Assembly (NCBI GenBank): GCA_017506865.1
Contig: JAFCMP010000005.1
Location: 310,001 to 374,000 of the forward strand
Length of the DNA: 64,000 nucleotides
DNA from: Tribonema minus
Taxonomy: Eukaryota > Sar > Xanthophyceae > Tribonematales > Tribonemataceae
Direction of reading: 5' to 3'
Shown: positions 1 to 64,000 of the stretch, one piece after another
Layout: each line of letters starts with the position of its first letter
Position numbering within the stretch: position 1 is the first letter of the stretch
Made by a program: the position numbers and the translations under genes
The notes under the pieces: model-generated
The model's database searches: none
Told to the model about the DNA's origin: nothing
The model's input: the letters and a program-made list of their open reading frames with translations, nothing else

Positions 1-427
1 GCGGAGCACCGCAGGAGCAGCTGCGCACCGATCCAGCAGCTGCCGTTCGCGACACAGCTATGAACTTCAAGTGCATAACTTCAATTTTTTATCCTCAAGT
101 AATGGTATGAATCTGCACCCATGCAGGCGGTGTACCGCGTGCTGCGCGAGGCAGAGCACCGTAGCAGCAGCTTCATGCTGTACCAAACGCTGCCATTTTG
201 CGTGCTGTGATCTTTAAATTTTCAACCTCAACTCTGCGTGCTGCTCTGAACTTCAGTACACTTGTTGCACCTGCCCCCGCGCAGGCGGTGTACCGCGTGC
301 TGCGCGAGGCGGAGCACCGCAGCAGCAGCTTCATACCGCTCTAGATGCTGCCTATTGGAACGCAGCTGTGAACTTCAAGTTCATGACGTCGTTGACTTTC
401 TCGTGTCATTAACCCGCGCCCATGCAG
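1..427 (+). repeat. Tandem partial copies of the 5' edge of a CYP97 exon
   Basis: Three or so partial copies of the start of the exon that begins at 428. The segment beginning with CATGCAG followed by GCGGTGTACCGCGTGCTGCG recurs at about 121 and 284 before the intact copy at 421, and the stretch from base 1 resembles the middle of the same exon. Each copy keeps its AG acceptor and a few dozen coding bases, then breaks into intron-like sequence with CTTCAA motifs (about 61-90, 370-380). None has a downstream donor matching the real exon. Confidence 0.85.
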
Positions 428-3400
428 GCGGTGTACCGCGTGCTGCGCGAGGCGGAGCACCGCAGCAGCAGCTTCATACCGTACTGGAAGCTGCCGTTTG
501 CGACGCAGCTGCTGGCGAGCCAGGTGGAGTTCAGCGCGGACATGCGGCTGCTCAACGACGTCCTGGATGAGCTCATCTCCAAGGCCGTCGCCACGCAGCA
601 GGTCGCGGACGTGGAGGAGCTGGAGAGCAGGGATCTCGACGTGGCGGAGGACCCAAGGTATGTATGTATATATGTACTTTGAAGCATGTACTTGCTCTTG
701 ATTCTCGCTGAGGGCGCGAAAAGAGCCCCGATCGTGGACGCCCAGCTTGCAACCAGAATCTTCTCGTGTCTTTCAGCACCTTGAAAGTGTCTCAGTGCGC
801 ATTGCCGACCACTTCTCAACAGCGCATGTACTTCGAGTGGAGTATGTGGTTGGAAGTATGTGGCTGTTCTGCAGCGTCTGCCGCAGCGCACGTTGTGTGC
901 TGGCAGTTTGCGCGTGCGGCGGGAGGATCTGGCAGAGTGCGCCGGGGAGGCGTTCATGCGTGTTTTGATTGAGCGCAGAGGTGTTGTGTACCGTGCAATC
1001 CTCGCTACGGGAACAATTTGAGCACGTGTCATCTGTGACCATGCAGCAGTGTAGGACACGGCGTTACAGCAGCACACCCATGACCTACAATGTGCATGCA
1101 CACATGCGAGCGTGCGCACACGCAATCGCGTACCACTACGTGCCCACATCGACACGACGTTCGTTTTCGACAAGCCCCGACGTACCCGCCTGTTGTCTCA
1201 ACATGCCCCCCCCCCACACCACCTCTCTCAAAATCGCTTTCGCCCCCCCCCCCCCCCCCCACTCACAATCAATCGCTTTCTCCCCCCCCGCCCCCCCCCC
1301 CCCCCGTCCTCTGCGCTTGCATCCCCCTGCTCAGCCTCCTGCGCTTCCTGATTGACATGCGCGGCGAGGACACGACGTCCAAGCAGCTGCGCGACGACCT
1401 CATGACCATGCTCATCGCGGGGCACGAGACCACCGCGGCAGTGCTCACCTGGACGCTCTTCAACCTGGCGCAGAACCCGGAGCTGACGGCGCGCGTGCAG
1501 GTACGTTTATGTATGACGCAACCCTCTTAATTAAGTGGGGGTCGTCTTGCGATCTCATGTAGCAGTGCAGCAGGGGCAAGTGTAATATGTGGCAACGTCA
1601 AATGATCCGCATATGCTGGCGCGAGCGGGGGCACGAGACCACCGCAGCAGTGCTCACCTGGACGCTCTTCAACCTGGCGCAGAACCCGGAGCTGACGGCA
1701 TGCGTGCAGGTACGTATATGTTACATTAATGATGATTGAAGTTGTCTTGTGATCTGATGCAGCATTGCAGCAGAGGAATGCTATGTAGCAACGGCAAACG
1801 GTCCGCTAAAGGCTGCCGCATATTCCGGAGCTGACGACACTTGAGCAGGTAAGGTAGCGCACCTGTATCATCGGTAGGGTTGGCAAAATCCGTATTTCTG
1901 AAAACCATATACTGATAAAATACCGTATTTTGCCGTATTTTCCGTATATACGTATTTCTAAACCGTATCTGACAAACGCATATCACCAGTACAGGCGTTT
2001 AAACTTCAACTTCAACTTCAAAAGTGAAGCAGCTAAACCAGACACTTGTAAAACATAAATACAAGCAAACACACTTGAAAATAACATCATGTATGTGCGT
2101 AATTAGCCTAGTGTAGATATTGCCCTACTCCTTCATCCCCCCATCTGCATGTTACATGTTGACAACCTCTTCCTCCGCCGCCTCCATCACTGTAAGCATG
2201 ACTTCCTCATCTGTCTTGCGCTCAGCAGCCTTATCATTGCCTTTAATGAACACTAGCTTCTCACCACGCTCAAGTGCAAGCCTGCTGCGGCACTTAGGGT
2301 ACACATTGCCCCACAGGGACCAGTTGCGCTCGGTTGCACATGCAGTCACGTGGAACGACAGCAGGCGCACTGCCACCCGCGACAAATGAGGAAAATGCTC
2401 GCGACCATAGGTCTGCCACCAGCCGCGGCGCATGCTGCTGTCAGCGAGCTCAACCTTGCCCTTAGGCAGCGATGTACGCTTGGTCAACGTAGGCAACGCA
2501 GCCCACATGGGCTCGGGAAGGGGTGCAAGCTGCAACTTGACAAGCTCAGCCTCAACAGCCTCTGCATGCTCCCCTCCCCCCAGCTCCAGAAAGCACTCTT
2601 GCGCACCCTTGCTCTCTAGCCTGCTGAGTTTACTGAAAGGCAGAAACCACTCCCCATCAACCTTATAGGCGTAGACAGGGTCAAGCACATATGCTGCAGG
2701 CCACGACTTGTCGAAGTGAGTGTTGTAGCGCCGCTCAAATAGTGGCAGCACAGGGGAGCGCTCGACATTGTCAATGTGGTCATCGAAGTCTGCCGCATGC
2801 TGCAACAGCTGCTTCCAGATCGGCAGCATCTGACTCAACAGCGGCTTGTCGCTCTCAACCTGGTGAATGGCATCAGACACAGGCTGCACTAGCTTCTTCA
2901 GCGCTGCTGCCTCATCGAAAAAGTAGTATGCTGCCGCCCGCCCCCGTGCTGGCTCTACTGTGGCTGCAGTCGTAAACGCTGCCGCATGTGTGGTGCCCTC
3001 AGACACTTTACCCCAGCTGCGGTCGCCAACCATCAGCTTGATGGCCTCCTCGGAGTCGAGCAAGTCGGAGCAGATGAAGTGCAGGATGGCGAAGCGCGTG
3101 GGGCAGTGAGAGCGGACGGCCTTGACTTTGCCGTACTTGAACTTCTGCTGCTCACGCAGGGCGCTGTGTATGGTCTCTGAGCCGTTGATGGTGTTGGACA
3201 TCATCAGCGCTTTGCCGTACGCTTTCTTGGACCAGTCGCATCGCGCATTCTTCTCGCCGTGTAGATCCTTGATGAGAAGGGCCAGTGCGTGAGCCTGGCA
3301 CCCCAGAAGCAGCCAAGTCGGGTGCTTCTGCTTCATCAGGTCCAGCGCCTTACGATTTGCCTGCAAAGTTATTGCAGGTGATGGAAAACATCATGAGGCA

Positions 3401-6400
3401 CTGCAGGCATGTACCAAGATTTGCTCCAGTTTTTATGGCCACAACATGTGCATTTGCCAGCATACTATCAATTCCTGTGTGAGCTGTGCTACTAACCACG
3501 TGTCAAGCGAAGAAAGGGAGCATCTGGATAAGCGCGCAAGCGTGGGGAGCTGGTTGACTTGCTTCCATTCGATTTATTACAATGATATGCTGCATTGCGT
3601 GCACTGCTGGACTTATTGTAGCATATATTGCTGTCATTGCATGCAAATGACGCACTGGCAAAAAACTTTCACACACCGTAGCAGCTTCTACAGCAGCACG
3701 TACCTTGGTATTGTCCATGACCATTCCCAGCAGCCTGTCCAGGTTCCCCCTGGTGACCTTCTTCGCCCACCGCATGTGCAGCTCCTCGATCCACTCCGCA
3801 TTCTTGCAAACGCCTCGCGCTGGCTCCGTTGTCACGAAGTAGGAACCGCCCTTTGGCAACAGTGCGCAAAGGTTAACCAGCGGAGTGCCGTCTCCGCAAT
3901 GCTTGCGCCTCCACCCATCGCTGGCAAGCTGGACGAGGTGCAAGGCATCGATCGCTTCCCAGACGTCGCGGCTGACGCGGTCGTGCTCCTTGTTCAGCAT
4001 TGTCCCGGCCAAGGCTTTGCGGTTAGGCAGGTCGGCGCCAAGGGCAGCGAATGCTGCAACCAAGTCCTCCTGCTCAATCAGGTGGAACGCCACCCCGGAC
4101 TTGTAGAAGAAGTGGGCAAGGCTGTTCCGTGCTTGAGTTATCTGGCCTGATGTAGCCATGTAAGGTGTGATGCCAGCAGCACCGCGGTGGCGTTTAGTGC
4201 CAGTCATCTCTACTTCCTCCTCGCCATCGCCAGCAGCAGCAGCAGCAGCGGCTGCTGCTTCGGCAGCAGCAACAGCTGCTGCACTGGCAGCAGTCGCTCT
4301 GAGGCATGCCTTGCTCTTAAGATGGTCGTTTGCTGCGCGCGAAGGGTTGCTGGCACCTAGCTTGGCTGAACAACGAAGGCAAACAAGCCGCACCTCGTGC
4401 TTCACTGAGTCCAGCTCGACACTGAATGACCCCCACCAGCCCGCCTGACCTTGGCGCTTTTGATCACAACGCTTTTGATACAATGCTCTGGCCTGCTTGG
4501 CCAGGTCGGGGCCAGGATCGGCGGCATCCGCCATGCTGCACTGCTCTGTGTGACTTGAAAGAAGGAAATACGGCAAAATACGAATTTTGGCGCGCCAGAA
4601 ATTGACATACGGCGTAGATACGGCGTATATACGGATATACGGTGTATCTACGGAATACGGTGTTGCCAACCCTAATCATCGGGGTAATGATCTCACCCTT
4701 TCAGGTGGATGTAGACCGTCCGTATTTGAAATGAGGAAGTGCGCCATTCACTGGCATTACTCGTGCGGTCTGCTTGGCGCTAGCGTGCCCATGTTGAGGC
4801 ATGAAACAACTGCGGCAGTGCTCAGGCTGGACCCCATCTTTGACGGGGTGCATAGTCCGGAGCTGACAGCAGTGTGCAGGTTTTGCACACGTCCACTGGT
4901 CTAAACAGGGCAGCAACATCTAATTGCTGCATCTCACGCGCGCGCCGCCGCCGCCGCGCGCAGGCGAGCTCGTGTGCTTGATAGCCTCGTGCCGCCTCAG
5001 GTCGCGCCGCTGCAGCTACCAGACACAAACGCACACCGCGTGTGGCCCGTATCTTCAAGTTGCAGGATTATACTGTACGCTCATCGCTCGCGTCTCTCTG
5101 CACGCCGCGCGACCGGCCCGTGTCTTCAACCTGAAGTAAGTATACAGTACTGTGCCTCATCGCTCGTTTACCCGCATGTCCGCGCGCGCGCCCGGGCGGA
5201 GGTGGACGTCGTGCCCGGCCCCGACCGCCTCCCCGAGTTCGACGATCTCGCGCCCCTGCAGCTCACGCGCCTCGCCCTCGTGGAGGCGCTGCGCCTGTAC
5301 CCTGAAGTATCATCATCACATATCATAATCACGCATCGCTCTCATGTGCTGCATGCGTCCGCGCGCGCGCGCAGGCGGAGATAGACGTCGTCCTCGGCCC
5401 CGACCGCCTCCCCGAGTTCGACGACCTCGCGCCCCTGCAGCTCACGCGCCTCGCCCTGGTTGAAGCGCTGCGCCTCTACCCTGAAGTATCATTTTCACAT
5501 ATCGAACTCACGCATCGCTCTCATGTGTTGCATGCGTCCGCGCGCGCCCAGGCGGAGATAGACGCCGTCCTCGGCCCCGACCGCCTCCCCGAGTTTGACG
5601 ACCTCGCCCCCCTGCAGCTCACGCGACTTGCCCTGGTCGAAGCGCTGCGCCTGTACCCGGAGCCCCCAGTGCTCATCCGCCGTGCGCTGCGGGAGGACGC
5701 GCTGCCGCCGGGCGGCACGGGCACACCGATCCGGCTGCCGCGCGGCAGCGACGTCTTCATTAGCACGTGGAACCTGCATCGCTCGCCGGCGCTGTGGGAC
5801 GCGCCGCAGGAGTACAATCCGGAGCGCTTCATGCGGCCGCACTCGAACCCCGCGTGAGTAATGAGTCGATGCGCAGTGCACGTAGGTAGTCGCTCTGCGT
5901 GCTCTGTGTGTACTTGGAAGCACTCCAAAGTAGTACTTCGAAGTATGCATTTGCAGGCGTACGACCGCGAGCGCTTCATGCGGCCGCATGAACCCTGTGT
6001 GAGTCATGAGTCAAGAGTCGCAAGTCGATGCGCGGTGCAAACTCTGCGCAATGCCCGGTGCAAAGTACTTTTGTGTACTCGGAGGCGATACAAAGCATGC
6101 ATTCCAAAGCATGCATTCGCGTGACGCGGCCCGGAGCGCTTCATGCGGCCGCGCGCGAGCTTCGCACGAGTCATGAGTCGATGAACAGCTCAACGTACTC
6201 TGTGTGCTGTTGTGTACTTGGAGGCGGTTCAAAGGATGCATTTGCGTGACGCGGCCTGGATCGTTTCATGCGGCCGCACGCGAATCCCACAAGCCCCACC
6301 GTATAACTCATTGACTTACTCACATACTCATCCATTCGCCCTCGCAACTCTGCAGCGTCACGGGCTGGAACGGCTACGTCCCCAAGGTCGGCCTCGTGGG

Positions 6401-6930
6401 GCTCTACCCGAATGAGATCGCATCCGATTTCGCGTTCCTGCCGTTCAACTCATTGAATCACTCACTCACTCATCGACTCGCCCTCGTGACTCTGCAGCGT
6501 CACGGGCTGGAACGGCTACGACCCCAAGGTCGGCCTTGCGGGGCTCTACCCCAACGAGATCGCCTCCGACTTTGCCTTCCTGCCCTTCGGCGGCGGCCAG
6601 CGCAAGTGCGTCGGCGATCAGTTCGCGCTCATGGAGGCGACGGTTACGCTCGCGCTGCTGCTGCGCCGCTTCGACCTCTCTCTCGCGGGGCCCCCCGAGG
6701 CGACGGGGATGGTCACGGGCGCGACGATACACACGGCGAACGGCCTCATGATGCGCGCGCGGCGGCGCGAGCCGAGCGCTGCTGCTGCTGCTGCTGCCGC
6801 GGCGGCGGCAGGGGTCAACGGCCACCACCACCATCGTCACGGCGGCGCGCATCACGCAGCGGCGGCGGCGGCAGCGGCGGCAGGGGCGGAGCATACGGTC
6901 AACGGGCAGGGCGGCAAGTGCCCCTTCTAG
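428..6930 (+). CDS. Cytochrome P450, CYP97 family (carotenoid ring hydroxylase), 5'-truncated
   Basis: Four exons fit in phase: 428-657, 1335-1500, 5552-5853, 6498-6930 (stop TAG), giving the C-terminal ~376 residues; upstream exons lie outside the window. Visible P450 marks are the I-helix AGHETT (about 1418-1435), the K-helix EALR (5639-5650) followed by a PPVLIRRA segment typical of CYP97, and the haem-binding [11 protein letters not shown] with its cysteine codon at 6607-6609. The segment [15 protein letters not shown] and the end [10 protein letters not shown] are also CYP97 hallmarks. CYP97 enzymes hydroxylate carotene rings in plastids (lutein/xanthophyll synthesis). A tail of Ala, His and Gly runs after the conserved core is unusual and ends with CPF. 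All three introns carry exon-edge copies and intron 2 carries a hAT element. I cannot choose between CYP97 subfamilies. Confidence 0.94.
1620..1856 (+). repeat. Copies of the 3' edge of CYP97 exon 1335-1500
   Basis: About 1628-1709 repeats the last ~80 bases of the exon almost exactly (encoding [20 protein letters not shown]) and is followed by a donor-like GTACG. A second, shorter and more decayed copy at about 1800-1856 keeps CCGGAGCTGACG and a GTAAG donor. Same orientation as the exon, located downstream of it. Confidence 0.9.
1875..4674 (-). mobile_element. Apparently intact hAT DNA transposon with 8-bp target duplication
   Basis: Terminal inverted repeats TAGGGTTGGCAA (1875-1886) and TTGCCAACCCTA (4663-4674) bound 2,800 bp. 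The flanking 8 bp ATCATCGG is identical on both sides (1867-1874 and 4675-4682), the size expected for hAT elements. Both subterminal regions are rich in ATACGG/CCGTAT motifs, which may be transposase-binding repeats. One two-exon transposase gene occupies the interior on the minus strand. The perfect TIRs, perfect duplication and open reading frame suggest recent insertion. The target site was itself a decayed exon copy within a CYP97 intron. Confidence 0.95.
2152..4534 (-). CDS. hAT-family transposase
   Basis: Two exons on the minus strand, 3704-4534 and 2152-3360, join in phase 0 through a GTACGT donor and TTTGCAG acceptor to give 679 residues. The start is the methionine of MADAADPG at 4534; upstream in-frame codons fall in the subterminal ATACGG repeats. 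A BED-like zinc finger is visible near residues 33-75 (WWGSF, C-x2-C, then H and C). SDGW (Asp ~206) and MVMDNTK (Asp ~274) match positions of catalytic aspartates in hAT/DUF659 enzymes, and LGCQAHAL (~297-304) matches the C-x2-H motif. The end holds the hAT dimerisation region ([13 protein letters not shown], then RLALE). No frame break is seen, so it may be active. An Ala run and an acidic EEEVEM segment lie between the finger and the core. Confidence 0.92.
4795..4882 (+). repeat. Decayed far copy of CYP97 exon 1335-1500
   Basis: Beyond the hAT element, sequence resembling CATGAAACAACTGCGGCAGT through GAGCTGACAGCAGTGTGCAG matches the same exon 3' edge with many differences, again followed by a GT. 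It shows that the copy array predates the transposon, which split it. Confidence 0.75.
5185..5490 (+). repeat. Two copies of the 5' edge of CYP97 exon 5552-5853
   Basis: About 5197-5304 and 5374-5487 repeat the first ~110 bases of the exon (start GCGGAGATAGACG or similar, through CTGCGCCTGTACCC). Each is preceded by a GCGCGCGCGCAG- or CCG-type acceptor and then diverges at the same point into TGAAGTATCAT-type intron sequence. Spacing of the three units is about 177 bp. Confidence 0.92.
5940..6300 (+). repeat. Copies of the 3' edge of CYP97 exon 5552-5853
   Basis: The exon end GAGCGCTTCATGCGGCCGCA recurs at about 5969, 6134 and (changed) 6259, followed by GTGAGTCATGAGTC-like donor sequence. 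Units are separated by TACTTGGAAG/TACTTCGAAG spacers. Same orientation, downstream of the source exon. Confidence 0.88.
6352..6455 (+). repeat. Copy of the 5' edge of the last CYP97 exon
   Basis: CTCTGCAGCGTCACGGGCTG through about 6448 repeats the first ~95 bases of the exon starting at 6498, with silent-looking changes, then reverts to the same ACTCATTGA...CACTCACTCAT intron sequence that precedes the real exon. Confidence 0.9.
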
Positions 6931-9430
6931 GCGTGCAAGAGGGGGGGTGGCGGGGGGGAAGGAGAGTCACATGTGAAGTTGGCGCTGTCTGAGGAACCAT
7001 GCGTGTTCAACTTGGACGGCCATGCGGCGAGCCGGGCTTGCTGCTTCGCCGGCGCAGTTCGAGGGAAGGGGGAGGGGGGGAGGGGGGGAGAGGGGCATGA
7101 GGGGTACCATATTTGCACAAGAGCTTTACAGCGGTTGCAGTATGTTATGCTCGAGGCCACCACAGCGGGGGGGGGGGGAAGGAGGGAGTGCCGAGAGCTG
7201 GCTCTGTACCACAGGAAACAACGTGATGATTACAACTTATCAGATCGCTAGGCGATGCACCGAGAAAGGGGGAAAGGGGAAGGGGGGGGGGGGCAGAGGG
7301 GGGGAGGAAGAGTCAGATGCGTACACCACACAGCAAGCAATGGCTGCTTAAACAAGATGTCGGACCGCTTAAAACACCAAGACGCGTTGTTTGAAGAGTG
7401 GTCCAGCGGATCTCGCAGTGGCGCGCATAAATTTTGAGAAAGGGGGGAGGCAGGGGGGGACCATGTGGTGTTGTCCACCGAAGAGAAGAGAACAGGCAGG
7501 ACGGGGAGGGAGGCTGGGGTAAAGCCTCGCCCCAACAACAGGGGCATGGGGAGGGAGGGGGTGCGGAGAAACTACACGCGTCGTGCTCCATGGCTGCATG
7601 GCGAATGCACAAGTCCGCGACGCACTTTGTGTCTGCTGCGGCAGCGGCGGCGGCGGCCGCCGCTGCTGCGGCCACGGCGTCGGCCGCCCTAGTAGACGGC
7701 AGACTTCCTTCCTGCGCTCGCGCGAGACCCGGGTGGTGCGCGTATATAGCGCGCGCGCACGCGCTCCACAGAACCGGCTGCACGTTCGCGTCGCGTAGAG
7801 ATATGGCAGGTGCGCCTCCTCTCATGTGCGTGCGCGCGCCGCCGCGGCGGCGCGCGCTTGCTGCGCAGTCCCGCTGCGCGCGCGCTGCGCGGCCGGCAAC
7901 ACGCTGCCGCCGCTGCTGCCGCCGCGGCCGCGTGCGCGCCTTTGTGTGAAAAATGGTTACCAGTGATGTTTACTTATGCCGTCCCTGCGCGAGACTGCCG
8001 TGCCTGTGTCTGTTGTGCACTGCTGCTGCGCGATGCAATGTTCGCTGTGTTGAGCATGTCTGATCGGTGACTCGGTTGAAGTTGCCCCCCCCGGGGCGTA
8101 CTTCGTGCCAGTCCGGCATTGCGCGCGGTGTCTGTGTGCTGCCATGCATTGCGAAATGCACTTTATTGCTTTTCGGCGTAGCTGTCTGGGCCAGCACTGT
8201 GCAAATGCATACAGCGAATGCCCTGACTCCCTTGCTTGGGCATTGTGTGTACTTCGACTACGAACTTGCGTGTGAGAGCAAAAGGGCAGCCATGGCGCAA
8301 TACAAATGTAGCTTGTGCCTGGCAAAGGCACTCTGTGTATTAGGTGCAGCTCACCTTGGTCCCCTTGCATGGTTAGCAGTCTTGCTGCTGTGAGAGTAGC
8401 ACGCGTCAAACAGGTATGTGCAAGACCCTCTATGTACAGTACTGTACCAGAATTGTTGCTTGCATGTGGCCGTTGTGGGAGCCGCATGACGCAGTGCATG
8501 TGGCCATTGTGGGAGCCACATGATGCAGGCAAGCGCACGTACTGATTGGCATGAAAGCAAGATTACTGCCAGGAAGCACATCTGGTCCCCAAGCGCCATT
8601 GAAAGTGCACGACTTGCGAAGGAGCATGACCGCGCATGACAGTGTGGTCTACAGTAGAGCTCGCTCTAACCCTTGATCCTAAATCTCAGTGGCGGCCACT
8701 TGCATACGCGGCCCGCAACACATGCTGCTGTCGTAGTTTGACCCCCTCAGCCTGGCAGACTGCAGAACAGCGCAGCAACCTGATGAGCATGCAGAAGCCT
8801 CACTTTCAGCAGTGCTCAGCATCATGGCAACAACGCAATCCAGCATCGTGCACAAACATCGCAGCCTTGAACATCCAGCAGAGAGCGTGTGTGTATTTGT
8901 GTGTTGATGTGTGTGTTTGAGCCCGGCGCGCATCAAGCGCTCTGAAATGGGGGGGGGGAGAGAGGATGTGCGCATGCCCCCCCCCCCCCCCCACGCATGG
9001 CAGCCTTGCCGCCCTTGCTTCTGTCGCGCCGTGCGACGCTTGGTCAAATTCCCGCGTGTTGCGAGCGTGCCACTAGCGCCCCCGCCTGTGTGCGCACCAC
9101 AGTGTTCAGCCGTCGCGTCAGCGCTCGGCGTGGCGACGGCTTCCGCAACTGCGCACTCATACCTACATTCGTGAGGCTTGCTGCTGAGGCATTGCGCTGC
9201 GTTGCGCAGCTCGGACCGCTGCTGCGCGCCGACTGTAAGTGCTGCCAGCAGTGACAGGGATGTTCTAGTGAAGCCGTCATCGCCGTGATGGCGCGTCATT
9301 CCTTCGTTTGTACAGTGCTGGCAGTGCTGCGACGAGTTCCGAGCGCTGCTGCCGGCGGATTGCCTGGTACCCTGCCATTTTCAAGACCGCTTGATTCACA
9401 TGCGTGCGTGCGTGCGCGTGTGCGTGCGTG
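6931..9430. other. G-rich spacer between convergent CYP97 and TOG genes
   Basis: No gene recognised. 6931-7560 is dominated by poly-G/GGGGGA tracts. 7620-7960 is a very GC-rich block (GCGGCGG and GCGCGC runs) open in several frames but with no recognisable protein. Two ~36-bp tandem copies of GCATGTGGCC..GGGAGCC occur at about 8463-8528. The region must hold the 3' ends of both neighbours. Confidence 0.5.
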
Positions 9431-12400
9431 TCACCGTGCGCACGCCGCCGGCGGACAACGCACGGCCGTGAAACGGTTCAAGGGTAAGGGCAACGAGGGT
9501 GGGGAAGGGGGGGGGGGGCAACAGGTGACGCCAACTACTTCAACTGGCGTTTTCATCCGTACCCCCCGCCCGGGCCCACATACAGCCCCTCCACCCCCTC
9601 CCCCCTGGACGAACCCCCCGCGGACCATGTTGAAGACATACTTGAAGTCGCCGATCCGCGCCGTGGCGGCGCGCGCGCGCGCGCGCGCCGCTGCCGCCGG
9701 CGGCGGCGGCGTGAACCGCTGCGACAGCGGGCGCGCGGCGGCGGCGGTGAAGCCGGGCCCTACGCCGAGCGCGCGGTTCTCCAGATCGCGCTCGAAGCGC
9801 GCCAGGACGGGGGCTGGGATCGCGCGGCGAACGCGCGCCTCGTCGATGGCGCCCTGCAGCGCGGCGGCGGCGGCACGCGGTGCGATTCACTTTCATGAAT
9901 GAGATTTTCATGCAGGAGGTGGTGGAGGCTGAGCGGGGCGGACCAGCCCTGGGTGGCAACGTACATGTACTTTTATTAATTTCGCTTCGCAAGGGGCGCG
10001 AAAAGCCCTCTCTTACATGTACCTTTGAGAAAGGTGCACTCATACTTTTGAAGCGGAGCACGCGCGCCTCGTCGATGGTGCCCTGCGATAGGGTTTCGCG
10101 CAATGCATCGTATCGTCATGAATGAGGTGGTGGAGGCTGAGCGGGCAGATGCCCCCGGGTGACAACGCGCCGCGGCAGCACGCGGTGCAATTCAGTTGCA
10201 TGAGGGGTTTGGTGCGCGCGGTTCTCGAGGTCGCGCTCGAAGCGTACGGTGCACGCGCGCCTCGTCGATGGCGCCCTGCAGCGCGGCGGGACGCAGCGCA
10301 ATTCATTCATGTCATGAACGAGGTAGTGGAGGCGCAATTCATCTTCGTGAATGAGGTGGTGGAGGCTGAGTGGGTGGAGCAGATGTGCCCTGGGCGACAT
10401 TGTGCATGTACGTTCGAGAAAGATCAATTCATACTTTGAAGTGCAACACGCGCGCCTGGTTGATGCGCCTTGCGGCAGCGCGGCGGCACGATGCAATCAA
10501 CAACTATTGATTCACTTCGTTGAAGAGGCCCGGTGAGTGGATCACACGGGATGGCGCGGTGCATGCGCGCCTCGCCGATGGCGCCCTGCGGCGACACGAT
10601 GCAACCCAGTTTCATGATTGAGGTAGTGGAGGCTGAACTTAGGCGGCGCAATTCAGTTTCGTAAAGGATCTAGTGGAGGCTGAGAGGGTGGACCAGACAC
10701 GCCATGGGTAACCATGTAGTTTTGAGCACAAGTTGTCAAAATCCTATATCAGGTCGCTGCAGTAGTGGAGGCTAAGTGGCTGCATCAGACATGCCCTGGA
10801 TGAACATGTACCTTCGTCGAGGAAGGTTAATGCACATGAGCCTCAGCGCCCCTGAACGAAATGAATGAGTGAATCAATGAGCGAGTGCACGAATGCACAA
10901 ACCACGGAATGGAACGTGGAGGCGCCACTGAGTGCCCCACTCTCACTGTAATTCCGTCGTCATCGCATGCTTGCAGTGCATCGCAACAGGCGCTGCGATA
11001 ACTAAGATCTTTCGGTAATGGCGCATCGCACTCAATCGCGCTGCATCACGTAACGGTGAATGGGTGGATTGTTCCTTCGGGTTAGGGTTAGGGCGTACCA
11101 TCATGACGAATGCGTTTCTCCCGGTTGCATGAGCAGCGGGGCGAAACAAAAAAAAATGGCGCACGTCAGCCACTTGCACCCCGACTCTCAGAACTACATT
11201 ACTACTTCACCTGTGAAGTGCGCGACGCACCGTCTCCAGCAGGTAGCGCGCAAGCTCCTTGCCGTGCGCACGTGTCTCCCAGAACTACTACTGCAACTTT
11301 GAAGTGCAAAACCTACTACTTCAACTGTGAAGTGCGTGACGCACCGTCTCCAGCAGGTAGCGCATGAGCGCCTTGCCGTGCGCGCGTGTCTCTCAGAACC
11401 ACTACTTCAACTGTGAAGTGCAATGCACCATCTCCACGCAGGTACTTTCATTTTGAAGTGTGACGCACCGTCTCCAGCAGGTAGCGCGTGAGCGCCTTGC
11501 CGTGCGCGCGCGTCTCCCAGAACTACTACTTCAACTTTGAAGTGCAAAACCTACTACTTCAACTGTGAAGTTGACGCACCGTCTCCAGCAGGTAGTGCGT
11601 GAGCGCCTTGCCGTGCGCGCGCGTCTCCTGGTGACCGTCCTGCAGGCACAACTACTTCAACTTTGAAGTGCAAAAACTACTACTTCAACTGTGACATGCG
11701 ACGCACCGTCTCCAGCAGGTAGCGCGTGAGCGCCTTGCCGTGCGCGCGCGTCTCCTGGTGCCCGTCCTGCAGGAACAGCGGCAGCGCCTGCAGCACGCGC
11801 TCCGCCTCGCGGCACGCGCTGAGCCGCGCGCCCACACGCCGCACGCACTTGAGCACCGTCGCCGCCGCCTTGGCGCGCAGCGGCGCCGCGCGCGCCGCGC
11901 TGCAGCCGAGGAACGCCGACAGCGCGCGCACGTCGGTGGCGTTGGCCACCACATCCTCGATGGCGCCCTCCGCCGCCTGGCGCAGGAACTCCACCTGCGC
12001 GTTGCGCGTTGCGCAAGCGCAGAGGGGGAGGTGAGCGCGGGCGGGGTGCGGTGAGCACGGGAGCGGCGGTCGTTTGCGTGCGCGCTAGCAGCAGCGGCGG
12101 CAGGCGCTTGTCTGTCTCGGCAGCGCAAATCTATCAAGTTGAACGTTAAACTAGAGCGTTGGCCACCACGTCTTCAACGGCGCCCTCCGCCGCCTGGCGC
12201 AGGAAGTCCACCTGATGAGCGGTGACACGGCGTGCGGGGTGCGTGTGAGGTCAGAAGCAGCGTCGGGGGGCGCTCTTTTTTGGAACCCTCAGCATGAGAT
12301 GCTGCGCTCGCGGTACATCTACGCGTTCGCATGGGTGCTACGCGACAGCATGGAACTGCCGCGCACATGTTTTGAAGAGCACTGCTGTGACGAGGGCCCT

Positions 12401-15400
12401 ACCCCTGGCGCTGACCCCCGTTCTCCCCTTCCCCGTGCTCGTCTTTGTCCGCAACGAAGAGCACTGACACGACCAGGAGGACCTACGTAAGCATTGCCCT
12501 CGCCCACCCGTCCTCACCTTTTCAGTGTCCTTGTTGCTGAGCACTGGCGCTCACCCTAACCCTAACCCGAGGGCGTTGTCCCAACCCTAGCCCTAGTTGT
12601 TGACCTCAACCTTTATCTCAACCCCCGCCATGTCCTGTGTTTTTCTTTTCAAGCATCGGCGGTATGGGGGGGAGTTAACCCTCATGTCCACCCTGACTCT
12701 TAGTGCAAAGTAATGCTTGCCCCCTCACCTTGTCCATATACCTACTTGTTGATGAGCACTGCTGCATCGTGTAGTGTGTATGTATGTATGATCACTGCTG
12801 CGACAAGGTGCCTAACCCTGACCCTACCCCCAACTTTGCCCGTTCACTTTGTTCGTGCACTGGGGCAACAAGGGGGAGCTCCGGGTATGTGCAAGCACTG
12901 CTGCACTAAGGCGCCTAACCCTTGACATACCCTCAACCTTCACCGCTCATGGTATCCTTGTTCTTATCAGCACTGGCGTGACGCTGGGTACAAGGGGAGC
13001 CTAATCATCACACTCACCCTGACCCTACCCCCAACTTTAATCGGTCACCTTGTCCGTGTACTTGTTGATGAGCACTGGCACGACGAGGGGGGCTCAGGGT
13101 ATGTATGAGCACTCCTGCGGCCCTGACGTACTCCCGACCTTATCCGCTCACCGTGCATGTAGGAGCACTGCTGCCCTACCCCTAGTTCAACCGCTCACCT
13201 TATCCGTGTACTTTTTGATGAGCACCGGTGCGACAAGGGGGAGCTCCGGGTCCAGCGCGCGCCCGAGCCCCTTCCACAGGTCCCCCAGCGTCAGCAGCGC
13301 ATTCTTGGCGACCTGCGCACATGCACGTACGGCACCTAAAGTGAGCCACCACACAACTGGGGGGGGGGGCACCTACACACCGAGTGCGCACTTGCGACCG
13401 CAGGTTGTCGATGTGGCGCAGCACGTCACGCACGAGCTCGCGTGCGTGGCGCCTCGACACCAGCGGCACGTCAGATATTGAAGTTGAAATTGAGCACTGC
13501 ACGCACCTGCGAGCGCAGGTTGTCGACGTGGCGCAGCACGTCACGCGTGAGCCTTGCCATTGCGGCAGCAGCGCGTCACATATTGAAGTTAAAGTTAGGT
13601 CAAAGTCGAAATGATGCGCACCTGCGAGCGCAGGTTGTCGACGTGGCGCAGCACGTCACGCGTGAGCCTTGCCATTGCGGCAGCGGCGCGTCACATATTG
13701 AAGTTAAAGTTAGGTCAAAGTCGAAATGATGCGCACCTGCGAGCGCAGGTTGTCGACGTGGCGCAGCACGTCACGCGTGAGCTCGCGCGCGTGCGCCTCG
13801 ACAAGCGGCGCGTGGTGGCGCGCGAGGCGCCGCGCCGCGCTGAGCGATACCAGCGGCACATCATGCACTGATTCAACCGTTGAAGTTAGCTACCACGCAA
13901 TTGTGCGGGGGGGGGGGTATACGCACACGCCGTACCCACCTGCGAGCGCAGATTGTCAACATGGCGCAGCACGTCGCACGTGAGATGGCGCATGGTGCCG
14001 CGCAAGGGTGGATGAAGGTTGAATTTAGGTTAGTTAGAGTTGAAGTTAGATTGACGTTCATAGCGCACCTGCGAGCGCAGGTTGTCGACGTGGCGCAGCA
14101 CGTCGCGCGTGAGCTCGCGCGCGTGGGCTTCAACGAGCGGCGCGTGGTGGCGCGCGAGGCGGCGCGCCGCGTTGAGCGTGTGGAAGATCTCGGGCCAGTC
14201 GTCGCGCGCGAGCGACGCGAGCGCGCGCGCGAGCTCCGCCTTGGCGTTCGGGCTCGGCCGCAGGTCGTCCCAGCCGAGGTAGTCAAAGGCATCGGGGCAC
14301 AGCGCGGCGCCAGGCGTGGCGCGCGGCGGCTCGACCGTGACCATCTTCCCCAGGGTCAGCGCCTGCGCGGCGCCGCCGTTCGTCCACGCGCCTTCGAAGA
14401 GGTCGTCCGCGGCGGCGGCGGCGGCGGCGGCGGCGGGCGGCGGCGCGGCCGCCTCCGCCGCCGCCGCCAGCGCCGCCTGCTCGCGCAGCTGGCGCTCCCT
14501 GCGGCGCGCTGTCGCTGCGGAGAGGCCTTGCGGCGCCGCCGCTGCTGCGGGGCGCTGCTGCTGCTGATGATGATGATGGTGATGCTCATCCTCGTCTTCC
14601 GCCGCTGCTGGCGCCCACCTGCAGCGCCGACGAGCACCGGGTGAGAGGGGTTACGTCAGAGCGCGCGCCTGCCTGCCTACGACGGCGGTGCGGCACTACA
14701 GACGCATAGGACGTTTACACCGCTGCTGCCTCCGCTGCTGTCGTGCCTCGGCTATAGCTGGATCAGCCTCCCGATGGGATTCTTAGACAAAGGGCACGTG
14801 ATGCTGCGCCTGCACTGATGGCATAAGCCCGAAGCACAAGCACAGCGTAGGCATGTGTGACACAGCTCGGCACGATCCCTAGATGCTTGCATCGTCCGCA
14901 GCCCCGGCGGCGGAGCTTGCTTGAAAGATTTTCTGCTGCAGCGCTCTTTGCGTCCCTGCGCGCGCGCGTGGCGCTTTCGTCTCACCCCCCTCCTCCCTCC
15001 AATGAGCAATTGATTGCCTGGCACGTCATCTTGCGGGTGTGTCTCTACCACGCATGACCTGTCTTCATCGGCCAGGCATCTCACGTGCGCAGCCAGCATG
15101 GGCTGCATATGCTCGCGCCCCCCCCCCTTTGCCCCCCCCCCCCCTGCCCAATTTCCATTGCCGACCCCGCCGCCCACCGCCGCTACCCCACCCGCATTGC
15201 TCTTCACCATCGCACAAGCAAGCGAATCTGCAAAATGTGTATGTACCACATGAAGTGGTCGCCCTGCCGCGTCACCCTCTTGCTTCAAAACCAGCAGCGC
15301 AATCCCTGCAACAGCCGCAATCCCTGCAGTTAACGCCCCCCAAACCTTTAGTCACCCAGGTACCCCCCCCCCCCCCTCAACGCCACGCAGCCACACCCCC

Positions 15401-18400
15401 AGACTGCCCTCCTACTTCAAAATCAGCAGCACCACCAATGCGAATGACACCCCCCGCACCTTCCATCACCGAGATACCCCCCGTCCGCGCCACTGCCGCC
15501 GCCCGCCGCCAGCGGCCGTATTGGCCGCTCATCAGGGTCCCCCCCCCCCGCCGCCCCCCCCCCGCCCCCCCCCAGCGCCAGCGGCATGGTCTGCTGCACG
15601 CTCGTCTGCACGTTGCAGCGCGCCCCGCGCGCATCGTAGCAGCCCACGGGCACCGGCGTCTGCAGCTCCAGGCGCCGCTGCGGCTCCGACGCCGCCGCGG
15701 GCTCGCGCGCCGCTGCCGGCGCCGCACTGGCGGCGCGCCGCACCGCTGCGGCAGCGGCGCCGTCGCCGCCGCTGCTGCTGCCGCCGCCGCCGCCGCGCCG
15801 CGTGCTGCTGGTGCCGCGCCGCCCTCCCTGCCGTGGCGGCAGGGTTTACAATCACGGATGGCAGAAGAGCGGCAGTGCTGTGTCAGCTTCAACATTGTCA
15901 GTGAGAGCCCCCAGAGTTGCGCAAGGGGGCTGGCAGCGAGGCGGAGCGCGCTGCTGTCGCTGCTGCCTCGCCCGCCCCCCACGGCATGTGCTGCCGCACC
16001 GCCACCCCGCAACAGCAGCAGCGTGCAGCGCGGGTTTGTCAGTCTGGCGTGAGCAAGGTGTTATCAGATGAGGCAGCGCGGCTTACAGGCGCTGGCGGCG
16101 CTGCGGCATGCGCCGCTGGCAGCTTATGGCGCCGTCCAGGTGTGCGCTGCTGGTGCGGAGCTGCCCCTGTGTAATGGCAGATGATATCTTGAAGTATGGA
16201 TGATCATGCAAAGCACCGTAGTGTCCCATGCACAGTGTCAACGCGCGACGCAGCGTGGAAGCGCCGGCAAGACGTCGGGCTGCAGCGGTGGCGGCACTGC
16301 TGCCGCCGCTGCCGCGCCGCACGTGCTGGCGTCGCGCTGCTGCCGTGCTGTGCGATGGCAGACAGCATGGAGATTCAGCGTTGCACCCAAATGCTCGTAC
16401 TCCAAGGCTAGGGGACAGTTATGCAGCTGTGCTGATGGCGCATTGGGCCTATTCCTAACCCTAACCCTAAGCCTGAGTGGCACCGCTGACGCCGCAGTCG
16501 CCGCCGCCTAACCTTAACCATACCCCTAACCGCGCAGCATGCTGCTGGCGCCTGCTTCCTTGCTCAAGCACATCATTGCTGCCGCACGCAGTGCAGGCGG
16601 TGCTGCTGTTCAGGCACGAGATGTGGTGATTTCAATGACCACACTGAGGCAGGCCACGTGCAGCTGCGTTGGCGGCGCGCGCTGCTGCTGCTGCTGCCGA
16701 CCCCGACGAGAGCCCAACAATGGCCACAACGCTGTCAAGCATAAAACAGCTGTCGCATCCCCTGCGCAGTGGGCGTTTCGTGCACAACTTGATCTCAAAA
16801 CGCCGCCGTGTGGCTGTGCTGATGAGCAATCAAGGACTTGGGCAGCAAGCGCCGCTGCACAGTAATGAGACGGAAGGGTGGTTTCAATAATAAAGCAGCA
16901 GCTGCGGCCAGGCTGCGCACCTGCTTCAACGCGCTCAGCAGGCGCGGATCTGGCAGCGGCGACGCGCTGCCGCCGCCAGGCGAGCCCATGGAGCCAGCGG
17001 TGACATTCTCACGCAGCAGCGCTCGGCCGCGTCGCCCGCCGCCGCCGCCGCTGCCGCCGCACCGCGCTCCTCCCCCGGTGCCGCCACTGCCGCCGCCACC
17101 TCCGCCGCCGCTGCTGCCGATGCGGTCCGCCTCGCCGCCGCTGCTGCACACGTCCGTCTCGGCGTCCGACGCCGCGCAGCAGCAGTCGCGCTCCTCCGCC
17201 TGCGAGAAGTGCTGCCGCCAGCCCCACGACGGCGACTGGCTGTCGCCGCCGCCGCCGCCGCCGACGCCGCCGCTGCCGCTGCGGCCGCTGCCCGGCCCCC
17301 ACGAGGGCGTGTACGGCTCCTGCCGCGCCTCGCAGCCGTGCTCACCGCTCAGCGCGTCGCGGCTGACGCCGTGAGCTTCGCCGGGCTCTAGCGGCAGCGC
17401 CAGCACGGGCCGCTGCCGCTGCCGCTGCCGCTGCCGCGCTCGAGCCTCCGCGCCGCCGCCGTCCGTGCCGTCGCCGCTGCCGCCGCCGCCGTTGCCGCCC
17501 GTGGCTAAGTCTCCCTTGCGCCAGCTGCCGCTGCCGCCGATGCCAACGGTGCGGGAGGCTGCAAGAGCGGCGTCGTATCGGCTGGGCGGATCCCCATAGT
17601 CGTCAGTGCCCGAGTATCTGCCCAGCCCTGCGGGCGCGGTTTGATGCAGCGCAGCGCGGCTCTGCGCAGCAGCGCTCGCCTGCACACCGTTTAGCCGTGC
17701 TTCGTTGCCCGCGCACAGGCGCGCGCTGCTGCTGTACGCCGCCCGCTGCGGCGATGCGCAGCTGAAGCCGCCGCTGCCGCCGCTACTGCCGCCGCCGCCG
17801 CCGCCGCTGCCGCTGCCGCCGCCGCCGCGAGCTGCCGCCGCTGCCACGCCAACAATTGCGCTGTCATACCCGCTGCTGCCACTGCGGTACGCACCAGGCG
17901 CCACTGCTGGCTCCGAGCGCTGCGGCGATCCGCTGCCACCCACCGTGGCCGCCGCCGCTGCTGCTGCCGCCGCTGCTGGCCGCTTGCTCGCCGCCTGCGA
18001 CTCTCGCAGCAGCGCGGCAGACGCACAGCGCGTCAGGTCGACGAGGCCATCCGCCGTCAGCGGCGGCAGCGACGCCGTGCCCAGCGCGAGCCGCCGCCGC
18101 AGCAGCTCCTCCGTGGCAGCGCCGCCGACGCCGGCGTCCTGCAGCGCCGCGCGCACGTCGATGCCGCCGCCGCCTCTGCTGCTGCCGCCGCTGCCGCCGC
18201 CAGTGAACGCCAGCACCGCCAGCGTCTCGAGCGCCGCCGCGGCGACGGCGGGCTGCTCGTCCTGCAGCAGCGCGGCGACGTCGGCGGCGGCGGCGAAGAG
18301 CGCGGTGCGCGTCGGCGGCGCAGCCGCTGCCGCGGCGCCAGCGGCAGCAGCGGGCGGCGCCAGCAGCAGCGCTGCGGCGAGGAGGCGCAGCGCGGCCTCG

Positions 18401-19456
18401 CGGGCGTGCCAGGTGGCGGCGGCGGCGCCGCGCAGCGCGCGCTGCAGGTGCGGCAGCGCGGCGGCGAGGCCGAGCTCCGCGGTGACGGCAGCGCACGCCG
18501 CCGCGGCGTGGTGTCGCACGGCCACCTGCACAGATGGTGTGGGGGGTGGTGACCATTTGCATTGAGTAAGGCGTGATCTGCTGTGGCTGGTGGTGGCGCC
18601 GCGCAACCTATCACAGCTCAGCAGCGGCAACAGCTCTCACAAACAGAATTGGTGCTATACGCAGAGGACGTCAAAATTAAGATGGAGCGTATCAGCGCCT
18701 GTGCTGCCGTCATACCCCGTGCACGCCGCTGCAGCAATCTCCCACTTCAAACTTGAACTTAATGCGTCGGATCAGCCCGTGGGGCTCGCAGCAGCAGCAG
18801 CGCTCACCTTGCCGTCGTCCAGGCGCGACAGCAGCGCGCGCAGCAGCGCGTCGCCGTGCGCCGCCAGCGCCGCGCCGCCGATCGCGCGCACCGCGCCCGC
18901 AGCCGCGCTCAGCGCCGTGATCGCAACCTTCAGGTTGGGGTCGCACACCAAGGCGCGCAGCGCGGCGACCAGCAGCGGCGCCGCCGCCGCCGCTGATGCC
19001 GGCGGCGCGTCCGCCAGAGCCACGTGCAAGCCCTGAGCAGCGATCAGTCGCTGTTCATCACTTCCGCTGCTGCTGCTGCTGCTGCCGCTGGTTCCGCGCG
19101 CCGCCACGCGTTCCAGCACCGCTACGAGGTCCGGGGACAGCAGCGCCGCTGCCGCTGCCGCTGCTGCCGCCGCTGCGCCCGAGGGCTCTCGACATGTCAC
19201 CGGGGCTCCGTTGCCCTGGCGTGCTGCTGTGCCAGCAGCTGAGGTGCGCCGCTGCTGCTGCTGCGCCGCACCACTCAGCCGCCGTCGCAGCTGCTGCTGC
19301 GCCGCCGCCGCGGCGCCGGCGGTGCTGCCGCCCGCTGCTGCCGCGGCAGCGCTGGCGCTCTTCGGGCTCACATGCACACCGTTTGTCAGTGGCTCAAAAC
19401 GCGGTGCCTCATCCTCAGAGTCGTGGCTGTCCAGGTGCAGCAGCGGCGGTGCTGCG

Positions 19457-19490
<34 letters not shown>

Positions 19491-21515
19491 GCTGCCGCTG
19501 CTGCTGCTCGCCGCTGTGTTGCGGCGGCTGCTGGTCTGGCATTGCTGCTGCAGCGCCGCTCCAGGGCAGGGACTGTGCAGCGCCAGAGCCTGTGAGAGAC
19601 GGGCGTCGGCAGTATGCAACTGGTGGCCTCAGGTGCAGTGCGCAGGACTGAACGGCAAGTGTTGTAGTGCGTGTTGTGCGGTGTAGTGTCGTGCAGCGCA
19701 GTGTGCGCAAGATGAGCAAATACCACAGCGCCCCGTGTTTATGCTTGCTCCGCACGAGACCCAGCCGTGGCTACACGCACACATTTCGCAACCGTCATGA
19801 GAGCATAAACACACTGCTTTCTTTGGCAAAAGCTGCACTCGCCGCAGCGTGTTCACTAGCAGATCAGCTTCAACCCGACGGACCAGCGCTCCGTACCTGA
19901 CTCATGCGCCTGCCGATGCGCGCCCCCCGGCGCGATTGCTGAGCGGTGCTGCTGGATGAGCTGGCGGTACACGGGGCCGAGCGCCTGCACGCCGGCGGCG
20001 AAGCGCATGGAGTCGGCGGCATTGACAGCGCTCAGCGCTTCGAGCGCCGCGTGCACGATGTCGCCGTCGATGTCGCGCACGCGCCCCGCCAGCCTGCCGT
20101 ACATACATACCATCACCGCAACGAGCGTGGGGTGTTTCAGAGTGACGCCGCGAGTGATTGGCAGGGAGTGGTCAGTTTTGTGGATGTCGGCGGCATTGAC
20201 AGCGCTCAGCGCGTCGAGCGCCGTGCGCACGGTGTTGCCGTCGATGTCGCGCACACGCCCCGCCAGCCTGTCGTACATGAAAACGAATCAAAAGATCGTA
20301 GAGCTCTAGGTGACAAGGAGTGGTTAGTCGCAAGTGCATACAATTGCCGCAGCAGCGGCGACCACGGCAATTGGTGGGAGGCGTTCAATTTGACGGCTAA
20401 GCGCGCCTTGTCACCTGGAGCACTACGATCTTTTGATGCGTTTTCATACATACCGTCACCCCGCAAGTAGCGTGGTGCTGTGTTTTAAAAACGACGCTGT
20501 GAGTGACTGGCGTGGAGTGGTCAGTTTTGTGGATGACGATGCATGAGCCATTGAGACGCAGGCTTACACCACGGCGTCAGTGAAAGCGGGCGTGCGGCGT
20601 GACGTTTTGTCACACACGTGGGATGAAGGTAGCACAGCGCTCAAATCATGTAGCAGGGGCATGATACTGGCCCATGCCCTCAACTGTTGTGCAGCATCGT
20701 GCACTTGCACCGTCGTCAACTGCTCACCCTTCCAGGATTGCCCTGTAGAGCAGGCCATCCGCTGCCAGCCCCTGCGCCAGCAAGCGCGGCAGGTAGCTGG
20801 TGCTCTGCAGCCTGACAGTCTTGCTGTCGTGCTCCATGCCGTGGTGCACCAGCTGATCAAGCATGATGGCACCCACGTCAGGCAGCTCCTGCTGACTGCA
20901 GCACGCGATGGCGTCCAGCACCGCCCGCACCTGCGCCCTGAGGCTCTTGCGCGCGAAGCAGTCTATCGCCGTGGGCACGACCAGCGACAGGCAGCCCATG
21001 GCGACGTAGAGGGCGTGCCCGGGTCCTTGCGCCACCCGTTTGCTGCGGGCGGCTTCCTGCTGGGTTGACCATTGAACCAGCCATGCACAGGCATCTGCCA
21101 GTGTCTCGAGTGCTTGTTGGCTGATAGCCTCATCTATCGGAGAAGCCGACGACCTGTGAGTTTCCAGTATTGTGCGCAGCGCTGCGAAAAGGGGCTTCGG
21201 CTGCGGCTGGTTTGCCGCTGAACTTGATCGTAGTAAAGTGTGAACGCGTCGTAAGGACTCTAATAAGGCGTTGCCGTCAGAAGTTAAAAGGCGGTCAATG
21301 TCGGCACTTGCCTTGTCAGGGACAGTGCGACTGGCATGTTGACTGATTGGCCCTTCATGGGTTTGGGCCATCTGAGCTGCGTGTGTCTGGTGTGCTAGGC
21401 TAGGGCTCATGAGTGGATTTGCTCGCCCTGGCTCCTCTACGAGTACCGAGACATGATCACGCTCGTCCAGTTTGCAGCTGACAACAAGCGCTTGCAGGCT
21501 GAGTACCGTTGCCAT
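9431..21515 (-). CDS. TOG-domain microtubule-binding protein, TOGARAM/crescerin- or CLASP-like
   Basis: Nine exons join in phase: 20728-21515, 19897-20093, 18808-19589, 16921-18525, 15478-15827, 14069-14618, 13199-13312, 11707-11994, 9431-9853, giving ~1,698 residues. HEAT-repeat TOG sequence is clear in two places. The first is exons 3-4 (LVCDPNLKVA, then LLSRLDDGK joined to VAVRHHAAA). The C-terminal one is exons 6-8 (DDWPEIFHTLNAARRLA, NLRSQ joined to VAKNALLTLGDL, and a final QETRAHGK helix). Exons 1-2 look helical and may form another array. Poly-Gln/Ala/Gly/Ser linkers lie between. TOG domains bind tubulin; the two-ended layout and NLRS/SQETR signatures recall TOGARAM proteins of cilia, but CLASP is not excluded. 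Introns 5-8 and intron 1 carry exon-edge copies. Least certain are the 3' end of exon 5 and the last exon, which ends in low complexity. Two donors read GTGCGC and one GTGCGT. Confidence 0.82.
10050..10645 (-). repeat. Copies of the 5' edge of the last TOG-gene exon
   Basis: On the minus strand the exon start after the acceptor (GGCGCCATCGACGAGGCGCG) recurs in changed form at about 10055-10090, 10255-10285, 10445-10475 and 10560-10600. Each copy is preceded by an AG and flanked by a CTCAGCCTCCACCACCTCAT-like segment, so the unit includes the intron tail. All lie upstream of the intact exon in gene sense. Confidence 0.88.
11079..11093 (+). repeat. Interstitial telomere-like tract
   Basis: GGGTTAGGGTTAGGG inside a TOG-gene intron. 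Confidence 0.85.
11190..11706 (-). repeat. Tandem copies of the 3' edge of TOG exon 11707-11994
   Basis: The exon end, read on the plus strand as CGCACCGTCTCCAGCAGGTA then GCGAGCGCCTTGCCGTGCG, recurs at about 11225, 11340, 11465 and 11575 before the real one at 11704. A short remnant lies at about 11422. Units are separated by CTACTTCAACTTTGAAGTGC and similar palindromic spacers. Each keeps the GTGCGTC donor. Confidence 0.93.
12152..12214 (-). repeat. Copy of the 5' edge of TOG exon 11707-11994
   Basis: Plus-strand GTTGGCCACCACGTCTTCAA through CAGGAAGTCCACCTG repeats the first ~55 coding bases of the exon with its acceptor, upstream in gene sense. This exon therefore has copies on both sides. 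Confidence 0.88.
12515..13095 (-). repeat. Copies of the 3' edge of TOG exon 13199-13312, mixed with CCCTAA tracts
   Basis: The exon end, on the plus strand CACCTTATCCGTGTACTTTT then TGATGAGCACCGG, recurs in decayed form at about 12516, 12724, 12950 and 13046, with several fragments of GAGCACTG-type in between. Spacers are rich in CTAACCCTAACCC- and CCTGACCCTACCCCC-like sequence. Confidence 0.82.
12553..12567 (-). repeat. Interstitial telomere-like tract
   Basis: CCCTAACCCTAACCC on the plus strand, next to a decayed exon-edge copy, with looser CCCTA variants down to about 13035. Confidence 0.85.
13384..14000 (-). repeat. Copies of the 3' edge of TOG exon 14069-14618, part with exact 115-bp period
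   Basis: Plus-strand CACCTGCGAGCGCAGGTTGT recurs at 13504, 13619 and 13734 (period exactly 115 bp), with changed copies at about 13388 and 13939, before the true exon end at 14067. The 115-bp units are nearly identical, including the spacer ATTGAAGTTAAAGTTAGGTC. Copy length differs: the 13734 copy extends furthest into the exon. Confidence 0.95.
16454..16470 (-). repeat. Interstitial telomere-like tract
   Basis: CCTAACCCTAACCCTAA on the plus strand in a TOG-gene intron. Confidence 0.85.
20208..20276 (-). repeat. Copy of the 5' edge of TOG exon 19897-20093
   Basis: About 65 bases (plus strand GACAGCGCTCAGCGCGTCGA through GCCAGCCTGTCGTAC) repeat the exon start with acceptor, upstream in gene sense. 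A foldback MITE abuts its outer end at 20277. Confidence 0.9.
20277..20447 (+). mobile_element. Foldback MITE, most complete copy
   Basis: A ~171-bp element whose ends are inverted repeats of about 42 bp: ATGAAAACGAATCAAAAGAT.. at 20277 and ..ATCTTTTGATGCGTTTTCAT at 20447. The inner part also folds, with CAATTGCCG and CGGCAATTG around 20341-20372. No coding capacity. The target duplication is unclear (at most AC). Five further fragments occur in this window. Confidence 0.92.
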
Positions 21516-21667
21516 TGCTCCCCTCAGCGAAACACATTTGACGGTTTCAGCAGGTTGTTGAAGTTGATCTGGAACAAGAACCTCTGCTAATAAGAGAGCG
21601 TGCAGTCCTTGTACTCACGTTCTAGTTACTCGGGCAGGCTGCAGCAGCACCAGAAAGGCTCTGAACG
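21516..21667. promoter_or_regulatory. Short divergent promoter region, TOG gene / RNF113
   Basis: Only 152 bp separate the start codons of the minus-strand TOG gene and the plus-strand RNF113 homologue, so the two transcripts probably share a bidirectional promoter. A TTGAAGTTGATC motif occurs near 21559. No TATA box was identified with confidence. Confidence 0.6.
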
Positions 21668-22792
21668 ATGGTGGACGAGGAAGCACCCGCAGCTTTCAAG
21701 AAGCCAGCTTTCAAGAAGCGAGGACCGGCAGCCAAGCCTGCAGCACTTCGCAAACGAGCTCGACAAGAAGGAGCAGCTAGTAGCGATGAGGATCAGAGCG
21801 GGGTGGCACAAGTAGAAAAGAAGAAGAAGATGGCAGTCAACAGCTTTAGCACCGGCCGGAGAAAAACTGCAGGGGCAGCAGCTGAAGACTCGGACGATGA
21901 GGCTGCAGCTTCGACAACTTTCAAGAGCACACGCGACGCGATGCCAGTCAAGACGCGCGGTGGGGCTACGGACTATAACGAGAGCGAGACGGCCATGGAC
22001 AGAGATGCGCGAGCCATCCTCGAGCGGAGCATTGCTCTGCAGGCGGAGGAAGGCGGCGAGGCAGGCGCCGAGGGAGGGGGGCCTAAAGTCTACAAGGGTC
22101 AGGCGGGCTACAAGCAGCACATCGCCAAGTCCCAGAGCCAGGTGGCGGGCAACAAGCACACGGGCACGCAGGGTCCCATCCGCGCGCCGCAGTACGCGCG
22201 CACCACCTCCGTCTTCGACTACCAGCCCGACATCTGCAAGGATTATAAGGAGACGGGCTACTGCGGCTTCGGCGACTCGTGCAAGTTCATGCACGACCGC
22301 GGCGACTACAAGGCGGGCTGGCAGCAGGAGCGCGAGTGGGAGGAGAAGCAGAAGAAGCGGCGCGCGGCGCAGGCGGCGCTGGAGGCGTGGGGCGGCGAGG
22401 GCGAGCGCCCCGTCGAAGACGACGACGGCTCGGGCGACGACAAGTACGCGGTGGACGAGGACGGCGACCTGCCGTTTGCGTGCTTCATCTGCCGCGAGGC
22501 GTTCCGCGACCCCGTCGTCACCAACTGCGGCCACCACTTCTGCGAGGCGTGCGCGATGGACAACTACAAGCGCTCGACGCGCTGCGCGGCGTGCGGCAAG
22601 CAGACGGGCGGCGTCTTCAACTTTGCGCGGCGGCTCGTGGAGCACATGGCGAAGAAGGGGCTGGTGAAGGCAGGCGGCGGCGGCGGCGGCGGAGACGATG
22701 ATGAGTTTGCGGTGAGAGAGGAAGTGGAGCTGACAGCGAAGTCGGTGGTGACCAAGCAACAAGGGGGCTGGCAAACGGTGTCAGATGATTAG
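21668..22792 (+). CDS. RNF113A/Cwc24-like CCCH and RING zinc-finger splicing factor
   Basis: A single-exon gene of 374 residues. The order is diagnostic: a basic and acidic N-terminal region (1-120), the conserved TSVFDYQPD leading into a CCCH finger at 190-209 (C-x8-C-x5-C-x3-H), an acidic linker, then a RING finger at about 272-309 (CFIC, CGHHFCEAC, CAAC). Family members enter the activated spliceosome and bind near the 5' splice site; the RING can act with ubiquitin enzymes. The end KQQGGWQTVSDD is also family-like. A Gly run follows the RING. It is the only clear multi-domain gene here with no intron, hence no exon-edge copies. Stop is TAG. A bidirectional promoter is shared with the TOG gene. 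Confidence 0.95.
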   Translation: MVDEEAPAAFKKPAFKKRGPAAKPAALRKRARQEGAASSDEDQSGVAQVEKKKKMAVNSFSTGRRKTAGAAAEDSDDEAAASTTFKSTRDAMPVKTRGGATDYNESETAMDRDARAILERSIALQAEEGGEAGAEGGGPKVYKGQAGYKQHIAKSQSQVAGNKHTGTQGPIRAPQYARTTSVFDYQPDICKDYKETGYCGFGDSCKFMHDRGDYKAGWQQEREWEEKQKKRRAAQAALEAWGGEGERPVEDDDGSGDDKYAVDEDGDLPFACFICREAFRDPVVTNCGHHFCEACAMDNYKRSTRCAACGKQTGGVFNFARRLVEHMAKKGLVKAGGGGGGGDDDEFAVREEVELTAKSVVTKQQGGWQTVSDD

Positions 22793-24382
22793 TTGGTGGT
22801 GGTCGTTGTTTGTGACAGATAGGCTATATGTTGACATGTGAGCCCAGGCGCAATATAGCAGGTTTACATCTTTGACCCTACTTTACCGGGATGATTCGCG
22901 GCTTACGCGGCTGTTTGCATTATTGCTTGTTGCGTGATTGTAATGTGGTTTGCTTTGGCGTATGATGTGGAGCTGCAGGCACACCGAGCGCTGCTGTGCT
23001 AGCTGCCAATGCAGCATCATGCATCACCTGCATGGCCTGATACTGTTGCAACGATATGACTCACACCATGAGGCCACTTCTTGTTTCTGTTGCGTGGTGG
23101 CCACGTACCATACGTCAGCTGGTGTCTGTGATGTCAAATACACAACAACGATGGTTGTTTGTCACATGAACACACCACAATGGTCATTTGTTACTCATTT
23201 GACGCTCGTTGCTGCTGCTGATGCTGCGGACACACTGCATTGACCTTTAATTGTTCCTGAAAGTGATAAACGTGATTACTGGTTTGTGCTTGGGATCAAT
23301 GCAGCAGAGTTTCATTATCAGCAATCATTGCCACGCTCTTCTTCCGCTGCACCAGCCTTTGAGTCACTGCGGCATGCGACAGACTTGCTAGCCCTCATCT
23401 GCACCAGTGGCTCGTGACACTGGCCTCTAACCCACCAAGTTGAACGTTGTGCCTCCTTGTCAGAACACGTGCCAGATAAATGAAAAACGAATCAAAAGAT
23501 CGTAGAGCTCTACATACATGCGTATTGATCTCAGTTTACTATCTTTCACGGCGGCCTGGTGACCTTCACAAGCTGCAACAGAGTCTGCAAAACCACATCA
23601 GGCTGCATGTCCTGGGACTCATTTGTGTATGTTGTTGATTCTTTGTGGTTCTCATCTTCGTGTCAACCGAGGTTGAAGTTGAAGTTTAGTTTCTACAGGA
23701 GCGTGCGTCCTGACTGCCCCAGTAACTACCACCGACTGCCATGCGCACAGTGTGCGCATTACTGTTGACATGGAGCTTGCAAGCTGTCAAACACTGTGAA
23801 AGCGTGCATGTTTCGCTTCGTTGATGCATGGCATTTGTGTTGCTCATGTCAACAAGAGCATTTTCTAATCCTCACACAGATGGGATTCTCGCTCCTTGAC
23901 CTCTGCAGCAGCTAATACCGACAAGCCCTGATAGTCTGCACATTCACAGGCTGCAGGGTCGAGCAGTCCATGTGCATCAAATTGGATTTGAGGCATGTCT
24001 GAAAGCAGGCGCCTAACTACCCACCCGCTATATTGGCACCAATGAATTTCCAGCTCATGCTGCCACACGTGCCTTCGCCCCTCATCACAAGGGCACTTGC
24101 CATCTTCAGTGCTGACAGCAAGCGCAGGCTACCAAAGCATACACAGTATGTGCCAGGAACTTGAATGAATCAGACATGCTGAGTTCAATGACAGTCTTTC
24201 TCACCCACAGACTATCATGAATCAGTTCTTGCTTCCACCCCAATCCCATATCTGGCATATATAGAAACGACAGCATGCAATACAGCCTGAGGTGCACGAA
24301 GATGGCATGTGCAATCAACTCTATGAAAACATAAGTCCACATTCAGTCACAGATGGCTGCCAGGCGGCATTGCACCCTGTAC
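22793..24382. other. Intergenic region between convergent RNF113 and LRR genes
   Basis: No gene recognised. It holds AT-richer unique sequence, a MITE fragment (23480-23512), CATCATGCATCACC-like repeats and a TTGAAGTTGAAGTTTAG motif near 23671. It presumably includes both 3' UTRs. Confidence 0.5.
23480..23512 (+). mobile_element. MITE fragment (left end)
   Basis: ATGAAAAACGAATCAAAAGA followed by TCGTAGAGCTCTA matches the terminal repeat of the element at 20277-20447; the rest is absent. Confidence 0.88.
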
Positions 24383-25985
24383 CTATATGTAGGATACGCA
24401 CGCCGCGGGCGGCAGCGGGATCTGCCGCTTGCATATCGGCAGGACAGCCTCCTCCAGGCCATCGGGGATGTTCTCCAGTGGCGCGTTGAACTTGGCGTTG
24501 AGGCGCAGGACGCGCAGCGTCGGCGGAAACGCTGTCAGCGTAGCGTCGAAGTCCGAGTCGCTGTCGACGGTGAATTCCTCCAGCGCGGGCGGCAGACCAT
24601 GCTGCAGCATGCCCTGCACGCCTTGCTTGTTGATGTGAGGGCCCAGCAATAGCTTCTTGAGTGTGGCCGGCAGCCGCACCTAAGTACAGCAGGCAGGAAC
24701 AACTGTCAGTTTGGGGAGCAACATGAAACTTCGAAGCCTGACAGGCGTTGAAAGCAGTGCCTCGCATCATGCGCATGCCGACTTCACGTACCTGCTCCCA
24801 TAATGCGAGCTCGCTGGCACTCCATTCTGCGTTTTGTGAACTCCAGCCTGGGCTTGACACGTAGAGCGACTCCAGGGGGTTCAGGGGCGTGATGATGTCT
24901 ATCATGTCGAACAGAGTCTCTGCTGACGCTCTCTTCAAGCTCAGCGACGTGACGCTGGGGGGCAGGTCCATTCTCACGTCCCAATCATCCAGGACAAGGC
25001 TGCGAATGGTGTCGGGCCACGCAATATCGTCCGGTTCCTGTCCGAAGTCGTGATCGCCTTCGACATATGTGCTGCACGTCAGCGCGTGAGAAAGGCGCAG
25101 CTCCTCGACGCCAGCGGGCAGGTTCTCCACAAACTCTTTGCGCCACAGTGCCACGTCGTCTATGTTGTCCATGTGCTGCGCTTCCATCTCCACGCTGCGG
25201 AGGCTGGGTGGCAGCGGCAGGGCGAACGGCTTGGTGACGTGCGACCCGACCACCACATGTTTCAGGAGCTGTGGCAGCTCCAGCGCACCATCCTCAGCAA
25301 AGTCAACGTCCAAGAAGAAGAATCTTAGCTCGGCTGACAGAGGAAGTAGGGCGCCGTGCCCAGTGGGGCGGCCTCGGAGCACCAGCTTCCTTAGGTGCTG
25401 CGGAGCGCCAGTCCGGCTTGATAGCATCCCTTGAAAGTCGGAGCCTGTCTCCAAGGATGTGAGAGAGGGTGGCAGACTGATTTCACCGGCCACAACTCCT
25501 TCCAGCGTTAGAGTCAGCAGCGTTGATGGTCAATTGGCGAGGTGACATGAGCCGCGCAGCTTCAGGCGTTTCACCTGTTCAGGGAGGCGTATGCGGCCAG
25601 CCGCCGTAAAGTCGCCGCGTAGTTTCAACTTCTTCAAACCGGGCATGCGCAGGACGGCCTGGAAGCGGCTCGTGGTCAAGTGGGAACTGGCGAGGGTGGC
25701 CGCCTTTGGGGCAAGAGGTTTGACATCGAAGCAGAAGCTCCTGTTGAGGCACCATGCAGCACGAGAGAGAAAGCCTGCTGAGGCCACATGCTTGAAAGCT
25801 TTTAACACCCTTTCTCGCGGTTGAGCCTCCTGCATTTTTTTCCTGTCATGTTCACGAGTGAACTTCAACAAGGTGAACTTGAAATTCACGTGAACTTCAA
25901 GTTCACGCTTCCATCGAGCGGAGAAGGGAGCAGCAGGGCGGTGCACTGAACTGCGCGGCGGCTTCAAAGCAGCTTGCACAGACAT
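24383..25985 (-). CDS. Leucine-rich-repeat (FNIP-like) protein with one in-frame TGA
   Basis: Exons 24792-25985 and 24383-24679 join in phase 0 (GTACGT donor, TACTTAG acceptor), for ~496 codons. The sequence is a run of irregular leucine-rich repeats of LPPSLTSLETG / LPEQVKRLKLRG / LPATLKKLLLG type, close to FNIP-type repeats common in protists. The N-terminal ~90 residues (RVLKAFKHVASAGFLSRA) could be an F-box-like helical head but I cannot prove it. An in-frame TGA at 25530-25532 interrupts repeat sequence: LRGSCHLAN is followed, in the same frame, by PSTLLTLTLEG, so the repeats clearly continue. This may be a young pseudogene, a base error, or readthrough. Function is unknown; such repeats bind proteins. 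Confidence 0.62.
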
Positions 25986-28444
25986 CCCGAATCGTGACAG
26001 CTCTTGCGCATCCCGCCTCCGTCTGGCTCACGTGCTTGACCTGGCGGCAGGAACAGACAGACAGGAACAGACGACAGACACGTACGTGGTCTCACGGGCC
26101 TTGGAACCTCTACACACACCCTATTTCCGCAGCCTTTGACCACTCCAGCGCTATGTCACGCGACACCCAGGCACTGCTACACGCACTCGCCGAGCAGAGC
26201 TCGCAGAGCTCGCAGGGCACCTACAACCTTGCGCAGCGCGTTGCCTTCTGGCGCCGCCGCCGCCGCACCCCTCTCGCGCTACTACAGCGTGCACTCGTAC
26301 GCGTTGTGATTGACAACTGTAACGCAGGCATGGCCCCTGATGGCGACGTCAGCGCCTATCACCGCAGGTGCCGCGGCCCTCGCCAGCCAGCGCCGACCCG
26401 CCACCCCTTAGCATACGCAACGTTGGGCTGCTGTCACGTGCAAAATCGCCAGGGGCGTCACCTACCGAAGTACCCCACCACACACCTCCCGCACCGCCGG
26501 CACCCCTTGAGTTGCGTGCTCTCCGAATGTTAATTTTTCGCTGTTGAGAGGTGCGTCCAGCGTCGTCAGTGGCGTCTGTGGCGTAGCCTCCTGCTCTGCA
26601 ATGTGTGGTACTTCACTGCACCCCGGGCGGTCATTGCTGGTGCCGTATCATCATCGTCATCGCCGTTGTCCAGGGCGCGGGACAAGACGATTGGCACCTG
26701 CCAGGTTGCTGCAAGGAGGTGGGCACTATTACAGGACTTGCACCGGTGGGATCGATACCAGCCAGCTAGCCCGCGGCTGTTTCTGAAAGGTTGCCTGTGG
26801 CATAGGCGCGTCCCTGCAGGTGCTGCGTTTTGTCATCTTTGTGTCAGGAAGAGGGATCACCTTCGCCGTGAGAACCTACTGCTGTACCGTCGTGCAAGTC
26901 TGAAAGTATTTCAATACATATAAAAGCAAAGCAGCCAACACAAAGAATGCAAACGCAACCTCGTGAACTTGTAAACCATGTAAATGATTTTGCAAAGAAA
27001 ACGGCACTGAACGGAACCGCCAACACAGCAACCGCGCATGGCCCTGTGGCTTTACAAAATGAGCAGCTGTCCGCTTGTAGCTGCACCGCAGCGACAAAAC
27101 CGCAAACCGTATGAGAGGCATGCAAGCGAACTTGACCAGTGCAGAAGCGAAGATCTGCTCGCTGAAGGAGTCATGCAGCGGCCATGTACTCTAGCAGTCA
27201 TGTCTGTCGTGCTCACACACAAGCGATATAGGCGTTGAGAGTAGGGCGCAACTGTGCCCTCAAAAACCGTACAGGAGTCGCGTGTGGCGGGTGACGCAGC
27301 GTTCCAGGATGTGCCCATGTTGTGGCACACGGTCCGTAGACGGCAACCTGAGCAGGGCATGTCCGTATGCCTGTGGCAGCGGTACCATGAGTCTTGAGGC
27401 AAGTCAATGCCGTGCGTGAAGCGGCTCTGTCATCGTGGCCGCAGCAGCAGCGGCTCAGGCAGCGCGTCGCACCTGCGGCGGCTGCGCGCCACGCGCGCTC
27501 GCGAGTGCGTCACTGAAACGGAAATAGAAACGCATGCGCGCACGCCTGCGTACACACGCGCGACACACACACTCATACGGCGGGCGACGGCGACATGCGT
27601 GCAGCGACTGCGCCGTTGCCGCGACATCTGTTCGCTGCTGGAAAAAGAGCAAGCAGCAAGCGGTCGCGTCTCTGGCCTTGGGCACACCCCCTTACCTGCC
27701 CGAAGGAGTGGATGTGCAACGCAAGCCGCAGTGGGCGACCAGCAGCGAAGACAGCAGCAGTGGTGCGCGACAGCGGCTGCCGCAGGTACTGTAGCACCGC
27801 GCTGTGCGGAGTGGGGGACACCATTGCAGCAGCGCTCAACTGCACAGTGGGCTGGGGGGAGAGACGCCGTGTGGTAGCACACCACGCTGCGAGAGGTGCT
27901 GTCCCAAGTCGACCGCAAATGGCGGGTTTTGCTGGAGCCGCAGTGCCAAAAAGTGCGCGTATGTGACGGGAGCGCACAAATGCTGCCGCGAAAACGCCGT
28001 GCGCCCCCGTCGCCGCTGCGAGCTCCGCAGCAGTGATCGCTAGCGGCGCCGCACTCGCTGCAAGCGGGCCGCACCGGCAGCGGCTGCCTGCGCGTGTCAA
28101 AGTGGCGCCAGCAGCACCAAAAATCGCTGCCTGTGACAGCGCCTGCCGCGCGCACCGTACCTGACAGCGGCGAAACACGGTGCGCAGCACTCTCATGCGG
28201 TGCCACAGCGAGGGATGCTCTTGCAGAAGCGGCCGTTGACCGCCATCCGAAAATGCAGCGCGAGGGCTGCAGGCTGCGCTGCCGCCGCCGCCGCTGCTGC
28301 CGCCGCCGCTTATCGCGGTGACAGGTGCCAACGTTGCCGTGCAGGCACCACTGAGACGCCGTCAACGCGCAGCGCCCGCGCAACTACACGCAGGACGCAC
28401 AAACGCCCATAGCCCAAGGACCCAGCCAGGGCCCGGTGCACTGG
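25986..28444. other. Region with no firmly recognised gene
   Basis: Divergent from the LRR gene, a plus-strand ATG at 26154 opens MSRDTQALLHALAEQSSQSS, which looks like a possible first exon but has no recognisable continuation. 27430-28383 is GC-rich and open in two minus-strand frames (317 and 252 codons) without known motifs. The rest is unique AT-richer sequence. Confidence 0.4.
27573..28331 (-). CDS. Hypothetical 252-residue open frame
   Basis: An ATG-initiated minus-strand frame in a GC-rich block, rich in Ala, Arg and Ser, with no motif I recognise. A longer overlapping frame exists, so coding status is doubtful. It is listed because the base composition rises as it does at real exons in this window. 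Confidence 0.2.
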   Translation of the reverse strand: MAPVTAISGGGSSGGGGSAACSPRAAFSDGGQRPLLQEHPSLWHRMRVLRTVFRRCQVRCARQALSQAAIFGAAGATLTRAGSRCRCGPLAASAAPLAITAAELAAATGAHGVFAAAFVRSRHIRALFGTAAPAKPAICGRLGTAPLAAWCATTRRLSPQPTVQLSAAAMVSPTPHSAVLQYLRQPLSRTTAAVFAAGRPLRLALHIHSFGQVRGCAQGQRRDRLLLALFPAANRCRGNGAVAARMSPSPAV

Positions 28445-29158
28445 CTAGGGGGGCGCGCGGGGGGGCACTGCGGCAGTGCGCTGCGCGCCCATCGTCGCCG
28501 GCGTGAGGCCCGCGTGCCAGCCCCCTCCCCCCCGCGGCGACGGCGCCCACTGCTGCCCGATGTGCCACCACGGCACCGCCCGCGCGCGCCGCCGCTGCTG
28601 CCGCTGCGGCGGCACCGCCGCCGCCGCCGCCGGTTGCTGCTGCGCGCCGCCGCCCTCCGCCTCTCCGCTGCCGCCGCTGCTGTCGTCGCGCTTGTCCTCG
28701 CCCGCGATGCGCGCCTTGCACAGCGGGCAGTCGCGGTGCGCGCGCAGCCACGGCGCGAGGCACGCCGCGTGGAACGCGTGCGCGCAGCGCAGCACGCGCA
28801 GCTCGTCGCCGCCCTCAAACTCCGTGAGGCAGATGGCGCAGTCCGTGTGGCCGCCGCCCCAGTGCTCCGCCACTGCCGCTGCCGCCGCTGCCGCCGCCCC
28901 CCCCTCCTCCAGCTCCGCAACGGACGCAATGGGCTCGGCATCGGCGGTTTCACTGTAGGAAACCGCCGCTGAGCTGGTCGGTTTCGCCCCCCCGTCTGCG
29001 ATAATGTCATCTGCAATCGGCGGTTTCGGCGGGCGCAGCGCTTTCGCCGCGAAACTGCTGTCGTAGCGCAGCGTGTCGGTGTGCGCGGCCAGCTCTGCCG
29101 CGGTCATGCCGGCAAACGCGGCCGTGCCGAGAGGTGCCGCGCTGGGCGCTTCGCCCAT
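28445..29158 (-). CDS. RING-H2 finger exon, probably the cytoplasmic end of a CUB-TM-RING protein
   Basis: From [10 protein letters not shown] to a TAG stop, 237 residues. A canonical RING-H2 lies at about residues 107-150: CAIC, then [22 protein letters not shown] short [16 protein letters not shown] segment precedes it, as in many membrane RING-H2 ligases. The C-terminus is low complexity. The reading begins exactly after a GGCCACAG acceptor-like site preceded by a (CA)n pyrimidine/purine tract, and would join in phase 0 to the GAG|GTATGT donor at 30410. I therefore infer that this is the last exon of the gene whose CUB and membrane exons lie at 30410-34195. If it is instead a free gene, the start could be at 29158 or 29173. 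RING-H2 proteins are usually E3 ubiquitin ligases. Confidence 0.83.
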
Positions 29159-29179
29159 CTGTGGCCAACGCATCGCAAC

Positions 29180-29180
<1 letters not shown>

Positions 29181-29213
<33 letters not shown>
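29181..29213. repeat. (GT)n microsatellite
   Basis: About 16 GT dinucleotides in a row, just upstream (in gene sense) of the RING-H2 exon, where the complementary (CA)n could act as the acceptor's upstream tract. Confidence 0.95.
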
Positions 29214-29214
<1 letters not shown>

Positions 29215-29547
29215 TGGGGTGCAGTTGGCAGGAGGTCTGCGTGCAGGTGCAGGCAACGTAATAATGACTAGACTGCACTGTTGGATTCATACTTCACGTG
29301 CCAGACTTGGGAGGCGTGCGTGCAGGTGCATGCAACAAAATGGCTAGACCGCACTGTTCGACTCGTACTTCAAAGTTGATGCATACCTATATACCTGCTG
29401 TGCTGATCCCGAATCTGCAGGCAGTGGCTCGTTATGCTGCTGTCACAGCACGTTACGCAACCTTCTGCAATTGAAGTATACATGGCACTGCATGCATACC
29501 AGTCTCAAGTCTACTGTTATTCCCAGCAACATCATATGATGCAGTAC

Positions 29548-29616
29548 ATGGAAACGCATCAGAAAATCGTAGAGCTCTAGGTGACAAGGTGTGGTTAGCC
29601 GCCAGTGCCTTCCACT
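29548..29616 (+). mobile_element. MITE fragment
   Basis: ATGGAAACGCATCAGAAAAT, then AGAGCTCTAGGTGACAAGGT and GTGGTTAGCCGCCAGTGCCT match the left half of the element at 20277. Confidence 0.88.
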
Positions 29617-29732
29617 ACATGTACAAACGAGCCGTGCATTGATTCTCGAAGTACGTTGTGATGCCTGTCTTGTATGTACCGCCCCCTCCTCCAAATATAA
29701 TCAGAATCTTTACAAATATACAATGTACATAC

Positions 29733-30195
29733 CTCCCGTGCCAGGCGCGACAGCATTGTGGTGAGCCGGACGAAGGCCGCGCTGCAGCCGGCGCCGATGC
29801 CCGGAAAAATGACCCCCAGCTTCATCGGACTTTGAAGTGTGCATACTTGAACGTAAAATACAGTGCCATACCTGCCGTGTATATATACTGCCCCCCCCCC
29901 AGACGAAGGCCGCGCTGCAGCCGGCGCCGATGCCCAGAAACGCGACCCCAGCTTCATCAGAGTTTGAAGTGTACAAACTTAAAAGTAAATTATGATACCC
30001 GTCTTGTGTGTACTGTTCTCGCCCCCAGTATGGTCAAAGTTTTTACATACAATACACACCTCCCGTGCCAGGCGCGCGCCGCCGCGCTGCCGGTGCCAGC
30101 GCGACAGCGTCGTGGTGAGCCAGACAAAGGCCGCGCTGCAGCCGGCGCCGATGCTCATAGAGGTGACCCCCAGCTTCATCAGAGTTTGAAGTGAA
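29733..30195 (-). repeat. Three copies of the 3' edge of the CUB-gene membrane exon
   Basis: Sequence encoding GIGAGCSAAFV..LSR..LAREV on the minus strand recurs at about 29733-29827, 29900-29962 and 30058-30187, before the intact exon end at 30410. Copies carry TACATACCTCCCGTGCCAGG (donor plus exon end) or the GCGCTGCAGCCGGCGCCGAT core, and TTTGAAGTGTGCATACTTGA-like spacers. Confidence 0.93.
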
Positions 30196-30289
30196 GTACA
30201 TACTTATCAGTGAAAACAATTTCATACCTGCCGTGCATATATACTGCTCCCCGACTCCCTCCCAGTATGCTCAGAAGGTCTACGAGTAT

Positions 30290-30323
30290 ATGAAAAACGA
30301 ATCAAAAAGATCGTTGAGCTCTA
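30290..30323 (+). mobile_element. MITE fragment
   Basis: ATGAAAAACGAATCAAAAAG and ATCGTTGAGCTCTA match the MITE terminus; it sits between exon-edge copies. Confidence 0.85.
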
Positions 30324-30409
30324 TACAATATCATACCTGCCGTGTGCATATACTGCTCCCCCTCCCCCACCCCGTACAACCAGAATGTTCACGAGTATAC
30401 AGTACATAC

Positions 30410-33400
30410 CTCTCGTGCCAGGCGCGCGCCGGCGCGCTGCCGGTGCCAGCGCGACAGCGTCGTGGTGAGCCAGACGAAGGCCGCGCTGCAGCCGGCGCCG
30501 ATGCCCAGAAAGAGAAATAGCAGCGTGCGCGGCACTGCGTCCATCTGGCCAAAGTACTCAATGTCGAAGCCCATAGCCATGGGGTTGCCCTGGGTGCTAT
30601 CGTCGTCCTGCGAGATGAACATGATGATGGAGGGGCCGCCCACCTGGAGGAGAGAAGGGGGGGGGGGGGGGGTTGAAGCAGTGCTGAGCGCTCGCTTACG
30701 CTTTGTTCGTAAGGAAAGAGGGGGCGCCCACCTGAAGGAGAGAAGGGGGGGGGTGGAGGGGGGGGGTTCAAGCATTACTGAGACTTGCTCTTCCTTTGAA
30801 CAGAGGATGGGGGGGCCGCCCACCTGAAGGAGGGAAGAGGGGTGGGGGAGGATCAAGCAGTGCGAAGCGCTTACACTTGGTATGAACATGAAGATGGGGA
30901 GCCGCCCATCTGGAGGAGGAAAGAGGGGGGAGGGGGGGGTAAAGCAGTGCTGGGTGCTGACATTTCGTATGAGCATGAGGATGGGGGGGTTGCCCACCTG
31001 GAGATCTAAATACATTGGAAGAAGCAGAAAGTGGGGAGAGGCGATCATCACCGAGTAAGAGCGCGCCATTCCGCTATCTGTGGCGGTGACGCTCAGCAGC
31101 ACGGTGCCAGTAAAACTCGAAGCTCAAGTTCAAAATGATACGCTCCTGGTAGCCGAGTCGTTTGGTCGGAGAGACGTGATGCTCGCCGAGTACTCGGTGA
31201 GAATCGCGTCTGTCCACTTTTCATTGATTTTTATTTATATCGTCTAGAAGTGGATTGGTGTTGAAGTTGAAACCTCCACTTTTACAAGCGTCGTTGTGCT
31301 GCTGAGCGTCACCGCCACAGACAGCGCGATGGGGCGTTCCACAGACAGCGTGATGGGGCGTTCTTAAGAAACGCCCCATCAAGCTAACGCCCCATCACGC
31401 TGTCTGTGGAACGCCCCATCACGCTGTCTGTGGCGGTGACGCTCAGCGGCACGGCGCCGGTAAAGTTGAAGTTTTAGCCTCACCTGATCCGCTCCTGGCA
31501 GTTGAGTGGTTCTTTTTATGAATGAATATATATATATATATACTGCAAAGTATAAATTCAACAACAAATTAGAAGTACAAGAAGTGGAGAGAGACGCTTC
31601 TTACCGAGTAAGAGCGCCCCATCACGCTGTCCGTGGCAGTGACGCTCAGAAGCACGGTGCTGGTAAAAGTTAAAGATTCGTGTTCAAGCAGATACACGCC
31701 GCCAGTTGAGCGGCTCTCGAATGAAAACTAGAAATAGAAATAAGGACTACAGTAAGCGGAGAGAGACGCGCGATTCTCACCGAATAAGAGCGCCCCATCA
31801 CGCTGTCCGTAGCGGTGACGCTCAGCAGCGTGGCGCCGGGCGCGACGCCGCCGCCGGCCGTCCTAACGCCGTCCATGAGGCGGATCTCGTCACCAGGCTT
31901 GAGGTTGCAGCGCACAAAAGTGAGCGTCGTGCTCTCGTACGCCTGGAGGCCGCTGCCGTCGGAGTAGCTGCGGGGAAGAGTCATGGGGGGGGGGCGCAGA
32001 TTGAGAGGGAGGGGGAGGCGTGAGTGCGCCTGCGCTCGCAACGGCCTTGCATTGTGTGGAAGTCTAATGGCGAACGTCGTGCGCTCGTACGCCTGCAGGC
32101 CACTGCCGTCGGAGTAACTTCCGGGCAGAATCACAGGTGGGCCAGATTGGAAGGGGGGGGAGGCATGAGCGTGCTCTCTTTGTATGTGACTTTTTGGTCT
32201 TGGACATGTATCTCAATCTGCCTAGGTCGCACATTAGCCATTTTCTACCCCAGCAAAAAACGGGCATGTGCCCCCAATGAGGGTTCCCATCACCAAAGTG
32301 AGACCTCACCCCTGACCGAAACCCAAACCCCAAACGTCACATTACCGGAGACCAATTGCGCCTATCGTAGACACTTCCTGGTGTCAACGCTTGAAGTTTC
32401 ACTTCCGTGGTTCAGCACCCTGAACACAAACCCTACCCCGTAGTGAAGTTACACTTCCCTGGGTCAGCACCCTGATCACAAACCCCAACCCAACATGTGC
32501 AGTTACACTTTGGGTCATCCTGTCACCCGCACCCGACCCCCAACCCCCGACTCACTGCGGATCGATGGTCCAAGCGCACGTCAAATTGGCCGCGTACACG
32601 GCGCCGTTGGGCAGCGTCGCGACACGCCCGCTCTGGTCCATGGGGGGTGCTGCAGCGGAGCACGATGCAAATGTGTAACCGCTGCCGAGCGCTGCTGCCC
32701 GCTGCCACCCAGCGCCGCTGCCCTCCGCGGGGCCCGCCCAGCAGGGGGTGCCTGCGGTGGCCGCCGGGGGGAGGCAGTAGCGGCGGTACGGGCACCTGGA
32801 ATGCAAGATGAAGGGAGGGTTCGGGGGGGTGAGGGTGGGGGGGGGGGGGGGGGGGGTGTATGCACTCTGAACTTACTTGCGGAGGCCAAGGGTGGGAGGC
32901 AGCAGCGGTGCGGGCCACGTGGAATGCATAAAGGGGGGGGGGGGGGGGCAGGAGGGGAGGTCAGTATGCACAGTGAACTCGGTTGCGGCGGCTGCAGCGG
33001 AGGTGCGGCGCACGTGGATAGTAAATTGAACGACCGGTGGGAGAGGGGGAGAAGGGGGTTCAGTCTGCTCAGTGAACTCGCAATGTAGCACCAGGGCTGG
33101 CCGTGCAGCGTCCAACAAGCTTTATGATCTTTTAACTAAGTAATTTCCATGCAAGGCAGTGGCGTGCGGTGCGGGCACCTGAAGGGGGCCCGACGAGCCG
33201 AGCCCTAACCTTAACTTCAACCCTACGTTTTGGCTCAGATCCAGGCGTGGCGATGCTGAGCTCAGATCTGAGCATGGTGATGAGGATGAAGTGTGCGCCA
33301 GCAAAGCGTGATGGCTCTCGAATCGGCTCTCCTGGGCACCCTGGGCCGCACATTTTGACGGCGTCCGCCCCCGCCCGCTACGGCCCTTTCATCATGCACA

Positions 33401-34195
33401 ACTGTCAGTCATTGACATTGACGGATGGGTCTGCTGCTAAGATCGACTTAGCCGGCTATTCGTGCAACAGGACCTAGCTGATTGCAACACGCGCATTGAG
33501 CCGTACTGGCATCGCTGGCAAGCACTTGTTGAAGTTTTGCCGCGTGATGCGCGCTTTGTTTTCTTAGGGGGGAGGGGGGCGCTCTATAGTTGGTTTAATA
33601 GCCACCGACAAATGACCGCTCGACCTCCTGAGACTGTGATGGCCGTCAAAACTGCGACACGCAGTGCGGTATGCTGCATGATGCATTTGAACTGCACGCT
33701 GGAGCTGAGCTCAAAGTGGCTGATGAGACATGGTGATGCTCACAGTAAAGCTTGCCGGCCATAAGTCACCAGGCAGTACAGTATTATTTACTGCGTAACG
33801 AGGCACCTTGACACAACAATAGTCGTGATGCGGCTCTTTCGTACGAGACACATCGGAGTCGACTGCCAGCGAAACAACAGTTTAAGAAACTGCAAATCTG
33901 GACTTGGGGTTGAAGGCCTGCATGGTTCTGGCACCAACTGAGGATCGGACTTGGAGCACACGAAATGCACCGCACCATCATCGTGAATGCACGCCGACAC
34001 CTCTATAACAGCTCTTTGCCGAGGCACCAGTCGGTCTGACACATCTAAGAGAACGCGAAAATGGCTTTGTCGATTTCGTCTGTGCAGCACCACGCACCAT
34101 GCTTGCCCTGCCGCAACGCAAGACGCCCCGTCCGCCAGTGCCGGCGCAAGCCATCCCAAGGCCACTGCAGCACAGGAAAGTAGCAGTGCCTGCAT
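30410..34195 (-). CDS. CUB-domain, single-pass membrane protein (5' and middle exons)
   Basis: Phase-consistent minus-strand exons: 32556-32795 (Cys-rich, then a CUB start ending NLTCAWTIDP), 31781-31967 (YSDGSGLQAYESTTLTF, then DEIRLMDG and LLSVTATDS) and 30410-30643 (IIMFISQDDD and GFDIEYFG, a CUB end, followed by a membrane helix around FLFLGIGAGCSAAFVWL and a basic stop-transfer stretch). A likely first exon starts at 34195 with a signal peptide (MQALLLSCAAVALGWLAPALA); its donor and any exon between ~33000 and 33960 are unresolved. The layout is secretory signal, CUB, one helix, cytoplasmic tail. The donor at 30410 is in phase with the RING-H2 exon at 29158, suggesting a receptor-like ubiquitin ligase. 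CUB domains bind proteins or carbohydrates outside the cell. Every intron carries exon-edge copies. Confidence 0.72.
30718..31005 (-). repeat. Copies of the 5' edge of the CUB-gene membrane exon
   Basis: The acceptor and first bases of the exon, on the plus strand GGCCGCCCACCTGGAGGAG, recur at about 30724, 30818, 30899 and 30985, each followed by G-rich AGAAGGGGGGG tract and AGCAGTGCTGAG-like sequence. The unit is ~90 bp and mostly intron tail. Confidence 0.9.
31055..31665 (-). repeat. Copies of the 3' edge of CUB exon 31781-31967, including an inverted pair
   Basis: The exon end with donor (plus strand CACCGAGTAAGAGCGCCCCA, then GTGGCGGTGACGCTCAGCAG) recurs at about 31050, 31400-31450 and 31601-31660. 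Between 31299 and 31449 an inverted copy faces direct ones, giving a long palindrome centred near 31366. Spacers carry CTCAAGTTCAAAATGATACG-type sequence. Confidence 0.93.
32070..32130 (-). repeat. Copy of the 5' edge of CUB exon 31781-31967
   Basis: Plus-strand GTCGTGCGCTCGTACGCCTG CAGGCCACTGCCGTCGGAGT, continuing into an acceptor-like AACTTCCGGG, repeats the exon start upstream in gene sense. Confidence 0.88.
32876..33180 (-). repeat. Copies of the 5' edge of CUB exon 32556-32795
   Basis: Blocks resembling GAGGCAGCAGCGGTGCGGGC followed by CACGTGGAATGCAT occur at about 32898, 32992 and 33160, separated by poly-G tracts, upstream in gene sense of the intact exon start at 32795. Confidence 0.8.
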
Positions 34196-35443
34196 CTGCC
34201 GTAGCGCCAATCCTTGCGAGGTCAATCACTCCAATCACCAGTAATCGCCAACGTCGGTTTCACCGGCAGTGTGCGTGATAAGTTCGTTGTATCTGCGGCA
34301 GCCGCTGCCGCAGGCCCCTCTCCGCCTCAGCTGCTGTGGCGCGGTCACGCCAAAAAACTTCAAGGCTGAAACTTCAAGGACTGAAACTTCAAACCTTCCT
34401 TTGTTGGGCCTGGCTGTTGGACGCTCCCGGCCTGGCCCTCCCCTTCCCCTGTTAGACCTCTGCATGGTCATAATGTCCGCCTGATGTATGCATGCGACAC
34501 AATGCCAAGGTGACAGTGACGACGGCCATCTTCAGTGCTTGACCTATACTTGAAGTAGCTCACTGATACGGTGTGTTGCTTCATCAATGTGATCAGCACC
34601 CGACGAATGCAAAATTGCGCTGGCGCACGCTGTGCGATGACTCTGAGCTTTTCATGCTGGGCGTCCAAGACCGTACACAAGCGAACAGACCCAGAGTTAT
34701 GATACATCGCGGCCATTGCGTACCCCTTTGCTTACACAAAGAGTCGCCGAAGGCACAAAACCACGAAGTCGCAGGCGAAGGCGGCATTCAAAGCGCGAGC
34801 CTGACAAGCCTGCACACAAGCGTTGCTCACACGATCAACATGCATGTAACAACTGCCAGAAGGGAACTCATCTGCAACATACGATACAAAAAAAGGCGCC
34901 AGCACCCACCAGCACTCTACTAAAGTGCAACAGCAGCTTGCAACAATATCAGACAGTGAGAGGAAGGGTTGTGTTCATTATGAAAGATCAGAAAACGCGG
35001 TCCGCGCCCCCGCCGCGCCCGCCTGCGCCGTGCAAGAACGGCTGCGAGCGAGCAGCGGCAGCAGCAGCGCTCCACGCCTCCTCACTTCAGCTGTTGCGCA
35101 TTGCAGGGGAACAAAAACACATTGCCAGAATGAGGATGCGAACAAGCCAACGAGCAAGTGGGCAGTATTGCATGGTGTGAGAACAACATGCATTTCCGGG
35201 ACTGCTGCGGCAGTGGCGGCGGCGCGCAGGCGCTGGCTTCCGCTGCAGTGCAGTGGACGCGCGCAAATGCACCCATATGTGATTAATGCACAAGGTACTG
35301 GAGACAATGAGTGATGCGACATTTCTCGGGGTGAGAGATAGGTTTAGGGCGAGCACGTCGCAAGTCTGTTTGTACGGCCGCCTGCAGCGTACGCCCCGCT
35401 TCATCGTATCGAGCACTTTAGTCGGTTGTTGCGGCGCACTGAC
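34196..35443. other. Spacer between the CUB gene start and the ubiquitin-L40 gene
   Basis: It should contain the tiny last exon of ubiquitin-L40. One candidate is the minus-strand 34531-34542, where a TATAG acceptor is followed by codons for V-K-H and TGA, in phase with the AAG|GTCAGT donor at 35444; this is weakly supported. A plus-strand frame from 34716 has no recognisable features. Confidence 0.4.
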
Positions 35444-39305
<3,862 letters not shown>

Positions 39306-39625
39306 GGCTGCTCCTTCCTCTGCTGCGCTTTCCTCGCCTCCAGCTCCCTGTGCGCAGCTCGAGCTCAGCCAAGTGTCCTGGACCGCCGAGCTGTTGCGGG
39401 GGGTTCGGGGGGCACGAAAATTGAAGATCGCAATTTTGTTTTTAAAACATCAAGAAAGCTCGCAGCACGGGCGTGGTTAACAGCGGGCTTCAGCTTGTAC
39501 AGCTTGAAATCATCAACGCTCAACGCTCAGCACCTGCAGCAGCCCGATCAGCTGGCTCTGCTGTGTAAGATTTGAAATCTGAAAACAGCGGGTAGCCCTC
39601 CAAGTTTCTCTGCAAGGCTGTAATC
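39306..39625. promoter_or_regulatory. Divergent promoter region, ubiquitin-L40 / CCT3
   Basis: 320 bp separate the start codons of two strongly expressed housekeeping genes transcribed away from each other. A shared bidirectional promoter is likely; no specific box was identified. Confidence 0.6.
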
Positions 39626-42600
39626 ATGGCTGGACCTCCAGTGATGGTGTTGCCCATCAACACCAAGCGCGAGACAGGGCGGACAGCTCAGCTGGGCAAC
39701 ATCAGCGCTGCCAAGGCGGTCAGCGAGATCATCAGGACCACTCTGGGGCCTCGATCTATGCTCAAGATGCTGCTGGATCCCATGGGCGGCATTGTCATCA
39801 CCAACGATGGCAACTGCATTCTGAGGTGCGCAGCATGACATTCGCAATGACAACGCTGGGCTGACCTCAACACTGATAGGACAGAAGTGCTTATTTGAAC
39901 GCACGTCGTGGTGCTAGCCTTGTGCCTTTTGTTACAGTTGTAGTTGTGATGCCTTCTTACTCAACTTGTCTATGCCACGGCACCTCTGCATCAATGGCGT
40001 GTCACAAGTGGTCCAGCTCCACGCACAGAGTCGATAAAATGCTCGCATTGCGGCTGACGTCAACATTTGATCTCGACTTTCAGGGAAGTGGACGTAAGCC
40101 ACCCCGCAGCGAAGTCCATGATTGAGCTCAGCAGAGCGCAGGATGAGGAGGTGGGCGATGGCACTACGTCTGTCATCATACTTGGTGAGTTTCACATCCA
40201 ATATCATCGTTGCCTGTTTAGCGTGGCGCCAGCAGTGCGAAGCTCAACAGCATCAACAAACTCACACCATCTCATGTGATAACGGGTACCAGGGCTAGCC
40301 GGAAAGGTGTGCAGTGCTTATGGGCAAGCCACCGGAGAGCGCGAACGGCCACGTATAAGCACCAATGGATCAAGCGTGAAACCTCTTCCAGGCGTTGGTT
40401 TGATCCTGATCCATTGGTGCTTGCCTTCACCTGTCAGGGTGTGCTCATTACCTACTTCAAACACTCTGTTAAGCTCGAGCAGAGCAGAAAACTGCATTTT
40501 GGAATGCGACTCGTGTTATACCAACTTCACGGTGATCTGCTTGAAGTTTGAATCGTCCTAGTCCGCGCCCCTGCACACCCTATTTTGTGCGCAGCTCAAA
40601 TTCACTGTGTGATGCAAAGCTTCGCTTCGCACTGACCTCTCATTTGATCTGCAAACGCTGAACCCTGTGCTCCGGCTTGTTGTCATGTCGTGTCTGCAGC
40701 TGGCGAGATGCTTGCCGCTGCGGAGCCGCTGCTGCTGCAACACCTGCACCCCACACAGATCGTCCGCGGCTATGCTCACGCGCTTCAGGTCAGCAATTCA
40801 CCCGTTACACAGGCCTGCATCGTAGCTGCCAGTACTTTGCATAGCTTTCAGAAGAGCAGCAATATGTTTTGGAGGTGTGTTGCGACTTTCCGTTAATTTT
40901 AGCAGAGCAGCTTTTCACTTTTGAGGTGTATTGCGACTGTGTAGTAGACGCATCAGCTTCATGTGTTGTGAGTGCTGTTGGCGCTGGTCTTGAGGTGTGC
41001 AAACCGTTGCCACTAGGCGCAGCAAGAACCACATGGGCGCAGAAAGTGTCGAGCCGCTGCCAGAATGCAGTGCCTGCCTCAAGCTGCATGTGCTGTTGTG
41101 CCACGATACTGATCTTAGTGCTGCCCACGCTGATTTCATGGCGAAGGTGCGGTTGCCACAGAGCTGCGGCGGGAATGGCATGGGCGCACGCAGCGTCGAC
41201 ATGCTGCTGTGAGAATGCAGTGCCTGCTGTATTTGAAACATGCCCGTACAGATGATGAGCACGCACATCTGCGCATCTTGACTGCCCGCGCTCGGTGGCA
41301 TGGCGTTATTCTGCCGCACGAGATGCACATCTCAGCTACCTGAACGCAGCAGCACATACATGCAGGTGCCATAATTCAAGCTATGCTGATCTATTGGTCT
41401 GCAATTGCTTGCGTATTGTTGCCTATCTGATGGTACATGGTGGGTATGTCCATGCCCCCTGTGCGTTCACTGATGTGCCATGCTGCATTGTTGATGGCCT
41501 GTGCCAGGTGGCCTTGGAAACGTGCACGGCGGTCTCAAAGGTGGTGGACTTGAAAGACAGGGCAGCGCTGAAGGAGCTGGTGGAGGCGGCGGTGGGCACT
41601 AAGTTCTCGCACCGGTGGGGGGACATCCTTGTGGGCATGGCGATTGATGCTGTCACCAAGGTAAATACGCAAATACCATATGTCTAGTGGCCAATGCTGC
41701 AACAGCGGCGACCACGGTTATTGGTGGAAGGCACTTGCGGCTAACCACTCCTTGTCACCTAGAGCTCTACGATTTTTTCAAATTCGTTTCCATGTGTAGT
41801 TCTTGAGCCACCATTTGGGCCACCATAAAATCTGGGCTGCTCACTTCAACTTGGCATATGATGCTGTCACCAAGGTAAAGGCGCCGGTAACATATGTAAT
41901 TGTATGGTTTCTGTGCCACCATAAACTCAGGGGTGCTCACTTCAACTTGGGATATTACTGGAGTAGTTCGGCGATCACTTCCAATGCGAAGTGCCAGCCC
42001 ATTGATGCAGTCACCAAGGTAAAGGCGCAAGTAATATATGTATAGTTAGGTGGCTGCTTACTGCAGCTTGGGGTCTGATGAAAGTAGTTTGGCCACTTTC
42101 GCAGCTCTTCTGCGTTGAAGTAAATGCCAGAGCTCTTGTAGCGTGGCTTTCAGGATCTGGCGATCACGTTCAATGCAAAGTGACAGCCCATAATGCAGTC
42201 ACCAAGGTAAATGCGCAAATACCATATGTGTAGTTCTTGGCCCACCATATAATGTGTAATGTGTGTGGGGCTGCTCACTTCAACTGCTCACTTCAACTCG
42301 GGATCCGATTGAAGAAGTTCGTCCATGTAGATGAGCAAGTTGAATTTTGCATGCAAAGAAGTAGCGCCAGAGTATTGCAGATCGACTTCGGCTTCCAGGA
42401 GTTGGCAATTACAGCCAGTGCGAAGTGACAGCCCTGTGCGCTTTACTGATGATGTATTGGCAAACTTGGTGTGGTCATGTGCATTATCGCCTCCCGACGT
42501 GGCGGCGCACTGCAGGTGGTGTGCGACGTCGACGGGCGCACGGAGGTGGATGAATGCAACCTTAACATACCTTTTGCAACTTCAATACATACCTCAAATA

Positions 42601-45600
42601 ATGAACACCCACTTGCATGTCACTCGTGTGCTTCTCGTCGACTGGCGACTTGTTGGCGCTAAAAGTAGTGTGCGATGTCGATGGGCAGACGGAGGTAAAG
42701 CAACTTCACCACCATGCAACTTCAAGATTACGTCAACGGCTCAATACTTGAAGCAGCGGTGAACAATCACTTTGCGCTCTGTCAACCGCAACACAAACAC
42801 AGGTGGTGTGCGACGTAGACGGGCGCACGGAGGTGGACGTGAAGCAACTTCAGCTGATGCATCTTCAACATCTGCTTCAACAGTGAACATTCACTTGCAT
42901 GCCCACTCATGTGCTCCTCGTCGACAGACGACTTGTTGGCGCTACATGCGGTGGGTGACGCTCTGCAATCACGCTGACGTTGCAGGTGGTGTGCGACGTC
43001 GACGGCCGCACGGAGGTGGACGTGAAGCGCTACGTGCGCGTGGAGAAGGTGCCGGGCGGGGAGCTGGACCAGTGCCGCGTGCTCGACGGCGTCATGTTCA
43101 ACAAGGACGTGACGCACGCGCGCATGCGCCGCCGCATCGAGAGCCCGCGCATACTGCTCCTGGACTGCCCGCTGGAGTACAAGAAGGGGGAGAGCGCGAC
43201 CAATGTTGAGGTACGGTGCACTCGCAGTGTACTCAAAGTGAACCCGTCCGCCGGAGTACAAGAAGGGGGAATGTTGAGGTACGGTGCTCTCGCAGTGTAT
43301 CCAAAGTGAACTTGGTTGTGTACTGCTCCTGGACTGCCCGCTGGAGTACAAGAAGGGGGAGTCCGCAACCAATGTTGAGGTACGGTGCGCTCACAGTGTA
43401 CTCTAAGTGAACTCGTTCGCGTGCTCGACAGCGTTAAGTTCAACAAGGACGTGACGCATGCGCGCATGCGCCGCCGCATCGAGAGCCCGCGCATACTGCT
43501 GCTGGACTGCCCGCTGGAGTACAAGAAGGGGGAGTCCGCGACCAATGTTGAGGTACGGTGCACTCGCAGTGTACTCAAAGTGAACCTGTAGTCCGCTGGA
43601 GTACCAGAAGGGGAAGAGCGCGACCAATATTGAGGTACGGTGCACTCGCGATGTACTCAAAGTGCACTTGTTTGTGTACTGCATATGGACTGCCAGCTGA
43701 CACAAAAAGGGGGAGTCCGCGACCAATGTCGAAGTACGGTGCACTCGCGGTGTACTCATACTGAACCTGGTGGAGTAAGCAGGGGGGGAGAACGCGACCG
43801 ATGTTGTACAATGAACCTACAGTGTACTTGAAGTGAACTTGTTCGAGTACAGCTCCTGGAGTCCGCTGGAGTACAAGAAGGGGGAGAGCGCGACCAACGT
43901 TGAGGTATGGTGCACTCGTAGTGTACTTGAAGTGAATTTGGTTGAGAACTGCTCCTGACAGTCTGTTGGAGGACAAGGAAGAGGAGAGCGCGATCAACAT
44001 CCAATGTGTAAGTTTCGTAAACTATGTATGACACGAATGGGTCTGGTTGCTTGTGGCTCGTGCGACGCCAGTATACGTCAAGGTATTGCATTCAACCAAT
44101 CTCGTACTTATGCTGATGTATGCACACGTGCTTGTGCGGTGGCCAAACAGGTGACCCAGGAGGATGACTGGAACACGCTGCTGCGGATGGAGGAGGAGTA
44201 CGTGGAGAACATATGCGCACAAATCGTCGCGTTCAAGCCGGACATTGTCATCACGGAGAAGGGCGTGAGCGACCTTGCACAGCACTACTTCATGAAGGTA
44301 AGTTCGAGTTCAGTTTGTATGCCCCGATTTAATGCGCAATATGCTGAGCGATGTCCTCGATTCAATGCGCAATATGCTGAGCGATGAGGACATTGTCATC
44401 ATGGAGAAGGGCGTGAGCGACCTCGCGCAGCACTACTTCTTGAAGGTGACTTTGATAGGCCGTACTGGCAGTGAATGTATGCGCAATATACTGTGCGTTG
44501 ATGACATATTGTCATCACGGAGAAGGGCGTGAACGACCTCGCGCAGCACTACTTTATGAAGGTGAGTTTGAATGACCCTGATCAATGCAGCGCAAGTATG
44601 CACGATAGCTGAGCAATGAGGTCATCGTCATCGCGGAGAAGGGTGTGAGCAACCTCGCGCAGCACTACTTCATGAAGGTGAGTATGTATGAATGGCCCTG
44701 ATTAATGCAGCGAAATGGTTCGCAATATGCTGAGCAATGAGGACACATTGTCATCACGGAAACGGGCGTGGGCGACCCCCCCCCCTCCCCCCCCCCCCCA
44801 AAGGCCAACATCATGTGCTTCTGCCGGCTGCGCAAGTCGGACAACAACCGCGTCTCGCGCACGCGCTTTGCTCTTCTTCTACATGCTCTTGCGATTAAAC
44901 AAAGCAATGCACTTCCCCCCCCCCCCCCGCAGGCCAACATCACCTGCTTCCGCCGGCTGCGCAAGTCGGACAACAACCGCGTCGCGCGCGCGGTGGGCGC
45001 CACCATCGTCTCGCGCCCCGACGAGATACAGGAGAGCGACATCGGCACCGGCTGCGGCCTCTTTGAAGTGCGGAAGATCGGCGACGAGTGAGTGCCGATC
45101 GCGCGCGTGTGTTGCACTGTGAAAGTTGAAGTTCATGAGCTCAACTTCATCGCCAGCGTGACGCGTCTGCGTCTGTGGAGTGAGTGCCGGTTTGCGCGTG
45201 TGTGTTGCACTGTACAAGTTGAAGTTCGTGATGTCGACTTCATTGCCAGCATGACGTGTGTCTTCGTGTGTGTGTCTGCGCCTGTTGAGTGAGTGCCGGT
45301 TGCGTGTGTGTTCGCACCGTGCGAGTTGAAGTTCACGTGTACACTGAGTGCAGGTGCGTCATTGCTGTGATTGTGGAGCCCCTATCATCTGGCAGTTGCA
45401 AGAGTTTGCACCGATGAGTTGAAGTTCATGTGAGTTCATATGCATCGCCAGCGCGACACGTCTGCGCCTGTGGAGCTCCTGTCGCTTGACTTGTTTCATT
45501 GCCGCGCTTTCAAAAGGCGTTCGCAAAACTGATCACTGCCATTGTGCAACACAGTGGCCATTGCTGATGGCGATTGCGTCACTCAGCCGTGTGTGACTGA

Positions 45601-47005
45601 TGGGAGAGTCGCTTGATGCAATTCGCACCGCTCAACACTTGAAGTTGAGGTCAGCTGGCCTCAACTTCAATATTGTGAGCGCTCTTGAACAACCTGCCTG
45701 TCGCTTTGCATGTTGGCTATTTGCTGCAAGTACCTGTCCTGGCTGCAGCGCAACAGGTGCGCGTGCTTCTGCTACATGTGATGGTACGGGTAGACCTGGT
45801 GTCAGCGCTGCAGTGAGGCACTGCACCTAGGGCCAAGCGGCAGTGCCGCATGGCTAGCTCTGTTTTCTGCCGCCGTGTGGCATGCATGCACATTGCTCAA
45901 GCGCTGCTGCTGCCGCCGCCGCCGCAGGTACTTTGCCTTCCTGGAGCAGTGCAAGGACCCGAAGGCGTGCACGGTGCTGCTGCGCGGCGGCAGCAAGGAC
46001 GTGCTCAACGAGGTCGAGCGCAACCTGCAGGACGCCATGCAGGTAATTTATATGGTGTTGTGTGTGCGTTCAAGTGATCTACATGTATGCTGACGTGACA
46101 CTTCAATAATACTGAACTGCAAGCAGAATCTTAAACCGCCGTGCAGCAAGGACGTGCTCGCCAAAGTCGAACGCAACCTGCAGGACGCCATGCAGGTGAT
46201 GCATGGAAACAAACATCGTACAGCTCTACATAGTTGACAAATTGTGGTCAGCCGCAAGTGCCTTGTTATAATGTACGTTTACATTATTACATGGTAGCTC
46301 ACATCAATGATAAAAATGCTCACAGTTTAAGCAGCAAAGATGTTTAGTATCCATTTTTTTTCCCTTTCTACACACAACCGGACTTGAATCAGCACGCAAT
46401 TGCAAAAGATTTTGAGTCTTCCAGATCACCACTTCCACCATGTTCATCAAAGTCTTTTCTCTTCCAGCTGGTGCAAGTACCAGATGGATGTATACCCACC
46501 ATTAACTTCTCAGTTCAAGCCCCCCCCCCCCACCACCACCACCCCGCAGGTCGTCCGCAACGTGGTCTTCGAGCCGCGCCTCCTGCCCGGCGGCGGCGCG
46601 ACGGAGATGGCCGTCGCGGCGGCGCTCACGCGCGCGGCGGAGGCGGCGGACGGCGCGCAGCGCTGGCCCGTCGCCGCCGTCGCGGGCGCCTTCGAGGCCA
46701 TCCCGCGCACGCTCGCGCAGAACTGCGGCGCGAGCGTCGTGCGCACGCTGACGCAGCTGCGCGCCAAGCACGCGGCGCCGGCGGCAGCGGCGGAAGGCGG
46801 CGGCGCCGGCGCGGCGGCGGCGGCAGCGCACACGGGCGTGACGTGGGGGATTAACGGTGTGACGGGGGAGCTGGCGGACATGGACACGCTGGGCGTGTGG
46901 GAGCCGTACAGCGTCAAGGTGCAGACGTACAAGACGGCGATCGAGGCGGCGTGCATGATCCTGCGCATCGACGACATCGTGTCGGGCGTCAAGACCAAGA
47001 GGTAG
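39626..47005 (+). CDS. CCT3: T-complex protein 1 subunit gamma (CCT3)
   Basis: Nine exons in phase: 39626-39825, 40084-40184, 40700-40788, 41508-41660, 42986-43210, 44151-44297, 44933-45087, 45928-46042, 46550-47005, giving 546 residues, the normal CCT gamma length. Group II chaperonin marks are visible: [15 protein letters not shown] and TNDGNCILR, the ATP site [33 protein letters not shown] and a C-terminal RIDDIVSG typical of gamma. CCT folds actin and tubulin in the cytosol as a 16-mer, and gamma is one of eight subunits. An Ala/Gly-rich insert ([13 protein letters not shown] and following) sits in the last exon after TLTQLRAKH, longer than usual. Introns 4-8 carry arrays of exon-edge copies, and MITE fragments lie just past two donors. 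Stop is TAG. Confidence 0.97.
40357..40422. repeat. Hairpin in CCT3 intron 2
   Basis: AAGCACCAATGGATCA (40357-40372) and TGATCCATTGGTGCTT (40407-40422) are perfect 16-base inverted repeats, with partial pairing further in (GAAACC with GGTTTGA). It is not related to the MITE family. It could be a tiny foldback element or a small-RNA hairpin. Confidence 0.85.
41688..41793 (-). mobile_element. MITE fragment next to a CCT3 splice donor
   Basis: CAGCGGCGACCACGG, then GCGGCTAACCACTCCTTGTC and ACCTAGAGCTCTACGATTTT match the centre and right arm of the element at 20277. It begins ~28 bp past the donor at 41660. Confidence 0.9.
41855..42215 (+). repeat. Copies of the 3' edge of CCT3 exon 4
   Basis: GATGCTGTCACCAAGGTAAA recurs at about 41860, 42005 (GATGCAGTCACC) and 42194, each with the same intron head (GCGCAAATACCATATGTGTA or close). 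Same orientation, downstream. Confidence 0.93.
42505..42850 (+). repeat. Copies of the 5' edge of CCT3 exon 5
   Basis: CAGGTGGTGTGCGACGTCGA followed by CGGGCGCACGGAGGTGGA recurs at about 42514, 42662 (decayed) and 42801, upstream of the intact exon at 42986. Units contain AACTTCAA and CAACTTCAG spacers and CACTTGCATGTCACTCGTGT. Confidence 0.94.
43245..44012 (+). repeat. Long array of copies of the 3' edge of CCT3 exon 5
   Basis: GAGTACAAGAAGGGGGAGAG with the end CAATGTTGAGGTACGGTGCA recurs at about 43255, 43342, 43520, 43600, 43700, 43870 and (decayed) 43975. The third unit reaches back over 130 bases of exon (GTGCTCGACAGCGTTAAGTT), the others less. Each retains a GTACGG-like donor. It is the largest exon-edge array in the window. 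Confidence 0.95.
44360..44775 (+). repeat. Copies of the 3' edge of CCT3 exon 6
   Basis: ACATTGTCATCACGGAGAAG then GGCGTGAGCGACCTCGCGCA and CACTACTTCATGAAGGT recur at about 44389, 44507, 44622 and a short end at 44748, spaced ~115-120 bp. Confidence 0.94.
44800..44870 (+). repeat. Copy of the 5' edge of CCT3 exon 7
   Basis: About 60 bases after a poly-C tract, GCCAACATCATGTGCTTCTG onward, repeat the start of exon 7 at 44933 with few changes; it lacks an AG directly before it (AAAG). Confidence 0.92.
45086..45360 (+). repeat. Tandem copies of the donor region of CCT3 exon 7
   Basis: GAGTGAGTGCCGGTTTGCGC-like sequence followed by GTTGAAGTTC recurs at 45086, 45178 and 45287, so here almost only the intron head and splice donor were multiplied. 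Confidence 0.88.
46140..46199 (+). repeat. Copy of the 3' edge of CCT3 exon 8
   Basis: AGCAAGGACGTGCTCGCCAA through CCTGCAGGACGCCATGCAGG repeats the exon end with its donor (GTGATG). Confidence 0.92.
46203..46266 (+). mobile_element. MITE fragment after an exon copy
   Basis: ATGGAAACAAACATCGTACA, GCTCTACATAGTTGACAAAT and TGTGGTCAGCCGCAAGTGCC match the left half of the 20277 element, starting a few bases past the copied donor. Confidence 0.85.
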
Positions 47006-48358
47006 CGCGGGGGGGGGGGGGCTGGGGGGGCTGGGGGGGCGCGGGCGGCGGCATATTGAATGCGGCGGTGAAGTGACGTCCCGTGCTGTAGCGCAGGCGG
47101 TCGCTTGCTATAGCAGTGCTCAGCAGTATCCACTGACTTGCCTGAGATATTGGCCATGGTGGCTGCCAGTGTGGTGTGAGCATGCAACCCACCGCAGCAC
47201 GGGGGCTAGCGGCGGCTGGGGTTTGGGAGCAGCGCGCCATCAGAGGTTGCTGCACTTCTCTGCGCTTCAATTTTGCTTCAGGCAATAAATGGATGGCCAA
47301 CGTGGCCAGCACCGCACCATTCGGTCTGAGCATCCTGTGGTTGCTGCTTGATTGACGTTGTTCGGTGTGAGCTGCTTCATGAGGAGAATTGCAGTCCCTG
47401 GCCACATTAGTGACGTGCCAATTATTGCTGACTTGCACATAAAGAAGCTTCAAGTTGCAGATCGCAAAAAAAATGCTGCAGTACAAGTTCTGAGCATTGT
47501 GTAGTCATGAGATACTCTTTACAGATTGCAATTCTTGTGTACCCAAGCGTCTTTGATGGCAAGGCAATCCTGCGTCGCAGCTACTGTCCCAAGCACTTCC
47601 TCAAAGATTTTTTACAAAAGTCGTACTGTACCATGAGCGCAACATACCTCAGGTATGTTGCTGCTCATCGCTGGACCCTATGAACCATGTAGTGCCATCA
47701 GAGAGAGCACGTCTGAAGATGCATAATCCGTGTGTAATGATGTAAAAAACATCATAGCAACTTGTTTTAGCTGCCGGTATGCCATTTTGCAATAGTTGCA
47801 GTCTCTTCATTCAAGAAGTCACTGCAGCCACTGTAGCTGAAACATTTGACGTATTTGCGCACTGACGACAGGGCGCCACAGTGTGCCGACATGTGCTCGT
47901 TTGGGCTCGTCTGTATTTAGAGTGGTTTATCGCCAAGTTATGTTATTCTTTGACTTTCAAGCTTTTCTGGACATGTATACTTGATACAAGTACGTACATC
48001 TAATGACAATCTATGTGACATTCAAGTTCAAGTTGTTGCCAGCATGCAGGCTGGTTGCTGCTGTGCATGTCCGCTTCCTGTGCGTTAGGTTCAACACCGC
48101 CAGCCAGCCTCATGTGAACGCTGAACCTTTCTCCAAGATTATTGCGCACCATCCCAAACTCAGGCCATGTTTTAAAGTTCAGCTTTCCATGATAAATTCT
48201 AGGCAAATTCTCCCCTTCCCGAGAAGTTTCCTTTTTTTTGAAATAAAAACGAAGGCCCTGCCGGTTGGATGAGAGACGCCAGCTTGATCACAACCTCTTG
48301 CGCCCACCACACACGCTCCATTAGCGCCTCCGACAGCTCACCGCAACAGCTCTCAGCC
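47006..48358. other. Intergenic region after CCT3
   Basis: A G-rich tract follows the stop, then AT-richer unique sequence. No gene recognised. It should hold the CCT3 3' UTR and the promoter of the gene at 48359. Confidence 0.5.
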
Positions 48359-49706
48359 ATGGCCCTTCTCCAGAGCGCATCCGTCCTTCTGCTCCTGCTT
48401 GTGGCCAGCGCCTCCGCAACACCCGCTCCCACACCCGCTCCAGGACCTACCAGCTCTGGCGGCTCATCAAGCACTGGTGGCACCTGGACGTCCTCAGCCA
48501 GCTACCAGGATGGCTGGTGAGTGCTGCGCATCAGCGCCTTACACTGCAACTGATCCTTCAAGGTTGAATTGCATTCAATTTAAACAGTGCTGCACTATAC
48601 TATGGGTATGCAGATGTTCTGGTGCGTTGGTGCGTCTACACAAGATGCGCCAGCAAGCGCACCAGACGACATGGCTGTCAACACAGTAGATGTGGCACGC
48701 TGATCGCGCTGTCTACATCCACTGATAGCGGGTGCTGTCTCCACTCCGTCATCACAGCCAATTGCCTAAACTCCAAAGACACCTATAGATATGCGTGTAC
48801 ATACTACTTGTTAGACTGCAACACTACCTCATGGGCATTCAAACCTTGAACTTTCCGTGCATGTGATGCCATCTTGAGTGATGATGTGATGATGATTGGT
48901 GCAGCCAAAGTACATTGCAGGTGCAGCCTCTTTTGATGTCTTGAGCTCTGGTTGCCGCGTGTCTGACATCTTTGTGCTGTGCACCGCGCCACAGGGCATA
49001 CAACGACGCGAGTGAGAGCCTCTCCTTATCATGGACCGATGCCACCACCGTTTCCAAGGCCGACTGCACCGGCGTGTACAAGAGCGCTTCCGCATACGGC
49101 AACACCTACACCTCCAGCGACAGCAAGAACCCTTCCGACGCCACCACCGACATCAGCGTATCTTACACCATGGAGACGCTGCGCCAGTGCACCGACGCAG
49201 AGAAGAACGCCCCTAGCTCCATCACCAGCAGCGGCTGGACCGATAGCCCTTACAGCATGGCTGCAGAGGGTTGCTGCGCCGACAAGGTCAGCCTCAACGG
49301 TGAGAGGGACTTGCACGATGGGGAGCTGACGGTGGACAGCTATGGTGCGGACCCATTCACCGGCACGCTGAGCCTCACCATCCCTCTCAAGGGCTCCACT
49401 CCCGATGACGCGAACGCCAGTGACAGCGCCACCATTGACATCACCGTCTCGTGCAGCTCCGTCATCAAGAGCACGGGCAGCAGCAGCGACGAGCGCTGCT
49501 TCGAGGGCAGCTGCGCCACCGTCACCGGCACCAGCAAGCACAACTTCTGCTCCACCGCAAACGACAAGGGGTCTGCGACTCTCACCGGCACATTCACCAT
49601 CGCTGCTCTGAACGAGGAAATTGATCTCTCTGCCGTTCCCAATGGCGTGGAGGTGTACGGTGACCTTGACCGCAGCGAGAGCACGCGCAGCACCAACGTG
49701 CAGTAA
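48359..49706 (+). CDS. Secreted Ser/Thr-rich protein of unknown function
   Basis: Two exons, 48359-48516 and 48995-49706, join in phase (TGGCTG|GTGAGT and GCCACAG|GGCATAC), giving 289 residues. The N-terminus is a clear signal peptide (MALLQSASVLLLLLVASASA) followed by a Thr/Pro/Ser/Gly linker (TPAPTPAPGPTSS). The mature part is rich in Ser, Thr, Asp and Gly with scattered cysteines (CTGVYK, CTDAEK, EGCCADK, CSSVIK, CFEGSC, CSTAND), suggesting a disulphide-bonded extracellular or cell-wall protein. DITVSC and GTLSLTIPL hint at beta strands. I do not recognise the family. Intron 1 lacks obvious exon copies. Stop is TAA. Confidence 0.8.
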
Positions 49707-50714
49707 GCAGTGCTCAGTCTTGCGCTGTTTCTGCGGTTTCCGGTATTTGCTCCGTGCTGCACAAGATGATTGTTCCTATTAGTTGTGGCACAAGAGGGAT
49801 TTGATCCTTCGCCCCAGGCTGCCTTATGCTGGCGCTGCTCTGGCAGGCGCTCTTGATGCTGTAGGTTGGTGCTTAGAGTCTTTTAGCTCCCCTGACAGCC
49901 ATCCAGCATGACCTGTGTAAGGCATGCCGAGATGTTGGCAAGTGTCCGGTGTGGTAGATGGTGGTGCAGTGGCTTGAGCAAGTGAGCTCTTGACCTTGAG
50001 TTTGTGGTGGAGTGATATTCAGAACAGTTGGAGTATAGCTCCACTAGAGATATCACAGAGTGCTACAATCACACATTGAATGTTTCATTCCATATCAGTG
50101 CCTCCATTCTGGAGGCGGTCTTCAGGTTTTAGTACATGGCAAAGGAAATTTAACATGCACAGGTCGTCTTTGTTGATTCTCTTTGTTGTGTGCTGCGCGC
50201 TGCTTTTCGCCCAAGCGTCTTCATGTTGCAGTGCAAACCGCTCTTGGCTTGCTTTGTGGGTAATTTGGGGCAGTGCGTACTCGTTCACAGCCCTGGCAAC
50301 GCTGGCTTCACCAATGGCAGCATCACCTGCCGCATGTATGCACAAGCTGAGCACTAGGTACTGCACTTACGTAGCATCTCAACAAGCACAGCTTTGTGGC
50401 AAGTCAACAACATGAACTTCTGTTTGCCTCGCACAGTTGCACAGTCTCATGGTCTGGGACAATGATTGGAGTCCTTATCTCCCCCGGGGGATGCCATCTA
50501 AAAGGTTTCACTGGCAGGTCCCAGACTGGCTTGCATTGCTGCTGCTGGCGCTGACAGTGCATTGCTGCTGCTGGAGCTGACAGTGCCACCAGCCCCCTGC
50601 TGTCCCCGCTCTCTCTCTCTCTCTCTTGCCAAAATGTTCAAGTTCAAGTCCACTGTTCACGTGACCTGAGTACACATGCGCTTTTGATCAAGAAGATGCC
50701 AACGAGCCAATAGT
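49707..50714. other. Intergenic region
   Basis: No gene recognised. It contains a (CT)n run at about 50609-50626 and two near-identical GCATTGCTGCTGCTGG-type copies at 50533-50590. Confidence 0.5.
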
Positions 50715-53700
50715 ATGTTGGCTCAGGCGATAGGGGACATGCGCGGCTTCTTGGCCTGCGCACGTGGCGCCGACGCTAGAGAGGAGGCGCACCAGAAACG
50801 TCTTTTGTCGCAGGTTGGCACTGACAGTGGGGAAAGCTATCGCAGCAGCAGCAGCAGCAGTAGCTGTGGCAGAGACAGCGCCGTCAGCAGCACCTCAGAC
50901 GCGGCCCGGCAGCAGCAAGCGCTGGAGCAGCAATTGGAGCAGCAACATGAGAGGAATGCGCTGCTGTCGTCGAGTGCTGGTGATGCAACACAGTCGGGTG
51001 GACGGCCTGCGGCCCAGCCTCTGTCGCTTTTTGACTTCGATGAGCAGCCTTGGGACGTGGAGGTGCCTATACACATGTATTACAATTCAAAAATGCAATG
51101 CTGAACCTTGGCCACTATGTCTTACACCAAGAGCTGCAGTCGGCCACCAGTGACAGGTGTACAAAAAAGTTTTGCATGCACAACCAGGCTGCAGCTACAT
51201 ATTATGCCATGGCTGCAGTTCCTGGGTCATGGGCCTTCACTCAGTCTAGCACTGCAGGAGTATGACTTGTCCGCTGCATCCCCTTAACTTGTACTTACTA
51301 CTATTATTACTAGTGAAGAGTCACATGAACTGCCAGTGGCCCAGGGTTTCTGTGCACAATTGGCAACGCTGGATAACTTAACCATCAGGAGGCATCTGTT
51401 ATTTCTCGTTGTACCCTTGCCAGCTGAGTGCATGCCCCGCCCTTTGCATACTTTCTGACACATTGCCAGGTGCAGCAGACGCAAAGTTTGACACGGTCGG
51501 GGATTTTTTAGGAGAGACTCATTGCGTTGCGGACAATTAAGACTAGTTCACCAGTCTGCATGCCAAGTACTACACAACCTGCTACAACTTCAATCGGACT
51601 GCTGTGCGTCCCTCCCTTGTCTGACCAGTTCTCTGATGGCTTTTGGGAGTGGACGTTGCGTACAAGCCGCACAGATCCCGTGCGCATCCATCGCGTGCTG
51701 GCGCGACTGCACGAGCTGTCAACGGGCAGCTGACAGGCGGAGCATCATGCCAAACCAGTTGCTGACTCGGAGGGAGCCGCTGGCAACGGTGACAGCCATG
51801 TGCAGCTCTTCGTGTGCAAGCTGCTGCCGCAGCCTGAGCAAGGCACCAGGGTCCACGCAGAGGTAGGAAGTACGGCGAGTCATGCGGTCAGCCCGTTGAC
51901 AATTTTTTCATCAGCTGTACGCACTCCCCTGTGCCAGCTGAGTCTGCCAAAATGAGAAACACACCCACTGGCAGCGGCCGCCCCTTGCTTGCAAAAAGAT
52001 GGCACGTTCAAGTCTCCGAGTCCTGTACCTGTGATTGCAACATGTTAGCCGCCGCAGTGTAGAAAGTGCAGCGTCGCGCATAGCGTGCTGCTGAAGCCTT
52101 GAGTGATGCCCAGGGCGCCTGTGCTCGCATCACTATCTCACTACATCTGAGTTTAAATGTAGAGGCTTGCTTAAAGTTTGTAGCGCATGTACCCAGCAGC
52201 ATCATGATGACCCATGCATGGCTGCTGCTGCAGCGCATGTGGTGCTGACAGTGCCATAAACCCCTCTCCCCCCCCCCCCCCCCCCCCTTCCCGCCTGTAA
52301 GGTGCCGCTGCTGCTCTGGGAGAGGGCCATAAGCTTCAGCACGCGCCTCACCGGCCGCGGACATGCAGCAAGCACCACCGCAGGCGCTCACCTGTGCGCG
52401 GACTGCATCCGCGTCTGGGCCGTTGTGGACGATGCTCAGCAGTTGGAGTGTGCCGTTGAACAAGTGCGCGGCAGCCACGCACGCGGCCACCGCAGCCGAC
52501 TAGAATGCACCGTGCGCGTGCTGCACGCACAGGCCGACGCTGCATGCGCGCCGCGCGTGTACTGTGCCCAGGACATGCATGGGCGTGATGTTGAGGCAGG
52601 TGAGTGCGCGCTTGTGGATTGTTTACATCATGCACATTTTCGAGAGCATGTGCGCGCACATGATCATTCTGGTTGTGCAGAGTGCACTGCAGAGTGCACT
52701 GCAGAGTGTTGAGCTACATGGCTTGCTGACCTTCTAACTACATAGACTGCAGGGCTCTGATGTGCTTGTTTGTGCATGTTATGGGAACGATCATCTCCAG
52801 CACACAAGAGTTTGGGTCACTGCGTACTTTTATACTTCTATAGCGCCGTTCCATTACTGACCGAGCACTGCTCCCTCCTACCTTCTCTGCTACCTGTCTA
52901 CCTACACACCAGCAGCCGCCGCCCAGGACGATGTCGTCGTGCATCCCCCCGCCAACAGCGCCCCGTCGTCCTACGACATTGTCAAATTCTACAGCTTGAC
53001 GTCAGCGCTCGCCACCGCCATGGTCGCGCGGCTCAAGCGTGACGGCGACACTGCGCAGCCCCCGCTGCGCCCCCCCTTCAAGGTTACGCCCACCGAGCAC
53101 ACCATTGTGCACCTGCAGCCGCGGCCGCCTGTGTCAATCCTGCTGCTGGGCCGCAGTGGCACAGGCAAGACACGGCACTCTTGTCATTGCATGAATCCAT
53201 GCCATGTAAGACCTGATTCAATTCAAGTTCCATCCTTCAGCTGGGCCGCACTGCTGGCAGCTGCGCATGCATACTTTATGCTGCATGAACTGTCTGCATG
53301 GGCAAACCTCCGTCTGGCCAGCGCATCAGTATACTTCGCAGTACACAAGTATTCAAACCACACAGGCGTCCGCAAAGCACCCGCATTTTACTTGGATGCC
53401 TCTCAGGAGACAGCAACAGCTCGATGTATTTCAGAAAGTGACTACATTAGACTTGAGACTTTCGAAGTGTATGTAAATGCCGCAGGGTATTCTGGCACGT
53501 CGGATTTGCCAGGTGTCGCCGGTGCCACAGTTTTCGAGGCTATGATTGACAACAGCTCCGAGTGGGCGGCGCGGGGGCGTTGGCCGCCAGCGTCTGCGCC
53601 TGCTGTCGTGCTGTGCCTGTCGCACTGTGCAGCGGCGCACCCCGCTCATGCGAGGACACCGAGGCTAGCGTTAGTGGTCGATGGTGACAACTGGTGTAGT

Positions 53701-56700
53701 CATCGGTGCTTGCATGTGACGTCCGCAGAAGTGCTTGCATAAGACGGTGGTCGCTTCTTGCGGGGACACGCGCATGCCGTCAATGGCGGACGAAATATCA
53801 CATGCTAGGCCTAGACTGCTTGACATCAATCCTCGAGCATCAACAATGCGAGCGCAGTCAGAACATGACTGACGGTTGGCAACTCCCTGGCCTCCCAGCC
53901 GTGCCTGCTCCAACCTTTGTAACTGAAGTGAGTTCGAGCGAGTCAATCCTGGTGCCGCTCTTCAAAAAATTACTCGCCTCATGTGCGCGGTCACTTCTCA
54001 GCGCCTGCCCGATCGTTCGCTGCGTGCAGGCAAGACGACGGTGCTGGTGCGCCGCATGCGCGAGCGCATTATGGCAGCGCTCAACGCCTCCGCAGGCGCC
54101 GATACCCCCCCGGCGCTCTTCCTTACCAGATCAGCGGTGCTGCGCTCGGAAGTGGAAAAGGTGTTCCGCGCCGAGGCCGCCGCCGAGCCACCTGATACTG
54201 GCACAGACTCGTCATCAAAGCTCAGCGGTGGCGGCTTGGCAACGGCAGCATTGCCTGCAGCACCAGTGCAGCCGCCGCCACTAGGCGCCGAGGGGCTGCT
54301 GGAGTGCATGCACCCCGCTGCTGCCACCGCCGCTTCTGCCGCAGCCGCCCTGCATCCGCCGCCGCCAGCGCAGTCCACGCCGCGAGACGTGTTCTCAGAC
54401 CGTTCCCCGCTGTTTCTCACAGTCCGCGAGTGGCTTGTGCTGATGGACGAAGCGATGCCGGGGGAGAAGTTCTTTGCGGCGAGCGTAGCGCCAGTGGTGC
54501 TCAGCAGCAGCAGCGGCGGCGGCAGCGGCGGCGGCGGCAGCAGCATCGCCGGCAGTCACTCCGCGGCGGCGATGGACAGCATAGGGCTGGAGCAGGGCAG
54601 CCTCTGGCACATCGGACAGCAGTATGGTCCATCAACTGATGCTGCTGCGGGCAATGCAGCAACATTGTCCGCCACAGCCGGTTGTGGCGGCAGCTACAGC
54701 TGGAGCGGCCGCGGCCGCGGCACTGGGAGCGGCGGCAGTGCGATGGCCAGCAACACTGACAGCAGCAGCGCCCGCGGCAGCAGCAGGGCATACGAGTCAT
54801 GTTCAGAGGTCACCTTCGACAGGTTCAAGCACCAGTTCTGGCCTAAGGGCGGTGACAGGACAGACGCCGTGTGCGCTGCGCATGCGTGGACAAAGATTCG
54901 CAGCCACATCACAGGCTCAACCGCAGCAGCGCTCAAGACAGGTACACGTGCACTATAAGATGTTTTGATGCAGCTGAGCTGAGGGTAGTTGGCCGTCTGA
55001 CTGCGTCTCGATGATGCTTAGCGGCTGGGGGTAGTTAGCCGTCTGACTGCCTCTGGATGATGCTTAGCAAGTGACTTTGTACCCCCATCAGTCGGTGTAC
55101 TACTTTGGTAGTTCACTTCGCCAACTTTTGCTGCAGAGCTCAGCAACTGTGCACATCACACAGTGCTGATCATTACATGGAGCATCTTCCTGCTGTCAGT
55201 GAGCAGTTTAGAGTTTGCCGGCCATGAGTCTTGCTGCCAGTGGACTTGTTACATCTTGGCGCAGTACAACATCCTCGTTGAGGTGACGGATGCTCGAGGG
55301 GTGATGCGTGGTATGTAGCCCTGAGCCTGTGCACACAAAATTGTTGCATGTATGTAGTGCTTGAAAGCTGGTGTTGAACTTCGCATGCCAGAACTCTCAT
55401 AACCTTGGGGTAAGCACAATGTATGTACGGCTGTAGTTACATACTGCACCCATGGACTTTAGTGTTTGTTATTCTTGCCGACCAAGCTTGGATGTTCAAA
55501 ACTACTTTCAAGGCCATAAGCACCTTCACTGGTGACAAGTCGGTAGCACCAGCCAAACTTGTGTTGATGCGTTTGTAATCTCCCCGTGTCTGTGCCAGGT
55601 GGCGCCCTCTCAAAGCAGGAGTACACGGACTTTGCGCGCAAACGCGTCACCGTGCGCGAGTCAACGCGGCAGCTGGTATACGACATTTTTGTCAGGTATG
55701 TAGGCATCATCATGATGCCTAGTGCTCAGCAGTGCCTCAGTGGTAGCGCTCTGCTGAACGAGAAATGTGAGTTCTTGCTTGACACATGGCAAGTAACATG
55801 CTGCAGTTGTGCTGCACGAGTGCCCCCGCCCAAGCGGGTCCCGCTTGCGCCATGTACTGGTAGTTCAGATGGATAGTACAAATATTGATATGTGCAGTGT
55901 GAAGTTGCCAGTCAACTTACTGTATACACATATACACATATACGATGATCCGGAACGTTCACGTGCCCATTTGGCACTTTGCTCCGCGTCAATCAGAGAG
56001 CATGGACAGTGCATTCACAGCTGATTGTATCACTGTCATCACTCGCCTCGGTTGCACCTGACAGGTACTGCAGGTGGAAGCGTGCCGCAGGCCTCTGGGA
56101 CGAGAACGACTTGGTGCTGGCGCTGCTGGCGCGTGTGCGCGCGCATGGAATCCCCCAAGCCGTTGCCGCCACCGAGATCTACGTGGATGAGGTGCAAGAC
56201 CTCACGCAGGCCCTATCGCTGCTGGTGCTGATGGGATGTGACGGCAACAGCGGCAGTGGCAGCGGCAGCGGCAGCGGCAGCGGCAGCGGCAGCGGCAACC
56301 GCAGCGGCAGCGGCAGCCGCAGCGGCAGCGGCAGCGGCAGCGGCACCGGCGTCAGCAGTGGCGGCAGCAGTGGTGGCGGCAGTGGCGCAAACGGCCCCTC
56401 TGTTTTTCTTGCTGGCGACACAGCGCAGAACATTGCACATGGGTGCGCATTCCGCTTTGCCGACCTGCGGACGCTGTTCTTTGACTTTGCGCAGGTGAGC
56501 TTATGGCACTTGTATGCATTGAAACACGCACGCGCAGCTGTCAGTGCTGCAAATCTGGCAACGCAGTCAGCTCCATTGCCATTGACAAGTCTTCGCTCCC
56601 ATGGAGCAAGTCGCTGACAAAACCAGGTAGCGCTTGCAACGGCAGCTTTGGCAGATGTGTGACAATTTGTCAAGGCATGCGGTGCATGCTGAAGCAGACT

Positions 56701-59700
56701 CTTTCTTGACACTTCAATGTGTTGCCGCGTACTGCTGGGGTGATTCATGCACCGCAGCATGCCTCACTCAGCTGCACCCCGCATCGGCGTACGTGTCAAC
56801 GATGCCCTGCAGGTGTCGCAGTCGAGACAGAGCGCACTGACGCATTGCCGGGACGTGCACCTCGAGCACAACTACAGGTGCATCAGTGCCAGATTGCGCA
56901 CTGGTTGTTGTAAACAATAATAACCATTGTTATATGCAGCCATTGGAACGCATAGGTTTACAAGAGATATCATTGACAAGCAAGTGCCACCACACGGCAA
57001 ATTGCGCGTATCAAAAAAATGAGGCAATGTGCATATGCATCCTGTATTCAATTCACTAATGACCTGCGATATTCATCTCATAGGCTGTTCGTGGGGGTTT
57101 CCCCCCTGAAAGACTGCTTGTGCACTTCTGTGCTGAGCATTGTTGTACTCAACGACATTGTGGCTTCAACGTGCACTTCGTACTTGTGAGACCCGGTCCC
57201 ATGTGCTAGTTGCAAGCTCGGTTGAAACAAGCAATACAGTTGAGTCAAGGCGGGTATGATAATCATCCAGCAACCTCAACAACTGGCTTCAGGCTCCAGG
57301 TTCATGTTTTTTACGAGCTGCTTGATGCCGAATATTTGAGAGCATTCAATATCGCGGCAAAATGTAGACTCTCCTATTTACCTCTTCTGTTGGCAGGTCT
57401 CAAGCTCTACGGCAACAACCAGTGGCAACCAGTGGCCCTGAGGCCTGAGCTTTCACATGATTATATATGGGAGCACGCTGATCACTGCCTCATGAACAAA
57501 CCTTGCTGCCTCGTTGACCATCGCCAGTGCAAAAAGTGGGCTTGGCCTTTAAATTTTGTCCAGCAGCGCCATCAAGTATTCCTGAATGTGTATGCTGTGG
57601 CAACTTGAAAACGGAGTCTGCCGTTTGCTCATCTCCAACAGGTCCCATTGCGGCATTCTACAGATGGCAGGCGACGTGGTCAACCTCCTCTACCAGCTCT
57701 TCCCATACGGCATTGACAAGCTTGCACCGGACCAAGGAGTCTTTCCAGGGCCCAAGTGAGCCAGTCGCCGAAATATGTTACTGGCAACAACCTGAGACTG
57801 CTGTGCTACTTCAGACAAATAGATGCATTTAAGCGCATGTCAAATGCAACTATGACTAAAGTTACAAATGCAAGTCCGGTCCGTGGCTCACCTCACAATG
57901 TGTACATATTGAGTCATTGTAGACTGTACTCATTACAGTGATTTAGTTGCACGCACACGGACACATCGGAATGGTAATTGAACTTTCTTTGTCGTTTTTT
58001 GCCCATTTTACTGCACATGGGGGCATGATGTGTTCCGTGAATTAGGGGCACTTGAGAATGAAGGACACGCGTGCTTTTGCGCTCATCACGGCCTGCACAA
58101 ACACAGAAGTGGCTCGAGATGATGCTTCACGAGTGCGCATTATTTCAATATTTGAGACCATGCATGTACCTTTTCGCACACAGTACCACATCTGCCTGTT
58201 GTGACGTTTGTCTCATGTAGCTGCAGTCAGCTCATCATTTTCACCGGCCCTGTGGCCTGTGCAACTTTGCGCACGACGCTTATAACCCGATGCTTGCTTT
58301 GGCAGCAACGTGATTTTAAGTATAATGTACATGGATACACAATGCTGCGCACGTGTTTAGTATTTGCATGCAACCTGGCTGCAATGATGTGCCTGAGAGC
58401 CGGCCTAGCTGTCTGATCTGTGTCATGGCGAGTTTATGCTGTTCGTGGTCACAGCGGGAAGCATGTGGCCAGAGCGTCATGCTGAAGTCTGCTCTCAGAT
58501 TGAACAAGAGAATGGGTAAGGTTGACTGTCATTGTCAGGTTCACTTAGCACTTCGAAAAACAGGCTAAGTTCGGAGAAAACAGGGACGGAGCAACTGAGC
58601 ATGAGTTCAAGACCATCGTGACAATTGCCAGTGCTCTGCTGAGCACACAAACAATATGAGAAGCCGCCACAATTATGTTGTTTACCTCATAAGCTATTAC
58701 TGGTAGCACTGATGTCTGACTGAGCATCTCTGCATGAGGGAAATGCCACAACGGCGCATACGCAAATCAGGAGCCGCCTAAATCATTATGTTTGAGTCAT
58801 CGACCCACGACCCATTATTATTGGTAGGTATGCATTGACGCCTTTCGGCAGATTGATTGAGCAGCACCTGCGGCGTGCGCACTGGCAGGCCCATGCTGCT
58901 GGCGACGACGGAGCTGTCCGGGCTCATGTCACTGCTGATGGGCACAGAGCGACGTACCACCAGCCACAATGAGTTTGGCGCGCACCAGTGCATCCTCGTC
59001 AGGCACGACGCGGCGCGCAAGGCCCTGCCGCCGGAGATGCAGGTGCACGACGAAAGAGTTAAAGTTACTCAATTGAGGTCGGGTGCACCGTTGCATCTGG
59101 CCTCTGACCATTGTTTTGTACGCATGTATACTTGCTGCCGAGCATTTCAGTAATGACAGGAGGGGAATAGGGCTGAGTAGGCGGGGGGGTGTCAGGTTTG
59201 GGGGTGGGGTTAGGGTTAGGGTGTGGGTAGTAGCGCTTCTGGTGTCAAACCGAATGATGTCTGGCAGCTTGAGGTTGTACATATATTCATTTTGAACACC
59301 CTGACAAATGAAGTCGTGTAATGTTGGGCTCTGGCATATTGTGATGACGTTGAGTTCAGGTACCAGTAGATTCAGAAGATCTTGAGATCAGTCACTCACG
59401 CCATCCTAGCAGCATCTGGCCAGCATGAACGCAGTGAACTGTATGGTCATGGACTTTTCAGTGTGGCGCTAGCTGGGTCCGGCATACAGTATGCAGCATA
59501 ACGTTCAGTAGATGACTGCTGGCAGAATACCTGTACTGTAGCTCGTTGATGCTCCGCATCGCTGCAGACCAGATGCCCGCTGTACCACATGTGCTGGTAT
59601 CTCTGGCCCGTACTTCTGGCGCTCCGCTAGCTTCTGAGCCAGCGACATGCGCAGATCTCCGAAAAACTTGCACATGTTTTCGTGCTTGGCACACACAGCC

Positions 59701-62700
59701 TTGAACATGAACCTCAATGTTGATGTTGTTCAACTTCATCTTGAACACCAACTTCACCTTCTGATCATCAACTTCACCTTCCGCCATAAATCCGCTCTTC
59801 CCGTGCCTGTGAGCACAGTGCCGAGTGTATCGCCAACGCCTTCTCGAACAGCTCGGTCTGCTTGCCCGGTCCTTCATAGAAGTACATGACTTCTGGTTAT
59901 GGCACGTTTGTACACGTACACATCACGTCTGTACGCTCGCTGTACACCTACAGGGCAATCTGATCTTGACTGTCCAAGAGGCCAAAGGACTGGAGTTCGA
60001 TGATGTTTTGCTGATGAACTTCTTCACGGACAGCTCGGCTTGTTCGGTGAGTCGTGATCAGACTGAGTACATGTGCTCATGTGCCATGGCCTGCAAGGGG
60101 TCTTGCTGATCAAATTTTCTGAAAAACTTGAAAGCCCACATTCAGATTCTGCTGATTCTGAATTCAGAATCAGATTATCTGGTCACCAAGGTGACTGCGC
60201 CATGATGAATGCTATTAATGGGATGAAGAGGTGTGCATAAGTGGGGCTTCGTTACAGTGAGTATGAATGCGCCAGCGATTAGTGCACTATGGTCAGGTCT
60301 TACTAGAAGCTGTCAAGCCTGCTTCCGATTTGTCTGCCAGTGCAGGCGTAATTCGACAGTGACAAGTGTGCAGGGTGGCCATGAAACGGCGTACTTCTAC
60401 ATGCCCGTCAACAGCGCGGTACTGGACTTTCTTGCAGGACTGCGCACTCCAACAACATCGCTGCACCTCTATACTCTCGACTTACATTCGTGAGGTCTCC
60501 AAAAAAGGCTGGCTCTTCAATTGCTTTTAAGCGCACCCACAATTGTGCGCAGGGTCTTCAATTGAGACATACAGTGCCACGGTGGCACCTCGCAGGCCAG
60601 ATTTGGCATTTGACTAGACGGGAATCTGTGCTTCATCATGAACATTGCCATCATTCTTGTGTGATACTTCAGCAATATATCGTGACATTGATAGTCTCAT
60701 ACTTCACGTCAAAGTACTTTGCATTGCTGCTTGCTCAGAGTATATGTGGGTCCGACAGGGTTAGGGTTAGTTTAGGATAGGCTTCAGACCTACTCTTTAA
60801 CATGCCCATTTGACGCTGCACTAATGAGCAGAGCGGTTGTCGACTGCACAGCTGCTGCACCAGCAGCATCCCAGAGGATGTCGACTGATGCAGGACCAGC
60901 ATGTGAGCGGTTAGCACTGGACTTCCTGTCTACCAAATGTTAATGGCATTTATGCAGTCAGGTACTCACGGAACTATGTGACCGTGCCTTCTACAAAGGT
61001 GCGCAATTCTGTGACACCCGTGGCGACTGTTTGATAAATCTCAACGCATGTCCTGTGAATGTTGCAGGAGTGGCGCGCCATACTGCCAGGTGGGGAGCAA
61101 CATGACACCGCCGATGCTGCGGATGATGACCTCGACACCGAGTCTTGCACCGCAGCAGCGCACATGATAAGAGTGAGTTGCACTGGCCACCCTGTCCTGT
61201 CAAACTGCAGCGGCAGGCGTTGTGCAGTACTTAAAATTTGATAGTCAGCTTGACTCCATCAAACAATAAGAAAGAATGTTGCTTATCACACGCGTCCTAC
61301 TGGTATATGCCATGTCACACCACACCAGGGCGCAGCGCCTGAATGACAACTTCAAAGTACTTCAGAAGTACTTCGAAGTATAAAAAGAAGGTACACTGTC
61401 TTAGTGCTCTGCTCGCCCTTGCGCGGCCGCAATCTACTGCAACCCGCTGAGCACTTGCCTATGACCAAACTTCAACTCATAGCATTGCTGAGCTCACGCC
61501 AGCACTTTGTCAGTGATTGCAACCGTATCACGCCCCATTTGTACTTCAACACCGCCAGACACCACGCCACGAAGTCATTCGAGCTAGCCAGCCAAGCGCA
61601 TCAACCCCAGGAGTTCAAGCCCATGGGCATCACACACTGACCGGGCATCCATACGCCGCTGCATGCGCGCACTGCAGGCGCACCGCCCCTACGCGCGCCC
61701 CCTGCCCTTTGACGCCGACGCACACCGCGCGCTGGAGGCGGAGCTCAAGTGCCTGTACACGGCGCTCACGCGCGCGCGCGCCAACGTCTGGGTCATGGAC
61801 CAGTGTCTGGAGCGCCGCGCGCCGGCGTTTGAGCGCTGGGCGCGGCGCGGCTGCGTGCGCATCGTGGATGGCAGCAGCGCGGAGGATGCCGCAGGCGCAG
61901 CGTGGGATGCTGGCGCCGGCTTTGGAAAGCAGGTGAGCGTGCAGTATTGTGGTGGCGCAGGCATACGCAGTCTTGATTTCCTTGACAGTTTTGAATTACT
62001 TTGCACTGTCTGAGCACTGAGCGTGCCGCCGCACGTGCGTCGTCGACGGCTCGGCAGACGTCATGCCGTGCGCGTGCGCGTCGTGAGCAGCAGCGCGGCG
62101 ATGCCGCAGGCGCAGTGTAGCAGGCTGGCGCCGGCTTCGGGAAGCAGGTGAGCGCGGTATCGAGGTGGCGTGCCAGTGACGCAGGCATACTCAGCCTGGT
62201 CCTGCTTGGCAGTTTTTTTTTTATTCACTGTTTGCGCACTGAGCACGACGTGGCCGCGCTACATGGGCGACGGCATGTCATGCGTTGACATGCCGTGCGC
62301 GCAGCGCCGACGGCAGCTGCCACTGGCAGTTTTGGCAAGAAGTTGAATGTGAGTGCGTTACAACAGTAACGTGCAGGTCAGAGACCCACGTGGGGGGTGC
62401 AGGTGCACACTGTTCCTCACCATAGTCAACGCAGACCGCAGGCCTGGAGCGCACAGAGCAAGCGGCACGTGCGGCAGTGGCGGCGGCGGCAACGGCGGCG
62501 GTGACGGCGGCAGCTGGGCCGATGCATATTCTTGCGCCGCTGCTTGTATCTGAGGCAAAGCTTGCGACATTGCAGCGCATCAGGGGGGCCAGCACTGACA
62601 GTTGCACTGGCCGCGCCTCCCCCGTGTGTGCAGAGCACAAAGGCCGAGTGGGCGGCGCAGGGTCACCGACTGCTGTGCAACGCGCAAGCGCGCGGCGACA

Positions 62701-64000
62701 CCGACGCACCTTGGAGTTAGCGCTCCTCTGCTTCGAGAAGGCAGGGCTGCAGCGCGCACAGCAACGGATCCGCGCGCAGCTGGCGCTGCATGCGCTGCGC
62801 GCTGCCGCCGCCGCTGCGCAGCAGCGGCAGCAGCGGATCGGCAGCGGCGTGAGCGCGGCGCTGCGGCGGCGGGGCGAGGACGCAGCGTAAAAGTGCCTGG
62901 CGGCGGGCCTAGTGGAGCACGCGGCGGTCGCGCTGTGGACGGTACGTGTGATAAACCTCAACATGAAGTTGGCCCCTGACTCTGTCGGCTTGTGCCTTCA
63001 TCGTAATTTTGGAGTGAGGCTGTGCTGGAAACTTACCATGGCCTCAAAGCTGCAGCCGTCAAATGCCGTTTCAAGTCTGTGATTTGATGGGGTCTGCTTA
63101 TCACAACAGAAACTGTCAGCGCTGTTTCCCATTGTGTGTCATGAGCTCTGCCGCTCAGTTGTGGAAGCCCACAGTTGGATGTCCTTGAATGCGCAGGCTA
63201 ATCTGCATTACTTGTTTTAGGTGAATCTGGTGTGCTTTGGACGACACGGCTCTGCGCCACCTGGCCACAGCACAGAAACCATTCCATCAGCCACACTGCA
63301 GACTAGAACTTTCAAAGTTGCATGATAGTACTTAACTTCCGCATTTTGCACTCCGTCGCTGCAGCATGAGCACCGTGGCACAGAACAGCGCATGCCACTG
63401 ACACCAAATACCCTGTCTCACAATACTGGTGTGATTCGCCTGTTGCCATGCATGCTGCTGCCCGTCACTTGTACCAGGTATGCAACTACCAGAAGGCCGG
63501 CGAGCTCCTGCGAGAGCTCGGGAGGGTTGAACTGGCAGAGGGCAGCAGTGCTCAGGCCCACGCGCACCTCGAGCGCGCCGTCGCAGCCTTTGACGCCGCT
63601 GGCAGTCCTCGCGATGCGCTTGAGTGCTTGCAGCAGGTGCGTCTCTGGCGTGAGAGGCAGCAGTGCTGCAGCCCCCTTCGCCGTTGACCAGTTGTCTCGG
63701 ACACGCTTGCCTGCACCGCATCTCTGGCATGAGTGCTGCGACGGTCACGGCAGAACTGCTATTGTGATCCCACATACAACTTTGAGCAAAGACACAGCAC
63801 CTCGGCTAGCAAACGCTCTCAGTGCCGGCTCTGTCATGATGCGATTGCCGGATGTGCAACGATGCAACTGGCATCAGGCTCCTTGTCAGGAAGCAGAGCA
63901 TATATGCTGTGCGTACATGTGTGTATTAATTTGTTAATGAATCGGTCAAGCTGATGTGCAGACGAGCCGCCGAGCACTAATCAGTGAGTGTTTGAGATCC
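50715..64000 (+). CDS. TRANK1-like UvrD/SF1 helicase with TPR-like C-terminus, partial, with frame breaks
   Basis: Exons in phase: 50715-51062, 51629-51862, 52302-52599, 52913-53164, 54030-54941, 55599-55695, 56065-56494, 56813-56877, 57642-57755, 58889-59042, 59954-60046, 61068-61172, 61678-61932, 62634-62941 and ~63450-63636; the gene leaves the window. SF1 motifs are in order: Walker A GRSGTGKT (split by an intron), IYVDEVQDLTQ, FLAGDTAQNIAHG, LEHNYR, EAKGLEFDDVLL and LYTALTRAR. The part before the helicase (PWDVE.., LHELSTGS, LLLWERAISFS) matches TRANK1-type proteins. A GS-repeat insert sits between motifs II and III. Breaks are TGA at 51731-51733, where the family often has Trp or Phe, a one-base frameshift near 62715, and TAA at 62888-62890. 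The last exons read as TPR-like helices (LALLCFEKAG, YQKAGELLRELG). Either the gene is decaying or these are base errors. Confidence 0.87.
56249..56390 (+). repeat. Coding GGCAGC hexanucleotide repeat
   Basis: A run of GGCAGC units with few interruptions encodes a Gly-Ser linker inside the helicase core, between DEVQDLTQALSLLVLMG and PSVFLAGDTAQ. The frame is kept. Confidence 0.95.
59206..59221 (+). repeat. Interstitial telomere-like tract
   Basis: GGGGTTAGGGTTAGGG in a helicase intron; a similar AGGGTTAGGGTTAG lies at 60757-60770. Confidence 0.85.
62085..62352 (+). repeat. Copies of the 3' edge of the helicase exon ending 61932
   Basis: GCAGCGCGGCGATGCCGCAG, then GGCTGGCGCCGGCTTCGGGA and AGCAGGTGAGCG, at about 62090-62154, repeats the exon end with donor; a weaker one (CAGTTTTGGCAAGAAGTTGA) lies near 62328. 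They include a stop (TAG), so are non-functional. Confidence 0.88.

Follow-up and report, generated by a model that had tools for sequence, protein, structure and literature searches.

Gene content of the window

The region studied, which we call the window, is the 64,000-nucleotide stretch C5:310001-374000 of the 158-Mb Tribonema minus genome (554 contigs). Its CCT3 protein is 100% identical to a protein of this xanthophyte alga, and our nine-exon CCT3 model recovered all 546 amino acids of P0001 exactly; a seven-exon model of CYP97 was built from P0221. Splice-edge statistics were taken from six modelled genes: these two together with four further chaperonin genes, CCT7, CCT1, Cpn60, and CCT2, which we named from a Pfam search and their translations.

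Within the window, an L40 gene was identified by a Pfam L40e match, and Pfam evidence for a putative helicase near 61678-61932 was weak, with UvrD_C_2 below the cut-off. A Pfam search of one piece of a putative TOG gene found no domain, and the single protein match to this gene (E = 7e-4) carries PF12348, which we take to be CLASP_N. The largest CYP97 intron contains two open frames antisense to CYP97 (2152-4675, minus strand). The first has a hAT dimerisation domain by Pfam and thus probably marks a hAT transposon; the second has no match in Pfam. An intronless CCCH + RING zinc-finger gene lies at 21668-22792, and self-BLAST gave no local duplications near it.

Introns carry copies of the adjacent exon edge

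Self-BLAST of the window returned 140 pairs; a large number were direct repeats within a few hundred base pairs of each other, and some were distant low-complexity pairs. Their density was uneven, and stretches at ~36.0 to 41.6 kb and 46.2 to 54.9 kb had no local pairs. The first-pass annotation had proposed that introns in the window hold partial, diverged copies of the neighboring exon edge together with its splice site (here called decoys). In a uniform edge test (70-bp windows, E ≤ 1e-3, 1 kb on either side), same-strand copies were present at 13/28 splice edges of CCT3 and CYP97, which bears out the proposal; the L40 decoys were seen by direct reading (Table 1). The same test found copies of 2/12 exon interiors and 77/185 intron windows in these two genes, so that edges were not commoner than introns by this count. 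Across all six genes, 8/42 donor and 6/43 acceptor edges were copied. The distribution was patchy, with CCT7, CCT1, Cpn60, and CCT2 together contributing 1/57 copied edges; start and stop edges (22) were too few for analysis.

Table 1. Decoys and decoy arrays in the window (window positions)
Gene	Source exon	Decoy positions	Strand	Description
CYP97	428-657	upstream of exon	+	5'-edge decoys; acceptors at ~-23 (outside window), 127, and 285
CYP97	1335-1500	1628..1721	+	3'-edge decoy with donor, downstream of exon
CYP97	5552-5853	5178..5551	+	two 5'-edge decoys; one acceptor intact, the other GG
CYP97	5552-5853	5953..6290	+	three 3'-edge decoys; donor intact in 1/3
CYP97	6498-6930	6299..6446	+	5'-edge decoy, strict tandem, offset 142
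Putative TOG gene	11707-11994 (predicted)	11200..11650	-	edge-copy array beside exon
Putative TOG gene	14069-14618 (predicted)	13385..14068	-	edge-copy array beside exon
Putative CUB gene	30410-30643 and 31802-31967 (predicted)	30718..31839	-	arrays beside exons
L40	35444-35606	35748..36006	-	three upstream 5'-edge decoys, ~30 bp of exon each; read directly
CCT3	41508-41660	41859..42234	+	three 3'-edge decoys, 14-18 bp of exon plus donor
CCT3	42986-43210	42516..42845	+	three 5'-edge decoys
CCT3	42986-43210	43248..44003	+	array of seven to eight 3'-edge decoys
CCT3	44151-44297	44388..44777	+	3'-edge decoy array
CCT3	44933-45087	44787..44863	+	5'-edge decoy
CCT3	45928-46042	46143..46200	+	3'-edge decoy
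Putative helicase	61678-61932 (predicted)	62072..62151	+	one 3'-edge decoy

In CCT3 the copied donors belong to exons 4, 5, 6, and 8 and the copied acceptors to exons 5 and 7; one further family begins 2 bp inside exon 7. In CYP97, donor copies derive from exons 2, 3, 5, and 6 and acceptor copies from exons 2, 4, 6, and 7. In both genes the decoys of an edge lie within a single intron, and the splice site is spanned by at least 8 bp in 6/9 CCT3 and 8/10 CYP97 families. Full-length head-to-tail units were seen at CYP97 exon 7 and CCT3 exons 5 and 6. In the families of CCT3 exons 7 and 8 the alignment is shorter than the offset, and ~40% of families in the two genes do not form full-length tandem units. 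Among single tandem pairs, 8/10 overlap by 0 to 6 bp at their junction. An assembly duplicate is unlikely, because copies in the CCT3 region are 67 to 98% identical. A chaperonin gene on contig C51, picked for repeats already visible there, has the same edge-copy pattern.

Position and orientation followed the rule given in the first-pass annotation. Searches with 96 exon edges from the six genes gave 35 same-strand matches in the adjacent intron, donor-edge matches always lying downstream (24/24) and acceptor-edge matches always upstream (11/11); none was inverted or elsewhere in the same gene at E ≤ 1e-3. At a looser cut-off of 1e-2, 4/49 matches in CCT3 and CYP97 were inverted, each 14 to 20 bp long. 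Local pairs were likewise 225 direct versus 5 inverted. Any tandem duplication that straddles a splice site yields donor copies downstream and acceptor copies upstream, and therefore neither position nor orientation calls for a special mechanism.

Edge copies occur at random loci

Outside the window we sampled twenty 10-kb loci and five further loci (25 in total), one of which (L011) adjoins the window and contains the first half of CYP97. Exons were predicted with a gene finder written for this analysis, which recovered most CCT3 exons exactly and also called decoys as exons. Because of this confusion, any predicted exon that was the weaker copy of a stronger one was discarded; the behavior is itself a warning for annotation, since a simple gene finder mistakes decoys for exons.

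Local direct duplications occupied 0 to 33% of locus length. The 25 loci held 90 local-duplication families, of which 44 spanned an exon edge, 13 were intron only (<500 bp from an exon), and 33 were distal; the corresponding numbers in the window were 22, 5, and 0. Decoys were present at 21/76 predicted exon edges in the window and at 40 edges outside it, 39 of these in the 25 loci, among 242 predicted edges. The duplications were offset by a median of 139.5 bp (middle half, 108 to 180), and three or more pairs were found in 20/44 edge families versus 0/13 intron-only and 4/33 distal families. The sharing of edge copies by unrelated genes, part of the original description, extended to other contigs: a Pfam domain was present in 8/9 predicted proteins of affected loci, including uS19, DnaJ, CLPTM1, and peptidase M3. 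The densest locus of those sampled, L030, has 33% of its bases in local duplications, which lie in a predicted DnaJ gene.

Local duplications were concentrated near exons. At an exon score of 15, coverage was ~19 to 23% from 25 bp inside to 400 bp outside predicted exon edges versus 6 to 7% beyond 800 bp, and the contrast shrank to 20 to 24% versus 9 to 12% at a score of 35. The first-pass annotation had inferred a genome process; its occurrence with an edge bias at random loci supports that part, and the refuting outcome specified in the annotation did not arise. The positional rule does not by itself point to a special mechanism. Near-perfect tandem duplications (97 to 100% identity, offsets of 61 to 331 bp) were noted at L011:2746-3407, L013:9865-9987, L017:2103-2480, and L022:165-458, and none of them spans a predicted exon edge.

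Excess of duplication ends in exons over a simulated null

The frequency of copies at edges is not explained by geometry. In a null simulation, duplications fell uniformly, exons were under constraint, purging acted, and decay was neutral; edge families made up 0.23 to 0.44 of those detected. The observed share near exons was 44/57 in the random loci, 22/27 in the window, and 15/22 in the six modelled genes; it falls to 44/90 in the loci once distal families are included. An earlier null, which scored windows and not families, had placed edges (105/336) well below introns (854/1,513) and was replaced by the family-based simulation. In a circular-shift test, edge families numbered 22/27 in the window (9.0 expected) and 31/72 in the loci (13.8 expected), but this test pools genic with distal DNA, and our case rests mainly on other evidence.

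The ends of families gave a second and cleaner measure. Ends in the exon (0 to 120 bp) outnumbered those in the adjoining 160 bp of intron by 42:10 in the random loci and 21:3 in the window, and by 26:7 and 20:2, and then 16:4 and 16:2, respectively, at successively stricter exon scores. The simulated null produced ratios of ~1:1 (149:176 and 183:177). Tested against one half, 42 exonic ends among 52 give a P value near 1e-5 (normal approximation). A threefold preference simulated in the same way gave 261:104 (2.5) and a sixfold preference gave 340:60 (5.7); roughly, a three- to sixfold preference for exonic ends fits. In the random loci 38/42 exonic ends lay within 80 bp of the edge and 4 at 80 to 120 bp, closer to the edge than under any simulated preference. 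Exon G+C (67 to 71%, versus 52 to 59% outside) is a candidate attractant of duplication ends.

These observations bear on an alternative in which uniform tandem duplication and purifying selection suffice without any edge preference. It yields the positional rule outright, and the like copying of edge and intron windows in CCT3 and CYP97 agrees with it. So do the youngest families, which lie mostly off edges (1/13 of the best preserved families in the random loci were at edges, by a measure biased against multi-copy arrays), and the window had been picked in the first-pass annotation for this very pattern. Both the edge share among near-exon families and the ratio of ends, in the random loci and in the window alike, nevertheless depart far from what uniform duplication produced in simulation, and we consider it unlikely.

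The account that we favor, with modest confidence, is local tandem duplication and neutral decay plus a roughly three- to sixfold excess of ends in the first part of the exon. Local tandem duplication is common in the T. minus genome. Where a duplicated stretch extends from exon into intron or the reverse, the copy that remains attached to the exon would keep the gene working, and its partner would become an intronic decoy of the exon edge, carrying the splice site, and decay neutrally. Duplications within exons would presumably be removed by selection, and some arrays may add copies by later slippage or exchange. Duplications with one end in the first part of the exon would exceed expectation about three- to sixfold, relative to those lying wholly in the nearby intron. 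A more tentative possibility is that a duplication process now or recently active in T. minus has its ends drawn to the outer ~80 bases of spliced exons; introns would then grow outward from exon edges, filling with decoy splice sites.

Decay of the decoys and the rival of prolonged survival

Decoy decay is close to neutral. The GT or AG was intact in 25/33 decoys, compared with ~26 expected under neutrality, and the idea that decoy splice sites are conserved was rejected on that ground. Real and decoy copies diverge by 8.2% in their exon parts and 16.6% in their intron parts, a twofold step that neutrality predicts because the exon is constrained, the decoy is free, and both intron parts are free. 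Between decoys (excluding 28 pairs that did not align across the junction), aligned columns diverged by 13.2% in exon parts and 20.1% in intron parts. This gap goes beyond pure neutrality and leaves room for conversion of decoys by the exon. Selection holding the exon parts of decoys had been suggested by decoy-decoy identities of 79% versus 60% with gaps counted, but it was set aside, the gap being much smaller in aligned columns.

An exon that keeps converting or recopying its decoys would leave exon-anchored copies recognizable for longer, and the preference would then reflect survival. Besides the decoy-decoy gap, this explanation draws on two CYP97 decoys whose exon parts are identical to the exon (54/54 and 29/29) while their intron flanks have diverged, and on edge families having more copies and being older than distal families by the exon clock (P = 0.002). 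By the intron clock, however, the age difference was not significant (P = 0.25), and in simulations run without gene conversion, slow exons alone, which might have prolonged recognizability, failed to increase the share of edge families. We lean toward a preference that arises mostly at birth; survival is a serious rival, though on balance a rather improbable one.

Evidence on the use of decoys comes from CYP97 and one transcript-derived protein, P0232, which is 99% identical to CYP97 over half of the query. At exon 6 its residues match the copy that is continuous with the remainder of the exon. The protein terminates by read-through of the exon-6 donor, apparently through intron retention.

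Other proposed origins

The first-pass annotation had raised an introner-like mechanism and template switching as sources of the copies, and neither found support. Insertion by an introner-like or splice-targeted mobile element would suit the many genes affected and the splice site in each copy, but a genome-wide search with one CCT3 edge led to six places (best candidates), all within CCT3, the 96 edges gave no nonadjacent or inverted match within the six genes, and no junction motif was significant (see below), which makes such an element very unlikely. Copying from RNA, or template switching on transcripts, would account for sense-oriented copies located in genes. It predicts spliced junctions, and a search with 43 exon-exon junctions gave 3 matches at 2 of them (both in CYP97) that cross by 12 to 16 bp only, are ambiguous and GC rich, and resemble an intron end; no clean spliced junction was seen. 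Subunits of one chaperonin complex are presumably expressed alike, yet 6/16 edges were copied in CCT3 versus 1/46 in CCT1, CCT2, and CCT7 together, and we regard RNA templating as highly improbable. Equally hard to credit is selection of decoys for splicing or its regulation: many retain good-looking splice sites, but their retention and divergence are near neutral.

Relation to known duplications

The closest known kind is tandem genomic duplication across exon-intron boundaries, and the first-pass statement that no named class fits is not supported. In the potato RdRp gene, a tandem duplication across the intron-exon boundary made a new intron and exon (PMC4974935). That is one young case, whereas Tribonema has many copies, mostly diverged, that stay intronic as decoys. 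Tandem genomic duplication, or internal gene duplication, is a recognized source of introns (reviewed in PMC3443670, which cites Gao and Lynch 2009). Local direct duplication in genes, involving splice sites, is common to both, but in the classic model an exonic AGGT segment is duplicated to give a new intron, whereas in Tribonema existing introns appear to lengthen. Introners (PMC9860276) likewise occupy many genes in one genome and supply splice signals; unlike them, the Tribonema copies revealed no shared element or dispersal in searches with one edge genome-wide and with 96 edges within six genes. Direct repeats near intron splice sites (PMC11782384) also lie close to intron borders, but they are 4 to 30 bp long and are compared between both borders of an intron, while each Tribonema copy derives from one edge, lies beside its source, and is mostly tens to >100 bp long. 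No account of such exon-edge copies in Tribonema appeared in the portions of the literature that we searched. What sets Tribonema apart from the known duplications is the number and age of its copies, the decoys left within existing introns, and the preference for ends in exons.

If that preference is a birth bias, it would identify one specific way in which introns become longer and the choice of splice sites widens, and T. minus would serve as a natural setting in which to study how the spliceosome passes over near-copies of a genuine site. The genome holds both affected and unaffected chaperonin genes, which can readily be compared.

Sequence motifs

The window contains 38 occurrences of AACTTCAA/TTGAAGTT where 1.1 are expected, and AACTTCAA was present by eye at several junctions. 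A set of overlapping motifs was found at 23/116 junctions versus 546/6,698 control positions. Weighted per edge, the frequencies were 0.150 and 0.113 (P = 0.12), and AACTTCAA was dropped as a breakpoint motif; a correlation between motif and coverage was also set aside, being confounded by the copies themselves. Ten-C runs numbered 116 in the window (0.0 expected), and CTTCAA was enriched in noncoding DNA at whatever distance from exons.
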